Below, piece by piece: positions 1 through 64,000 of a stretch of DNA of 64,000 nt. Within the stretch, counting starts at the first letter, position 1, and each line of letters starts with the position of its first letter. The stretch is taken from assembly GCF_013343005.1 (NCBI RefSeq), contig NZ_CP054491.1, positions 2,834,501 through 2,898,500 on the forward strand. Reading direction: 5' to 3'. This DNA comes from Candidatus Reidiella endopervernicosa (GTDB lineage: Bacteria > Pseudomonadota > Gammaproteobacteria > GCF-013343005). Both the position numbers and the translations under genes were made by a program. The notes under the pieces were generated by a model. It was given only the letters and a program-made list of their open reading frames with translations, had not been told where the DNA came from and did no database searches.

Positions 1-44
1 ACTGTGTGTGGTGCGGGCCAGTCGGGGGCGATCGTTTCGATCAA
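1..44 (-). CDS. pgeF: Laccase-domain (polyphenol oxidase/YfiH-like) protein, N-terminal fragment
   Basis: Only the first 14 or so codons are inside the window. On the minus strand a TTG at 44-42 overlaps the rluD stop and reads (M)IETIAPDWPAPHT, which resembles the usual start of the YfiH/PgeF family (an acidic or hydrophobic lead followed by DWPAP). The gene commonly follows rluD directly, as here. The call rests on this short stretch plus position, so it is tentative. Confidence 0.5.
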   Translation of the reverse strand, partial: MIETIAPDWPAPHT

Positions 45-1021
45 CGTGACTGCTCCCGATGTTGTTCGGCATCCTCGCACAGCACCTGAATCAGTTGCGC
101 CATATCCGCTGGCAGCGGTGCCTCCCAGGAGAGTAGCTCTCCCGTTTCAGGATGCTCCAATCCCAGCCTCGCGGCATGCAGCGCCTGGCGACGAAAACCA
201 CGCAGGGTCTCAATCATCTGCTCACTACTCTCGGCAGGAATGCGAATCCGCCCGCCATAGACTGGGTCACCCACCAGGGGGAAACGCAGGTGAGCCATAT
301 GGACACGGATCTGGTGAGTTCGCCCCGTCTCAAGCTGTACCTTAATATGGGTATGGGCACGAAAACGCTCTTCCACGCGATAGTGCGTTATCGCCTCCTT
401 GCCCCGTTCGGTCACGGCCATCTTGAGGCGATCGACCGGATGGCGCCCGATCGGTGTCTCTACCGTTCCCCCCGAGACCATCACCCCCATCGTAATTGCT
501 TGATATTCACGTTCGATATCATGCTGCTGCAGCCTCTCGACCAGATGGTTATGGGCAGTCAGGGTTCGCGCCACCATCAGCAGTCCGGAGGTATCCTTAT
601 CAATACGGTGCACCAGCCCGCTACGAGGGATCGCCGCCAGAGCTGGATCGTAATGCAGCAGCGCATTCTGCAAGGTTCCGTCGGGATTCCCTGCCGCCGG
701 ATGAACCACCATCCCGGCCGGTTTGTTGACGATCAGCAGATGTTCATCCTCGAAAATTACATCCAGCGGTATATCCTGGGCCACCACCGCCGTTTCGCTC
801 TCTAACTCTGCCTCAATCACCACCGACTCACCGCCGTGAACCTTCTCTCGCGGCTTGCTACAGAGCGAGCCATTGAGAGTCACGCACCCCTCTTTGACCC
901 ACTTCTGCAACCTTGCGCGCGAGTAGCTGTCAAAAAGCTCGGCCAGCACCTGATCGAGGCGCTGTCCGGCAGATTCATCGGGGATGGTGGCGTTTAGTGT
1001 CACGCGTTCAGGATTGTTCAT
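41..1021 (-). CDS. rluD: 23S rRNA pseudouridine(1911/1915/1917) synthase RluD
   Basis: A 326-residue RluA-family pseudouridine synthase that modifies helix 69 of 23S rRNA in the cytoplasm. An N-terminal S4-like RNA-binding domain (about residues 15-80, with YSRARLQKWVKEG) precedes the catalytic domain. The catalytic motif HRIDKDTSG, holding the active-site Asp, is at about residue 138, and the family motif GRTHQIRVH follows near residue 230. Length is normal for RluD. It is divergent from bamD, the arrangement seen in many gammaproteobacteria, and is followed without a gap by the pgeF-like gene. Confidence 0.93.
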   Translation of the reverse strand: MNNPERVTLNATIPDESAGQRLDQVLAELFDSYSRARLQKWVKEGCVTLNGSLCSKPREKVHGGESVVIEAELESETAVVAQDIPLDVIFEDEHLLIVNKPAGMVVHPAAGNPDGTLQNALLHYDPALAAIPRSGLVHRIDKDTSGLLMVARTLTAHNHLVERLQQHDIEREYQAITMGVMVSGGTVETPIGRHPVDRLKMAVTERGKEAITHYRVEERFRAHTHIKVQLETGRTHQIRVHMAHLRFPLVGDPVYGGRIRIPAESSEQMIETLRGFRRQALHAARLGLEHPETGELLSWEAPLPADMAQLIQVLCEDAEQHREQSR

Positions 1022-1132
1022 TTGTGCTCTAGATTCACTCAGGGACGGTAGGACATTTGACGACCGCTTGGGCTATACTGCCGTCCGTTATTTCATAAAA
1101 AACTGAACTTGTTGTCGGGACCCATTTTGACC

Positions 1133-1900
1133 ATGCACTCTATCAGACTCTTCATCCTCCTGGGGCTGTTTCTCTCACTGCTCGGCTGCGCCGGCACGTT
1201 AGATGAGAACGACGAGACCAAGGGTTGGTCCGCCAATCAGTTCTATAGTGCCGCCAAAGAGGCGATGAGCGACAGCGACTACAAAGGCGCAATTCGTTAC
1301 TTCGAACTGCTCGAGGCACGTTATCCCTTTGGCCGTTACGCCCAGCAGGCACAGCTCGAATCGGCCTACGCCTACTATAAATATGAGGAGCCCGATTCGG
1401 CCATTGCCACCCTCGACCGCTTCATCAAGATGCATCCGCGCCATCCCAACGTCGACTACGCCTATTATCTAAAGGGACTGGTCAACTACAACCGTGGCAA
1501 GACCGCCCTTGATGCCCGTCTCGTCTCCGACGCCACCCAGCGCGATCCGGGGGCTGCTCGAAAATCATTCGATGACTTCTCCCAGCTGGTGAACAAATTC
1601 CCAGCCAGTCAGTACGCCAAGGATTCGCGCCAGCGCATGGTCTATCTGCGCAATCTGCTGGCCTCCTATGAGGTCCACGTCGCCGATTACTACCTACGTC
1701 GCAAGGCCTACATCGCCTCGGTCAATCGCGCCAAGTATGTGATTGAAAACTATCAGCGCACTCCAGCCATGCCCGATGCGCTGGTTGTGATGGTGAAGGC
1801 CTACCGCGCCCTGGAGCTTGAAGATCTAGCCAACGACGCGCTTCGTGTATTCGAGACAAACTATCCAGACCATAAAGAGCTGGAGCGTCTCAAACGCTAA
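1133..1900 (+). CDS. bamD: Outer membrane protein assembly factor BamD (ComL lipoprotein)
   Basis: Lipoprotein of the BAM complex that helps fold and insert beta-barrel proteins into the outer membrane. The ATG at 1133 is preferred over the in-frame TTG at 1109 because it starts a clean lipoprotein signal peptide (MHSIRLFILLGLFLSLLGC) with lipobox LLGC; the Cys would be acylated. The mature part is a chain of TPR-type helices (FYSAAKEAMSDSDYKGAIRYF, YAYYKYEEPDSAIATLDRF and so on), and total length of 255 residues matches the family. A TATACT -10-like hexamer lies at 1074-1079 with no good -35 partner. Confidence 0.92.
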   Translation: MHSIRLFILLGLFLSLLGCAGTLDENDETKGWSANQFYSAAKEAMSDSDYKGAIRYFELLEARYPFGRYAQQAQLESAYAYYKYEEPDSAIATLDRFIKMHPRHPNVDYAYYLKGLVNYNRGKTALDARLVSDATQRDPGAARKSFDDFSQLVNKFPASQYAKDSRQRMVYLRNLLASYEVHVADYYLRRKAYIASVNRAKYVIENYQRTPAMPDALVVMVKAYRALELEDLANDALRVFETNYPDHKELERLKR

Positions 1901-1951
1901 TACCCCGACTGCGGGGAGCATTACAAAATAACTAGCTGGGGGAGATTAAAC

Positions 1952-2479
1952 ATGTGGGACTTTTTTGAAACGGTCCACCGCCGCCACTCGGTGCGCAAGT
2001 ATCAGAGCGATATGCCAGTTGAGGCCGACAAGCTTCACGCCATTCTCGAAACCGCCTGCGCCGCCCCCTCAGCAGGTGATCTTCAGTCCTACCGCATCAT
2101 CCAGGTCGAACAGGCTGAGACTCGCGCACGCCTAAGCGCTGCCGCCGGTGATCAAGATTTTCTTCAGGAAGCTCCCGTTTTACTGGTTTTCTGCGCCGAT
2201 CCGCTCACAGCCGGCAAGGAGTATGGCGAACGAGGTGAGACGCTCTATGCCATTCAGGACACCACCATTGCTGCCGCCTATGCGCAACTCGCTGCGGTTG
2301 CTGCGGGGATGGCCTCTGCCTGGGTGGGATATTTTGATGAGCAGCAGGTGATAGATGCCCTGCAGCTGGATGTGGGTTTGAAGCCGGTTGCGATTATCGC
2401 CATCGGCTACCCCGCAGAACTGCCAGCACCGACTCCACGGCGCCCCATCGATGAGGTGGTTACACAGTTCCCGGGGTGA
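1952..2479 (+). CDS. Nitroreductase family protein
   Basis: A 175-residue FMN-dependent nitroreductase-fold protein. The N-terminal RRHSVRKYQ and the AAPSAGDLQSYRI segment are typical flavin-phosphate contacts of the family, and the C-terminal IIAIGYPAELP is the usual end of the domain. A strong Shine-Dalgarno (GGGGGAG) lies about 10 bases ahead of the ATG. The physiological substrate cannot be told from sequence; small members of this family act on quinones, nitro compounds or in dehydrogenation steps. It stands alone downstream of bamD and is convergent with the PII gene. Confidence 0.85.
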   Translation: MWDFFETVHRRHSVRKYQSDMPVEADKLHAILETACAAPSAGDLQSYRIIQVEQAETRARLSAAAGDQDFLQEAPVLLVFCADPLTAGKEYGERGETLYAIQDTTIAAAYAQLAAVAAGMASAWVGYFDEQQVIDALQLDVGLKPVAIIAIGYPAELPAPTPRRPIDEVVTQFPG

Positions 2480-2494
2480 TCGGGAGGAGAACGA

Positions 2495-2854
<360 letters not shown>

Positions 2855-2880
2855 TTAAACAGGTGTGGCCTACTGACCAT

Positions 2881-4515
2881 TCATTTCTGTTGCTTAGTAT
2901 AACCCGATGTAATCGGATAGCGACGGTCCCGACCAAAGGCACGCCGTGTAATACGGATACCGGGTGGTGCCTGACGACGCTTATATTCATTTCGATCGAC
3001 CAGGGTAACGATGCGATTAACCACATCTGCATCGAAACCCAGCGCGATGATATCGGCCGCACAGAGATCATCCTCGACATAGGACTGCAGGATAGGATCA
3101 AGCACCTCGTAGGGTGGTAGTGAATCCTCATCCTTCTGGTCGGCTGCCAATTCTGCTGAGGGCGGACGATCGATGACCCGCTGCGGGATCACCGACGAGA
3201 TGCTGTTTCGATAGCGTGACAACTCATAGACCAGCAGTTTTGGGCAGTCCTTGATCGGCGCAAAACCACCGGCCATGTCGCCGTAGAGCGTTGCGTAGCC
3301 GACCGACATCTCGCTCTTATTACCCGTGGTCAAAACAATTTTATGTTTCTTATTCGAGATCGCCATCAGCAGCACCCCGCGGCAGCGTGCCTGGATATTC
3401 TCCTCGGTTGTATCGACTGGCAGTCCGGCAAACTCGTCACTGAGTGAGTCGATAAACTGCGCAAACAGCGGTTCGATCGAGATGGCCCGGTGCTCAATAC
3501 CGAGCGCCTCCGCCTCAGCGGCAGCGTCGTCAATACTCATCTGCGCCGTATATCGCGAGGGCATCATCACCGCCTCGACCCGCTCCTTACCGATCGCATC
3601 GACGGCGATTGCCAGGGTCAGTGCCGAATCAATCCCGCCCGAGAGTCCGAGCACCACACCCCGAAAGCCGTTCTTCTCAATGTAATCGCGCACCCCTAAC
3701 ACAAGGGCGCGATAGATCGCCTCGACCTCAGCGGGTTCGGATGCCAACACCCCACGAACAGGTGTCACCGCTTCTGCTTTAACCTCAAGTTCAGCGCAGT
3801 AGAGATCCGCTTCACTATCGGGGCAACGCATCGTCACCTGCCCCATAGCATCCATCACGAACGAACCACCATCAAAGACCAGTTCATCCTGACCACCGAC
3901 CAGATTGAGATAGATCAGCGGTAAACCCGATTCAGTGACTCGCTCTCTAGCGACCGCCTCTCGCTCGCCCGATTTGCCACTATGGAAAGGTGAAGCATTG
4001 AGATTGAGCATCAGCCTGGCGCCCGCCTCGGCAGCCTGCTTCACCGGACCACTCATCCAGACATCTTCACAGATGGTGATACCCACAGGTACACCAGCGA
4101 TATCGACCAGACACGGTCCACGGCCCGCACTGAAGTAGCGCTTCTCGTCAAAGACACTGTAGTTGGGCAGATGTTGTTTGTGATAGCTGCCCAGTCGCTT
4201 TCCATCCCGTATCGCTGTAGCGCTGTTAAACAGCCCTTCACCCGTCTGCATCGGATGACCAAAGATCACAGTGATACCGCTGACAGCCGCGACAATACGT
4301 GTAATGGCACGTTCGACATGATGGTGAAGCCCAGGACGCAGCAGCAGGTCCTCGGGTGGGTAGCCGGTCAGAGTCAGTTCAGGAAAGAGTATCGCATCGG
4401 CACAAAACTCATCTCGTGCGCGCAGAGACGCCTCGATGATCTGATCACAGTTGGCGGAGATGCCCCCAACTGTCTGATTCAGCTGTGCCAGTACGATACG
4501 CAGGGTCCGGCTCAT
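2881..4515 (-). CDS. nadE: Glutamine-dependent NAD(+) synthetase
   Basis: A 544-residue two-domain enzyme making NAD from deamido-NAD, ATP and glutamine. Residues 1 to about 260 form a nitrilase-like glutaminase domain with the Glu in LFPELTLTGYPPEDL, a Lys region, and nucleophile Cys in GITICEDVW. The C-terminal half is the ATP pyrophosphatase synthetase, with P-loop GLSGGIDSALT and the TTGNKSEMSVGY segment. Length fits glutamine-dependent bacterial NadE. It is immediately upstream of the PII gene, which in other bacteria is reported to influence nitrogen-linked NAD synthesis; that link here is inference. Confidence 0.94.
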   Translation of the reverse strand: MSRTLRIVLAQLNQTVGGISANCDQIIEASLRARDEFCADAILFPELTLTGYPPEDLLLRPGLHHHVERAITRIVAAVSGITVIFGHPMQTGEGLFNSATAIRDGKRLGSYHKQHLPNYSVFDEKRYFSAGRGPCLVDIAGVPVGITICEDVWMSGPVKQAAEAGARLMLNLNASPFHSGKSGEREAVARERVTESGLPLIYLNLVGGQDELVFDGGSFVMDAMGQVTMRCPDSEADLYCAELEVKAEAVTPVRGVLASEPAEVEAIYRALVLGVRDYIEKNGFRGVVLGLSGGIDSALTLAIAVDAIGKERVEAVMMPSRYTAQMSIDDAAAEAEALGIEHRAISIEPLFAQFIDSLSDEFAGLPVDTTEENIQARCRGVLLMAISNKKHKIVLTTGNKSEMSVGYATLYGDMAGGFAPIKDCPKLLVYELSRYRNSISSVIPQRVIDRPPSAELAADQKDEDSLPPYEVLDPILQSYVEDDLCAADIIALGFDADVVNRIVTLVDRNEYKRRQAPPGIRITRRAFGRDRRYPITSGYTKQQK

Positions 4516-4686
4516 TGCTGCACCCCATCGCGGTTGCCAGGCATAACCATTTGTCGTTTCAGATCAAAATTCACCGCTGGGTGATTCCTCAGAAAATTGA
4601 GCGGCTATTCTGAATTATTCGAATTGGCAACGCAAAAGAGACGGGGCGCTTGCAAGCCAGGTAGTGAATCTGGAAACTTGTCGGTT

Positions 4687-4899
4687 ATGGTATTACGTCT
4701 AATTGCACTCGCCTTCATCATCTGGCTCATCGTCTATCTGCTGCGTTCGAAGGACCGCAAGGCAGCACCTGATAAGAGCGAATCGGTGAAAATTGTCCGC
4801 TGCGCCCACTGTGGCGTACACATCCCGGTTGATGACGCGGTCGGTGGTCCCAACTACTACTGTTCGCTGGAACACCAGAATGCCGACAACTCCGATTAA
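4687..4899 (+). CDS. PP0621-family small membrane/zinc-ribbon-like protein
   Basis: A 70-residue protein with one N-terminal hydrophobic helix (LRLIALAFIIWLIVYLLRS) followed by a small Cys-containing region, CAHCGVHIPVDDAV then YYCS. This matches the PP0621 family, found just upstream of pilS in many gammaproteobacteria; its function is unknown to me. The start at ATG 4687 was chosen over an in-frame upstream start at 4597 because it places the helix at the N-terminus as in the family. It precedes pilS by 23-32 bp and is likely in the same transcript. Confidence 0.75.
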   Translation: MVLRLIALAFIIWLIVYLLRSKDRKAAPDKSESVKIVRCAHCGVHIPVDDAVGGPNYYCSLEHQNADNSD

Positions 4900-4930
4900 C
4901 CAGCAATCCAGGCTTAACTAAGTGCAGAGC

Positions 4931-6607
4931 ATGCCCAACAAATCGGCAAGCCTGAATCTGGGCAGTGGCCAGTCTCGTGATCATAGCCGGCGCCGTACAC
5001 CTCACGCAGCGACGATAGTTCGCAGCGAAGAGGACACGTGGAAACCGCTCTACCTTTTCAACCTCTATCGTTCTGCTCTCTCTGGACTACTGCTGATTCT
5101 GTTTGTTACCGGCCTGGGACCCAGTCTGCTCGGCAAATCAGATCCACTTCTCTACCTGATCACAACCGTTATCTACCTACTCTTCTGTATGGGTGCGTTG
5201 ATCACGACCTATCTTAAAAAGCCACGCTTTAATATTCAGGTCTACCTGCAGCTGACGGTCGATATCTTTGCCATCACCCTGATCATGCACGCCAGTGGCG
5301 GTATCAGCAGCGGACTGGCAATGCTGCTGATCGTCTCACTCGCGGGTGGCAGCCTGTTGATGAGTGGTTACATCGCGATCTTCTTTGCCGCCGTCACCAG
5401 CACCGTGGTGCTGTTCGAGCAGGTCTATGCCGAACTGACCAACGCCTTCACCACTACCGCTTACACCCAGGCAGGTATGCTCGGCGTCGCCTTTTTCGCC
5501 ACCACCATTGTTTTGCACCTGCTGGCGGCAAGGGTGAGCGAGACCGAGGCACTGGCACACCGTCGTGGTATCGACCTGGCCAATCTAGCGCAGCTCAACG
5601 ACTACGTGATTCAACATATGGAGTCGGGGGCACTGGTGGTCGATATCGAGGGTTCTATACGCCTGATCAACAGCACCGCGCGAACCATGCTGGGTACCTC
5701 TGCACAGATCGAGTCTCTGCGCCTCTCAACCATCAATCCCGATCTATCGAGAGAGTTGATGCGCTGGCGAAAAGATCGATCTGCCGTTGCCGAGGCGCTA
5801 CGGATCGGTGAAACGACTCTCGAAATTCGCCCACGTTTTATTCCATTAGGTCGGCGCGAAGAGGATACCGGCACCCTAATCTATCTCGATGACATGGCGG
5901 TACTCTCGCAACGGGCGCAGCAGATGAAACTGGCTGCACTCGGGCAGCTGACAGCGAGTATTGCCCATGAGATCAGAAACCCTCTCGGTGCCATCAGCCA
6001 TGCAGGGCAGCTCCTGGCCGAATCACCCGAACTAGACAAGGGGGATAGCCGCTTTATCGAGATCATTCTGGAGCAATCGGGACGGGTGAATGAGATCATA
6101 GAGAATGTACTGCAGATCTCACGCCGCGACCCTTCATTCCCCGAGTCCATAGAACTGCACTCATGGCTGCGCAACTTCTTCGATGAGTATTGCGAACACG
6201 GTCGCGCCCACGATGAGACGCTGAAACTCGAGATCGAACCGCAGGAGACACAAATCGAGTTTGATCCGACACAGCTGCGGCAGATCATCAGCAATCTTGT
6301 CGACAACGCGATTCGCCACGGTGAACCAAACGCCAACGGCACGAGACTCCATGTCAGAGGCGGCCTGCTCGATGAGTCTGACACCCCCTATCTCGAGGTG
6401 ATCGACTTCGGCGGCGGTATAGACGAGGCGATTGCCGAAAACATCTTCGATCCCTTCTTCACTACCCGTAGCAGCGGTACCGGACTGGGACTCTATCTCG
6501 CCAAAGAGCTGTGCGAGATGAACGGTGCTCGCCTCGAGCACCGACGCGCCGAGAGTGGCGGTGCCTCGTTCCGTATTCTATTCTCCACCCCCACGACCGC
6601 CGGTTAA
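4931..6607 (+). CDS. pilS: Sensor histidine kinase PilS (two-component, type IV pilus regulation)
   Basis: About 558 residues. Roughly six hydrophobic segments span residues 40-215, followed by a PAS-like segment (LNDYVIQHMESGALVVDIEG), a HisKA dimerisation box with phospho-acceptor His in SIAHEIRNPLGAISH, and an HATPase_c domain with N box NLVDNAIRHG and G box GTGLGLYLAKEL. In the pil paradigm PilS phosphorylates PilR to control the pilin gene with sigma-54. An in-frame GTG at 4922 is a possible alternative start. pilR follows after 11 bp. No pilin gene lies in the window, so the target is inferred from family. Confidence 0.88.
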   Translation: MPNKSASLNLGSGQSRDHSRRRTPHAATIVRSEEDTWKPLYLFNLYRSALSGLLLILFVTGLGPSLLGKSDPLLYLITTVIYLLFCMGALITTYLKKPRFNIQVYLQLTVDIFAITLIMHASGGISSGLAMLLIVSLAGGSLLMSGYIAIFFAAVTSTVVLFEQVYAELTNAFTTTAYTQAGMLGVAFFATTIVLHLLAARVSETEALAHRRGIDLANLAQLNDYVIQHMESGALVVDIEGSIRLINSTARTMLGTSAQIESLRLSTINPDLSRELMRWRKDRSAVAEALRIGETTLEIRPRFIPLGRREEDTGTLIYLDDMAVLSQRAQQMKLAALGQLTASIAHEIRNPLGAISHAGQLLAESPELDKGDSRFIEIILEQSGRVNEIIENVLQISRRDPSFPESIELHSWLRNFFDEYCEHGRAHDETLKLEIEPQETQIEFDPTQLRQIISNLVDNAIRHGEPNANGTRLHVRGGLLDESDTPYLEVIDFGGGIDEAIAENIFDPFFTTRSSGTGLGLYLAKELCEMNGARLEHRRAESGGASFRILFSTPTTAG

Positions 6608-6618
6608 GAGAGAAAACG

Positions 6619-7923
6619 ATGAGCCGCCCGCTTGCCCTGATTGTTGATGACGAACCCGATATCCGCGAACTGCTGGAGATCACTCTGGGGCGTATGGAGA
6701 TCGATACCCACGCGGCAGCTGATCTGGCTGAGGCCGTGGCGCTACTTGAACGTGCAGATTTTGATCTCTGCCTCACCGATATGCGCCTACCCGATGGTAG
6801 CGGTATCGAACTGGTCAAACATATTCAGAACAGCGCCCCGCAAACCCCCGTTGCTGTCATCACCGCCCACGGCAACATGGAGTCGGCGGTCGAGTCGCTC
6901 AAGAGCGGTGCCTTCGATTTTGTCTCCAAACCGGTCGATCTACAGGTGCTGAGAAAACTGGTCGCTACGGCAATCAAACTCAGCACGCCAACCGAATCAT
7001 CAAAAAAACTGACCCTGCTCGGCGACTCCAAAGCGATGCAGCGACTTCGTGCCACCATCACCAAACTCTCGCGCAGTCAGGCCCCGGTCTATATCAGCGG
7101 TGAATCGGGTAGCGGCAAGGAGCTGGCGGCACGCATGATCCATGAACAGGGACCACGCAGCAGTAAGCCGTTTGTACCGGTCAACTGCGGTGCAATTCCC
7201 GCCGAGCTGATGGAGAGCGAATTCTTCGGCCACATCAAGGGAAGCTTTACTGGAGCCGTGAGCGACAAACAGGGGCTGTTTCAGGCCGCCGATGGCGGCA
7301 CACTGTTTCTCGATGAGGTGGCCGACCTGCCACTGCATATGCAGGTTAAGCTACTGCGCGTGATTCAGGAGAAGGCGATCCGTCCGGTCGGTTCCCATCA
7401 GGAGCAGAAGATCGACGTTCGCATCCTCAGCGCCACCCATAAAAACCTCAAACAGATGGTCACCGATGAACAGTTCCGCCAGGATCTTTTCTATCGCATC
7501 AACGTTATTGAACTCCATGTACCGAGTCTGCGCGAACGTACCGAAGACATAACGCTATTGGCCGATCACATCCTTGCAGGCTTTGCCGAAGAGTCGGGCC
7601 TCGAGAGCCCCCGTCTCTCAGCTGAGGCAAGCGCAGCACTCAGCGACTACCCATTCCCCGGTAATGTGCGCGAATTGGAGAATATTCTTGAGCGCGCCAT
7701 GACGCTGTGCGAAGAGAACACCATCATGGCAGAGGATCTGGCCCTGCCGCAGACAATCGAAACCCAGGGAGAGCTACTACCCAATCGAGTCGAGGATCTG
7801 GAGCGACAGGAGATCGTCAAAGCCCTGGAGCAGACCCACTACAATAAAACCGCTGCAGCAAAACTACTCGGCCTGACGCTACGCCAGCTCCGCTACCGCC
7901 TGCAGAAACTCGAGATTGAGTAG
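6619..7923 (+). CDS. pilR: Sigma-54-dependent response regulator PilR
   Basis: A 434-residue NtrC-family activator. The receiver domain starts MSRPLALIVDDEPDI with phospho-Asp in LCLTDMRLPDG. The AAA+ domain has Walker A GESGSGKE, the sigma-54 contact loop in its GSFTGA form (canonical GAFTGA), Walker B GGTLFLDEVADL and the arginine region FRQDLFYRINV. The C-terminal Fis-type helix-turn-helix is YNKTAAAKLLGLTLRQLRYR. The start at ATG 6619 lies 11 bp after the pilS stop with SD AAGAGAG; an upstream extension to 6511 would overlap pilS heavily and is rejected. Confidence 0.9.
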   Translation: MSRPLALIVDDEPDIRELLEITLGRMEIDTHAAADLAEAVALLERADFDLCLTDMRLPDGSGIELVKHIQNSAPQTPVAVITAHGNMESAVESLKSGAFDFVSKPVDLQVLRKLVATAIKLSTPTESSKKLTLLGDSKAMQRLRATITKLSRSQAPVYISGESGSGKELAARMIHEQGPRSSKPFVPVNCGAIPAELMESEFFGHIKGSFTGAVSDKQGLFQAADGGTLFLDEVADLPLHMQVKLLRVIQEKAIRPVGSHQEQKIDVRILSATHKNLKQMVTDEQFRQDLFYRINVIELHVPSLRERTEDITLLADHILAGFAEESGLESPRLSAEASAALSDYPFPGNVRELENILERAMTLCEENTIMAEDLALPQTIETQGELLPNRVEDLERQEIVKALEQTHYNKTAAAKLLGLTLRQLRYRLQKLEIE

Positions 7924-7927
7924 TCCA

Positions 7928-8353
7928 ATGAGCACGAATAGAGCTGAAACTTCCCCGGCAACCCTGCCACGCCGTTTGGGTGCAATTCTCTACGATTCAC
8001 TGCTACTGCTGGCGGTGCTTTTTTTCGCCTTTATTCCCATCACCATCATTGCTGAGCAGAGTAACGGCGGTGTGTTATTTGAGCTCTCCAGCACTCTCTA
8101 CCTGCTCGGCGTCACCTTCCTCTTCTTTGGCTGGTTCTGGACCCACGGTGGTGAGACGCTGGGGATGCGCAGCTGGCAGTTGCGTCTCGAGCAGAGCAAT
8201 GGTGGAAGCGTTACCTGGAGTATCGCTGCGGTGCGTTTTCTGGCTGCGCTCTTCACGCTCGGTATCGGGCTGTTCTGGATACCCTTCAATAGCGAGCGCC
8301 TCGCCTGGCACGACCGACTCTCAAATAGTTGCGTAATCCATCGACCGCGCTAA
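7928..8353 (+). CDS. RDD family membrane protein
   Basis: A 141-residue inner-membrane protein with the RDD signature: an early RRLGAILYDSLLLLAVLF helix (Arg, Asp in the first membrane segment), a second helix around LYLLGVTFLFFGWFW, the motif GGETLGMRSWQLRL, and the LAWHDRLSNSCVI C-terminal region. Function of RDD proteins is generally unclear; some are linked to Na+/H+ exchange. It begins 4 bp after pilR and is convergent with lptG. Confidence 0.8.
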   Translation: MSTNRAETSPATLPRRLGAILYDSLLLLAVLFFAFIPITIIAEQSNGGVLFELSSTLYLLGVTFLFFGWFWTHGGETLGMRSWQLRLEQSNGGSVTWSIAAVRFLAALFTLGIGLFWIPFNSERLAWHDRLSNSCVIHRPR

Positions 8354-8356
8354 CCG

Positions 8357-9421
8357 CTAGCGCGTCCGCTTCAACACCACCATCGTCACTGCCAGCACCA
8401 ACAACGACGGAAACAGCGCACTGAAGAGCGGATTGAAATTATAGAGCTGTCCCATCTGATAGTAGGTGCGGTTGAGCAGGTAGAAGGCAAGACCGAACAG
8501 CAATCCCATCACCATTCTCTTGCCCGCCCCCACATCACGCAGCGGTCCCAGTACAAATGGCACCACAAAGAAGAGCATCACCAGTAGCGAGAGCGGTGAG
8601 ATCAGCTTATTCCACAGCGCCAGTTCATAGCGTTGCGTCGCCAGGCCATTGGCCCTCAGATAGAGAATATATTTACCCAGATCCCAGGCCGAGAGAAAAC
8701 GCGGTCCGGTCGCAACCACACTCAACAGCTCCGGATCGAGCAGCAGACTCCAACGCTCCGCCATCTCCGATTGCGAAACAACGATGCTTTCACGCACCAG
8801 ACTTCGTTCAACCCCAAACAGATACCACTCTTCACCATTGTATTTGGCTGACCGGGCAGAGACCGCGCTTTGTAGTTGCCCCTGCTTGTTGAATTCGTAT
8901 CGTGTCACCTTGCCCAGCTTCCCATCGGCATAGAAATCGCGAATATGGACAAAGGCGCGCCCATCACGCACCCAGACACCGTGTTTGCTCTTGTGCAGTG
9001 CACCACTACTCTGTGCAACGGCACGTCCGTTACGTGCCTGCTGTTCACTCATCGGCACGATGTACTCACCGATCAGCAGTGCAATGACCACCAGCACCAT
9101 CCCCAGCTTAAGCAGTGCTCTGGTAATCGAGGCACGGGAAACACCGGCACTACGCAGCGCGATCAGTTCACTTCCCGCAGCCAACCGTCCCAGGCTCATC
9201 AGGCTACCGAGAAGCACTGCCATTGGCAGCAGATCGAGCAGACGATGCGGTAGCGTCAGCACGATGAAACGCATCGCCGCCCCGACCCCATACTCACCAC
9301 GACCGACATCTCCCAGCTCTGCGATAAAGGCGAGCAATGCATCAAGCGCCACCACCAGCAACAGCGCCAGCAGGATACCGATCAGTGTCTCCTTTATCAG
9401 ATAGCGCTCGTAACGCTTCAT
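8357..9421 (-). CDS. lptG: LPS export ABC transporter permease LptG
   Basis: A 354-residue permease of the LptB2FG complex, which lifts lipopolysaccharide out of the inner membrane. The start ATG at 9421-9419 overlaps the lptF stop (ATGA) and reads MKRYERYLIKETLIGILLAL, the standard LptG start. It has membrane helices at about 15-35, 60-80 and 100-120, a large periplasmic beta-jellyroll domain (about 125-265), then three closing helices ending LLVLAVTMVVLKRTR. An upstream in-frame extension to 9559 would run into lptF and is rejected. Confidence 0.9.
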   Translation of the reverse strand: MKRYERYLIKETLIGILLALLLVVALDALLAFIAELGDVGRGEYGVGAAMRFIVLTLPHRLLDLLPMAVLLGSLMSLGRLAAGSELIALRSAGVSRASITRALLKLGMVLVVIALLIGEYIVPMSEQQARNGRAVAQSSGALHKSKHGVWVRDGRAFVHIRDFYADGKLGKVTRYEFNKQGQLQSAVSARSAKYNGEEWYLFGVERSLVRESIVVSQSEMAERWSLLLDPELLSVVATGPRFLSAWDLGKYILYLRANGLATQRYELALWNKLISPLSLLVMLFFVVPFVLGPLRDVGAGKRMVMGLLFGLAFYLLNRTYYQMGQLYNFNPLFSALFPSLLVLAVTMVVLKRTR

Positions 9422-10554
9422 CCACGCCCCCTGACAAACTGGCCGCGAATCCATTGCCAGCCCAACTGGTTGATGACCAGATAAGCGATAAAGAGCAGAA
9501 GTAACAGGTGGACCCACCAGATACCGATGGCTGGCGAAAGCTGTCCCTTTGCCACCCACACCTTGGCGACACTGAGCAGATTGGCATAGCTGATATAGAC
9601 CAGAATGGCGATCATCAGCTGTCCATAGCGTCCTTTACGCGGCGGTGTATGGCTCAGCGGAACCGCCAACAGCGCTAACAGCAGTCCCGTAATCGGAACC
9701 GAGATACGCCACTGCAGCTCCGCAATCTCCTTTGCGTTGTTACTGCCCAGCAGCAGCGACGTAGGACGTGCATCAAGTTTTTCAGTGGCACGTTTCTTAT
9801 TCCCCTCCTTGATCAGGATCGCATGACGTTTGTAGCGGAGAATCGTATAGTCGCGTTCACCGGGCATGCCCTCGTAACGATTGCCATCCTCCAGTACCAG
9901 ATAACGATCTCCCGTCTCCCGATTGCTCTCAACATAGGCACGGTCGGCTTTATAGACTCGAGGACGTTCGCCAGAGTTGTCTTCGACAAACACCTCCAGC
10001 CAGGCGCTATTTAAAGGTGAGATACTATTGGCAAAGATGGTCTGTTTACCGCTCTTGGATTCGGTAAAACGGCCCGGTTGTATCGCCAGAATATCGGCGT
10101 CACGTTCCGCCTGATCGGCAACAATATAGGCCTGCTGTGCCGCCCAGGGACCGAGGTAGATACTCAATCCCGCCAGCAATACCGTAATCGGCAATACAAA
10201 ATACATCACCGCCACATAGAGGCGCCGTAGACCGACACCGCAGGCGGCGAGAGAGACCATCTCGCTATCGCGGTAGAGACGACCAAAACCGAGCATAATG
10301 CCAAGAAAGAGTGCCAACGGCAGCAGCAGCACGGCGTAATTGACCGACTGCAGAAATAGCATGTGGAACACTTCACCTGGCGGCAGGTCACCCTTGGCCG
10401 CCTCAGATAGGTTCCGTGCCAATGTATTGACCAGCACGATCAGCATCAACACTGAGCCGACCATCACCATACTCAACACCACTTCACGAAAGATGTAGCG
10501 ATCGAGCACCGGCAGCGGATTCCAGCTGGCAAACAATGTTCGTCTGTTATTCAA
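9418..10554 (-). CDS. lptF: LPS export ABC transporter permease LptF
   Basis: A 378-residue partner of LptG in the same complex. The core begins LDRYIFREVVLSMVMVGSVL, typical of LptF, with helices near the N-terminus, a central periplasmic domain, and C-terminal helices with PLSHTPPRKGRYGQL. The start is uncertain: a TTG at 10554 gives a 17-residue lead (MNNRRTLFAS...), while a GTG at about 10509 would start at the conserved LDRYIF. It is divergent from pepA, as in many gammaproteobacteria, and overlaps lptG by 4 bases. Confidence 0.9.
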   Translation of the reverse strand: MNNRRTLFASWNPLPVLDRYIFREVVLSMVMVGSVLMLIVLVNTLARNLSEAAKGDLPPGEVFHMLFLQSVNYAVLLLPLALFLGIMLGFGRLYRDSEMVSLAACGVGLRRLYVAVMYFVLPITVLLAGLSIYLGPWAAQQAYIVADQAERDADILAIQPGRFTESKSGKQTIFANSISPLNSAWLEVFVEDNSGERPRVYKADRAYVESNRETGDRYLVLEDGNRYEGMPGERDYTILRYKRHAILIKEGNKKRATEKLDARPTSLLLGSNNAKEIAELQWRISVPITGLLLALLAVPLSHTPPRKGRYGQLMIAILVYISYANLLSVAKVWVAKGQLSPAIGIWWVHLLLLLFIAYLVINQLGWQWIRGQFVRGRG

Positions 10555-10707
10555 AAGGAGAACTTTTCCAGTAAACTAGCTTTTTTGTAGTGATCAGCAA
10601 AAATCAGAGTATTCGGCAGACAAATAGTGCCGTACTTTTGCTGGCTACCGTATACCAGTTTCAGAGCCGACTGCAATCTCGGCAGACAACCCAATCAGGA
10701 GCCTTGG

Positions 10708-12198
10708 ATGGAAATCAGCATTAAAAGTGGTAACCCGGAAAAACAGCGTTGTGGCTGCGTTGTTGTCGCCCTGTTCGAGGCAAAACGGCTCTCAACCGCT
10801 GCCAAGGCACTCGATCAGGCCAGCGATGGCTACCTGGGCAAACTGCTGCGCCGCGGTGACATCGAGGGCAAGAGTGGCGAATCACTGATGCTCCACCACC
10901 TGCCAGGCGTGAACGCTGAACGTGTTTTGCTGATCGGCTGCGGTAAAGAGAAGGCCTTCAGTGAGGCCACCTTCCGCAATATCACCGTGACCGCAGCGAA
11001 ACAACTCGAGCAGAGCGGAGCGACCGATGCTGTTAGCTATCTGCCGGAACTGGAGATCGAAGGGCGCGATATCGGTTGGAAGATCAGCCAGTCGATTATC
11101 AGCGCCGAAAACGCGCTCTACCGTTTCGATCAACTAAAGAGCGACACCGTCGCCCGCAAGCGTCCGCTGCGTAAACTCCACCTTGCAACCATCGATCATC
11201 AGAGCGCACCAACCTGCAACAAGGCGATGGCTCAGGGCGAGGCAATCGCCGCCGGTATGAGCCTCACCCGCGACCTCAGCAACCTGCCCGGAAATATCTG
11301 CACCCCCACCTATCTCGCCAACCAGGCGAACAAGTTGGGCAGAAAATATCCGAAAATGAAGTGTAAATCGCTGAGCGAGGCGCAGATGGCCAAGTTCGGC
11401 ATGGGTGCACTGCTCTCCGTCTCCAAGGGCAGTCGCGAACCGGCCAAGCTGGTTGTGATGGACTACCAGGGTGGCAAGAAAGGGAGCAAGCCGATTGTTC
11501 TGATCGGCAAGGGACTCACCTTTGATGCCGGCGGCATCTCGATCAAACCCTCCGCCGCGATGGATGAGATGAAATACGACATGTGCGGTGGTGCCAGCAT
11601 CTTCGGCACCATGCAGGCGATTGCGCAGATGAAGCTGCCGATCAACGTCATCGGCGTTGTACCCAGCTCCGAGAATCTGCCCGATGGCGCAGCGAATAAG
11701 CCGGGAGACATCGTCACCAGCATGTCGGGACAGACCATTGAGATCCTCAACACCGATGCCGAGGGCCGTCTAATTCTCTGCGACGCTTTGACCTACAGCG
11801 AGCGTTTCAATCCCAAGGCAGTCATCGATGTTGCCACTCTCACCGGTGCCTGCGTTATCGCCCTCGGCCAGCACGCCTCGGGGCTGCTCGGTAACCACGA
11901 GCCGTTGATCGATGAACTACTCGATGCAGGCAAACAGGTGGGCGATCGCGCCTGGCAGATGCCACTCTGGGATGAGTATCAGGAGCAGATCAAGAGTCCC
12001 TTCGCTGATATGGCCAACATCGGTGGACGTGAGGCAGGCACCATTACCGCCGCCTGCTTCCTCTCACGCTTCACCAAGAAGTTCCACTGGGCACACCTCG
12101 ACATTGCGGGTGCCGCGTGGAAGAGCGGAGCTGAAAAGGGTGCAACCGGGCGCCCAGTCACCCTCCTCACCCAGTATCTGATCGACCGCGCCGGATAA
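10708..12198 (+). CDS. pepA: Leucyl aminopeptidase (M17, cytosol aminopeptidase)
   Basis: A 496-residue M17 di-metal aminopeptidase acting on N-terminal residues; in enteric bacteria it also binds DNA in site-specific recombination and gene control. The ATG at 10708 reads MEISIKSGNPEKQRCGCVVV and is preferred over an in-frame upstream start at 10627. The catalytic signature NTDAEGRLILCDALTY is at about residue 345, and the metal/substrate Lys lies in GKGLTFDAGGISIKP. The gene is followed closely by holC, a conserved pairing. Confidence 0.93.
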   Translation: MEISIKSGNPEKQRCGCVVVALFEAKRLSTAAKALDQASDGYLGKLLRRGDIEGKSGESLMLHHLPGVNAERVLLIGCGKEKAFSEATFRNITVTAAKQLEQSGATDAVSYLPELEIEGRDIGWKISQSIISAENALYRFDQLKSDTVARKRPLRKLHLATIDHQSAPTCNKAMAQGEAIAAGMSLTRDLSNLPGNICTPTYLANQANKLGRKYPKMKCKSLSEAQMAKFGMGALLSVSKGSREPAKLVVMDYQGGKKGSKPIVLIGKGLTFDAGGISIKPSAAMDEMKYDMCGGASIFGTMQAIAQMKLPINVIGVVPSSENLPDGAANKPGDIVTSMSGQTIEILNTDAEGRLILCDALTYSERFNPKAVIDVATLTGACVIALGQHASGLLGNHEPLIDELLDAGKQVGDRAWQMPLWDEYQEQIKSPFADMANIGGREAGTITAACFLSRFTKKFHWAHLDIAGAAWKSGAEKGATGRPVTLLTQYLIDRAG

Positions 12199-12211
12199 CG
12201 GGAGCGTTACC

Positions 12212-12634
12212 TTGAGCAGAGTCGATTTCTACATCCTGCAGAACAGCGTGGCCGACGGTCGATATCTGTTCGCCTGCAAGCTGGCAGAGAAGGTACATAG
12301 CCTCGGCAACCGCATCTACATCCACACCAGCTCAGCTGCAGACTCTGCCGCCCTTGATGAACTGCTCTGGACCTTCCGCGCAGGCAGTTTTCTACCACAT
12401 GCCGTCAGCCAGGATGAGAGCATGCCCGTGCTAATCGGTCACGACTCGGAACCCACCGATCAACGTCAGGTTCTGATCAATCTGGCCGGGAGTGTACCGT
12501 CCTTTTTTTCACGCTTCGAACGCGTTGTGGAAATCATTGAAAATGGTGACGCGGAACGGCAGGATGGTCGTGTACGCTTTATAAGCTACCGCGAGCACGG
12601 GATAGAACCGACGCCGCACAATCTGACTCTGTAG
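12212..12634 (+). CDS. holC: DNA polymerase III chi subunit
   Basis: A 140-residue chi subunit of the clamp loader, which tethers Pol III to single-strand binding protein. It starts at TTG 12212 (MSRVDFYILQNSVADGRYLFA) behind a GGGAG Shine-Dalgarno; the pattern VDFYIL... then CKLAEKVHSLGNRIYIH, then DELLWTFRAGSFLPH is standard for HolC. In most relatives holC is followed by valS directly or by one small acidic gene; here the intervening gene is interrupted by repeats. Confidence 0.9.
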   Translation: MSRVDFYILQNSVADGRYLFACKLAEKVHSLGNRIYIHTSSAADSAALDELLWTFRAGSFLPHAVSQDESMPVLIGHDSEPTDQRQVLINLAGSVPSFFSRFERVVEIIENGDAERQDGRVRFISYREHGIEPTPHNLTL

Positions 12635-12650
12635 GTGCCCAATGAGCGAT

Positions 12651-12934
12651 CCGGGAGTCGCTATTTTTGCGAAAGTTTGTTTTGGGCATCCAAGCCCAAG
12701 CAAACAGCAAAAACTTAACGCGACCATTTATGCCTACGGCGCCCCGACCGTCCTGCGTACGTTGCGTAATCACCTCTTCGCGGCTCTACACAACTCCCTC
12801 AGTGACTCTACGCCGACATAAAGCCGCTGCTGCATCTTCTTCGTCGTTCGCTCGCGCTCTCAACTACGAATATGCAGACGGCGTCGACTATCGAGGACTA
12901 ACCGCCCTCACTTCGCTCTCCATGGCGGTCAGCG
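12651..12934 (+). mobile_element. 283-bp intragenic hairpin-ended repeat, copy A
   Basis: Copy A, 284 bp, inserted after codon 3 of the acidic gene (left flank ATGAGCGAT, right flank AACGAAAAC), same orientation as the gene. It runs from CCGGGAGTCGC to GGCGGTCAGCG. The flanks show no duplication; joining them continues the frame as MSDNENNSD. It has the family 5' hairpin (GTCGC pairing with GCGAC, TTTTTGC with GCAAAAA, GTTTG with CAAAC, TTGGGC with GCCCAA) and the 3' hairpin CTAACCGCC/GGCGGTCAG. Confidence 0.9.
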
Positions 12935-13863
12935 AACGAAAACAACAGCGACCTCCCACCTGAGCTTGAAGAGTTCATTAATGAGTCTGCCGAAAGTAGT
13001 GAAAGTGCCTCTGATGATGGCCTGAACGCCAATCTGACCAGCGATATGAGTGATGATGGCGATGAGATGCAGAGCCTCGATATCGATCTGGCTATGGGCA
13101 ACAACATGCCTGCTGTCATTGAACAATCCACTGAAGATGATGATGAGATCCCGGTCCTTAACAGCGTTGCACTCAGCGGCGAAGAGGCGCGCGAGATCGC
13201 TGCGGCAACGGAGATCACAACACCTGCTGCTGCCGCTGAAGCGACTGCCTCAACAACCGATAGCATCGATCTCGATGAGCTCTTCCCTGAGGATAACGAT
13301 GAGGACTCGGCCAGTACTGAGAGTGACGTAGCTGCGCAGATCGATGAAATCGTACAGCTCGCCGATGACCAGGAAACAACAGCAGCCGAGAGCCCTAATG
13401 ATGCGGATGCCATTGATGTCGATTCACTACTGGCTGAGACGGGCGATGCAGAGTCAAACGAGTCGACTACTGAAGAGATAGACACACCTGAAGAGATCGA
13501 TATCGACTCGCTTATTGATGAGGCTAACGAAACAGACGCTGAGCCCGCAGCTGAACCAGATACCGACACAGAGATGGTTGATATCGACGCACTGATCGCT
13601 GAGAACGATGTGGCGGACAATGAACCGGCAACTGAAAGTGCGGATGATACTGAAGAGAACATAGATATCGACGCCCTGTTTGCTGAGGCGAGCGGTGATG
13701 AAGGAGAGACATCCTCAGAAAGCGCTCCCGACACCTCAACAGCGGACGACGGCGGTGAGAGTATCGACATTGATGCGCTCCTGGCAGAGACCGAAGAGTC
13801 TGGGAGTGACGCCGCTACAGAGGCACCGAGTGATAGCGAAGGCGAAGAGGAGATCGATATTGA

Positions 13864-14146
13864 TCGGGGAGTCGCTATTTTGCGGAAGCATGTTTTGGGC
13901 ATCCAAGCCCAAGCAAGCGGCAAATACTTAACGCGACCGTTTATGCCTACGGCGCTCCGACCGTCCTGCGTACGTTGCGTAATCACCTCTTCGCGGCTCT
14001 ACACAACTCCCTCAGTGACTCTACGCCGACATAAAGCCGCTGCTGCATCTTCTTCGTCGTTCGCTCGCGCTCTCAACTACGAATAGGCAGACGGCGTCGA
14101 CTATCGGGACTAACCGCCTTCGCTTCGCTATCCATGGCGGTCAGCG
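13864..14146 (+). mobile_element. 283-bp intragenic repeat, copy B (most diverged)
   Basis: Copy B, 283 bp, in sense within the acidic gene, splitting an IDIDALFAEA motif: the left flank ends ATTGA and the right flank starts TGCGCTCTTC, together rebuilding ATT GAT GCG CTC. It is the most diverged copy. The 5' arm pentamer is GCATG where others have GTTTG, and the partner arm is CAAGC where others have CAAAC, so one base pair has changed on both sides. It also begins TCGGGGAG instead of CCGGGGAG. Confidence 0.88.
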
Positions 14147-14229
14147 TGCGCTCTTCGCCGAAGCTAGCTCTGAAAGTGATACGCCATCACCGACAACAGC
14201 TGCCGCTGAATCAGAGCAGGCTGAAGAGA

Positions 14230-14740
14230 GTGAAGATGAGATTGATATCGACGCACTCTTTGCCGAGGCAGGTAGCGCAGAAGCTGAACCAACTGCTGAG
14301 ACTGTAGAGAGTCCCAGCTCAGAGGAGAGCGCTGAAGAGATCGACATCGACGCACTCTTTGCCGAAGCAGGTAGCGCGGAAGCCGAACCAGCTGCAGAGC
14401 CTGTAGAGAGTTCCAGCTCAGAGGAGAGCGCTGAAGAGATCGACATCGACGCACTCTTTGCCGAAGCAGGTGGCGCAGAAGCCGAACCAGCTGCAGAGCC
14501 TGTAGAGAGTTCCAGCTCAGAGGAGAGCGCTGAAGAGATCGACATCGATGCACTCTTTGCCGAAGCAGGTAGCGCAGAAGCTGAATCGGTTGCAGAGCCT
14601 GTGGAGAGTACCAGCTCAGAGGAGAGTGTCGAGGAGATCGACATCGACGCACTGCTTTCCGAGGCTGACGAATCAAGCGCCGCCCCCATCGACGAGCCAA
14701 ATGAGGAGGTCGACATTGACGCCCTACTCGCTGATGCCGG
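14230..14740 (+). repeat. Tandem 99-bp coding repeats (33-residue acidic units)
   Basis: The string CGACATCGA(C/T) recurs at 14342, 14441, 14540 and 14639, an exact 99-bp spacing, within units encoding EEIDIDALFAEAG followed by an Ala/Glu/Ser linker. Three units are almost identical at nucleotide level, and flanking ones are degenerate. Exact in-frame spacing and high identity suggest recent unequal duplication, so repeat number may vary between strains. Confidence 0.85.
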
Positions 14741-15170
14741 CGATACAACCGACACTTCATCAGAAGTCGCCGTGACAGAGGAAGAGGCAACAACCGACAA
14801 TGATGATGCCGCTTTCGATATAGATGCGCTACTGACAGAAACGAGCGCCGAAAGTAGTGAACCCACTGAAGAAATCATTGATTTAACAGAAGAGCCATCC
14901 GCCAGCGCAACAGAGAGTGATAATTTTGATGTCGATGCGCTGATTGCCGCAGCACCTGAGTCGTTGGAATCCGATGAGAGTGTCGAGACTGATCTCGCTG
15001 ATGCCTACGCCCTGCTTGATGTTGATGCGACCAGCAACGAAACCAGCGAAACCAACGAGATCCCTTCTGAGAGCGAGACTACCCCTTCACTCAACGCTGA
15101 TCAGGCCGTTCAACTCGGAGCAGAGATCGGCATCGCTATCTCGGAGGCCACATCGAAGGCCGTGAGTGAG

Positions 15171-15453
15171 CCGGGGAGTCGCTATTTTTGCGAAAGTTTG
15201 TTTTGGGCATCCAAGCCCAAGCAAACAGCAAAAACTTCACGCGACCGTTTATGCCTGCGGCGCCCGACCGTCCTGCGTTCGTTGCGTAATCACCTCTTCG
15301 CGGCTCTACACAACTCCCTCAGTGACTCTACGCCGACATAAAGCCGCTGCTGCATCTTCTCCGTCGTTCGCTCGCGCTCTCAACTACGAATAGGCAGACG
15401 GCGTCGACTATCGGGACTAACCGCCCTCACTTCGCTCTCCATGGCGGTCAGCG
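15171..15453 (+). mobile_element. 283-bp intragenic repeat, copy C
   Basis: Copy C, 283 bp, in sense near the 3' end of the acidic gene. The left flank ends GTGAGTGAG and the right flank starts GCGGTCGGCGCC, together reading V S E A V G A in frame with the final 35 codons. It carries the TAG-containing variant AATAGGCAG in its central part, unlike copies A, D and G. Confidence 0.9.
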
Positions 15454-15564
15454 GCGGTCGGCGCCATCTCTGAGACGATTGAGGCGACCGTTCGTGAACA
15501 GCTCAATCAGCGACTACCCGAAATGATCTCCAAGGTACTCAAAGAGCACCTGAACAAATAACAA

Positions 15565-16767
15565 TCAGGCAGGGCTATAGACGACGAAATCGTTGCGCCC
15601 TGCCCGCTTCGCCCGATACATCGCATCGTCAGCCCGCTTGATCAACAGGTCATACTGCGTGCCGTGCTCTGGATAGAAGCTGATGCCGATACTGGTCCCG
15701 ATCTCGACTGTCTCACCGTTAATTTCAAATGGTGCCTGGATCGCCTTAACGATTTTACTCGCCACCTTCTGACACCCCTCACTTCCCTCTATGTGTCGAG
15801 TCACGGCAACGAACTCATCGCCGCCAAAACGAGCCAGCACATCCTCACGACGCAACAGAGCCGAAATCCGATCAGCCACCTGCCTCAACAGCTCATCGCC
15901 GGCATCGTGCCCCAGTTGATCATTAACCGGTTTAAAACGATCCAGATCAAAAAACATCAGCGCGAACTGCTCATGCTGCGGTTCGGACACCGCAAACAGA
16001 TGCGAAAGATAGTCAAATAGTGCCGCACGATTCGGTAGCCCGGTCAGTGCGTCCTTATTGGCCCGCTCCTCAAGCTGCACATAGGAGTCTTCAAGCGCGG
16101 TGAGGTTATCGCTGATGGTCTGTGCTTCACGGCTGGTACAGCGGTAGACGATGACTGCCGCTACCGCGCCGACCAGTAGCACGATGACACTGAGCCAGAT
16201 CGTCAATGTGAGGGTTCGGCTGTAGGCCATATTGGCTTCAGAGACCGCCTGCTGTGTGAGCCGCGTCTGCAGTTCACGCATGCTCTGTAGCGTCTCATTG
16301 ATCTGAGCCTAAATCGGAATCGCCTCTCGCAACATCAGTGAGCGAGCCGCCTCAAGATCGCTAGCCGTCGCCAGATCAACCACGCGATCCTGTACCACCA
16401 GCACCAACTCGATCAGCTCACTCTGGTGGTTATAGATCGCCTTCTCCTCGGGGCCCATTCCCGATTCACGAATTAAGCGACGCGCCTTACCCACCTCATA
16501 GCCCTCGTGGGTAAAGGCCATGAACTTCTCATCACGGCTGAAGGCATCATCAACCAGCAGCATGTTGTAGAGGTAGTCAGTTCGTCGGTAGCCCGCCACC
16601 TGCATTTCAGTGGCAATCTGAATCTTGCGGTTGTTCTCAGAGGTGATTTTATTGAGGGTGTTGTGGGAAGACTGCAGTTGCATCACAGCATAGACCGCCA
16701 TGCCTGCCAGCAATATAAGTAGCAGGGCAAACCCAGCGATGGTGACTGTCTTCAAATATCGCAGCAT
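15565..16767 (-). pseudogene. Membrane diguanylate cyclase (GGDEF) gene with an in-frame amber codon
   Basis: Reading from ATG 16767, an N-terminal membrane helix (TVTIAGFALLLILLAGMAVYAV), a helical periplasmic sensor region like four-helix-bundle domains, a second membrane helix near 16200 (LSVIVLLVGAVAAVIVY) and a C-terminal GGDEF domain follow. The active-site motif is intact (RFGGDEFVAV) and a product-inhibition RxxD site (RRED) lies five residues ahead. The frame is broken only by TAG at 16311-16309 (REAIPI-stop-AQINETLQSM); a single C-to-T change from CAG would explain it, and no shift is needed. The catalytic half could still be made from a downstream ATG (16281). It is convergent with the acidic gene. 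Confidence 0.8.
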
Positions 16768-16863
16768 AAAGGTCGATTTCTTATTAAAAACAACGCTATC
16801 CGGACATCCTAACACGCCTTTTTGGCAGTTGTTGTGATGACACGAATCGGTGCCCTGATCGGG

Positions 16864-16869
16864 TATAAT
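16864..16869 (+). promoter_or_regulatory. Consensus -10 hexamer ahead of valS
   Basis: A perfect TATAAT lies 52 bp before the valS ATG. At 17 bp spacing the -35 position (16841-16846, CACGAA) is poor, so this is only a candidate promoter. Confidence 0.4.
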
Positions 16870-16920
16870 GCTCCGCTTTATTGCGCCCCGCGCCCTCATC
16901 GACATCGAGCCCGAGTGACC

Positions 16921-19743
16921 ATGGACAAGACCTACAATCCCCAACAGATCGAACAGCGCTGGTACCAGAGCTGGGAAGAGAACGGCTACTTCGCACCAAA
17001 CGGCGGCAGCAGTGGTTCAGCATATAGCGTCATGATCCCACCACCGAATGTCACCGGCAGCCTGCACATGGGCCACGGCTTTAACAATACGGTGATGGAC
17101 ACCCTGATTCGCTACCACCGCATGAAGGGTGATAACACCCTCTGGCAGCCGGGCTCAGACCACGCCGGTATCGCCACGCAGATGGTGGTTGAACGCCAGC
17201 TCGCCGCCGAGGGCAAGACGCGTCACGATCTGGGTCGTGATGCCTTCATCGACCGTATCTGGGAGTGGAAGGAGGAGTCAGGCGGCAACATCACCCGCCA
17301 GCTGCGTCGTCTTGGTTCATCGCTCGACTGGCAACATGAGCGCTTCACCATGGACGACGGCCTCTCCGATGCCGTTAAAGAGGTCTTTGTACGCCTGCAC
17401 GAAGAGGGACTGATCTACCGTGGCAAACGCCTGGTCAACTGGGATCCCAAACTGCACACCGCCGTCTCCGACCTTGAGGTACTCAACGAGGAGGAGAACG
17501 GCCACATGTGGCACATGCGCTATCCGCTCTCCAACGGTACAGGCCACCTTGTTGTCTCCACCACGCGCCCCGAGACGATGCTCGGTGACTGCGCGGTGGC
17601 GGTCAATCCAGAGGATGAGCGCTATAAACATATGATCGGTGAGAAGGTTGAGCTGCCGCTGACCGGACGCCTGATTCCGATCGTTGCCGACGAACACGCC
17701 GATCCCGAGTTCGGCACTGGCTGTGTAAAGATCACCCCAGCCCACGACTTCAACGACTACGCCGTCTGGCAGCGTCATCGTGATGAGACGGGCATCTCCG
17801 ATCAGATTCACGGTGGCCTGATCAACATCTTCACCATCGATGCCGCTGTGCGCGAGAATGACGAGGGTGAAGGTGAGCTGATCCCAGCCAAATACATCGG
17901 TCTGGATCGCTACGAGGCACGCAAGCAGATCGTATCCGATCTCGATGCAGCGGGTCTGCTGGATAAGATCGTCGACCACAAACTGATGGTGCCTCGCGGT
18001 GATCGCTCCGGCGCGGTCATCGAACCGTTCCTCACCGATCAGTGGTACGTCAAGGTCGAGCCGCTGGCCAAACCTGCTATCGAGGCAGTCGAAACGGGCA
18101 AGATCAAGTTCGTACCGGAGAATTGGAAGAACACCTACTACGACTGGATGCATAACATTCAGGACTGGTGCATCAGCCGCCAGATCTGGTGGGGCCATCG
18201 CATTCCCGCCTGGTACGACGATAACGAGAATATCTACGTTGGTCGTAGCGAAGAAGAGGTGCGCGAGAAACACAACCTCGCAGCCGACTACCCACTACGT
18301 CAGGATGAGGATGTACTCGACACCTGGTTCAGCTCTGCGCTGTGGCCCTTCTCCACCCTCGGCTGGCCCGAGGATAGCGAAAGGCTGAAGGCGTTCTATC
18401 CCACCAGCGTACTGGTCACCGGCTTTGACATCATCTTCTTCTGGGTCGCCCGCATGATCATGATGGGCCTAAAGTTTATGGACGGCGATGTACCTTTCCA
18501 GGAGGTCTACGTACACGGTCTGGTGCGCGATTCACAGGGCAACAAAATGTCGAAGTCGAAGGGCAACGTACTCGACCCGATCGATCTGATCGATGGCATT
18601 GAGCTTGATGCACTGGTAGCGAAACGCACCGCCAACATGATGCAGCCGGAGCTGGCAAAGAAGATCGAGAAACAGACCCGCAAGGAGTTCCCCGATGGCA
18701 TCCCCGCCTTCGGTACCGATGCACTACGTTTCACCTTCGCATCACTCGCTTCCACCGGCCGCGACATCAACTTCGACCTCGGTCGTATCGAGGGCTATCG
18801 CAACTTCTGCAACAAGCTCTGGAACGCCACCAACTATGTGTTGATGCAGACCGAAGATAAAAACGATAACAACTCCGACGAGTTTGAATTAGCGCCCGCT
18901 GATCGCTGGATCATCTCTCGGCTTCAGCGTGTAGAGCAGACGGTCAACAGCGCCATCGATGGCTACCGTTTCGACCGTGCCGCCAGTGCCATCTACGAAT
19001 TCACCTGGGATGAGTACTGCGCCTGGTATCTGGAGCTCTCCAAGCCGGTTCTTTATGGGGATGAGAGCTCAGAGGCACAGCAGCGCGGCACACGACAGAC
19101 CCTGCTACGCGTTCTGGAGACAATCCTGCGCTTGCTACACCCGATCACCCCCTATATCACCGAAGAGATCTGGCAGAAGATCGCACCGCTTGCAGGCATT
19201 ACCGGTGAAACGATCATGCTGCAGCCCTACCCTCAGGCTGATGAAGCACTCATCGATGGCACCGCTGAAGCGGAGATGGCATGGGTGATGGATTTCATCG
19301 TTGGTGTGCGCAAGATCCGCTCCGGCATGAATATTCCACCGAGCAAACCACTCACGGTCATGCTTCAGAACGGTTCCGAACAGGACCGTGGCTACCTGGA
19401 GGCCAACGAACGCTTCCTGGCCAACCTCGCCAAGACCGAGTCGATCACCTGGCTCAACGAGGGCGACGAAGCCCCTGAGTCCTCGACCTCACTGGTCGGC
19501 GAGATGAAGCTACTGGTCCCAATGGCTGGCCTGATCGACAAGGATGAAGAGTTGGCTCGCCTCGGCAAAGAGATCGAGAAGCTAGAGAAAGAGGTACAAC
19601 GCACCGAGGGTAAACTCAATAATGAGAAGTTCATCGGCAAGGCACCCGAAGCGGTAGTACAGAAGGAGCGCGACAAACTGGCCGATGCCAGGGCATCACT
19701 TGAATCGCTTATCGAACAGCGGTCCAAAATCGAAAAACTGTAG
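16921..19743 (+). CDS. valS: Valyl-tRNA synthetase
   Basis: A 940-residue class I synthetase charging tRNA-Val. ATG 16921 reads [24 protein letters not shown], the typical start. The HIGH motif is [14 protein letters not shown] (about residues 40-53), the CP1 editing domain follows, and KMSKS is present in [14 protein letters not shown]. The C-terminal coiled-coil arm ([20 protein letters not shown]) is intact. An in-frame extension to 16822 is unsupported by family alignment from memory. Confidence 0.95.
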
Positions 19744-19811
19744 GAAACTCTTTTAATGAATATGAATCAGCATCCGCAACTGATCCAGTTCGCTACAAAC
19801 AGGGATGTCAG

Positions 19812-20875
19812 ATGAGAAGAGTGATCACCGTTCACGGGATGAAGCGGAGCGGTAATCACGCCATCATCAACTGGTTAAGACAGCAAGAGAAGAGTTGCTT
19901 CTTCAACGACATCATTATGATAAAACCGATCTTGCTGGGGCAAAAGGAGATTCCTCCATCACAGCCATTTACAAGCTGGCTCAGCGACAACCATTACAAA
20001 AAATCTCCTCTCAGCAATCTCGCCAAGAAAATAAAATCGAGAAACCGTTCTCTCTACGTCAGCCTGGAGGATCACGAGTTAAGCATCAGGCCCTTTAAAG
20101 ACATTCCCATCGAGCACATCAATATTCTTATTATTCGAGATGCCACCAATCACTTGGCAAGCAGATTAAAATCGTCTTTGAGCAACAATTACCCCATTTA
20201 CCCTGCTGAAGCGGGACCGCAAATGGATAGAGTTATCGCCACATGGAAGAGTCATGCACGCGAATTTCTGGGGGAAACAAACCAGCTAAACAATAAAGTT
20301 TGTATCTATTATGCCGGGGAGTCGCTATTTTGCGAAAGTTTGTTTTGGGCATCCAAGCCCAAGCAAACAGCAAAAACTTAACGCGACCGTTTATGCCTTC
20401 GGCGCCCCGACCGTCCTGCGTACGTTGCGTAATCACCTCTTCGCGGCTCTACACAACTCCCTCAGTGACTCTACGCCGACATAAAGCCGCTGCTGCATCT
20501 TCTTCGTCGTCCGCTCGCGCTCTCAACTACGAACATGCAGACGGCGTCGACTATCGGGGACTAACCGCCCTCACTTCGCTCTCCATGGCGGTCAGCGATC
20601 GCTGGTTTAGTAGTCAAACCTATCGAAAACGAATCAGCAAACAACTCGATCTTGAATTTTCAGACCGTGGGTTTTCCAGAGTATCCAATGATGGAGGCGG
20701 GAGCTCTTTCGATGGCAGAAAATACGATGGCAACAACCAGATGATGGATGTTCTCAATCGCAAGCATCACCTATCACCTGAACATCAGCAGCTGCTCGAA
20801 GATATATTTGATGATGAATTGACGGCTCTCAACGAAAAGCTCTCAGCAACCGTCACGCGGCAACTCAACGATTAG
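19812..20875 (+). pseudogene. Sulfotransferase-like P-loop protein gene interrupted by a 284-bp element
   Basis: Exons 19812-20313 and 20598-20875 join into a 259-residue frame. The N-terminus has a P-loop-like segment (VHGMKRSGNHAIINWL) of the kind that binds the 5'-phosphosulfate in sulfotransferases, and LIIRDATNHLASRL resembles the 3'-phosphate binding Arg/Ser motif. The joined sequence at the insertion reads CIYYDRWFSS, continuous and plausible. The AT-richer composition, relative to valS next door, suggests acquisition. The substrate is unknown; cell-surface carbohydrate is a common target in such families. As written in DNA, translation stops inside the element. Confidence 0.7.
20314..20597 (+). 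mobile_element. 283-bp intragenic repeat, copy D
   Basis: Copy D, 284 bp, in sense within the sulfotransferase-like gene. Left flank TATTATG and right flank ATCGCTGG rebuild TAT TAT GAT CGC TGG with no duplicated or missing base. It has four rather than five T in the first T run of the 5' hairpin. Confidence 0.9.
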
Positions 20876-20903
20876 TAAACGTCTGGTACCGCCTGGATAC
20901 ACA

Positions 20904-21758
20904 CTAACCCTCGTTTGCTTCTCGCAGCCGCTCCAGGCGAGCTTGCTCCTCAGCAAAGGCGGCTTTAATCTCAAGCATCACCTCATCAACATCCGCCTCA
21001 CGGGTATCCTCTTCAAAATAACCCGTTAGCTCCACTTCAGGAGTCAGATCACCCTCTTCATAGAGCGCCCAAATCTCCTTGGCGTAGCGACTTTCGGATA
21101 ACACAGGGGCGAACTGTGCATAGTAGGTAGTAATGGCACTGACATCCCGCTCCAGCATCCACTCGGCGTGGTTATTAGCCGCCGCATCTACCGCCTGCGG
21201 CAGATCGATTATCACTGGGCCGTATTCGTCAACGAGCACATTAAATTCCGACAGATCGCCATGCACCAGGCCGGCACAGAGCATGCGGACCACGTAACGC
21301 ATCATTATGTCGTGGTCCTCCAGCGCCTGCTCGGCAGACATTGAGACATCGTTCAGACGAGGTGCAACCTGACCCTCTTCATCGGTAATCAGCTCCATCA
21401 GTAGCACACCATCAAAACAGCCGTAGGGCTGAGGGACACGAACATCCGCATCTGCTAAGCGATAGAGGGCATCGACCTCAGCATTTTGCCAGACCTGCTC
21501 CTGCTCACCTCGACCAAATTTCGAGCCCTTCTCCATCGCACGAGCGCGTCGGCTGTTACGAACCTTACGTCCCTCCTGATACTGCACCGCCTGTTTGAAA
21601 CTGCGCTTATCGGCCTCCTTGTAGACCTTGGCACAACGGACCTCAGAACCACAGGAGACGAGATAGACGGAGGCCTCCTTACCACTCATCAGTGGTCGGA
21701 TAACCTTATCCACCAGACCATCATCGACCAGCGGCTGTATACGTTTGGGAGTTTTCAT
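20904..21758 (-). CDS. RIO-type serine/threonine protein kinase
   Basis: A 284-residue RIO kinase domain protein. The nucleotide-binding region is LMSGKEASVYLV with Lys in VRCAKVYKE; the catalytic loop is LVHGDLSEFNVLV with Asp and Asn in place; and the metal-binding segment is VIIDLPQAVD. Bacterial RIO proteins of this type occur in many gammaproteobacteria as single genes of unknown target. It lies convergent with the sulfotransferase-like gene and no partner gene is adjacent. Confidence 0.87.
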   Translation of the reverse strand: MKTPKRIQPLVDDGLVDKVIRPLMSGKEASVYLVSCGSEVRCAKVYKEADKRSFKQAVQYQEGRKVRNSRRARAMEKGSKFGRGEQEQVWQNAEVDALYRLADADVRVPQPYGCFDGVLLMELITDEEGQVAPRLNDVSMSAEQALEDHDIMMRYVVRMLCAGLVHGDLSEFNVLVDEYGPVIIDLPQAVDAAANNHAEWMLERDVSAITTYYAQFAPVLSESRYAKEIWALYEEGDLTPEVELTGYFEEDTREADVDEVMLEIKAAFAEEQARLERLREANEG

Positions 21759-22002
21759 AGAATCAGAAAGGACAAAGCACTTTTAACAATCGTATGTGCA
21801 TTTTAACACTCAAAGGACCAACTTGCCGATTTTAAACGGTTTTTTATCTCAAACATCGCAATGCAGTTCTATGATTACTGCCGTCAGAGATATAAACCAA
21901 ATACAACCACACGGACTAAATTTACCCAGTTTGTAATCGGTGCTTACGAAGCGTAACGACAATTCATTGGGCAAAACAGCAGATAATGGGTAATAGCAAT
22001 GG

Positions 22003-22197
22003 ATGCCAACCAACAAGATCATCTATTCAATACCTCAAATGCACGGTGCGACACTACTTAATGTTGATCCCGGAGAGAATGCAACTCTCATGGGTAGAAT
22101 CGGAAAAATCATGTCCCTTTCCACTGAAATCGTAGAACGACTTAATAATATTGGTAATGCAATATTGAACGATTTCTACACTGGGTGGACCCGGTAG
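22003..22197 (+). CDS. Small unknown ORF (64 aa)
   Basis: Unrecognised; it starts MPTNKIIYSIPQMHGATLL. It has no clear SD, signal peptide or membrane helix. It shares the frame of the next small ORF across two stop codons (TAG at 22195 and TGA at 22222), so the two may be remains of one longer gene. It could equally be chance ORF in AT-rich DNA. Confidence 0.25.
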   Translation: MPTNKIIYSIPQMHGATLLNVDPGENATLMGRIGKIMSLSTEIVERLNNIGNAILNDFYTGWTR

Positions 22198-22224
22198 AAA
22201 TCACCTTTATTTATAATAATTTGA

Positions 22225-22443
22225 ATGGCCAACGCAGTCGAATCGGCGTTCGGTTATGGAGTTCTTCATGCTGACGTTGTAGATGCTGCTAATTCAAATC
22301 CTACAGCCAGTAAATTCTGGAAAAACATGGCCAATATCGCGTTAATAATATCAATTTCAACTGGAGTTCAGCAGTTAGCCCCACCAATAACAAAGCTTCT
22401 TCCAGAAATAATTTTACGAGCAAGTAATTACATCCGGGAATAA
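22225..22443 (+). CDS. Small unknown ORF (72 aa) with one hydrophobic segment
   Basis: Unrecognised; it starts MANAVESAFGYGVLHADVVD and contains one moderately hydrophobic stretch (MANIALIISISTGVQQLA). Its composition is protein-like but no family was recognised. See the preceding ORF for the possibility that both are fragments of one gene. Confidence 0.3.
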   Translation: MANAVESAFGYGVLHADVVDAANSNPTASKFWKNMANIALIISISTGVQQLAPPITKLLPEIILRASNYIRE

Positions 22444-22608
22444 AGATCAAACACCCAGCAGGCCAAACAAGAAGGGCGCGAAACAACACGCCTCCTCTTG
22501 AGGTGTCTTCATTCAACAACCCAATCAGGCACACCCCTCCAGCCCCCTGCCAAGCCCCTATGTTAAACTCTCCACATCACTTTCAACACGTAGAAACAAG
22601 GCATACCA

Positions 22609-23151
22609 ATGGGCAATTCACTTCAGGACCAGCTACTCAAGGCGGGTGCGGTCAGCAAGAAAAAGGCACATCAGGCGACCAAGTCAAAGCAGAAGAAAAC
22701 CAAGCTGAAACAGAAGCAGAAGGTTGAGGATGTTAACGATACCAAGATCGCCGCTGAGCGTGCACAGCGTGAAAAAGCGGAGCGTGATCGTCAGCTCAAC
22801 CTTCAACGCAAGGCCGAGGCGGAACAGAAGGCTGTTACCGCTCAGATTCGCCAGCTAATTGAGAGCAACCGACTTGAGCTAGGCGAGGGTGAGATTGCCT
22901 ATAGCTTTACCGATGAGAGCAAGATCAAGCAGCTCTACGTGAATGAGTCACAGCAGCGACAACTTGGTAAGGGGCGTCTCGCGATCATTAAGCTCGATGA
23001 ACGTTTTGAACTGGTGCCAACACCCGTGGCAGAGAAGATCTCACTACGCGACAAGAGCTATATCATCCAGATCAATGAATCTCAGCCACAAGAGACTGAC
23101 GAGGATGATCCCTATGCCGAGTTTGAAATCCCTGATGACCTGATGTGGTAG
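22609..23151 (+). CDS. DUF2058 family protein (YaiL-like)
   Basis: A 180-residue soluble protein matching the DUF2058/YaiL pattern: MGNSLQDQLLKAGAVSKKKA start, a Lys/Glu/Gln-rich basic helix (about 20-85) and a C-terminal domain with GEIAYSFTDESKIKQLYVNE. The family is annotated as nucleoprotein/polynucleotide-associated but the biochemical role is not established. It is followed directly by a strong terminator hairpin. Confidence 0.85.
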   Translation: MGNSLQDQLLKAGAVSKKKAHQATKSKQKKTKLKQKQKVEDVNDTKIAAERAQREKAERDRQLNLQRKAEAEQKAVTAQIRQLIESNRLELGEGEIAYSFTDESKIKQLYVNESQQRQLGKGRLAIIKLDERFELVPTPVAEKISLRDKSYIIQINESQPQETDEDDPYAEFEIPDDLMW

Positions 23152-23196
23152 TTAACAATAAAGAGGCAGGCTAATGCCCGCCTCTTTATTGTTAAC
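23151..23196. terminator. Bidirectional intrinsic terminator
   Basis: Perfect 17-bp arms, GTTAACAATAAAGAGGC at 23151-23167 and its complement at 23180-23196, with an inner GGC/GCC pairing in the loop. The A-rich left and T-rich right arms suit termination of both the DUF2058 gene and the convergent coiled-coil gene. The left arm begins within the DUF2058 stop codon. Confidence 0.85.
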
Positions 23197-23206
23197 TGAC
23201 TGAGTG

Positions 23207-26128
23207 CTACTTGGTCTTGATCCGTGTCCAGCCGGGATCGATCGGTGGTGGCACATCCTCTTCGCCGTACTCTGCCCCCATCTCGAAGGTTGGCATCTCA
23301 TTCCAGTCGACCTCGCTCTTCTTCTCGCCCTCATTATTTTCACTGGAGAGCTGCATCCATGCGGAAGAGGCGGTGCGCGTTGCATGCCGACGCCTTCTGG
23401 CATTTGCTGCTGAACGCGCATCGACGTCTGCAGGCGCGGACTGTTCTGCAATACTCTTCGCCACAATCTCTGCCTTGAGTTTGGCATTCTCACGTTTGTA
23501 CTGTTCGAACAACACACGCAGCTCTGCCATCTGGCTTGCGTTGCCTTCGCTCTCATCAGTCAGTTGACTACGCATCTGCTCCGATTCACTCTGAACAGAG
23601 GTGAGTTCGTTACTGAGCTGTGCCTTCTCGCCATGAAGCTGCTTGATTTTTAGCAGCGCGGTTTCAATTTCATGTTTGTGCTGCTCGCGTATCTCATCGA
23701 GTGCTCGCTGCTGCTCATCCAGCTCACGTTTCAACTCAGCCTCACGTTGCTCAGCCTCACTGAGTGTGATGGCATGCCGCTCACTCTCACGGCGTGCGTG
23801 ATCAAGGGCTACCGTTAGCTGGCCAATCTCTGCCTCAAACTCAACACGAACGCGTTCATTCTCATTGCCTAGCTCGGCAATACGCGTTCTGAGTGAGACC
23901 ACCTCTTCCTGTACGGCGGCCAGCTCTGCTTCAAACTGCTGCCGACTCAGTTCAACCTCATCTTTCTGCCTGGCGATGGTTGCCTCGAGGCTGGCTCGAT
24001 CTTGCTCAAGTTGCTGTTGCCTGCTCTCCGCACCATTGGCACGCTCACGCATCTCACCAAGTTCAGACTCGAGACCGGTGATAACACTCTGCTGTTCGCT
24101 CTGCAGTTGCTCCATCTCTGTACGTTGCACTGCAAGTGCTGCTTCACTCTCACTCAACTGCAGCTGATGCTGCTCAAGCTCTTGCTGTAATTTGACGAGT
24201 TCATCAGAGTGGCTCGTTTTGAGCTGTTCAGCAGCACGTTCAGCCTCGACTGCTCGCGTCTTCGCAGCCTCAACACCCTCTTCGAGCTGTGACAGCGACT
24301 GACTCTGCTCACCCTTAACCGCATCAAGCGATGCTTCTCTATCGGCCAGTGCACTTTCAGCATCTGCCACACGTTCACGCGCCTGTTGTAGCTCATTCTG
24401 TAGCTTCTGCTCACTCTCAGCGTAGGAGCTCTTGAGAGACTCGATCGTGGCACTGTGTGCGTTGAGCTCCGATTCAGCCTGCCCACTACGCTGCTGCGCC
24501 TGTTCAATCTCACACTGCTGTGCCTCGAGCGCTTCGGTATGCTCACGCCTAAGCGACTCGAGCAGGGCATTCGCTCTTTCAAGATTTTCGTTCTGTTCGT
24601 TTGCACGCTGCTCAGCATCGCTGCGTTGCAAAGTCATATCGTCATGCAGGCGAGAAATTTGCTGCTCAAGAGTGCCCTGAGTCGTTTCTGCCGCAACGGC
24701 TCGCTGCAGTGCCTGCTCTAACTCACCCTTGATTTCACCTAGCTGCTGATTGAATGTCTCACCCTCCTCACCAGTACTCTGTTGCATCGTCTCCATCTGC
24801 TGGCGCAGTGCTGCCAATTCTGTCGCTACACGACGGTGAGCCTGCTTGCTCTCATCGGTCTGACGCAGCTGTTGAGTGAGTGCCGATTCGAGCTGGCTCT
24901 TGACGGTTGAGGCCTGCTGCTCTGCTTTCTTAACCTCATTCTGCAGTCGCAGGTTCTGCTTCTTCAGTAGTGTCAGTTCATCTTCACCACGTACCGCAGC
25001 GGTGGTCTTGACCGGTGAGGCAACGCCCTCGGTCGCTGCCGTTGGCGCGGCCTTCTTGCCACCCTGTTTCTCCAACGACTCCTCAATTGCCTGACGATGC
25101 ATGACGAGCCCGCCCTGCAGGGCGTGCACATTCATTCCCATGCGGCGCATCAGGAAGGCAGCAGCAGCAGAGCGTTTGCCATCATCACAGACGACGATAT
25201 ATTTTCGGTCCGGATCGAAATGGCTCATCTCACGACGTAGCAGTGCGATCGGCATACTGCGCCCTACACCGTTCTGGTGATACTCCTCGGGTGTACGCAC
25301 ATCGAGCAGTACCGTACCGGTAGAGAGAAGCTCGTGTGCCTCTTTACCGTTGACCTGTGCTACCAGGAAGCTGGCGATCAGGCTGTTGAAATCACTCTTG
25401 TCGAGCTTTAACAGCACACCATCCTCAATCATGGTGACAGTAGCGTTACGACGACCCTGAGTGATCAGTGCCTCCTCCCCAAAACCCTCACCCGCTTTCA
25501 GTTCGCATAGCGTGGTCGCCTCACTATCACCCGGCATAACGCGACTGACCTGACAGCGCCCCTGCTTGATGATGTAGTAGAAGTCATCCTCTTCACCCTC
25601 CTTGAGCACTACATCACCGCTTGCCAGCGGCACCTCTTGCAGACGGGTTACCAGTGCCTGAATGCTCTGCGGCGGGAGATTGAGGAGTCCCTGGGTATAG
25701 AGCAACTGCGAAATCCAGTCGGCATCATCGGAGAAGTCGATCTCCTCAACCTCATAGCTACCCTCGTCATCACCCCAGTTAAGCGCCATATCAAGCAGAT
25801 CACTATCGATGCTGAGCAGCTGAACATCTGTACGGGTATGCGCGGTAATTATCCGAGGACTCTCGGTATCAATGGGACTGTGCGCTGCCTGGTGATTCGA
25901 CTTAAGCACCATCGTCGCGCCACTGCTGTTACTCAGCTTGAGCTCACCACTGAGCAGATAGAGGGTACGATTATCGACATCACCCTGTTTAAACACCTCA
26001 CGATCTGCAAGCAATTCAATTACGCGTGACTTATCGGCAAGCTCCTGTAATCGATCGGCATTCAGCTCCCTAAGCAACTCTAGATGACGGAGCTGATTAA
26101 TTTCAATTCTCTGATTTGATGCACTCAT
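23207..26128 (-). CDS. cNMP-binding, rhodanese and long coiled-coil protein
   Basis: About 973 residues from ATG 26128 (MSASNQRIEINQLRHLELL); an in-frame start at 26185 is less likely. Two tandem cyclic-nucleotide-binding-like domains occupy roughly residues 15-130 and 160-270 (VFKQGDVDNRTLYLLSGEL; VVLKEGEEDDFYYIIKQG, GEGFGEEALI). A rhodanese domain follows at about 275-360 with LLDVRTPEEYHQNG and active-site loop CDDGKRS. From about 395 to 910 it is an almost unbroken coiled coil rich in Gln, Glu and Arg. It is soluble with no signal peptide. Sensor and rhodanese parts on a long filament-like tail suggest a scaffold, which is inference. The class III cyclase at 30.7 kb could supply its ligand. 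Confidence 0.82.
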   Translation of the reverse strand: MSASNQRIEINQLRHLELLRELNADRLQELADKSRVIELLADREVFKQGDVDNRTLYLLSGELKLSNSSGATMVLKSNHQAAHSPIDTESPRIITAHTRTDVQLLSIDSDLLDMALNWGDDEGSYEVEEIDFSDDADWISQLLYTQGLLNLPPQSIQALVTRLQEVPLASGDVVLKEGEEDDFYYIIKQGRCQVSRVMPGDSEATTLCELKAGEGFGEEALITQGRRNATVTMIEDGVLLKLDKSDFNSLIASFLVAQVNGKEAHELLSTGTVLLDVRTPEEYHQNGVGRSMPIALLRREMSHFDPDRKYIVVCDDGKRSAAAAFLMRRMGMNVHALQGGLVMHRQAIEESLEKQGGKKAAPTAATEGVASPVKTTAAVRGEDELTLLKKQNLRLQNEVKKAEQQASTVKSQLESALTQQLRQTDESKQAHRRVATELAALRQQMETMQQSTGEEGETFNQQLGEIKGELEQALQRAVAAETTQGTLEQQISRLHDDMTLQRSDAEQRANEQNENLERANALLESLRREHTEALEAQQCEIEQAQQRSGQAESELNAHSATIESLKSSYAESEQKLQNELQQARERVADAESALADREASLDAVKGEQSQSLSQLEEGVEAAKTRAVEAERAAEQLKTSHSDELVKLQQELEQHQLQLSESEAALAVQRTEMEQLQSEQQSVITGLESELGEMRERANGAESRQQQLEQDRASLEATIARQKDEVELSRQQFEAELAAVQEEVVSLRTRIAELGNENERVRVEFEAEIGQLTVALDHARRESERHAITLSEAEQREAELKRELDEQQRALDEIREQHKHEIETALLKIKQLHGEKAQLSNELTSVQSESEQMRSQLTDESEGNASQMAELRVLFEQYKRENAKLKAEIVAKSIAEQSAPADVDARSAANARRRRHATRTASSAWMQLSSENNEGEKKSEVDWNEMPTFEMGAEYGEEDVPPPIDPGWTRIKTK

Positions 26129-26352
26129 GGATTCCACCACCCTTTCCAACACCGCATGGAAAGCTAAATTTTCTGCGACACACAAACGGTCGCTCTCTGC
26201 TAAACAGTATAGTTTTTCGTGTCCTACGCCGTGGCGAACTGGTTCACATATCTTATCTATGCAGATCTGAACGCAAAGCCCGAAACAAACGTTTTTACAT
26301 TTATATTACAAATAGTTACCAGCAAACCAATCAAGACCCACAACCACTCTTC

Positions 26353-26637
26353 CGCTGACCGCCATGGAGAGCGAAGTGAGGGCGGTTAGTCCCCGATAGT
26401 CGACGCCGTCTGTATATTCGTAGTTGAGAGCGCGAGCGAACGACGGAGAAGATGCAGCAGCGGCTTTATGTCGGCGTAGAGTCACTGAGGGAGTTGTGTA
26501 GAGCCGCGAAGAGGTGATTAGGCAACGTACGCAGGACGGTCGGGGCGCCGCAGGCATAAACGGTCGCGTGAAGTTTTTGCTGTTTGCTTGGGCTTGGATG
26601 CCCAAAACAAACTTTCGCAAAAATAGCGACTCCCCGG
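26353..26637 (-). mobile_element. 283-bp intragenic repeat, copy E
   Basis: Copy E, 285 bp, on the minus strand and in sense with the GGDEF-EAL gene. In the gene direction the left flank ends AAGGGTGA and the right flank starts GAAGAGTGG, giving IKGEKSGCGS then stop. Read through without removal, the protein would gain about 57 element-encoded residues before a stop. Confidence 0.9.
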
Positions 26638-28889
26638 TCACCCTTGATCGGGCAGCAACCACCAAAGAACTCTCCGCACTCATCCATCGAACGTGGCATC
26701 GCCAGGTGGTAACCCTGTGCATAATCGACACCCAGTTCACGTAGCGCCTGCAGAATAGCCTCATCCTCTACAAATTCCGCGATGGTCTTGATTCCCATCG
26801 ACTGGCCAACACGGTGTATCGCCTCCACCATCGCACGATCGACAGGATCGGTTGCCATGTCACGGACAAAGGAGCCATCAATCTTGAGAAAATCGACCTT
26901 GAGATTTTTCAGGTAGGCAAACGAGCTCAGACCACTGCCAAAGTCATCAAGTGCAAAGCGGCAGCCCAACTCATGAAGTGCGTTGATAAATCGCTCGGCC
27001 TGTTCAAGATTTGAGATCGCCGCCGTCTCTGTGATCTCAAAGATCAGGTCCTCGTGTGGCACCTTAGAGTTATTAATGGCATCAATGGTGTAGTCGAGCA
27101 TCGCATCATCGCTAAGCGACGCACCGGATAGATTGATAGCACAGATATAGTCACCACATTTCAGACTGCTCTCAAGCTTGTAGTCGAGTGCGGTGCGGAT
27201 CACCCACCGATCAATCATCGGCATCAGATTGTAGCGTTCAGCCGCCGGGATAAAGGCCATCGGCGGCACCAGATCGCCCCGCTCATCTTTGAGTCGAATC
27301 AGCGCCTCATAGTGGGGCTGTGCATCGCTCTCCGGATCGACCGGTACGATCGGCTGGTAATAGAGGCAGAAGCGATCCTCCTCCATAGCGCGCTTAATTC
27401 TAGAGACCCACTGCATCTCACCGTGACGCTGTGCCATCTCATGGTCATCGGGTTTATAGAGATGGACACGATTGCGCCCCAGATCCTTCGCTGCATAACA
27501 GGCAACATCGGCGGCACTCATCAGTTCAGAGACATTGATGTTCTCTGCAGTGACCGCCACTACGCCGATGCTCGCACCCACTTCGAAGGAGCGATCCTCC
27601 CAGACAAAGCGAAAATCGTTTATCACCCGTAACAGTCGCTCGGAGACTTCACTGGCCTCATCAATATCGCTATTGACCAGCAGCACACCGATCTCATCAC
27701 CACCAAGGCGCGCCAACACATCGAGTTCACGCATCTGCTTGTCCAGCAGATGTGAAAGCTGGCGCAACAGTTCATCACCCGCCATATGACCACAGGTATC
27801 ATTGACCACTTTGAACTGATCGAGATCGATGTAGCAGAGCGCATGCTCACCCTCCCCTTCATGCACACGTTCAAGTGCCGACTGGAGACGATCTTCAAAT
27901 TCATTACGATTAAAGAGGCCGGTCAGCGCATCGTGAGAGGCCTGATAGGAGAGCTCCTTGGCGAGCCTGCGCGTGGGTGTAACATCCTTGAGCACCATGA
28001 TGGCACCCACCACCTGATTCTCATGATCGCAAATCGGAGCAGCCGACTCCGACACGGGCAGCAACGTGCCATCGTGACGCATCAGAGAGCTTCCACTCTC
28101 CTGCATCACCACCTGCACCTCACTCATCGCCTGACTGATAGGATTGAGCATGCCCTCACCGCTATCCTCTTCAACCAGTCGAATCACCTCATCAACATGC
28201 CGACCGATCGCATCGTCACATTGCCAGCCTGTCAGTCGCTCAGCAACGGGATTGAAAAAATCGATTAAGCCCATCGCATCAGTAGCAACTACTGCCTCAC
28301 TAATCGACTGCAGCGTAATCTCAACCCGCTCTTTCTCCTTGTAGAGCGCAGCCTCCGATTCAGTAATCCGAACCACAATATCTGCCAACTCATCCTTCTG
28401 CTGAGTAAGATTATCGAGAGAGCGATTAATAAACTTGGCCAGAAAACCGAACTCATCATCACGCTGTTGATCAAAACGCGCCGTGTTATCACCCGAAGAG
28501 ATTTGGTCTGCGGTATCCACCATTTTGAAAAAGGGGGCTGTCAAGACACGCTGCAGAACCCACTGCAAGACAAAACCAAATAACATGAAGGCAACCCCCA
28601 TCGAGAGCAGCAGCTGCTTGCGTTCCTGTGCGATCACCTGATCGAATGGCGTGAGATAGATCGTCACTTCGGATGCGAGGTGATAGAGGCCATGCTGACC
28701 GTGCAGAATAATGGGACGCGTCACCTGGGCCAACGTCACGTCAACGTTACCGCTCTGTAGCACCAGGCCATCGACATCTATCTTCACGCCCTGCAACGCC
28801 ATACCGCCTTCAAGCTCAAACATTCGCTCGAACAGCAGATTAAGATTTGCCTGGGTAATCTCTTCCGGGGAGCCAAAATAATTCATTAA

Positions 28890-29172
28890 CCGGGAGTCGC
28901 TATTTTTGCGAAAGTTTGTTTTGGGCATCCAAGCCCAAGCAAACAGCAAAAACTTAACGCGACCGTTTATGCCTACGGCGCCCCGACCGTCCTGCGTACG
29001 TTGCGTAATCACCTCTTCGCGGCTCTACACAACTCCCTCAGTGACTCTACGCCGACATAAAGCCGCTGCTGCATCTTCTTCGTCGTCCGCTCGCGCTCTC
29101 AACTACGAATAGGCAGACGGCGTCGACTATCGGGACTAACCGCCCTCACTTCGCTCTCCATGGCGGTCAGCG
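28890..29172 (+). mobile_element. 283-bp intragenic repeat, copy F (antisense to host gene)
   Basis: Copy F, 283 bp, plus strand, inside the minus-strand GGDEF-EAL gene, so antisense. Flanks are CATTAA and GTGGAAGG; joining them gives T S F H L M N Y F G in the gene frame. It is the only antisense copy of the seven and forms an inverted pair with copy E about 2.25 kb away. Confidence 0.9.
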
Positions 29173-29348
29173 GTGGAAGGAGGTGCGATCGGCAAGGCTC
29201 TGGTAACGCGCTTCCAGTCGCTGTTCACTCTCCTGAAGTAGATAACCGGTAATCGCAAGGCCAACCACTACCAGACCCCAGAAGACGATACCGGTAATAC
29301 GACCGGCTAAGGCAGGGCGCAATTTATCCTGTTTTGAAGACAACTCGC

Positions 29349-29804
29349 TCATTTAAAGCCCACATAACAGAGCAGCCACATCAATGGACAGACACCACTG
29401 AGCCCAGCGCCTAATACGGCAAAGCCAATAAACCAGCTTAGATACCAGAGCTGATCAGTGAACAGGATGGAGACCAGCAACACCAGACCGATCACCAGCC
29501 GCCAACCACGGGTTGCCTCGAAATCAATCACTCGTTCACGATGAACGGCTGGACAGACCATGCCACCGGCCACGGAGGTATGGGTAGCACCCGCAACTGT
29601 TCTTATAATGACTCGGTTTGCTATACCTTCAATGAGATTGATAGCCACCAGCAGATAGAGCAACTCATTCCACTCAAAATAGAGCCCCGCCAGAACGGCG
29701 ACACCAAAAAAAGCATGTAGAAACGTTCTGCCATCACCATCTCCCGAGCACGCAGCAAACTCAATCGACACTCGAAATAAATTCACGGATATCTTTATTA
29801 GCAA
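29349..29804 (-). CDS. DUF2892-type membrane protein
   Basis: A 151-residue hydrophobic protein. The C-terminal half has two helices and the DUF2892-like ending GLSGVCPLMWLLCYVGF (a G-x-C-P-L motif). The N-terminal half (FFGVAVLAGLYFEWNELLYLLVAINL) looks like a second, diverged copy of the same fold. The true start is uncertain since the first 25 residues look unlike a membrane protein start. Such proteins often accompany rhodaneses; here it overlaps the GGDEF-EAL start by 4 bases, suggesting translational coupling. Confidence 0.6.
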   Translation of the reverse strand: MLIKISVNLFRVSIEFAACSGDGDGRTFLHAFFGVAVLAGLYFEWNELLYLLVAINLIEGIANRVIIRTVAGATHTSVAGGMVCPAVHRERVIDFEATRGWRLVIGLVLLVSILFTDQLWYLSWFIGFAVLGAGLSGVCPLMWLLCYVGFK

Positions 29805-29879
29805 AAACCGATATTCTTCAGTAATTTACGCATCCATACTAGGGATTCACCTGCACGACGGCAAGGATAAATAATTGCA

Positions 29880-30677
29880 CTACTTAAGCTCACGAATACG
29901 CCGCTCGATCAGTTTACGAATCACACGGGAAACGGCGGCAAATCCGAAGCCAGCGGTAACGAAAGTGGCTGAGCCATAACCGTAGTTACAGTCGAGCGTA
30001 GCACCCTTCACACCCGGTTTGCGCTGACAGACCGATCCATCGGGCTTTGGATAGACCTGCTGCTCACTTGAGAAGACACACTCAACGCTGAAACGGCGTT
30101 TCGGATTATTGGTATAGCCGTAACGACTGCGTAGCGTCGAACGCACCTTGGCGGCCAGCGGATCATTATAGGTTTTACTCAGATCGGCGATCTCGATGGC
30201 GGTTGGATCACTTAATCCACCGGCGCCACCGGTGGTGATAATGGGAATTTTATTGCGCCGACAGTAGTTAATCATCGCCGCCTTATGGCTGATCGAATCG
30301 ATGGCATCGATCACGTAGTCGTAATTTTGATCGAGGTAACGTTCGATAGTCGCCTCAACCAGCAGATCATCAATCGGGTGGCAGCGACACTCGGGGTTGA
30401 TCGCCTTCACCCGTTCCGCCATCACCGCCACCTTGGAGCGTCCGACGGTGCTCTCCAGCGTGTGTAACTGACGGTTGCTATTACTGGCCGAGATATCATC
30501 GTGGTCAATCAGTGTAATCTCACCAATACCGCTACGCGCTAACGCCTCAACCGCCCACGAGCCAACACCACCGATACCGATCACGCAGATATGCGCCGCT
30601 TCCAGCCACGCCACCTCGCGTTCACCATAGAGACGGGCAATGCCGCCAAAGCGTTCCTGATAGACCTCCGTACTCAT
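29880..30677 (-). CDS. tcdA: tRNA threonylcarbamoyladenosine dehydratase
   Basis: A 265-residue E1-like (ThiF/MoeB fold) enzyme that cyclises t6A37 of tRNA to ct6A. The nucleotide-binding loop is VIGIGGVGSWAVEALARSG, followed by DHDDISASNSNRQ, and the family-specific ITTGGAGGLSDPTAIEIADL and SRYGYTNNPKRRF segments. Length and motif order fit TcdA (YgdL/CsdL) rather than MoeB or ThiF. No CsdA/CsdE partner gene lies nearby. Confidence 0.9.
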   Translation of the reverse strand: MSTEVYQERFGGIARLYGEREVAWLEAAHICVIGIGGVGSWAVEALARSGIGEITLIDHDDISASNSNRQLHTLESTVGRSKVAVMAERVKAINPECRCHPIDDLLVEATIERYLDQNYDYVIDAIDSISHKAAMINYCRRNKIPIITTGGAGGLSDPTAIEIADLSKTYNDPLAAKVRSTLRSRYGYTNNPKRRFSVECVFSSEQQVYPKPDGSVCQRKPGVKGATLDCNYGYGSATFVTAGFGFAAVSRVIRKLIERRIRELK

Positions 30678-30693
30678 TCAACTCAAGATTCCA

Positions 30694-31929
30694 TCAAACC
30701 ACATCATTCGAAATCAGGCCTCTAAACAACGGCCGGACTTTGACCGGCTCAGCCTTGCCCTTCGCTTCAATCTCACGTTGATTACCAAACAGGTAGTCGG
30801 AACCGAGCACGTAGTACATATCGGTTGAGGCGAGGATCTCATTCAGCTCCGCATTATCACAGAGCCGTTTAGCGGTATTAACACTATCACCCAGCAGGTC
30901 GTAGCTCTTGCGCGCATTGCCCCCCATCACACCCTCAACAACTGGACCGGTGTGGATACCGGTACCCACACCGAGCCCATGTATTTCAAGCAGTGGTCGA
31001 ACCGCCTCCAGCATCGCAATCGCTGCCTCTGCGGCTGCCTCAGGCGAGGAGAAGACCAACATGATTTCATCCGCTGTCAGCTTGACCTTGATCGCCTGGT
31101 ACTTCACCCAGACCGGTTCTGCTGCTTCATAGTAGGCGTTCATCACCGCGACTACCTCTTCAGGAGACCGGGTTTCACTCCAGCGGGTAAAACCACGAAT
31201 ATCGGTAAACACCATCGAACGTTCGTGACGCTTGAGGCTCAGCACCTCCGGATTGTTCACCGCCTTGGAGAGTAAATCAGTACCGAGAAACCACTCCGAA
31301 TATTCCCGCAGTTGCTGCGCGGTGCGCATCAGAACGTTGTGGTAGCGTTCCGTATTGATATTGGCAAAACCAAACACCATGCCCAGCAGCGGAATTACCA
31401 TCACCACGAACTGGTGCGAGGCCGATGCCATAAACTCCCCATAGGAGCTGTAACCATCCTTGAGCACTTCAAGAATCATATAGAGCGCCAGAAAGATGCA
31501 GGTTCTGACCACGCTCTCGAGCATGATCATCGCATCGTGTAGCTCCTCATTTGCCGTACCGTCACGCACCTGTTGAGTAATACCGATAGCAATAGCAAAA
31601 CCCCAGTAGGCGATATGGTGGGGGGACTCAAAGAACTCCATCCCCTCCAGCGACACTTCGAACAGGGTATAGATTGCGGGGGCGATCAGATTACCGACAA
31701 ATTGCCGATTAAGCCCACGATGTAGCCAGCTGCCGTAGAACATCGCCTGGATAACAGCCGCTGAAATAATCACATAGGGATCGATCTCATAGAGGTAGCT
31801 GAGTGCATCATGCAGCAGCAGCTCCAGAATGATACTGGCCAGCGGGTAATGGAAGGTGTTGGTGAAGAACTCATGCACAATGTAGCGTGTGCGTGTCCCC
31901 TTCAGCCGCGCTGTGACATCTAAATCCAT
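30694..31929 (-). CDS. Membrane class III adenylate/guanylate cyclase
   Basis: A 411-residue protein with about five or six N-terminal hydrophobic segments (residues 25-205) and a C-terminal class III cyclase domain. The metal-binding Asp is in MVFTDIRGFTRWSE and the second in VKLTADEIMLVFSS; KSYDLLGDSVNTAKRLCD holds the transition-state Asn and Arg region. ATP versus GTP preference cannot be set with confidence. It is followed at 16 bp by tcdA on the same strand. Candidate effector: the cNMP-binding protein at 23.2-26.1 kb. Confidence 0.85.
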   Translation of the reverse strand: MDLDVTARLKGTRTRYIVHEFFTNTFHYPLASIILELLLHDALSYLYEIDPYVIISAAVIQAMFYGSWLHRGLNRQFVGNLIAPAIYTLFEVSLEGMEFFESPHHIAYWGFAIAIGITQQVRDGTANEELHDAMIMLESVVRTCIFLALYMILEVLKDGYSSYGEFMASASHQFVVMVIPLLGMVFGFANINTERYHNVLMRTAQQLREYSEWFLGTDLLSKAVNNPEVLSLKRHERSMVFTDIRGFTRWSETRSPEEVVAVMNAYYEAAEPVWVKYQAIKVKLTADEIMLVFSSPEAAAEAAIAMLEAVRPLLEIHGLGVGTGIHTGPVVEGVMGGNARKSYDLLGDSVNTAKRLCDNAELNEILASTDMYYVLGSDYLFGNQREIEAKGKAEPVKVRPLFRGLISNDVV

Positions 31930-31951
31930 CTCTCTGAAACCCTCTTCCTAT

Positions 31952-33220
31952 TTATCTGCGTGGAGCATACTGCGCACCATCATCAACATCTACTTTGCGC
32001 AACACCAGCGCACCGACCACAAACAGGATCAACAGCGTCAACATCGAGAGCCGTGGACTACCGCTTACCGCACTCGCCCACCCCACCATCACCGGGCCAA
32101 GTACCGCCGCGAATTTACCCAGCATGTTATAAAAACCGAAAAATTCGGCCGACTTGTCGGCGGGAATAATATGCGCATAGAGCGAACGGCTCAGCGATTG
32201 AATACCGCCCTGCACCAGACCGATCACCACGGCCAACAAGTAGAACTCTTTAACATGCTCCATCTGTGCCGCCCAGATCACCACCACGATGTAGACAGCG
32301 ATCGCAATATAGATACCGCTACGCGCGCCGATACGGCTACCGAGCCAACCAAAGGCGAGCGCCGCTGGGAATCCGACACCCTGAGTGATCAGCAGTGCGA
32401 CGATCAGGCTATTGGAATCGAAGCCGAGTGACAAACCGTAGTCGACCGCCATGCGTACGATGGTATCGACGCCATCGATATAGAACCAGTAGGCGATCAG
32501 AAACAGAAAGATATTGCGCAGCGCACGTATCTCGCGAAAGGTCTCCCGCAACTGAGACCAACCCGCCACAACTGCCGCTCGCGCCCCAATACCGCTACCA
32601 TCTGTTTCTGTGACATAACGAGCCAGAGGCAGTGTGAAAAGCGCCCACCAGATCGCCACGGTGAAGAATGAGAGTTTCACCGCTTCGGCGGCATCGGTCA
32701 GGCCAAAGGTCTGTGGGCTTAGCGTCATCCAGACGTTAACCGCAAATAGAAGGCCACCGCCAAGATAGCCAAGCGCGTAGCCGAGCGCCGAGACACGCTC
32801 ATACTCGGGCTTATCTGCGACGAAGACCAACAGCGAATCGGAGAAACTGATACTGCCGGAGAAGCCGATGGTTGCCAGTACATAGAGCACTACCGCCAGC
32901 CACCAATCGCCCTGCGCTACCCACGGCAGTAGCGCAGTCATCAAAATACCCAGCGTGGCGAAGGTAAGCAGAAAGCGTTTACGAGCCCCACAGCGGTCAG
33001 CGATCGCGCCTAATAGTGGTGCCAGTATTACGATTACCAGACTCGCCACCGAGTTGGCGATACCGAGGCGGAAGGTACTCTCGGTTACGCTCGCACCCGC
33101 ACTCCAGTACTGTTTAAAAAAGAGCGGGAAGAAACCTGCCATGATGGTAGTGGCGTAGGCAGAGTTGGCCCAGTCATAGAGCGCCCAGGAGATCGCCTCG
33201 CGTCGTTTTTGCAGAGCCAC
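31952..33220 (-). CDS. MFS transporter, UMF1/Atg22-like
   Basis: A 422-residue membrane protein with about 12 helices. The start (KRREAISWALYDWANSAYATT) is a hallmark of the UMF1/Atg22-type MFS family, with GAIADRCGARKRFLL as the loop 2-3 motif. The ATG lies close to the tatD gene, on the same strand. The transported substrate is unknown. Confidence 0.82.
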   Translation of the reverse strand: MALQKRREAISWALYDWANSAYATTIMAGFFPLFFKQYWSAGASVTESTFRLGIANSVASLVIVILAPLLGAIADRCGARKRFLLTFATLGILMTALLPWVAQGDWWLAVVLYVLATIGFSGSISFSDSLLVFVADKPEYERVSALGYALGYLGGGLLFAVNVWMTLSPQTFGLTDAAEAVKLSFFTVAIWWALFTLPLARYVTETDGSGIGARAAVVAGWSQLRETFREIRALRNIFLFLIAYWFYIDGVDTIVRMAVDYGLSLGFDSNSLIVALLITQGVGFPAALAFGWLGSRIGARSGIYIAIAVYIVVVIWAAQMEHVKEFYLLAVVIGLVQGGIQSLSRSLYAHIIPADKSAEFFGFYNMLGKFAAVLGPVMVGWASAVSGSPRLSMLTLLILFVVGALVLRKVDVDDGAQYAPRR

Positions 33221-33250
33221 TTCAACGACCTCCCTGTCGAGGGACTCTGG

Positions 33251-34018
33251 TCATCCGGCCAGCCCGAAGATACGACGTGCATTCTGCGCACTAATACGCG
33301 CCAACACCTCACGATTGATATTGCGTAGCTCAGCCATCGCATCGAGAATCAGCGGTAGATTGGTCGGAGAGTTTCGCTCGTTGCGATGCGGATAGGGGGC
33401 CATATCGGGTGCGTCGGTCTCGAGCACAATTGCATTCAGTGGTACTTCACGCACCAGCTGCCGCAGCTTGGTCGCTTTCTCATAGGTCAGAGCCCCACCA
33501 AAGCCGAGTTTGAATCCCATCGAGAGGTAGCGTTTGGCCTGATGCAGACTGCCATTGAATGCGTGGGCGATGCCGCCAGGTACCTTGGCGCGCTGCAGCA
33601 TATCGAGCACCTCATCATGCGCCTTACGCACATGCAGTATCACCGGTAGACCGTGGTTACGGGCGACCTCTAGCTGCGCCTCAAATAGAAAACGCTGCCG
33701 ATCCCGGTCAGATCCCTTGTGATAGTAGTCGAGACCGATCTCTCCCATCGCCAACGGCTGATGCTTTTCGATATAAAGCTCCAGGTCATCGAGGTGCTCA
33801 TTCTCATGCCTCTCAATGACCATCGGATGAAGCCCCAGGGCGGGGTGTAACATCGGCTCATCGGCACTCACCTCAAGCAGGTGATCCCAGCTATCCCTAC
33901 TGATTCCAGGGACAATAATATCGGTCATGCCAAAGGCACGGCACTGCTGCAGAATCGCGGCGCGATCCGCATCAAATTCTGGCAGGTCAATATGGCAGTG
34001 GCTGTCGATCAGATCCAT
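33251..34018 (-). CDS. tatD: TatD-family metal-dependent hydrolase
   Basis: A 255-residue TIM-barrel hydrolase. The metal-binding HxH is in MDLIDSHCHIDLPEFD; GEIGLDYY holds the bridging Glu; PVILHVRKAHDEVL and GIAHAFNGS hold later His ligands; and LETDAPDMAPYPHRNERNSP holds the final Asp. This last segment is typical of YcfH/YjjV-like members. Likely a DNase/phosphodiesterase; exact role is unclear within the family. Confidence 0.88.
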   Translation of the reverse strand: MDLIDSHCHIDLPEFDADRAAILQQCRAFGMTDIIVPGISRDSWDHLLEVSADEPMLHPALGLHPMVIERHENEHLDDLELYIEKHQPLAMGEIGLDYYHKGSDRDRQRFLFEAQLEVARNHGLPVILHVRKAHDEVLDMLQRAKVPGGIAHAFNGSLHQAKRYLSMGFKLGFGGALTYEKATKLRQLVREVPLNAIVLETDAPDMAPYPHRNERNSPTNLPLILDAMAELRNINREVLARISAQNARRIFGLAG

Positions 34019-34065
34019 CGCGCTATTGTAGTGTCCATTGCCCAGCCGACCAAGGCTCTACCTTG

Positions 34066-34092
34066 TATACTATTGGGCTCACCCCAATAGTA
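34066..34092 (+). promoter_or_regulatory. -10 element overlapped by a 10-bp perfect inverted repeat upstream of the PreP-like gene
   Basis: An extended -10 (TGTATACT, hexamer at 34066-34071) is overlapped by the inverted repeat TACTATTGGG (34068-34077) and CCCAATAGTA (34083-34092) around the spacer CTCAC. The PreP-like ATG follows at 34137. The arms are exact. It may be a repressor operator or a 5' UTR stem; no T run follows, so it is not a terminator. Confidence 0.5.
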
Positions 34093-34136
34093 AGGTGTAA
34101 TTCCCCTTTTTCGGTCGCCAAGGAAACCCGTTAACG

Positions 34137-37053
34137 ATGAGTAATCCGCAAACGCACCCCAGTTTCGAGTGGGTGCAGAACAGTTCGATCCCCTCTCTCA
34201 ATATCGAAGTCGAGATCTATCGTCACAAGGTGACCGGCGCCCAGCATATTCATCTCGCCACCGATGACGATCAAAACACCTTCCTGGTCGGGTTCAAGAC
34301 CGTCCCCCAGGACTCGACCGGCGTGGCCCATATTCTCGAACACACCTCACTCTGCGGCAGTCGCAACTATCCAGTACGCGATCCCTTTTTCATGATGACG
34401 CGCCGTTCACTCAACACCTTCATGAACGCCTTCACCAGCAGCGACTGGACCGCCTACCCCTTTGCCAGTCGCAACCGTAAGGATTTCGACAACCTCTCCA
34501 AGGTCTATCTCGATGCGGTCTTCTTTCCCACTCTCGATAGACTCGACTTCGCTCAGGAGGGCCACCGGGTTGAATTCGCCGAGGCGGACAACGGCAACAG
34601 TGAGCTGCAGTTCAAGGGGGTGGTTTTCAACGAGATGAAGGGAGCGATGAGTTCACCCGTCTCCACTCTATGGCAGACCCTGACCCGCGAACTCTTCCCG
34701 ACTATCACCTACCACCACAACAGCGGTGGTGAGCCAGCCAACATCCCCGATCTGAGCTACGAGGAGCTGAAGGCGTTTCATGCCGATCACTATCACCCTT
34801 CCAACGCACTGTTCATGACCTTTGGCGATATTTCTGCCAACGAACACCAGGCGCTGTTTGAGGAGCGTGCATTGAAAGAGTTCAGCCACAAGGAACTCGA
34901 TATTGATGTACCTGATGAGCAGCGCTATACACAGCCGATCACTATAGAGGAGCACTACGCACTCGATGGTGAGGATGAGACCAGCGACAAGACCCACATA
35001 GTGCTCGGTTGGCTGCTCGATAAGAGCACCGACATGGATAAGGTACTGACCGCCCATCTGGTCAGTGGTGTGCTGCTCGACAACGGCGCTTCACCACTAC
35101 GTCATGTACTCGAGACCACCGAGCTCGGTTCTGCACCCTCGCCCCTCTGTGGTCCGCAGGACTCTAATCGTGAAATGGTCTTCGCCTGTGGCATCGAGGG
35201 TTCCAACCCTGAGCAGGCCGAGGCGGTCGAAGCGTTGATTCTGGATGTGCTTAAAAAGGTCGCCGATGAGGGCGTTGAGCAAGAGATGGTCGAGGCGGTA
35301 CTGCACCAGCTTGAACTCTCACAGCGCGAGATCAGCGGCGACGGCTTCCCCTACGGTCTACACCTGATCCTGCAGGCACTCGGTCCTACCCTGCACGGTG
35401 CTGATCCGGTAGCGGCTATTGATATCGACCCGATCCTTACCCGCCTGCGTGAGCAGATTAAAGATCCCGAGTTTATTAAATCAGAGGTGCGCGCCCTACT
35501 CGACAATCAGCACCGTGTACGCCTGGTAATGGCTCCCGACACAGAATTGAGCAGCAAGCGTGCAGCGGCTGAGGCCGAGCGCCTAGCTGGCATTAAGACC
35601 CGCATGAACAGCGATCAAATCGCCGAAACCATCAAACTGGCTGCCGACCTCGAGACCCGACAAAACCAGCAGGATGATCCCGACGTGTTACCCAAGGTGG
35701 GTCTCGATGACATCCCCGATGAGCTGCCGATACCCGAGGGTGAAGAGCAACAGGTCGGCTCTACACCAACTACCTGGTTCTCTCGCAGCACCAACGGCAT
35801 CGTCTACCAAGATTTGGTGATCGAAATACCAGTGCTTGAACCCGAGCTCTCCGGCCTGCTGCCGATGCTCAGCGACATCATCACTGAGGTGGGCTGCGGC
35901 GGACGCGACTACCTGACCACCCAGGCACTGCAGGCCGCAGTCACGGGCGGTATCGGTTCGCGCACCTCGGTACGTAGCAGTGTTGAAGATCTCGATAGCA
36001 ATCGCAGCCTGTTTGTCCTCTCCGGTAAGGCACTCAATCGCAATCACGAAGCACTCGAAGCACTACTACTCGATACCCTTGAGACGGCTCGTTTCGATGA
36101 ACTACCACGACTACGTGAACTGGTCGGCCAGGAGCGCCTGCATCAGGAGCAGTCCGTAACCAGCCACGGCCACGGACGGTGACAGAGCGCGCCGCCAGGC
36201 GAGCAGACGCGTGCGGCGGCCCTCGCCCAGTCAACTCTGGCCGCGCCTATGCTTCGATCCCGAGAGTCCAGACCTGACGACCGCTGGATGGCTGAAAGTT
36301 ATCGCAGTTCTGCGCACAACCTGAGCACGTTCTGCCGTAACATGCTGCCTCAACGTGCGCCAGCGCTCGATTGGAGAATCTAACTCAGAAGGGTGCGATT
36401 GGGCTATCGAAGCGCCGCCCGGTAGCACCGCTATCGCGGTAGTGCACGAATCACAACTCACGTTCTGACCACGAAGGCGATCCAGGCGGTGCGGTAAGCT
36501 CGACAAACCTCAACCCAGGTGATTTTGCCGCGGCCTATGCCGCGACCTGGCAGCCCACCGACGCACCCCGCACTGATGGTTCAACTAGGCCGATTCCTGC
36601 GCAAATTTCAACCTGATTCCATCGTGAACGGGTGGTGCCACGGCGGCGCCGCTAGTACGCGATCTCAGGACTGCGAACGTTTTGAACTTGATGATCGAGA
36701 CCCAGCCTAGGAGATACTCTCGACTTAATGATTGCCTCCATCGACTGGTTCTGAGTACAATCACGGTCGCACTTCATCGAAAGCGTCGATCCCGGCTGGT
36801 AGGCGGCTACATGACAAACCGGCACTCGGCGGGTGGGCACGCTTGTTGCGCTTCATATGCGAAGCGCACTGCTGGTCGCACCCGAGCATCGTCGCCGTTT
36901 GCCGTCAGCGTGGTACTCGCCACATACTGAGGCGACCTCGCAAACGTGCGCCGAACTTACCTAAAACCTGAAATTGCCAGCACCGCGGTGATCACCAGCT
37001 CCGCTATTCTCGATAGTCAGAGCGATCTCGGACTGGAACGTATTGACCTCTGA
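34137..37053 (+). pseudogene. PreP-like M16C metalloprotease gene with a garbled 3' third
   Basis: The first 681 codons are a clean PreP/Cym1-type insulinase-family peptidase. The inverted zinc motif HILEH is in GVAHILEHTSLCGSRNYPV near residue 65, and the second peptidase half begins around residue 540. From about 36174 the frame collapses, yet fragments of the expected protein appear in alternating frames, e.g. PALMVQLGRFLRK near 36555 and AGRRLHDKP near 36797. The last 30 or so codons before TGA 37053 are clean again (EIASTAVITSSAILDSQSD). Total span (2917 bp, about 972 codons) equals full family length. Either the 36174-36950 stretch is poor consensus or the gene is decaying locally. Confidence 0.8.
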
Positions 37054-37064
37054 ATAGAACAGAC

Positions 37065-37991
37065 ATGACCAAGGCATTAGAGATAAGCGGTCTCAAAAAG
37101 ACCTATAAAAACGGATTTGTCGCCCTCAACGGTATCGACCTCACAGTCGAGCAAGGTGACTTCTTCGCCCTGCTCGGTCCCAATGGTGCCGGCAAATCGA
37201 CCACCATTGGCATCATCACCGCACTGGTCAACAAGAGCGGTGGCAACGTTAAGGTGTTTGGCAAGGATATCGAACAGGATGAGATGGATGCGAAGCGCAT
37301 GCTTGGCCTGGTGCCGCAGGAGTTCAATTTCAACATGTTTGAACCAGTCGAAGAGGTGGTACTCAATCAGGCCGGCTATTACGGGCTGACCACCGCAGAG
37401 GCACGAGAGCGTTGCGACTACGCATTAAAGAAACTAGGTCTCTGGGAGAAGCGCCGCGATATACCTCGCCAGCTCTCCGGCGGGATGAAACGTCGTCTGA
37501 TGATTGCTCGTGCACTGGTGCACAAACCAAAACTACTCATTCTCGATGAGCCAACCGCTGGCGTCGATATCGAACTACGCCGTTCGATGTGGAGTTTTCT
37601 GCGTGAGGTTAATGAGAGTGGCACCACCATTATTCTCACCACTCACTACCTGGAGGAGGCGGAGAGCCTCTGCCGCAACATCGCCATTATCGATAAGGGC
37701 GACATCGTCGAGCACAGCAGCATGAAGGCGCTGCTCAACAAACTCGATCGCGAGACACTGGTACTCGATATCAGAGAACCACTTGAGCAGCCACCCCAGC
37801 TCTGTGGCTATCCACTCGAACTGACTGATCCGCACACCATGGAGGTCGAGATACAGCGAGAACAGGGACTCAACCCGCTCTTTGCCGAACTGGGTGAAAA
37901 CGGCATCGAAGTACTCAGCATGCGTAACAAGGCCAACCGCCTTGAGGAGCTCTTTCTCGACATGGTAGAGACCGGGGAGGATCGTCCATGA
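37065..37991 (+). CDS. ABC transporter ATP-binding protein (ABC-2 exporter type)
   Basis: A 308-residue ATPase. Walker A is GPNGAGKSTT, the Q-loop region is LVPQEFNFN, the signature is QLSGGMKRRL, Walker B is LLILDEPTAGVD, and the H-loop is LTTHYLEEAE. This resembles the YadG/NodI group of drug or polysaccharide exporters. It begins 11 bp after the PreP-like gene and overlaps its permease by 4 bases. Confidence 0.88.
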   Translation: MTKALEISGLKKTYKNGFVALNGIDLTVEQGDFFALLGPNGAGKSTTIGIITALVNKSGGNVKVFGKDIEQDEMDAKRMLGLVPQEFNFNMFEPVEEVVLNQAGYYGLTTAEARERCDYALKKLGLWEKRRDIPRQLSGGMKRRLMIARALVHKPKLLILDEPTAGVDIELRRSMWSFLREVNESGTTIILTTHYLEEAESLCRNIAIIDKGDIVEHSSMKALLNKLDRETLVLDIREPLEQPPQLCGYPLELTDPHTMEVEIQREQGLNPLFAELGENGIEVLSMRNKANRLEELFLDMVETGEDRP

Positions 37992-38761
37992 ACAGTCGCA
38001 GCTACACCGTCGCCTTCATGACACTGGTGCGCAAGGAGATGCGCCGCTTCTTCCGCATCTGGCCACAGACCATCCTGCCACCAATCATCACCACCTCGCT
38101 CTACTTTGTGATCTTTGGCACGCTGATCGGCAGTCAGATTAGCCCTATCGATGGTTCCACCTATATGGAATACATCGCACCTGGCATCATTCTGATGAGC
38201 ATCATCAGTAACTCCTACGCCAACGTCGTCTCCTCTTTTTATGGATCGAAGTTTCAACGTTTCATTGAGGAGGTACTGATCGCACCGATCCCGGCCTGGG
38301 TCATTTTGCTCGGTTATATCAGCGGCGGTGTGGCCCGCGGTCTGACGGTCGGTCTGGTCGTTGCTATCATCGCCTCACTCTTCACCGATTTCCCGATGCA
38401 CAATATTGCAGTGACGCTGATAGTGGCCGTATTAACGGCCGTACTCTTCTCACTGGGTGGCTTTATCAACGCCGTCTACGCCAAGAGCTTCGATGACATC
38501 TCTATCATCCCCACCTTCGTACTAACGCCACTCACCTATCTCGGTGGTATCTTCTATTCGATCGAGATGCTGCCGCCGATCTGGCGCGACCTTTCTCTCT
38601 TCAACCCAATCCTCTACATGATCAATGCCACCCGCTACGGCATGCTCGGCATCAGCGACATCGACATCGTCACCGCATTTGCCATCATCATCGCCTTTAT
38701 CGTGGCACTGTTCAGCTTCTCGCTCTATCTGCTCAAACGAGGTGTCGGCATTCGAAACTAG
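37988..38761 (+). CDS. ABC-2 type permease (YadH-like)
   Basis: A 257-residue integral membrane protein with about six helices, of the ABC-2/YadH family (IWPQTILPPIITTSLYFVIFG; PLTYLGGIFYSIEMLPPIWR). It is the partner of the preceding ATPase, with which it shares an ATGA overlap. The substrate is not deducible. The gene ends just before a strong terminator. Confidence 0.87.
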   Translation: MNSRSYTVAFMTLVRKEMRRFFRIWPQTILPPIITTSLYFVIFGTLIGSQISPIDGSTYMEYIAPGIILMSIISNSYANVVSSFYGSKFQRFIEEVLIAPIPAWVILLGYISGGVARGLTVGLVVAIIASLFTDFPMHNIAVTLIVAVLTAVLFSLGGFINAVYAKSFDDISIIPTFVLTPLTYLGGIFYSIEMLPPIWRDLSLFNPILYMINATRYGMLGISDIDIVTAFAIIIAFIVALFSFSLYLLKRGVGIRN

Positions 38762-38791
38762 TCAGCTCATTTAACTGACAGCAGCGCAATA

Positions 38792-38827
38792 AAAAAGGCC
38801 GACCCCGTTTCCGGGATCGGCCTTTTT
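38792..38827. terminator. Bidirectional intrinsic terminator
   Basis: The stem is AAAAAGGCCGACCCCG paired with CGGGATCGGCCTTTTT, with one mismatch and a short loop. It separates the ABC permease gene from the convergent peroxiredoxin gene and has A and T runs suitable for both directions. Confidence 0.88.
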
Positions 38828-38843
38828 ACAGGCTCGTTAAGAC

Positions 38844-39449
38844 TTAGAGCTTGTCGGCGTTATCAGCCAGGTACTCAGCAACGCCATCAGGGGTCGCCTT
38901 CATACCGGCGTCGCCCTTGTTCCAACCCGCTGGACAAACCTCACCGTGCTCTTCGGTGAACTGCAGCGCATCGATCATGCGCAGCATCTCATCGATGTTA
39001 CGGCCCAGAGGAAGATCGTTAACAACCTGGTGGCGAACATTACCAGCGGTGTCAATCAGGAATGAAGCGCGGAATGCAACGCCAGCAGCAGGATGCTCAA
39101 CGTCATAGTCCTGGCAGATGCTGTGGTTGATATCAGCAACCAGAGGGTACTTAACCGCACCGATACCACCATCATTGATGGCGGTGTTGCGCCATGCGTT
39201 GTGGGTGAAGTGTGAATCGATTGAGACACCGATTACTTCAACGTTGCGAGACTTGAACTCCTCGAGGCGGTGATCGAAAGCGATCAGCTCTGAAGGACAT
39301 ACGAAGGTGAAGTCGAGCGGGTAGAAGAAGACAACCGCGTACTTGCCCTTGATGGACTCTTTCAGGTTGAAGTTGGGAACGATCTCGCCATTACCCAGTA
39401 CAGCATTCGCAGTAAAATCGGGAGCCTCGCGGCCTACCAGTACACCCAT
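38844..39449 (-). CDS. 2-Cys peroxiredoxin (Prx1/AhpC type)
   Basis: A 201-residue typical 2-Cys peroxiredoxin. The peroxidatic Cys is in YPLDFTFVCPSELIAF, the resolving Cys is in EVCPAGWNKGD near the C-terminus, and RASFLIDTAGNVRHQ is conserved. It reduces H2O2 and organic peroxides in the cytoplasm. The start MGVLVGREAPDFTANAV is standard and the SD is GAGGAATTACC. A good promoter and an inverted repeat lie upstream. Confidence 0.92.
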   Translation of the reverse strand: MGVLVGREAPDFTANAVLGNGEIVPNFNLKESIKGKYAVVFFYPLDFTFVCPSELIAFDHRLEEFKSRNVEVIGVSIDSHFTHNAWRNTAINDGGIGAVKYPLVADINHSICQDYDVEHPAAGVAFRASFLIDTAGNVRHQVVNDLPLGRNIDEMLRMIDALQFTEEHGEVCPAGWNKGDAGMKATPDGVAEYLADNADKL

Positions 39450-39479
39450 GGTAATTCCTCCAAATTGGTTAATTTTAGA

Positions 39480-39497
39480 CTCTGTCTAGAAACAGAG
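39480..39497. promoter_or_regulatory. Inverted repeat at the peroxiredoxin transcription start region
   Basis: CTCTGT and ACAGAG arms around a 6-bp spacer (CTAGAA), positioned just downstream of the -10 of the peroxiredoxin promoter. This position suits a repressor operator; no specific regulator is assigned. Confidence 0.45.
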
Positions 39498-39501
39498 CGC
39501 A

Positions 39502-39530
39502 ATAGTATGCCTTATCGTTTTTCGGGTCAA
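39502..39530 (-). promoter_or_regulatory. Sigma-70 promoter of the peroxiredoxin gene
   Basis: On the minus strand, TTGACC (39530-39525) and TACTAT (39507-39502) are separated by exactly 17 bp. The -35 overlaps the last codons of prfC. The peroxiredoxin ATG is about 50 bp downstream. Confidence 0.65.
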
Positions 39531-41110
39531 TGCTCGCGTGTCGAACGGAAGCGGATATCGGGCCAGCGCTCCTCGGTGAGCTGCAGATTGACGCGGGTCG
39601 GGGCGATATAGGTCAGGTCACCCGCACCGTCGATGGCAAGGTTGTCCTGCGCCTTCTTCTTAAACTCATCGAGCATCTTCTCGTCATCGCACTCAACCCA
39701 GCGTGCGGTGGCGACCTGAATATTTTCAAAAATCGCCTCGACCTTGTACTCATCCTTGAGCCGCTGCGCCACCACATCGAACTGCAGCACACCCACGGCA
39801 CCGAGGATCAGGTCGTTATTGCGCATCGGGCGGAAGAGCTGAGTCGCCCCCTCCTCTGAGAGCTGCTGCAGCCCTTTGATCAGCTGTTTGTTTTTCAGTG
39901 GATCCTTGAGCACCGCACGACGGAATAGCTCCGGTGCAAAGTGAGGGATACCAGTGAACTTGAGATCCTCGCCCAGGGTAAAGGTATCGCCAATCTGAAT
40001 GGTACCGTGGTTGTGCAGGCCAATGATGTCTCCAGGCCACGCCTCTTCGACGTGACCACGTTCCTGAGCCAGGAAGGTGATGGCGTTGGGGATTTTCACA
40101 TCACGCCCCAGACGCACCTGTTTCATCTTCATACCGGGGATAAAGTGACCGGAGCAGACACGCATGAAGGCGACACGGTCGCGATGCTGCGGATCCATAT
40201 TCGCCTGGATCTTGAAGACAAAGCCGCTGAACTTCTCCTCATCGGGCGCTACTTCACGATCAGCTGTCGGACGCGCCAGTGGCGCAGGTGCATTATCGAC
40301 CAGTGCGTCGAGGATCTCCTGCACACCGAAGTTATTGATCGCCGAGCCGAACAACACCGGAGTCAGGTCACCACGGAGATAGGCCTCGAGATCGAACTCG
40401 TGGCTCGCGCCACGTACCAGCTCTACCTCTTCTCGGAACTCCTCGATCAAGGTACCGAAGAGTTCATCGAGGCGCGGATTATCCAGTCCCTCAATCACCT
40501 CACCATCGAGCTTCTTACCTCCATGGGTGGCACTCATGATGGTGATACGATCGTTATAGAGATCGTAAACACCTTTGAAATTCTTGCCCATGCCAATCGG
40601 CCAGGTAAGCGGCGCGCACTGGATCTTGAGCACATCCTCCACCTCATCCATCAGTTCAATAGGCTCCTTGCCCTCGCGGTCGAGTTTGTTGATAAAGGTG
40701 ATGATAGGCGTGGTACGCAGGCGACAGACCTCCATCAGCTTGATAGTGCGATCCTCAACACCCTTGGCGACATCGATCACCATCAACGCCGAATCGACCG
40801 CCGTGAGGGTACGGTAGGTATCCTCGGAGAAGTCCTCATGACCGGGGGTATCGAGCAGGTTGATGGTGTGTTCGCGATAGGGGAACTGCATCACCGATGA
40901 ACTGACCGAGATGCCACGCTCCTGCTCCAGCTTCATCCAGTCGGAGGTGGCGTGACGTGCCGCCTTGCGCCCCTTAACGGTTCCAGCAAGCTGAATTGCA
41001 CCACCAAAGAGCAGCAGCTTCTCGGTGAGCGTGGTTTTACCGGCATCGGGGTGGGAGATGATGGCGAAGGTGCGACGTTTCTTCGCCTGTTCAGCAATCT
41101 CGGGGGGCAT
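39527..41110 (-). CDS. prfC: Peptide chain release factor 3
   Basis: A 527-residue translational GTPase that recycles RF1 and RF2. G1 is [17 protein letters not shown]2 region is [14 protein letters not shown]3 is [16 protein letters not shown] and G4 is [10 protein letters not shown]; these insert-free spacings and the [21 protein letters not shown] segment distinguish RF3 from EF-G. Length matches the family. Confidence 0.95.
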
Positions 41111-41179
41111 GGCAGCTTATCTTCCGCTAAAAACGTGGCATTTTATCACGTCTCTGACGGCTGAGGTTCGGCGAAGACG

Positions 41180-41644
41180 CTATAAAACCTTGACCAATAC
41201 CAGCGCATCCTCTTTCCCATCCCCAGCAGGATAGTAGTTGCGACGCTGGCCGATCTCGTTAAAACCGAGTGAGTCGTATAGGTGGATAGCGGCGGCGTTC
41301 GACTCGCGCACCTCAAGCAGAATGGTATCGACATCTAAACGGCGCACCACGGTTAGCATATGGTTGATGATTTTGCGCCCCAAGCCCTCACCCTGATGCT
41401 CTGGTTTCACACAGAGATTGAGTAGATGCGCTTCACCGGCTGCAAAGGAGAAGATCGCAAAGCCGAGAATCTCCCCTGCCTCTTCATAGACCCAGCAGCC
41501 GTAGCCAACGCGCAGACAGTCTCGCAGTATGCCCTCGGTCCAGGGGTGTGAGTGGGCACGTATCTCGATAGCAAAGACCGCCTCGATATCGTCGAGCTGC
41601 ATTAGGCGCATACCCATTGCAGGATTATCGACTACGGCACTCAC
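41180..41644 (-). CDS. rimI: Ribosomal protein S18-alanine N-acetyltransferase (GNAT)
   Basis: A 154-residue GNAT acetyltransferase. The acetyl-CoA loop is VKPEHQGEGLGRKII and the C-terminal part has LEVRESNAAAIHLYDSLGF then GQRRNYYPAGDGKEDALV, typical of RimI. The GTG at 41644 overlaps the upstream glycosylase stop (GTGA) and is taken as the start; ATG codons at about 41620 and 41614 are alternatives. The pair with the glycosylase suggests one operon. Confidence 0.85.
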   Translation of the reverse strand: MSAVVDNPAMGMRLMQLDDIEAVFAIEIRAHSHPWTEGILRDCLRVGYGCWVYEEAGEILGFAIFSFAAGEAHLLNLCVKPEHQGEGLGRKIINHMLTVVRRLDVDTILLEVRESNAAAIHLYDSLGFNEIGQRRNYYPAGDGKEDALVLVKVL

Positions 41645-42348
41645 TCTCCACCCTGCATAACACGCACCGCGAGTTTGAGATCCTCCCACGCCTTGCGCTT
41701 GTCGATCGGATTTCGTAGCAGATAGGCAGGGTGGTAGGTAACGATAACGGGAATTTGTTGATCACCCAATCGATGCACACGACCACGCAGCTTGGAGATA
41801 GACTCCTCTGTTCCAAGCAGATTGTGTACGGCGATTCGACCAACGGCGAGGATCAGTCTGGGTGCCACGAGTTCAATCTGACGATCGAGATAGGGACGAC
41901 ACTGCTGCGCCTCTTCGGTGGTGGGATTACGGTTACCCGGTGGACGACACTTGAGAGTATTGGCAATATAGATCGATTCACGCGGTAGATTGATCGCCGC
42001 CAGCATCGCATTTAGAAGCTGCCCGGCAACACCGACAAAGGGCTCCCCCTGACGATCCTCATCGGCACCCGGTGCCTCACCGATCACCATCCAGTCGGCA
42101 TCGGCATTGCCTACACCAAAAACAGTTTGAGTTCGGTTGGAAACCAGCTCGCCGCAGGCCCTGCAGCCTGCAACCTGCTGCTGCAGCCCTTGCCAGTCAG
42201 TTGCTACTTCAGTGGGCAGAGCCGAATCAGTAGCGGCCGGATCTTCTACAATGCTATCGGGCTGTTCAACCTCTCTGCCACGCAACCGCCAGCGCTGGAT
42301 GCCCATTGCATCCAGATAGCGGTCCCTGCGTGGAGAGAGACTTCCCAT
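41641..42348 (-). CDS. Uracil-DNA glycosylase, family 4 (4Fe-4S type)
   Basis: A 235-residue enzyme removing uracil from DNA. Iron-sulfur Cys ligands appear in CRACGELV and in LKCRPPGNRNPTTEEAQQC; the active-site region is VIGEAPGADEDRQGEPFVG and the later motif TYHPAYLLRNP. An N-terminal extension of about 60 residues (MGSLSPRRDRYLDAMGIQRW) precedes the domain, as in other gammaproteobacterial members. It overlaps rimI and starts 7 bp after the leuA stop. Confidence 0.88.
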   Translation of the reverse strand: MGSLSPRRDRYLDAMGIQRWRLRGREVEQPDSIVEDPAATDSALPTEVATDWQGLQQQVAGCRACGELVSNRTQTVFGVGNADADWMVIGEAPGADEDRQGEPFVGVAGQLLNAMLAAINLPRESIYIANTLKCRPPGNRNPTTEEAQQCRPYLDRQIELVAPRLILAVGRIAVHNLLGTEESISKLRGRVHRLGDQQIPVIVTYHPAYLLRNPIDKRKAWEDLKLAVRVMQGGE

Positions 42349-42354
42349 CGTTGG

Positions 42355-43902
42355 TTAAACGTCCGCCGCCTGTGGGTGAGCACGATCCTCAGGCAGCAGG
42401 ATCTTGTTCAAACCGTTGAGATAGGCCTTGGCCGAGGCAATCACGATATCGGTATCGGCCCCCTGACCATTAACGATACGCCCACCCTTCTCCAGACGGA
42501 CCGTGACCTCACCCTGCGAGTCAGTGCCGCTGGTGATGTTGTTGACCGAGTAGAGCTGCAGCTCGGTACCGCTCTGCGCAATGCTTTCAATCGCCTTGAA
42601 GGTTGCATCGACCGGACCGGAACCCTGCGCGCAGAGCTTGTGCTCCTCACCGTCGACAGAGAGGGTAATGCACGCCTCAGGCGTCTCACCCGTTTCAGAG
42701 CAGACCTTGAGTGAGGCGAGTTTAAAACGCTCGTTAACGATACTGTCGAGATTCGCCTCGGTCACCAGGGCCTGAAGATCCTCGTCATAGATCTCGTGCT
42801 TTTTATCGGCCAACTCCTTGAAACGTGAAAACGCCTCATTGAGTGCCTCGTCTGAATCGAAATCGATTCCGAGTTCGGTGAGACGTGTTTTGAAGGCGTT
42901 TCGACCCGAGTGTTTACCGAGCACCATACGATTGGCACTCCAACCAACATCCTCGGCTCGCATGATTTCGTATGTCTCGCGATGCTTGAGTACGCCATCC
43001 TGGTGGATGCCCGATTCATGCGCGAAGGCGTTAGCACCAACGATCGCCTTGTTGGGCTGCACCGCAAAACCGGTAATACCCGAGACGAGACGAGAGGTCG
43101 GCACGATATGGCTGGTATCGATATCAGTTGTGCAGCTGAAGAGATCCTTACGGGTCTTCACCGCCATCACCACCTCTTCGAGCGAGGCGTTACCGGCACG
43201 CTCTCCGAGACCGTTGATGGTGCACTCCACCTGACGTGCACCGTTGACTACAGCTGAGAGCGAGTTGGCCACCGCAAGCCCAAGGTCATTGTGGCAGTGA
43301 ACGGAGAAGATCGCCTTATCCGCGTTGGGCATCTTTTCGCGCAGCTGGTGGATGGTGGTGCCGAACTGCTCAGGAAGGTTGTAACCGACCGTATCGGGCA
43401 CATTAAGAGTGGTTGCACCCGCCTCAATCACCGCTTCAAAAATACGGCAGAGGAAATCGATCTCGGAACGCCCCGCATCTTCGGCAGAGAACTCAACATC
43501 GTCAGTAAACTGACGTGCACGTTTTACCGCGCTTACCGCCTGCGCCACCACCTCATCGGGTGACATACGCAATTTCATCTGCATATGGATCGGTGAAGTG
43601 GCAATAAAGGTGTGGATACGGCTTGAGTTGGCCTCTTTTAACGCCTCACCAGCACGATCGATATCGCGATCAAGCGCACGCGCCAGGCCACAGATCGTAC
43701 TATCCTTGACGCTTCGTGCGACTGCCTGAACCGCATCGAAATCACCGGGGCTTGCGATCGGGAAACCCGCCTCGATCACATCGACCTTCATGCGCTCCAG
43801 CGCCTTGGCAATACGCACCTTTTCATCTTTGGTCATTGAGGCGCCAGGGCTCTGCTCGCCATCGCGTAAGGTAGTATCAAATATGATTAATTTGTCGCTC
43901 AT
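42355..43902 (-). CDS. leuA: 2-isopropylmalate synthase
   Basis: A 515-residue enzyme for the first committed step of leucine synthesis (2-oxoisovalerate plus acetyl-CoA). The catalytic barrel has [15 protein letters not shown] and the metal-binding [13 protein letters not shown]; the C-terminal part is the allosteric leucine-binding domain ([19 protein letters not shown]). Upstream pssA, ilvC, ilvH and ilvI run on the same strand, a branched-chain biosynthesis cluster. Confidence 0.94.
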
Positions 43903-44171
43903 CTTCCCGCTCCAAAAGTTCGCGCCAGTTTACTGGACGCAAGAAAAATATAGAAATTTTCCGGCTCAGTTTGCCGAAAATAATTTGTCTGGGTGGCCGA
44001 AACGGCCTGATCGAAGAGTTAGTGTCTGCCCTAGGGCAGTAGCAGCGACAGGGATAGCAGGAGATAGACAGACACAACACCACTGCCGGGACGGCAGATT
44101 GCAGATACGTTGTTGTGTACGGTCTGTTGCATGGTTTCCAATATAGAGATCTAAAACGGCTTTGCCAACCC

Positions 44172-44927
44172 CTAACCATTACCTCTGCGTGCCGCACGCA
44201 TCTTGCGCAGGTTCACCAGGGTCAACACAGGACCGGAAACGGCATAGAGCAGGAACACCCCAAACAGAACCTTGGGTGGATCGATCGAGGTCAATACAAA
44301 GGCCAGCACCAACACCAGCATCGCAACAAAAGGCACACGGTTGCGCAGATCGAGATCCTTGAAGCTGTGGTAGCGAACATTGCTCACCATCAGCAGACCC
44401 GCCGATACGGTGAGCAGCAGCGCAGGCAGCCACCACTCGGCACCATCGATACCCAATTCCGTACCGACCCAGACCATACCCGCCATCAGTGCAGCGGCAG
44501 CAGGACTCGGCAAACCCTGAAAGTAACGTTTATCTGTCGACTCCGCCTGGGTATTAAAACGAGCCAGTCGCAGCGCACCACCCGCCGTATAGATAAAGGC
44601 AGCCGCCCAGGCGACCTTCCCCCAGCCCCAGCCATTCTGAACCAGATCAGCAAGCGCCCACTGATAGACCACCAGCGAGGGTGCGAGACCGAAGGAGACC
44701 ATATCGGCCAGGCTGTCGTACTCCATGCCGAAATCACTTTGGGTATTGGTCATGCGTGCGACACGCCCATCGAGACCATCCATGATCATGGCGATAAAGA
44801 TCGCGACTGCTGCGGCCTCAAAGCGGCCATCCATTGCAACCAGGATGGCATAGAAACCGGCAAACAGACCGGCGGTGGTAAATAGATTGGGCAGCAGATA
44901 GATTCCGCGGCGGCGCTTCTCTGTCAT
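44172..44927 (-). CDS. pssA: CDP-diacylglycerol-serine O-phosphatidyltransferase
   Basis: A 251-residue membrane CDP-alcohol phosphatidyltransferase making phosphatidylserine. The signature runs DGLDGRVARMTNTQSDFGMEYDSLAD, i.e. D-G-x2-A/D-R type spacing with its catalytic Asp residues, among about six to eight helices. The ilvC-pssA-leuA order is conserved in several gammaproteobacteria. Confidence 0.88.
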   Translation of the reverse strand: MTEKRRRGIYLLPNLFTTAGLFAGFYAILVAMDGRFEAAAVAIFIAMIMDGLDGRVARMTNTQSDFGMEYDSLADMVSFGLAPSLVVYQWALADLVQNGWGWGKVAWAAAFIYTAGGALRLARFNTQAESTDKRYFQGLPSPAAAALMAGMVWVGTELGIDGAEWWLPALLLTVSAGLLMVSNVRYHSFKDLDLRNRVPFVAMLVLVLAFVLTSIDPPKVLFGVFLLYAVSGPVLTLVNLRKMRAARRGNG

Positions 44928-45077
44928 AGATCCCAGACCTTATCGCTATTCGTTGTTTAGAGTCTGCCTATTCTAGTGCAAGAGGCACAACCAGCACTAA
45001 CCCGATTTAGCTGACACTCGATCAGACACAAGCTTCACCACGCCTATGCATGGACAGGTGTTTCGGGTGCAACATAA

Positions 45078-45109
45078 AAGGGCCGGACACCCGAGGTATC
45101 CGACCCTTT
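45078..45109 (-). terminator. Intrinsic terminator downstream of ilvC
   Basis: On the minus strand GGGTCGGATAC and GTCCGGCCC form a stem around CTCGGGT, followed by TTTTAT. It ends the ilvI-ilvH-ilvC transcript before pssA; one G-T pair is present in the stem. Confidence 0.75.
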
Positions 45110-45131
45110 GTTTACCGCTCGAAACTAAAGA

Positions 45132-46166
<1,035 letters not shown>

Positions 46167-46200
46167 TCAAACGTTCAAAGTTAATTAAGAATAAGTTGTT

Positions 46201-46695
46201 CTAAATCTGGAGTGCCTTGTCACCGCGCCCGATACCGGTCACACCGGAACGGACCGTCTCGAGGATGTCATCTTTTTTCAGCGCACCCAGAAACGCCTCA
46301 AGCTTGTCGGCATGGCCGGTCAGCTCAATGGTAAAGCTCTTGTCGGTGACATCAATGATGTTGCCGCGGAAGATATCGGAGAGGCGTTTCACCTCATCAC
46401 GCTGCCCCATGGTTGAGGCCTTCACCTTGACCATCATCATCTCGCGCTCAATATGACTGCCCTCGGTCAGATCAAGCAGTTTAACCACATCGATCAGCTT
46501 GTTGAGCTGTTTGGTGATCTGTTCGATGATCTCCTCAGAGCCGCGAGTAACCAGGGTCATGCGCGACAGTGAAGGATCCTCGGTCACCGCGACCGTCAGC
46601 GATTCGATGTTATAACCACGCGCCGAGAAGAGCCCCGCCACACGCGACAGAGCACCCGCCTCGTTTTCCATCAAAATAGAAATTATGTGTCTCAT
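46201..46695 (-). CDS. ilvH: Acetolactate synthase small (regulatory) subunit
   Basis: A 164-residue ACT-domain regulatory subunit. N-terminal MRHIISILMENEAGALSRVAGLFSARGYNIESL is the ACT domain that binds valine. The stop of ilvI and this start overlap by 4 bases. Confidence 0.94.
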   Translation of the reverse strand: MRHIISILMENEAGALSRVAGLFSARGYNIESLTVAVTEDPSLSRMTLVTRGSEEIIEQITKQLNKLIDVVKLLDLTEGSHIEREMMMVKVKASTMGQRDEVKRLSDIFRGNIIDVTDKSFTIELTGHADKLEAFLGALKKDDILETVRSGVTGIGRGDKALQI

Positions 46696-48389
46696 ATCAG
46701 GATCATCTCCTCCAGACCAGCACCCGCAGGCACCATGGGGAAGACATTCTCGCTCGGGTCGGTGACAAAATTCATAAATACCAAACGATCCTTCAACTTG
46801 AAGGCCTCTCTGATCGACTCCTCAACATCGCCCGGCTTCTCGATCTGCATGCCAACGTGACCGTAGGCCTCAGCCAACTTAACAAAATCGGGCTGCACCT
46901 CCATCGTCACCTCGGAGTAGCGCTCGTCATAGAAGAACTCCTGCCACTGGCGCACCATGCCGAGGTAACCGTTATTGAGACAGAGGATCTTCACCGGCAG
47001 GTTGTACTGTAAACAGGTGGCAAGATCCTGGATATTCATCTGGATACTGCCATCGCCGGTGATACAGGCGACCTTCGCCTTCGGATGTGCGGCCTGAACA
47101 CCCATCGCTGCCGGCAGACCGAAGCCCATCGTGCCGAGACCACCGGAGTTGATCCAGCGGCGCGGCTTATCAAATTTGTAGAACTGTGCCGCCCACATCT
47201 GGTGCTGACCAACATCAGAGGTGACATAGGCATCGCCCTTGGTCACTTCATAGAGCTTGTCGACCACAAACTGCGGTTTGATCTTGCCGGTCTTGGTCTG
47301 CTTGTAGCTGAGGCAATCTTTAGCGCGCCACTGTTCGATCTGCTCCCACCATTTGGTAAGCGCGTCTTTATCCTGTTCGGTATCGCTCTCTTTGAGCAGC
47401 TTGATCATGTCGCGCACTACGTTACGCACACCACCGACAATCGGCACATCGACCTTAACGTTCTTGGAGATCGAAGCGGGGTCGATATCAACGTGTACGA
47501 TCTTGGCACGCGGTGCGAACTTGGCGATATTGCCTGTCACGCGATCATCAAAACGGGCACCGATGGCGATCAGCAGATCACAGTGCGAAACCGCCATATT
47601 GGCCTCAACAGTACCGTGCATACCGAGCATGCCGACAAACTGTCGATCGGTCGCAGGGTAGCCACCCAGTCCCATCGAGGTGTTGGTAACGGGCGCATTG
47701 AGCAGCTTGGCAAGATCGGTCAGCGGTTTGGCAGCGTCATCGAGAATGACACCACCACCGGTATAGAGCATCGGACGCTTTGCCTTCAGCATCATCTCAG
47801 TGGCGCGTTTGATCTGTCCCTTGTGACCCTTTACCACCGGATTGTAGGAGCGCATCGAGACGCGTTTCGGATAGGTGTACTTGGTCTTCTCGGCGGTGAC
47901 ATCCTTGGGGATGTCGACCACGACCGGACCGGGACGACCGGTGGTAGCAATGTAGAACGCCTTCTTCAGCGTGGTCGCCAGATCTTTAACATCCTTGACC
48001 AGGAAGTTGTGCTTCACGCAGGGACGAGTGATACCAACGGCGTCGACCTCCTGGAAGGCGTCATTACCGATCAGGCTAGTCGGCACCTGACCGGTGATCA
48101 CCACCATCGGAATCGAGTCGAGATAGGCGGTAGCAATACCGGTCACGGCATTGGTCGCACCCGGCCCCGAAGTTACCAGCACCACGCCCGGCTTACCGGT
48201 CGAACGTGCATAACCATCGGCAGCGTGTGTTGCCGCCTGTTCATGACGTGTCAGGATGTGCTGAACGTCACTCTGCTTGTAGATCTCATCATATATATGA
48301 AGGACCGCCCCGCCAGGGTAGCCGAAGAGGTGTTCAACCCCTTCATCCTTCAAAAAGCGCACGATGATCTCGGCACCAGTCATTTCCAC
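46692..48389 (-). CDS. ilvI: Acetolactate synthase large subunit
   Basis: A 565-residue ThDP enzyme condensing pyruvate (or pyruvate and 2-ketobutyrate). The catalytic Glu sits in ILTRHEQAATHAADGYARS; ThDP/Mg binding is GDGSIQMNIQDLATCLQYNLP followed by NNGYLGMVRQWQ. ilvI is used here for the gene paired with ilvH; ilvB naming is also possible. No ilv leader peptide was recognised upstream. Confidence 0.94.
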   Translation of the reverse strand: MEMTGAEIIVRFLKDEGVEHLFGYPGGAVLHIYDEIYKQSDVQHILTRHEQAATHAADGYARSTGKPGVVLVTSGPGATNAVTGIATAYLDSIPMVVITGQVPTSLIGNDAFQEVDAVGITRPCVKHNFLVKDVKDLATTLKKAFYIATTGRPGPVVVDIPKDVTAEKTKYTYPKRVSMRSYNPVVKGHKGQIKRATEMMLKAKRPMLYTGGGVILDDAAKPLTDLAKLLNAPVTNTSMGLGGYPATDRQFVGMLGMHGTVEANMAVSHCDLLIAIGARFDDRVTGNIAKFAPRAKIVHVDIDPASISKNVKVDVPIVGGVRNVVRDMIKLLKESDTEQDKDALTKWWEQIEQWRAKDCLSYKQTKTGKIKPQFVVDKLYEVTKGDAYVTSDVGQHQMWAAQFYKFDKPRRWINSGGLGTMGFGLPAAMGVQAAHPKAKVACITGDGSIQMNIQDLATCLQYNLPVKILCLNNGYLGMVRQWQEFFYDERYSEVTMEVQPDFVKLAEAYGHVGMQIEKPGDVEESIREAFKLKDRLVFMNFVTDPSENVFPMVPAGAGLEEMILI

Positions 48390-48498
48390 TGCAATGATCT
48401 CCCGCTGAGGTGGTCTGGATGGATAATTCGGAGGTCCAATCCGGCCAGACAGGCTTTTTCGGACACAATCTTAGAAAGCTACTGATATTCGCCCTACA

Positions 48499-48527
48499 GG
48501 TCAAGAGATTGCCCTATTTTCAGGGCA
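48499..48527 (-). promoter_or_regulatory. Candidate -35 and inverted repeat upstream of ilvI
   Basis: On the minus strand TTGACC (48504-48499) lies just downstream of an inverted repeat TGCCCT/AGGGCA (48510-48527, 6-bp spacer). The -10 at 17 bp spacing (TAGCTT) is weak, so this is a tentative promoter/operator for the ilvIHC operon. Confidence 0.3.
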
Positions 48528-48644
48528 TTCAGAGGGTTTTTACGCTATACCCATCAGAGCCATGTTCGATTGCCGATATAGACAGCCGATAACCTCTGCT
48601 AATAGAGTATCGGTAATAACAAGAAGGCTTGCGGGAGAAACCCG

Positions 48645-49079
48645 GTGCGAATAACCATTTTACTAACATCATTGCTAATACTAGCGCCACCAATTGTCGG
48701 TGCTGATATCTACAAATGGGTCGACGATCAGGGCATCACTCACTTCACCCAACAGCCCCCTATGAGCCAGCCCGCCGAAACGGTGAAACCACGCGGTATC
48801 AAACCACCCGATGACGCCGAGGCGAAGAAGCAGCGTGAGTCGTACTGGGATGCCTTCAAAAAGGATAAGAGCCAGACAGAACCAAAACCGATAAGCGCGG
48901 AGAATCAGGCAATTCGGCAGGAGAACTGCAAGCGCGCCAAGGAAAACCTACAGAAGCTAGCCGACAATCCGGGACGTCGCATGCGCGACAATGATGGCAA
49001 CGTCTACATGATGCCCGAAGAGCAGCGTCAGCAGCGCATGGAAGAGGCTCGCAAACAGATAAAAGAGAACTGCAACTAA
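48645..49079 (+). CDS. DUF4124 domain-containing secreted protein
   Basis: A 144-residue protein starting at GTG 48645 behind a GGGAG SD. The signal peptide (ITILLTSLLILAPPIVGA) is followed by the DUF4124 core DIYKWVDDQGITHFTQQPP. The rest is charged and helical. Such proteins are common in gammaproteobacteria, periplasmic or membrane-attached, with no known function. A second DUF4124 gene lies 360 bp downstream. Confidence 0.8.
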   Translation: MRITILLTSLLILAPPIVGADIYKWVDDQGITHFTQQPPMSQPAETVKPRGIKPPDDAEAKKQRESYWDAFKKDKSQTEPKPISAENQAIRQENCKRAKENLQKLADNPGRRMRDNDGNVYMMPEEQRQQRMEEARKQIKENCN

Positions 49080-49092
49080 GACAGGTACCGCA

Positions 49093-49437
49093 ATGCCCTA
49101 CCTAAAGATCCAGACCAACGTTGAACTGATCCCCACTAGCCGCGCCGATACGATGAAACGTATCTCCGCACACATTGCCGAACTGCTGGGAAAACCAGAG
49201 CGCTACGTGATGATGGCACTTCAAGACGGCACCTCTATGCTCTTCGACGGCAGTGACGACCCAGTCGCCTTTCTCGAACTGAAGAGCCTTGGACTACCCG
49301 AAGAGAGGAGCGCTGAATTTTCCGAGGGGCTCTGCGCACTGATCGCCAGTGAGTTTGAGATCGCCACCGACCGGATCTATATCGAGTTCGCTTCACCCGA
49401 GCGTCATATGTTTGGCTGGAACAGTGCTACCTTCTAA
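49093..49437 (+). CDS. MIF-like tautomerase family protein
   Basis: A 114-residue member of the phenylpyruvate tautomerase/MIF superfamily. Pro follows the initiator Met (MPYLKIQTNVE), the residue used as catalytic base in this family, and the strand pattern ending with RIYIEFASPERHMFGWNSATF fits MIF homologues. The substrate is not deducible. Confidence 0.82.
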   Translation: MPYLKIQTNVELIPTSRADTMKRISAHIAELLGKPERYVMMALQDGTSMLFDGSDDPVAFLELKSLGLPEERSAEFSEGLCALIASEFEIATDRIYIEFASPERHMFGWNSATF

Positions 49438-49439
49438 CC

Positions 49440-49718
49440 ATGAAGAGCCTTCTGATTCTTATCCTTATCCTGCTGGGTGGCTTCGCCCTCAGCCTCTATC
49501 TAAAACCCGAGCTGCGCGACCAGGTGCAGGATCAGGTTCGCGATATTCCCGGCGCCTCAATTGTCGCCCCCGCAGAGACCACTCTCTACAAATGGCAGGA
49601 TGCCACGGGACGCTGGCAATACACCGACCGGCCTCCCAGCGACGGTACTGCCTACACAACGATGCCGATTACCCATGACACCAACGTCGTGCCAGCACTC
49701 AAGCAGGACGAGGAGTAG
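49440..49718 (+). CDS. Short DUF4124 membrane-anchored protein
   Basis: A 92-residue protein with an N-terminal membrane helix (SLLILILILLGGFALSLYL) and a DUF4124-like core, TLYKWQDATGRWQYTDRPP. No lipobox is present. It starts 3 bp after the tautomerase gene, so the three genes from 48645 probably form one transcript. Confidence 0.78.
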   Translation: MKSLLILILILLGGFALSLYLKPELRDQVQDQVRDIPGASIVAPAETTLYKWQDATGRWQYTDRPPSDGTAYTTMPITHDTNVVPALKQDEE

Positions 49719-49834
49719 CTCCTGGCCTCTCCCGCGCCGCTGCGGGTATCTACCCATGAGTTCGCCGCTGTACCCCCCTAACGCCAACAGATAGAATGGC
49801 GCGCTGAAATTCATATAACGAACCGAGGCCGCCC

Positions 49835-51559
49835 ATGCGTCTATCACAATTCCCACTCTCCACGCTCAAAGAGACCCCTGCCAACGCCGAGGTGATCAGT
49901 CACCAGCTGATGCTGCGCTCCGGCATGATTCGCAGACTCGCCTCCGGTCTCTATACCTGGATGCCGTTAGGTCTTAAGGTACTGCGCAAGGTGGAGAACA
50001 TTGTGCGCGAGGAGATGAACCGCGCCGGTGGAGTTGAACTACTGATGCCGGCGGTGCAACCCGCTGAGCTGTGGCAGGAATCGGGACGCTGGGATGCGAT
50101 GGGCCCCGAGATGCTGCGTCTGAGTGATCGCCACAACCGCGACTTCTGCTTCGGACCGACACACGAAGAGATCATTACCGACCTGGCGCGTAACGAGCTG
50201 CGCAGTTACAAACAGCTGCCGATGACCTACTACCAGATCCAGACCAAATTCCGCGACGAGCGTCGCCCCCGCTTTGGTGTGATGCGTGCACGAGAGTTCC
50301 TGATGAAGGATGCCTACTCCTTCCATGTCGATGACGCCTCGCTCAAGGAGACCTATCAGGTAATGCACGACGCTTACTCGCGCATCTTCACCCGTCTCGG
50401 ACTCAACTTCCGGCCAGTGCTGGCCGATACCGGCGCCATCGGTGGCAGTGGCTCACACGAGTTCCACGTGTTGGCCGACTCGGGCGAGGATGCCATCGCC
50501 TTCTCTACCGAGAGCGACTACGCCGCCAACATCGAGAAGGCCGAGGCACTGCAGCCACAGGGTGAGCGCCCCGCGCCCTCTGCCGAGATGGCGGTGGTCG
50601 AGACCCCCGAGCAGAAAACGATCGAGGAGGTTTCTAACTTCCTCAAGGTCGCAACCGACCAGACCCTCAAGACGTTATTGGTGCACGGTGCCACTGAAGA
50701 GGGTGAGCTTGAGGGCGTGGTAGCACTGGTATTGCGTGGCGATCATGAACTCAACGAGATCAAGGCTGAGAATCTGTCGCAGGTCTTTGCCCCTCTGACC
50801 ATGGCATCCGATGAGGAGATTCGTGCTGCAGTCGGCTGTAGCGCCGGCTCAATCGGACCGCTTGATGTCGGCATTCCGACCATCGTCGATCGCGATGCCG
50901 CACAGCTGGCCGATTTTATTTGTGGTGCCAACGAAGACGGAAAACACCTTAGCGGTGTGAACTGGGAGCGTGATCTACCGATGGCGCAGATTGCCGATCT
51001 ACGCAACGTTGTCGAGGGAGATGCCAGCCCCGACGGCAAGGGTACGTTGACCATCAAACGTGGTATTGAAGTCGGCCACATCTTTCAGCTCGGCGAGAAG
51101 TACAGCAAGGCACTTAACGCCACCGTGCTCGATGAATCTGGACGCGAACAGGTGATGACCATGGGCTGTTACGGCATCGGTGTCTCACGCGTGGTCGCGG
51201 CAGCGATTGAACAGAATCACGATGATAACGGCATCAGCTGGCCCACCCCGATCGCCCCCTTCCAGGTCGCTCTGCTGCCGATGAATATGCAGAAATCACA
51301 ACGCCTGCGCGAGGCGATCGAGAAGCTCTATGCCGAGATGAATGAGACCGGGCTCGATGTGGTGCTGGATGATCGCGGTGTTCGCCCCGGCGTGATGTTC
51401 GCCGACATTGAGCTGATCGGAATCCCACATCGCGTGGTACTGGGTGAGCGTGGACTCGACAGCGGCATGGTCGAGTACAAGGGTCGCAACGATAGCGACT
51501 CCAGAGATATTCCACTGAGTGATCTGGTCGCGTTTCTTAAAGAGGCGTGCGCCGACTAG
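49835..51559 (+). CDS. proS: Prolyl-tRNA synthetase (bacterial type with INS editing domain)
   Basis: A 574-residue class II synthetase. It opens [20 protein letters not shown], motif 2 is [22 protein letters not shown], the INS editing domain occupies about residues 225-400 ([21 protein letters not shown]), and the motif 3 region [20 protein letters not shown] precedes the anticodon-binding domain. Length matches the bacterial ProRS group. Confidence 0.95.
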
Positions 51560-51562
51560 GTA

Positions 51563-51832
51563 CTACTGAGTGGTAAAGGTGGTGGGGGGTATCTCGTCTG
51601 CCAGCTCACACACCACCTGATCCACTTGGGAACCGGGTGAACCAAGCCAGAGCCACTCACTCAATAGATCGACCTGCCCCTCTTCCCCACAGGCGAGCAC
51701 CTCAACGGTGCCATCGACCAGATTACGCGCATAACCGACCAGGCCCAGCTGTGCAGCACGCTGCTGGGTGGTGGCACGAAACCAGACACCCTGCACTCGT
51801 CCAGTGACCCGGCAGCGCTTGCAGACGGTCAT
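51563..51832 (-). CDS. acyP: Acylphosphatase
   Basis: An 89-residue acylphosphatase hydrolysing acyl phosphates. The catalytic Arg is in VTGRVQGVWFRATTQQRA and the Asn in VGYARNLVDGTVEV. It overlaps the upstream adaptor gene by 4 bases, so it appears to be the last gene of the tlpA-TolC-adaptor operon. Confidence 0.9.
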   Translation of the reverse strand: MTVCKRCRVTGRVQGVWFRATTQQRAAQLGLVGYARNLVDGTVEVLACGEEGQVDLLSEWLWLGSPGSQVDQVVCELADEIPPTTFTTQ

Positions 51833-52581
51833 GGCAGAATAATCTTCGCCTTTTGACCTAGATAGAGATGGTCGTTGCTGTGTGAAAAGGCGACATCTAG
51901 CTGGTGCCCCCCTTCAACAGCACCAATCGATGCAACACGAGCACGATAACGCTGCTTACCCACTACGACCGTTGCCGAGCTGCCGATCTCAATCTTTCTG
52001 GCCAGGCTCGATTCGATTTTAGTCACCGCCCGCATCCGTCCTGCATAGGTAACCACCAGCAGTGGTGCTGTCTGTAGCTCACTAACAATTGAAGCGCCCG
52101 GCTCAACCAACCGCTCCACCACCCAGGCATCAAAGGGGGCGGAGATGGCACTCCGCTCCAGATCGAGCGTTGTCTCTACCAGTCGCAGCTCTGCGCTTCG
52201 CATCGCAAGGGAAGCTGCTGCGAAGTTAACCTTAGACTGCTCATACTCATGATTGGAGAGCACGGTCCGATCGTAGAGTTCATCGGCACGTTGCTGTTCA
52301 CGCTCAGCCTCCTGAAAGAGCAACCTGGCATGTTCAAGCGCGGCCTCGGCCTCAGCATTGCGTGCCTTAAAGAGACGATCATCGAACTGCAATAGAAGCG
52401 CGCCCTGATCAACATGCTGCCCCGGCTCAACATTCACCGCTTTCACCACACCCGAGACGAGCGGTGAGAGTTCAACTCGCTTTGACCAGTCGAGCTTGGC
52501 TGCCAGTTCTGCACTCCAGGCCTGAGCAGGCATCGAGAGCAGTAGCGACAGGAAAAGTGTTCTCATAGTTACCGCAGCCAT
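51829..52581 (-). CDS. Efflux periplasmic adaptor (RND/HlyD-type)
   Basis: A 250-residue membrane-fusion-type adaptor. ATG 52581 is preferred since it has SD GGGGAG and starts a signal peptide (MRTLFLSLLLSMPAQAWSAE). A lipoyl-like half (ELSPLVSGVVKAVNVEPGQHVDQG), a helical hairpin and the second lipoyl half (SAPFDAWVVERLVEPGASIV) are visible. It is shorter than the usual 350-400 residues, lacking most of the membrane-proximal part. No pump gene follows; acyP does. Confidence 0.78.
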   Translation of the reverse strand: MAAVTMRTLFLSLLLSMPAQAWSAELAAKLDWSKRVELSPLVSGVVKAVNVEPGQHVDQGALLLQFDDRLFKARNAEAEAALEHARLLFQEAEREQQRADELYDRTVLSNHEYEQSKVNFAAASLAMRSAELRLVETTLDLERSAISAPFDAWVVERLVEPGASIVSELQTAPLLVVTYAGRMRAVTKIESSLARKIEIGSSATVVVGKQRYRARVASIGAVEGGHQLDVAFSHSNDHLYLGQKAKIILP

Positions 52582-52591
52582 TAATTCTCCC

Positions 52592-53926
52592 CTACTCATT
52601 ACCCTTTACTCCTCCAGCCAGCCAGTAACTTCCCGGTCGATTGCCGGTCAGTGCATCGAGCTTCGCCCACGCTAGCAGCAGTTCATAGTCGGTCTTGGTT
52701 CGCTGATAACGTGCCTCGGCAAAACGCACCATTGCATCACCAAGATCGGTCTTCACCTCCAGCTCATAGAGCGCCCGGCTCCGATCGAGGTAGAGGTCAC
52801 GATAGTCAGCCAGCGCCACCATCTCTTCGCGCTTGATATGCAGCAAGCCGATCTGCTGCCACAGCTCCAGCAGCCGCTGATTCATCTCGCGCTGTTCAAT
52901 AGCGTAGTCGGCCTGCAAGCCGTGTAGAGAGGCACGCGCCTTGGCAACCGCCGCATTTACCCGCCCACCCGTGAAGAGCGGCACATCGAGCACCAACCCG
53001 GCACGGAAGGGATCGCGTGAGCCACCGTCACGATTGTAAATGCTGCTCTCCAGCTCACCGCTAAGCTGCGGACGCCCCTCTCGACGCGCCGCCTCAACAC
53101 GCAGCCGTGCGGCCTCCAACAACTCTCGCTGGGCACGCATACGTGGATTGGATTCAACAGCTGCGGCCAACAGCGTCTCGAACTCAGGCAGCTTACGATC
53201 AAGCGCACCCAGCTCCGGTTCGACCAGTTCAGAAGAGAGTTCACCGGGACGATTCAGCGCCGCTGCCAATAGGGCACGCGTGCTGCGCTTCTGGGCACTG
53301 CTTGAGGCAACTCGCAGACGCTGGGTCTGATAGTTACTCTCATACTCGAGCAACTCAATATCAGAGAGCTGTCCGAGTTCGTTACGATCCCGCGCCTTGT
53401 CGAGGGTGACAAAGGCGATCGCCATCCCCTCGTTATCGACCCCGTTCTGGACATCGGCCAGCAGCACATCAAAAAAGCGCTCCATCACCTCGATCCGTTT
53501 CTGATCCTCGGCGCGCCGTAGGTTGAGGCGCTCACCCGTGAGCTGCGCCTCTCCAGCCGCCTCGGCGTGACGGCTCTGGCCAAAGTCATAGAGGCGTTTA
53601 CGTAGATAGAGATGCGCGCTGCTGTCGTTATGGGATTGATCGGCGGCCAGATCCGCGGGTTCGATCCAGCGCGCCTTACCCTGCAGGCTCAGCTGGGTAC
53701 CGTTGGCAGCATCGACTGCAAGCAGCTCCGCCTCAGCACGCTGGTAGGCGGCCTCGACACGTTGAAATTGGGGGTGTGACTCCGCATCTGCAACGACAAA
53801 CGCCTCGCTAAGTGAGAGCGGTTCCGGCAGTGAACCGGCAGCCGATTCAGCCGAGGCCCATGTCGCAACAAGCAGTAGTGCACTGCCGAGCATCCCGGCA
53901 GCGATGCATCTCGGCGCGTGGATCAT
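52592..53926 (-). CDS. TolC-family outer membrane efflux protein
   Basis: A 444-residue outer-membrane channel subunit. It has a signal peptide (MLGSALLLVATWASAESA), duplicated helical repeats, and the ordinary TolC pattern such as LVLDVPLFTGGRVNAAVAKA. It overlaps the thioredoxin-like gene upstream and the adaptor gene downstream. Confidence 0.85.
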   Translation of the reverse strand: MIHAPRCIAAGMLGSALLLVATWASAESAAGSLPEPLSLSEAFVVADAESHPQFQRVEAAYQRAEAELLAVDAANGTQLSLQGKARWIEPADLAADQSHNDSSAHLYLRKRLYDFGQSRHAEAAGEAQLTGERLNLRRAEDQKRIEVMERFFDVLLADVQNGVDNEGMAIAFVTLDKARDRNELGQLSDIELLEYESNYQTQRLRVASSSAQKRSTRALLAAALNRPGELSSELVEPELGALDRKLPEFETLLAAAVESNPRMRAQRELLEAARLRVEAARREGRPQLSGELESSIYNRDGGSRDPFRAGLVLDVPLFTGGRVNAAVAKARASLHGLQADYAIEQREMNQRLLELWQQIGLLHIKREEMVALADYRDLYLDRSRALYELEVKTDLGDAMVRFAEARYQRTKTDYELLLAWAKLDALTGNRPGSYWLAGGVKGNE

Positions 53927-54465
53927 CTGTTCTTCGACGCCTTACGTTTCTCTCGCTTATAGCGGGTGAATGACTGCTTCTGGTAGTGGCCATCGACAAA
54001 GTATTCACCCATCCAGAGAAACTCATCGGGACCCGAAGTAGCGCCTGTATAGCGAACCACCTGCTCGCCCTGCAGGTCATAGAAGGCAATCACCGGAGTG
54101 GCACGCACCCGGTTTACCTTGAAGGAGAAATCTTTCTGCGACATCGTCTCGCCCTTGAAGTCGACCATCTCCACATCGCCTTCGATATCGATAGCGAAGC
54201 TGAGCATGTTCTCCTTGAAGAACTTCTGCACCTCGGGGCGATTTAGCACGGTGCGCTTCATGCGATGACAGAAGGGACACTCGTCCATCTCAAAGAAGAT
54301 CAGCACCCCCTTTTTGCCCTCCTCCTTGGCGTTGGCCAGCTCCTCCTGCAGATCACCAAAGAACTGATCGAAGAAGTGGACGTACGGATCACGAGTTTCG
54401 ACCGATGCAGCCTCAATCGTTACGGTAAAGATAAGCAGCGAGATGGCTGCCAGTAGCTGTTTCAC
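53923..54465 (-). CDS. Periplasmic thioredoxin-fold protein with CPFC motif
   Basis: A 180-residue exported protein with signal peptide MKQLLAAISLLIFTVTIEA. The active-site motif is EMDECPFCHRMKRTVL, followed by the cis-Pro strand VRATPVIAFYD. It resembles the DsbD C-terminal domain and SoxW-like thioredoxins. Together with the TlpA-like gene it indicates a periplasmic disulfide pathway; the partner is unknown. Confidence 0.8.
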   Translation of the reverse strand: MKQLLAAISLLIFTVTIEAASVETRDPYVHFFDQFFGDLQEELANAKEEGKKGVLIFFEMDECPFCHRMKRTVLNRPEVQKFFKENMLSFAIDIEGDVEMVDFKGETMSQKDFSFKVNRVRATPVIAFYDLQGEQVVRYTGATSGPDEFLWMGEYFVDGHYQKQSFTRYKREKRKASKNR

Positions 54466-54944
54466 GAACGCTCCTCCCTGTCGCGTTTTTCATCTTCAAT
54501 AAATTGCTCAAGCATCTGTGCCTCAATACCACCCAGATAGCTTCCGACCACCTTACCCTCAGGCGAGACGACAAAGGTGGTTGGCAAACCCTTGAGGGGC
54601 TCGAACGATTTAACCGGTTTGTTATTTGTCAGCAGCACTGGATAGGAGATCAATTGGTCATCGACAAAGCTGCCCAGCCGATCACTGTCAATCTGCTCAA
54701 AGTTGATTCCCAACACCACTGAGTCGTTATCTTTATGCTTGTCGTGATAACCAATCAGCTCTGGAATCTCCTCAAGGCAGGGTGGACACCAGGTTGCCCA
54801 GAAGTTAACCACCACCCACTTGCCACGATAGTCAGAGAGCTTGTGGATCTTGCCATCGACACCCTGCAGCGCAAAATCGGCCGCATCAGCAGCAAACAGC
54901 GAGGGGGTAAAAAGGAGTAGAATCAGAGTCAAAATTCGACGCAT
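54462..54944 (-). CDS. TlpA/ResA-like thiol-disulfide oxidoreductase
   Basis: About 160 residues from ATG 54944, chosen for SD GGAAGGG and the signal peptide RRILTLILLLFTPSLFA. The active site is NFWATWCPPCLEEIPELIG and the cis-Pro is in KGLPTTFVVSPEGKV. Such proteins reduce periplasmic disulfides, often for cytochrome c maturation. It overlaps the next gene by 4 bases, heading a five-gene run to acyP. Confidence 0.85.
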   Translation of the reverse strand: MRRILTLILLLFTPSLFAADAADFALQGVDGKIHKLSDYRGKWVVVNFWATWCPPCLEEIPELIGYHDKHKDNDSVVLGINFEQIDSDRLGSFVDDQLISYPVLLTNNKPVKSFEPLKGLPTTFVVSPEGKVVGSYLGGIEAQMLEQFIEDEKRDREERS

Positions 54945-55040
54945 TACAAACCCTTCCTTACGAGACAAAACCGATCTGATATAAACTGTAGGGAAATTCA
55001 TAGTCGCACACCTCTCTACCCAAAGACATCAGGGATTACC

Positions 55041-56561
55041 ATGACTCTTATTCGCCAAGATGATTTCATCACAACCGTTGCCGATGCCCTCCAGTTCATC
55101 TCTTTTTACCACCCTACTGACTTTATTGAAGCACTTGGAACGGCATACGAAAAGGAGCAATCGCCTGCAGCCCGTGATGCCATCGCGCAGATTCTGACCA
55201 ATTCGAAGATGTGCGCCGAGGGACACCGACCAATTTGCCAGGATACTGGTATCGTCACAGTGTTCCTCAAGATCGGTATGGGCGTGAGCTGGGAGGCAAG
55301 CCAGAGCGTCGAAGAGATGGTCAACGAGGCGGTGCGGCGTGCATACACCGCCGCAGAAAACCCGCTACGCGCCTCGATCGTCAGCGATCCTGCCGGCAAA
55401 CGCAGCAATACCCGAGATAACACCCCAGCAGTGATCCACACCGAGGTGGTTGCGGGTGACAAGCTCGATATCACCGTCGCCGCCAAGGGAGCAGGATCGG
55501 AGAACAAGACCAAGTTTACGGTGCTCAATCCAAGTGACAGCCTGGTTGATTGGGTGGTCAAAACGGTTCCCACTCTGGGTGCAGGCTGGTGTCCACCCGG
55601 TATGCTCGGTATCGGTATCGGCGGTACGGCCGAAAAGGCGATGCTGCTGGCCAAAGAGGCGCTGATGGAGCCGATCGATATTCAGCAGCTTCAGGAGCGT
55701 GGCGCACAGAATCGTGCCGAGGAGCTACGCCTTGAGATCTACGACAAGGTCAACGCACTGGGTATCGGCGCACAGGGACTCGGTGGTCTCACCACCGTGC
55801 TCGATGTAAAGGTCTTCGACTACCCAACCCATGCCGCCTCACTGCCGGTGGCACTGATCCCCAACTGCGCCGCCACCCGCCATGCACATGTGGTGATGGA
55901 TGGTCGCGGCCCGGTGCTACTCGAGCCACCCAAGCCTGAGACGTGGCCTGCAGTCGAGTGGCAGCCGAGTCCCGATGCACGGGTTGTCGATCTTGAGACC
56001 CTGACCCAGACTGATACCAACGATTGGAAGCCGGGCGAAACGCTACTGCTCAACGGCAAGATCCTCACTGGTCGCGATGCGGCCCACAAACGCATCTGTG
56101 ATCTGCTCGATCGTGGTGAACCGCTGCCCGAGGGGCTCGACTTTACCAACCGCTTCATCTACTACGTCGGACCTGTCGATGCGGTGGGTGATGAGCCGGT
56201 CGGACCTGCGGGGCCGACCACTGCAACCCGCATGGACAAGTTCTCCGATCAGATGCTCGACACCGGCCTGCTCGGCATGATTGGCAAGGCGGAGCGTGGT
56301 GCAGCAACCATCAACAGTCTTGAGCAGCACCACGGCGTCTACCTGATTGCTACCGGCGGTGCCGCCTATCTGATCTCACGCGCCATTCGTGGATCTCGAG
56401 TCATCGCCTTTCCCGAACTAGGCATGGAGGCGATCTACGAGTTCGAGGTGGAGAATATGCCGGTCACCGTAGCGGTCGATGCGCATGGCGGTTCGGTGCA
56501 CAACAGCGGCCCCGCAGAGTGGCAGGCGAAGATCGGTAAGATTCCCGTCGTAACGGCTTAA
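55041..56561 (+). CDS. Fumarate hydratase, class I (iron-sulfur)
   Basis: A 506-residue dimeric 4Fe-4S fumarase, interconverting fumarate and malate. The N-terminal half has cluster Cys positions in SKMCAEGHRPICQDTG and later IPNCAATRHAHV; the C-terminal half has the DAVGDEPVGPAGPTTATRMDKF segment and IGKAERG. It is divergent from the tlpA gene and convergent with the YqhA-like gene. Confidence 0.93.
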   Translation: MTLIRQDDFITTVADALQFISFYHPTDFIEALGTAYEKEQSPAARDAIAQILTNSKMCAEGHRPICQDTGIVTVFLKIGMGVSWEASQSVEEMVNEAVRRAYTAAENPLRASIVSDPAGKRSNTRDNTPAVIHTEVVAGDKLDITVAAKGAGSENKTKFTVLNPSDSLVDWVVKTVPTLGAGWCPPGMLGIGIGGTAEKAMLLAKEALMEPIDIQQLQERGAQNRAEELRLEIYDKVNALGIGAQGLGGLTTVLDVKVFDYPTHAASLPVALIPNCAATRHAHVVMDGRGPVLLEPPKPETWPAVEWQPSPDARVVDLETLTQTDTNDWKPGETLLLNGKILTGRDAAHKRICDLLDRGEPLPEGLDFTNRFIYYVGPVDAVGDEPVGPAGPTTATRMDKFSDQMLDTGLLGMIGKAERGAATINSLEQHHGVYLIATGGAAYLISRAIRGSRVIAFPELGMEAIYEFEVENMPVTVAVDAHGGSVHNSGPAEWQAKIGKIPVVTA

Positions 56562-56564
56562 GGT

Positions 56565-57116
56565 CTACTTCTCTGCAGCACGCGAGTGTTTATCACCCGC
56601 GTGAGAGAGATAGAGCGCCAACCCGATCAGGGCGATACCACCCGCCAGATAGAGTAGATCGATCGGTGTCTTGAAGGGCATTCCAATGGCGTGCTCAAAG
56701 AATTTCACTACCAGAATCATCAGGATCACCTTTGCCAATCGCGCCTTCAGGTCATCAAGACTGTGGATCAGCAGGATATTGGATGAGTTTTCAGAACCTT
56801 CCGCCTGATCGATTTTGCTAATAAAGAGTTCATAGAGACCCAACGCAAAGATCAGCAATACTGTCGCCAGTAGATAACCATCAATAATCTCCACCACATG
56901 GGTCACTGTGGTACTCCGCAGCTCGTTACGCGCTTCGATTGAGAGCGAGAATGAAGCGTAGTCACCAAGGTGAGAAATCATCACGACTGCATCGATGGTT
57001 GCCATATAGAAGACAGCAAAGGCGGTCAGTAGACTCGTGATCACTGCCGAAAGCACTACCAACCGGCTATTCCACAACGCACCTTCGAACCACTTTTCAA
57101 GCCGTTTCAACATCAC
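56565..57116 (-). CDS. YqhA family (UPF0114) membrane protein
   Basis: A 183-residue inner-membrane protein with about four helices (LVVLSAVITSLLTAFAVFYM; IDGYLLATVLLIFALGLYELF; VILMILVVKFFEHAIG; LYLAGGIALIGLALYL), the layout of the UPF0114/YqhA family. No catalytic motif is visible and no function is established. It is convergent with the fumarase gene. Confidence 0.82.
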   Translation of the reverse strand: MMLKRLEKWFEGALWNSRLVVLSAVITSLLTAFAVFYMATIDAVVMISHLGDYASFSLSIEARNELRSTTVTHVVEIIDGYLLATVLLIFALGLYELFISKIDQAEGSENSSNILLIHSLDDLKARLAKVILMILVVKFFEHAIGMPFKTPIDLLYLAGGIALIGLALYLSHAGDKHSRAAEK

Positions 57117-57253
57117 TACTAATCCATATAATTATCTGTCGCGCACGATACACGCAGCTTTCCCCACTTTACAAATAGTATTGGCAAGTTATTCTGTCTG
57201 AATATTCACCAGCAGCAAGGTGCAGCGGTTCACGCAGGGAAACCACTAACAAG

Positions 57254-59146
57254 ATGAGAACGCTCCGCCTCACCACCCCAGCGCCTAGCAAACGCATCGA
57301 TCAATCGATAGTGACAAAACCGAAGGCCTTCAAGGATTGGCTCGACTATCTTCCCTACGCCACCCCGGCCAACGCATTAGAGAAGTTAATCAAGGGTGTT
57401 TCCACCCACAACCGCCAGCAGATCTCAACGGCCCACCGCTTCGAGATGCTGGAGATGGTGCAACAGCCCTTTGCAGTCCTGCTCGACGCCTATCTGCAGC
57501 CACGCCCCGATCGCGGCACCCTGCCAATAAACAAACGCAATCGTCAGATCGGCAGCGCCCTGCACAAACTCAGCACCGAGATCGCCTTCGGCTACAAGCT
57601 GGTTATCAAGCAGAGTCTCGGCAGCTCAATCAAACTCGGCCGACACAAGATTCTCCACCCTTCCCTGCAGCGCGCCATGAAGTACCTGGGCATGACACTG
57701 CTCCAATCCTTTATCGACTACACACCAGGCCCGAACAATGTTTGGCGCGAAATTTACCAGATCTACGCATATGCTGAAGAGGCGAAAATTCATGATCAAA
57801 CGATCAGCGATCAAAACGACCGCTTCAATACCGTCACGACCATCCAACGCCTCTTCAAACAGATCATCCTACTCAGCCTGGTCGACCCCTATCGCCTGCC
57901 CGATGGACAGACCTGGCTACTCTTTAACTACCTCAACAACCTTGAGGAGAGCTGCAAGATCACCCCTTTTGGTGAGACAAACAATAATCTTGGATTCTTT
58001 GTTGTCGACCTCAACAGCGACCTGATGCCACAACCGCTCACTGATGAGCAACTACTACTCGACGCACCTCAACTGATCGACACACGCACATTGGTCGCAC
58101 GTGTGAATCAAGAACGTGAATTGGCACAAAAAGGAAATGTACCGGCAAATTTCCCACTACCCACAGAACTCCCCATCAACGACAAGATTCAACTCTTGAT
58201 TCGGCTACAAAAGGGGTGGACCAGTAAACAATCCCGCAAGATGCCACGCGTTGAAGAGGTTGGGAGAGCGCAGGTATTGTGTGGCCTTGATGCCGTTCAC
58301 CACCATCTGGCGACCGACCACCCTAAGAGTGAAAACCAAGAGCAGCACAACGATCAGATTGAGATCACCTCTCAGCTGGGTGATCGACTAAAAAACGGAA
58401 CCCAGGACCATGCGCTTAATCAGTGGCGCCTCATCAACCGAAGCCTCGGCGGGCTCTCACTCGCTGCCAATGCAGCAAGCAACTGCAATCTCACCACCGG
58501 CCAACTGCTCGCCATTCATAGCAACGATAAAGAGAGTGACGAGTGGATCATCGCCATTAGTCGTTGGTTGATTTACGACGCCAATCAGAACGAAAACAAG
58601 TTCGGCATCCAGTACCTGAGCAAAAAACCGCAGGCAGTCCAAATAAAGGCACAGGTTGGCAGCCAGCTGGAGATGGAGTGGCGCCCAGCCATCACCTTTG
58701 AACTCCGGACCAAGAGTGGCATACAGCAGTGCATCGTCTGCGCCAAGGGATTCCACCTGTCGGAACGTGAATTTCAGTTAGTGGAGAACGGAAGTAGCAA
58801 AACGATCAATTGTGGACAGCTGGTTGAGACAACATCATTGGGGAGCCGCTATTTTTGCGAAAGTTTGTTTTGGGCATCCAAGCCCAAGCAAACAGCAAAA
58901 ACTTCACGCGACCGTTTATGCCTGCGGCGCCCGACGTTCTGCGTACGTTGCGTAATCACCTCTTCGCGGCTCTACACAACTCCCTCAGTGACTCTACGCC
59001 GACATAAAGCCGCTGCTGCATCTTCTTCGTCGTCCGCTCGCGCTCTCAACTACGAATATGCAGACGGCGTCGACTATCGGGACTAACCGCCCTCACTTCG
59101 CTCTCCATGGCGGTCAGCGATCGATTGGTTTGTGTACACCAACTAA
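57254..59146 (+). pseudogene. PilZ-like conserved protein gene interrupted near its 3' end
   Basis: Segments 57254-58837 and 59120-59146 join into a 536-residue frame ending TTSIDWFVYTN. The first 290 residues are soluble and mostly helical; the last third (LLAIHSNDKESDEWIIAISRWLIYDANQNENKFGIQYLS) resembles regions ahead of or within PilZ-type c-di-GMP-binding domains, and proteins like this are sometimes labelled c-di-GMP-binding. The canonical PilZ Arg motif was not identified. Without removal, translation runs into the element. If PilZ-like, it joins two GGDEF genes in the window as c-di-GMP-linked. Confidence 0.55.
58838..59119 (+). mobile_element. 283-bp intragenic repeat, copy G
   Basis: Copy G, 282 bp, in sense, eight codons before the stop of the PilZ-like gene. 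Flanks ACATCA and ATCGATTGG rejoin in frame. It begins TTGGGGAGCCGC, so both leading C are T and the first stem base pair is altered. It lies 29.7 kb from the other copies, showing that the family is not one local cluster. Confidence 0.88.
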
Positions 59147-59383
59147 TTAGACCCCAAAACTGATGGACTTCCCTCAATCCCACGGAAACGAAGGAAGTCC
59201 ACCTCGAATGCGTTCAAGTCTATTTTTCCTAGGTAAACCACATACAACCACTTGCAACCATTTATAATCAGAATGAAGTACCCATCCCCACTAAGACAAA
59301 CAATATTATTAAAACCACCAGAAAGGACAACAGAAAAGTGGCCTATGGGATCAATCTCGATTAAACCAGAAACGTATAGATGA

Positions 59384-60454
59384 TTAAAACTCAGACCAGT
59401 ATTTAATCACTGGTCCATAGTCCGCAATACCATCACCATCGGTATCTGCTCTTATCTGATATTGAACTGAGTCGATCACAGACAATTCCACCCACGTTTC
59501 TCCTTTCCCATCACATCGTAACGTTCCAACATATGGAAAACTTTCTGATTCCAATAGTTTAAATGAAGCCGTCGTCACACATTCAACAAAACCGTGATTA
59601 CTGTCATCTATCTTTCCTGACATAGTGGCTCTGATATCCATATTCACATCAAATACAATAAACACATCTAGGCTTTCAATACTTATCGTTCTATCTCCAT
59701 TCAGATTAGAAGCTGTGAATGTAAGCGTGAAACCGTACTCTTCAGAATCTAGTCCATCCACATCAAGACTACCTTCCGAATACAATCCAACGAACGCGCT
59801 CAAAAATCGCCAGATAGATACCCAACCCCATCAACCTCTTCCTCGATAGGCCATATCGGCACCAAAGATTCGTTATTTTCAGGTTCGTCAACGTCAGAAT
59901 CACACATTGAATCATCACCCAGAACTGCTGCTCCCTGCGCTTTACTTGGCGCAATGATATTCACACCAGGATCTTCAATAAGAATCTGTGATAGATCATC
60001 CGATCCAGGGGCATATACGAAACATGGTTCAATTACATCTAGCTGATTTCCACCATCACAGGGAGGTAATGCGCAGATAGTGCCTAACAGTTGAAACTTA
60101 GCTGATTGCACATCACTCGAGGGTCCAAACCATCTCGAATGGTCCATTTGATCAATCCTCGCTACGAAGGAAGTTCGTCCAAATAGATCCAACATCCAAA
60201 ACAGTCCGAACTCTCGACCATCCGTCGTTTGAACAGCAGTTGCTGTTTGCTCAGCCACCGCACCGCCACTTAGAACCCTTCCACAAAATCTGCAGCATTT
60301 AATGGCGAGACCTTGCTGGTTCAATCACCACTGTAATCGCCTCCGGATCTTCAACAACAAGATCGACAGGGTCTACCGCAGCGTCACCGGAGCTTCCGCT
60401 CCCGCAACTACTCAAGAAGGTAATAAGAAGAGTTAAAACCGATAGCCATTTCAT
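59384..60454 (-). pseudogene. Unknown lipoprotein gene with several frameshifts
   Basis: From ATG 60454 a lipoprotein signal peptide (SVLTLLITFLSSCGSG, lipobox LSSC) leads into a Val/Asp-rich stretch. The frame then shifts twice within about 60 bp (SPLNAADFVEG bridging to SGGAVAEQTATAVQTTDG) and again at a T run near 59803, where SGDF joins LSAFVGLYSEGS. The C-terminal part carries a DTDGDGIADYG segment, reminiscent of Ca-binding type 3 repeats. The family is unknown. The product would be about 355 residues if the shifts were errors. Confidence 0.55.
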
Positions 60455-60564
60455 CCCTGTGCTCCTGCTTCCCTATGGTGCGGAGCCTTGCTGGCCACTC
60501 ACACAAAATTAGTCCACCGAATAATAATCCTGCTCGATGTTATGTCTAGATGTTATTGCTGATT

Positions 60565-60957
60565 CTACTGAGCCAAATAGCGGCGATCACACGCCTCAAC
60601 GTCGCCCAAGGACCAGGGCCTCGTGTCACTGCGTGGCTGGCCGCATTGTCGATTTCAGCGCCACTATGATTGCGGTTGATGGTGAATTGCTGACCAGGGT
60701 AGATGAGGTCAGCATCTTCGATCAGGCGCTGATTCTCTTTGTAGACCAGCGGCCAGTGGTAGGCGTTGCTGTAGATCTGCTGCTTGGCGGCGATATCCCA
60801 GAGATTGTCACCGTTCATAACACGATATTACTCAGCACCACTATCTGTAACGGTATAACCACGCCCGAGGCGGTTTGATCGGAGAACCGGCACAGCCCAC
60901 AACGGTGCCAACCAGTGCCAGTGCGGCTAACATTTTTGTTCTGTGGAAAACCCGCAT
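60565..60957 (-). pseudogene. LysM-domain lipoprotein gene with frameshifts
   Basis: From ATG 60957 a lipoprotein signal (MLAALALVGTVVGCAG) is followed, after at least two frame changes, by a LysM domain (MNGDNLWDIAAKQQIYSNA, NQRLIEDADLIYPGQQF). A further shift near the end restores RGPWSLGDVEACDRRYL and TAG at 60567. LysM binds peptidoglycan-like glycans. The gene follows the DUF4398 lipoprotein on the same strand, a usual neighbour pair. Confidence 0.6.
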
Positions 60958-61035
60958 CTGACTCCCCAATTCAAACCATTATTATTGAACCGAGAAGGTT
61001 TAACAGTCGGTCAATCGCAGGCAAGCTATTGCTGA

Positions 61036-61332
61036 CTACTTACCTCTTACTGTCATCTGGCGCGCTTCAATTGCCAGTGAACGTGCCTCTTCGGCATTCT
61101 TTCTTGCGGCGCGATACTCTCCCGCTTCAAGACTCCTCTCCGCCTTCTGCATCAGCCGTTCGGCTTTTGCCATCATGGCGGGGGCTGACTCCATGGCACC
61201 GCTATCCTGCGCTGCACGCAAGGCCTGACGGGCATCGGACATCTCCTGTGCCGGCACGGCGGCACAGCCTGCCACCACGACCAGTAGGGTAATGAGAAAC
61301 AGACGCACTCTTTTTGTTATATTGCGACTCAC
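61036..61332 (-). CDS. DUF4398 lipoprotein
   Basis: A 98-residue lipoprotein (signal VRLFLITLLVVVAGCAA) with a helical DUF4398-type mature part: QEMSDARQALRAAQDSGA and an Ala/Lys/Glu-rich helix with RKNAEEARSLAIEARQ. Proteins of this kind sit beside LysM or OmpA-like envelope genes; here the LysM gene follows it. Confidence 0.8.
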   Translation of the reverse strand: MSRNITKRVRLFLITLLVVVAGCAAVPAQEMSDARQALRAAQDSGAMESAPAMMAKAERLMQKAERSLEAGEYRAARKNAEEARSLAIEARQMTVRGK

Positions 61333-61431
61333 TTGCGGTAGGACTCCCTAAAAACCAGCTAGTTATGCTATCTGGAGAGCCTACCACGCACCGCAAAAGG
61401 GCATCAACAACCGATAACCGAGATTGAGAAC

Positions 61432-62398
<967 letters not shown>

Positions 62399-62399
<1 letters not shown>

Positions 62400-62800
62400 T
62401 GCAGCGCGTCAAACTTGCACAGGCCACGGCACTGACCGGCTACTTCGGTCTAATCTTTCTACTGCTGCTGTGGAATATCTGGATCGCCCCCTCGAAACAC
62501 TTTCCGATCAGCCTGGTACTGATCGTGCTGGTGGTACCCCTACTCTTTCCACTACGCGGCCTGCTACACGGCCGTAGCTACACCTACGCCTGGAGCAGCA
62601 TGCTCTCACTGCTCTACCTCGCACTCGGCATTATGGAAGCAGTCACCAAGCCCTATGAAGTAACGCAGACACCGGAGCGACTACTCGGCATTATCGAGAT
62701 TATCTTTAGTGTGATGCTGTTTGTCGGCGCGATCCTCTACGTACGCTTAAAAGCACGAGCGGACCGTGCCGCAGCACTAGAGGAAGAGACTAAGGATTGA
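62399..62800 (+). CDS. DUF2069 membrane protein
   Basis: A 133-residue protein with about four helices, of the DUF2069 family (LAQATALTGYFGLIFLLLLWN; FPISLVLIVLVVPLLFPLRGLLHG). The ATG overlaps the wrbA-like stop (TGATG). It often sits next to hda, as here (convergent, sharing 11 bp). Function unknown. Confidence 0.85.
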
Positions 62801-63479
62801 GTACCGACTTGATGAAGGGGATGGTCAGGCGTCGCTGCTCGATCATCGACGCCTCATCAAGCCGGTCCAGCAGCGAGAAGAGCAGCCCCTGCCCTCGCGG
62901 CGCATGGCGTAACAGATAGGTTGCCGACTCATCGGGTAGTTCCAGACCTCGCCGCTGTGCCAGCGTTTTTAGTGCCTGCTGCTTCTGCTCATCGTCGAGT
63001 GGTTGCAGCTGAAAGGTAAGCCCCCAGGCAAGACGACTCTTCAAATCATTGAGCTTTACCGACAGAGAGGCCGGTGCCACATCTGCACTTACTAGCAGAA
63101 TACCGCCCGCTTCCTGCAGACGATTAAAGAGGTGGAACAGTGCCTCTTCCCAATCGGCTCGCCCTGCCACCTGCCCCACATCGTCAAGACAGACCAGCTC
63201 AAGCGACTCAAACCCCTCGATCATCTCGGGCGGCCAGCTCTCCGCCTCACCGAGTGGCAGGTAGGTCGAGCTCATCCCAGACTCCGCAGCCAGATGACAG
63301 GCAGCCTGCAGCAGATGCGACTTACCAACCTCACCGCCACCCCAGAGATAGATCACTGCCGACTCACCAACAGAAAGCGCTGTACGAATGGCGTTGAGCG
63401 CCTGATCGTTATCGGTGGTGAAGTAGTTTTCAAAAGTGGCGGCTTCGCGCAGTGCGATGCCAAGGGGGAGCTGCATCAT
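62790..63479 (-). CDS. hda: DnaA regulatory inactivator Hda
   Basis: A 229-residue AAA+ protein related to DnaA that stimulates hydrolysis of DnaA-ATP with the sliding clamp. The start MMQLPLGIALREAATFENYF holds a QLPLGI clamp-binding-like motif; YLWGGGEVGKSHLLQAAC is Walker A and LVCLDDVGQV Walker B; no DNA-binding domain follows. The 3' end overlaps the DUF2069 gene. Confidence 0.92.
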   Translation of the reverse strand: MMQLPLGIALREAATFENYFTTDNDQALNAIRTALSVGESAVIYLWGGGEVGKSHLLQAACHLAAESGMSSTYLPLGEAESWPPEMIEGFESLELVCLDDVGQVAGRADWEEALFHLFNRLQEAGGILLVSADVAPASLSVKLNDLKSRLAWGLTFQLQPLDDEQKQQALKTLAQRRGLELPDESATYLLRHAPRGQGLLFSLLDRLDEASMIEQRRLTIPFIKSVLNP

Positions 63480-63501
63480 AGGGCGTTATCTCACCATTCA
63501 A

Positions 63502-63999
63502 TCAGGCGTCGTGTTGGTCGACACCTTCCAGTTCAACCGCCACACTCCCCTCATCGTAGAGCGCGCTGTCGAGATACTCCTGATGTAGATGGCGAACCAT
63601 CACCATAATCACCGCAGCCACTGGCAGCGCCAACAGTACACCGAGGAAACCAAACAGCTGACCACCCGCCAGCACCGCAAAGATCACCGCCACTGGGTGG
63701 AGGCCGATACGATCTCCCACCAGCTTCGGTGTCAACACCATGCCTTCGAGCAGCTGCCCAACAATAAAGGGCACAAAGACCAGCACAATCGGTAACACAT
63801 CCTGAAACTGCATCAACGCAGCAACACCAGCCACGACCACGCCGACGATCAGACCTAGATAGGGAACGAAACTGACCAATCCCGCCAGCACACCAATCAG
63901 TAGCGCCAGCTCCAGCCCCACCATCCAGAGACCGAGCGTGTAGATGGTTGCCAGCGCCAGCATCACCAACATCTGTCCGCGCAGGAACGCACCCAGCAC
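63502..63999 (-). CDS. AI-2E/PerM-family permease, C-terminal part (truncated by window end)
   Basis: The 165 visible residues contain hydrophobic helices and the PerM/YdiK-like motif LALLIGVLAGLVSFVPYLG and PFIVGQLLEGMVLTPKLVGDRIGLHP, typical of the AI-2E transporter family, ending in an acidic tail. The 5' end lies outside the window. The hda-perM pairing on one strand is common in gammaproteobacteria. Substrate unknown. Confidence 0.87.
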   Translation of the reverse strand: MLGAFLRGQMLVMLALATIYTLGLWMVGLELALLIGVLAGLVSFVPYLGLIVGVVVAGVAALMQFQDVLPIVLVFVPFIVGQLLEGMVLTPKLVGDRIGLHPVAVIFAVLAGGQLFGFLGVLLALPVAAVIMVMVRHLHQEYLDSALYDEGSVAVELEGVDQHDA

Positions 64000-64000
64000 C

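Follow-up and report, generated by a model that had tools for sequence, protein, structure and literature searches.

A non-coding, hairpin-ended family of mobile DNA in Candidatus Reidiella endopervernicosa and a possible link to host topoisomerase I

The window, a 64,000-nucleotide stretch of the Candidatus Reidiella endopervernicosa chromosome (contig NZ_CP054491.1, positions 2,834,501 to 2,898,500), carries seven near-identical copies of a 283-base element, all found where an earlier note on this DNA had placed them. Three lie on the plus strand in a gene coding for an acidic protein with EIDIDALFAEA repeats (host ORF 1, 12642..15561, plus), the first 354 aa of which, the part searched, have no Pfam match. 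Copy 1 (12651..12934), which begins with CC and continues as GGGAGTCGC...GGCGGTCAGCG, is positioned just past the start codon region and has a 5' hairpin at 12657-12724 with a GTCGC/GCGAC stem and a 3' hairpin at 12898-12932; copies 2 (13864..14146) and 3 (15171..15453) split the same gene further on. Copy 4 (20314..20597, plus) is within host ORF 2 (19812..20875, plus; 780 nt when rejoined), and copy 7 (58838..59119, plus) is close to the 3' end of host ORF 4 (57254..59146, plus; 1611 nt when rejoined), the end of which is predicted from the rejoined reading frame; neither ORF has a Pfam match. A PAS/HAMP/GGDEF/EAL gene contains both copy 5 (26353..26637, minus), in the sense orientation, and copy 6 (28890..29172, plus), in antisense.

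Deletion of exactly the element sequences rejoins the four host genes, and the products of 689, 259, 817, and 536 aa agree with the lengths of 2070, 780, 2454, and 1611 nt proposed previously. No target duplication is seen, also as proposed; copy 2 is inserted in tandemly repeated sequence within its host gene; the adjoining repeat units, which represent the empty site, show neither gain nor loss of sequence. A whole-genome search, of the kind that the earlier note suggested as a check but using a 38-base core with no more than 3 mismatches, identifies 304 copies in the complete 3.45-Mb chromosome, 149 in plus and 155 in minus orientation. The view that every copy interrupts a gene is correct for the window, with the amendment that copy 6 is antisense to its host gene, but does not extend to the genome, where, once the element is taken out, 60 of 103 copies prove to lie in ORFs of 150 aa or more. 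Insertion is clean, and precise excision in silico restores long reading frames. Together, the numerous copies, clean insertions, and restored frames show that the elements are mobile DNA.

Restoration of the reading frames by exact removal is also what would be expected of a self-splicing or otherwise RNA-removed intervening sequence, such as an intron or an IStron-like element, and removal from RNA had been raised as an option in the earlier note. However, genic copies are about as often antisense as sense, at 33 sense to 27 antisense in Ca. Reidiella and 10 to 9 in a second set, and the elements are thus not introns. This explanation is already refuted for the antisense copies, including copy 6 of the window, and there is no Rfam intron match; because of the near-equal orientations and the lack of a reverse transcriptase, RNA removal is not supported, and we regard it as the least credible of the explanations considered here.

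The family is not confined to this symbiont. A covariance model (R2, which replaced a predecessor, R1, dropped for poor structure) identifies members in 50 of 369 sampled gammaproteobacterial genomes, and the element is abundant in two gill-symbiont assemblies. Copies are ∼260 to 310 bp across the family and have no coding capacity, and the members in these 50 genomes keep one non-coding architecture and internal fold. No match to the element is found in Rfam or among plasmids, phages, and viral contigs, and the literature searched contains no account of the family, so that the earlier remark that no described family has this sequence holds within these sources. ERIC, BOX, RUP, and other bacterial interspersed repeats are likewise non-coding imperfect palindromes without a gene, but they produce target duplications or rely on known transposases, and their sequences and folds are unrelated to those of this element.

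Folding of single sequences gives no stability above that of shuffled sequences, and covariation is therefore needed to show the fold. Compensatory changes are present in 24 of 47 pairs, compared with 0 of 500 shuffles, and 26 diverse members contain 173 double-changed cells in an alignment that was fitted to the model. G-T combinations account for merely 0.8 to 2.1% of paired cells and are no commoner than A-C; the near absence of G-U pairs from the covarying fold points to a family that folds as single-stranded DNA. The base pairs change as Watson-Crick swaps, which also bears on a retro-element, in which a reverse transcriptase would copy RNA at the target site. Such a mechanism would suit a structured non-coding unit, and the one-sided target motif described below resembles a target-primed nick, but an RNA intermediate accords poorly with pairs in which G-U is almost lacking, RVT_1 reverse transcriptases are absent from Ca. 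Reidiella, Ca. Sedimenticola endophacoides, Thiodiazotropha, and genomes G371 and G374, and 5' truncation is seen in 0 of 63 copies having sufficient upstream sequence. A retro-element is thus very improbable.

Element orientation is related to replication. It flips at oriC, which is marked by dnaA at 573.6 kb in a dnaA-dnaN-recF-gyrB array, with ratios of 36:10 and 14:72 on the two sides (p=3e-12), and in 82% of copies the same element strand is on the lagging-strand template. The bias is in the same direction in Ca. Sedimenticola endophacoides (p=0.002) and in Thiodiazotropha (p=0.057). Lagging-template insertion, hairpins near both ends, a one-sided target motif, and a lack of target duplication are all shared with IS200/IS605 elements and their non-autonomous derivatives (MITEs and PATEs), and the earlier assignment to a non-autonomous IS200/IS605-like element stands insofar as it describes a hairpin-ended, mobile element that behaves in a single-stranded manner. 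Membership in that family is not supported. IS200/IS605 elements have a Y1 HUH transposase gene, tnpA, with the same ends as their derivatives, whereas no Y1 transposase with ends matching the present element was found; they use a fixed 4- to 5-nt site, whereas here one base is near-fixed, with weak preferences for W at -2 and Y at -1; and only their ends are conserved, whereas here the whole fold is.

A Y1 transposase of the IS200/IS605 or RAYT type could still act in trans on a PATE- or REP-like passenger, and Y1_Tnp (PF01797) is present in 24 of 30 element-bearing genomes, with three matches in Ca. Reidiella, including one apparently intact 187-aa RAYT. However, this RAYT, at 687 kb, is situated amid a different repeat of its own (GATGGGCAAAGC...GCGTGCCCATC), and Y1_Tnp is undetected in the other six genomes (multi-copy G023, G143, and G328, together with G238, G253, and G330) and has no match in multi-copy Ca. 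Sedimenticola endophacoides or in a Legionellales MAG. Taken with the one-base target, these observations make a Y1 enzyme in trans an improbable source of mobility, if not a negligible one. REP and REPIN sequences, which are mobilized by RAYTs, are similarly short, non-coding, hairpin-forming, and dispersed, and follow a single-strand logic, but they are ∼20 to 100 bp long and built from a GTAG-hairpin unit that is absent here, whereas the present element is inserted within genes, has a multi-domain fold, and occurs in several genomes in which a RAYT is missing.

The target motif is strongly asymmetric. The observation that the fourth base 3' of the junction is G is borne out in 97 of 103 copies in this genome, and the following base avoids G (3 of 103); in distant family members the G at +4 is retained in 69/69, 35/35, and 26/26 copies. 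The T-N-A noted in several 5' flanks does not amount to a consensus, as hardly any base preference is seen on the left side. At copy 1 the target (12935..12939, plus) is AACGA, an example of NNNGH with the G at 12938, and the opposite strand reads 5'-TCGTT^, with C at -4 of the insertion point. On the lagging-strand template the target is 5'-T/A/G-C-N-(A/T)-(T/C)^, and in 255 pooled insertions the transferred-strand frequencies are T.44, A.32, G.21, and C.03 at -5; C.98 at -4; A or T.69 at -2; T.43 and C.33 at -1; and T.36 and A.24 at +1. The junction, AGCG^NNNG, lacks the G^TT recombination point that is a feature of integron cassette attC sites.

A D-C-N-N-Y motif is also conserved at the other element end, with G at top position 6 in 24 of 24 hand-tabulated families, but it is two bases internal to the true end and places C at -6 in most families. 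Some families have C at -4, including some with C at both -4 and -6, and a shorter Ca. Reidiella variant (GGG) has C at -4 only; the initial expectation of C at -4 on either side did not survive comparison with more families. The near-fixed spacing to the hairpin suggests that the cut at this second end is guided by structure. A hairpin just within the 3' end, a target motif on that side, and the lack of duplication are reminiscent of IS91, ISCR, or Helitron-like rolling-circle passengers. Yet the target differs from GAAC/CAAG, both ends are precise, and Y2_Tnp (PF04986, IS91 type) is absent from Ca. Reidiella, Thiodiazotropha/G370, and G374, so a rolling-circle passenger is hardly plausible.

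The best reading of these features, which we hold at about an even chance, is a transposon that encodes no protein and moves as a single strand, with host topoisomerase I cutting its target. Escherichia coli topoisomerase I cleaves in vivo at TCNTT^A/T with a strict requirement for C (PMC9352719), and bacterial type IA enzymes require C at -4 (PMC9960139); the target side, with C at -4 in 98% of 255 sites, agrees with this cleavage rule. The E. coli sites also share T favored at -5 and -1 and A/T at -2, and cleavage is of single-stranded DNA, leaving 3'-OH and 5'-phosphotyrosine ends (PMC9352719). The transferred strand would be the bottom strand, 5' CGCTGA-hairpin ... hairpin-ACNNT(C/T)G 3', predicted to fold as single-stranded DNA with a hairpin at either end and a central multi-stem domain, and we infer a single-strand intermediate. 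The transferred strand would enter the single-stranded lagging-strand template at replication forks, immediately 3' of 5'-D-C-N-N-N and with no duplication of the target. The host enzyme would cut the single-stranded target four nucleotides 3' of the cytosine, keep the 5' end as a phosphotyrosine, and could join it to a different 3' end, and the conserved fold would pair the element ends and recruit the enzyme.

Topoisomerase I is present in 22 of 22 genomes tested, which proves nothing because the enzyme is universal, and in the three high-copy genomes no other type IA enzyme was found. R169 of the E. coli enzyme is conserved, a residue whose R169A substitution is reported to favor A at -4 (PMC7587558). 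Counting against the proposal, the Ca. Reidiella TopA has Y and F at the positions of E. coli R173 and Y177, topA carries several small frame-breaking indels in this assembly, and the frequent C at -6 of the second end departs from the E. coli sites, such that a plain C-at-minus-4 rule does not yield that cut. The enzyme is a housekeeping one, and no mobile element has been described as using it in the literature searched.

The same pattern would arise from a nickase that acts in trans and prefers C at -4, or from one that has since disappeared. The main rival is an unrecognized single-strand nickase or transposase, whether borne by a phage, plasmid, or ICE or lost since, with the elements as MITE-like passengers, and we consider it unlikely but well ahead of the other alternatives. 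Non-autonomous elements normally have helpers, and the helper search covered only a few Pfam families; the strand bias and lack of duplication would suit any single-strand enzyme, and the two ends are cut at differing offsets from the motif. Against this, the shared non-coding architecture and fold in 50 genomes is unlike that of decayed deletion derivatives; plasmids, phages, and viral contigs lack matches; and no autonomous relative with these ends is among the retrieved loci. Three candidate autonomous copies in Thiodiazotropha (L145, L154, and L215) are apparently an IS5-type element inserted into a copy, judged by eye from the first part of the reading frame, and the IS200-type elements adjoining copies at L175 and L276 look like chance insertions.

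The fuller proposal, of a transposon class that encodes nothing, uses the host's essential topoisomerase I as its transposase, and spreads in the form of folded single-stranded DNA at replication forks, is put slightly below even likelihood. If true, this would be a mobile element living off a universal housekeeping enzyme, would explain the transposase-free spread of one non-coding DNA family to about 1 in 7 sampled gammaproteobacterial genomes, and would tie the rearrangement of genomes to type IA topoisomerases; the TopA R169A substitution would then be expected to shift landing sites, given its preference for A at -4 (PMC7587558). Whether or not the enzyme is correctly identified, the elements form a large mobile family that lacks annotation, with ∼300 copies in one chromosome and many genes interrupted.

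Positions and near-identity of the seven copies in the window were both confirmed, and deleting them reunites four reading frames, as the earlier note had said. Its claim of insertion without target duplication also holds: the copy at 13864-14146 lies within a tandemly repeated stretch of an acidic gene, and the adjoining units, which represent the empty site, show neither loss nor duplication. This gene contains, at 14223-14717, a four-fold 99-bp tandem repeat of EIDIDALFAEA units. A gene for a PAS/HAMP/GGDEF/EAL protein carries both a sense copy (26353-26637) and an antisense copy (28890-29172).

The Candidatus Reidiella endopervernicosa chromosome, a single contig of 3,446,950 bp, has 304 matches to a 38-base core (149 plus, 155 minus) and none to the reversed control pattern; 103 distinct full copies from extracted loci form the set described here. 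The G noted at the fourth base 3' of the junction recurs in this set, with a right flank of NNNG in 97/103 copies; the fifth base is G in just three, and the left flank has almost no base preference. Exact removal yields ORFs of at least 300 aa at 27/103 copies, compared with 3 and 9 for out-of-phase controls, and in the phasable subset the two bases preceding the G run fall within the boundary in 22/28. Host ORFs are interrupted in both sense (33) and antisense (27) orientations, and intron readings therefore fail, including the removal from RNA that had been suggested. In two head-to-tail tandems (L099 and L104), CAGCG joins GGGGAG directly, lacking the two additional bases normally present; they are consistent with a new copy having inserted at TCCCC^ of an older one.

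With a covariance model built on the 3' domain, the family is found in 50/369 gammaproteobacterial genomes; the elements are about 260-310 bp, and no gene was seen inside any member examined. G is at +4 in all 26 diverse family loci, in 69/69 from Ca. Sedimenticola endophacoides, and in 35/35 from Ca. Thiodiazotropha. All 59 distinct S. endophacoides copies are near-identical and exactly 300 bp; removal restores frames in 19/23 phasable copies, 10 of them sense and nine antisense. S. endophacoides copies at L161, L204, and L211 have mirror-image flanks, likely assembly artefacts at repeats. One member (L135:5174-5475; G015:C17) lies within a gene resembling by eye a prokaryotic Argonaute, adjoined by BREX-component-like genes, and another (at L321) is preceded by a tRNA gene and is close to a group II intron (Rfam RF00029; L321:268-343, minus strand). 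In Thiodiazotropha, an IS5-family-like element occupies an identical point in several copies (L154, L145, and L215).

Among nine family members, 92.8% of cells are paired and 24/47 pairs have compensatory changes; 0/500 shuffles match this pairing. In 26 further members both sides changed in 173 cells (0/500 shuffles), in an alignment fitted to the model and thus leaning towards structure. Helices of functional RNAs generally accommodate numerous G-U pairs, whereas G-T accounts for 0.8-2.1% of paired cells and is not commoner than A-C, and we therefore read the fold as one of DNA. Conservation covers the central domain, not the end hairpins alone, unlike the pattern of a decayed deletion derivative. 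Internal deletion has reduced one copy (L146:2846-2959) to about 114 bp, which leaves the two terminal hairpins only, with intact ends and an NNNG target.

The R. endopervernicosa GC skew reverses at roughly 0.57 and 2.25 Mb, and dnaA, dnaN, recF, and gyrB (identified by eye from sequence) lie with DnaA boxes at 573-580 kb. Perfect core matches within 0-1.85 Mb have a plus:minus ratio of 36:10 to the left of oriC but 14:72 to its right (p=3e-12), which puts the bottom strand, the proposed transferred strand, on the lagging-strand template in 82%. Availability of NNNG targets would predict the opposite, because the leading strand is richer in G. The bias has the same direction in S. endophacoides (p=0.002) and, weakly, in Thiodiazotropha (p=0.057).

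Domain searches of the R. endopervernicosa genome found neither RVT_1 nor Y2_Tnp and three Y1_Tnp matches, one in a gene carrying an inserted element copy and another a RAYT adjoining a different repeat; because the assembly likely has indel errors, Y1 genes that look broken in it may actually be intact. The RAYT-type Y1 transposase, apparently intact (L111; G000:C1:685802-689149), lies among REP-like repeats GATGGGCAAAGC..GCGTGCCCATC, which are unrelated to the element. A Y1 transposase as the matching enzyme, in line with the IS200/IS605-like reading offered in the earlier note, is not supported: S. endophacoides has neither Y1 nor RVT_1, and Y1 was not found in 6/30 element-bearing genomes, including multi-copy G023, G143, and G328, although metagenome-assembled genomes can lack repeated genes. 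IS200-type tnpA elements lie within or adjoin family members in two genomes (L175 and L276).

A type IA topoisomerase is present in 22/22 genomes tested, and is single in R. endopervernicosa, S. endophacoides, and Thiodiazotropha. On the transferred strand, the pooled insertion sites give the target motif T/A/G(-5) C(-4) N W(-2) Y(-1), and its commonest bases, TCNTT^T/A, resemble the Escherichia coli topoisomerase I motif TCNTT^A/T (PMC9352719). Bacterial type IA enzymes need C at -4 (PMC9960139), a preference dependent on R169, whose replacement by alanine moves it to A (PMC7587558); R169 is retained in TopA of R. endopervernicosa and S. endophacoides. A single pooled motif match, together with the lack of other enzymes, is no proof of a catalyst. 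The main weakness of the topoisomerase reading is the second end, which a simple topoisomerase rule fails to explain: in 24/24 families (tabulated by hand) it has the target-like motif D-C-N-N-Y, positioned two bases inside the true end, and in G319 and G127 restored ORFs confirm that the two extra end bases are inserted DNA. The unique R. endopervernicosa topA has several small frame-breaking indels within 250 bp (L351 about 2200-2500; G000:C1 about 429.9-430.2 kb), probably uncorrected long-read errors; if real, the gene is damaged.

The conserved 3'-end motif has at least 120 matching stretches in GTDB genomes, and among the matches listed most are in S. endophacoides and Thiodiazotropha ex Gloverina; this sharing of the element points to sulfur-oxidising relatives.
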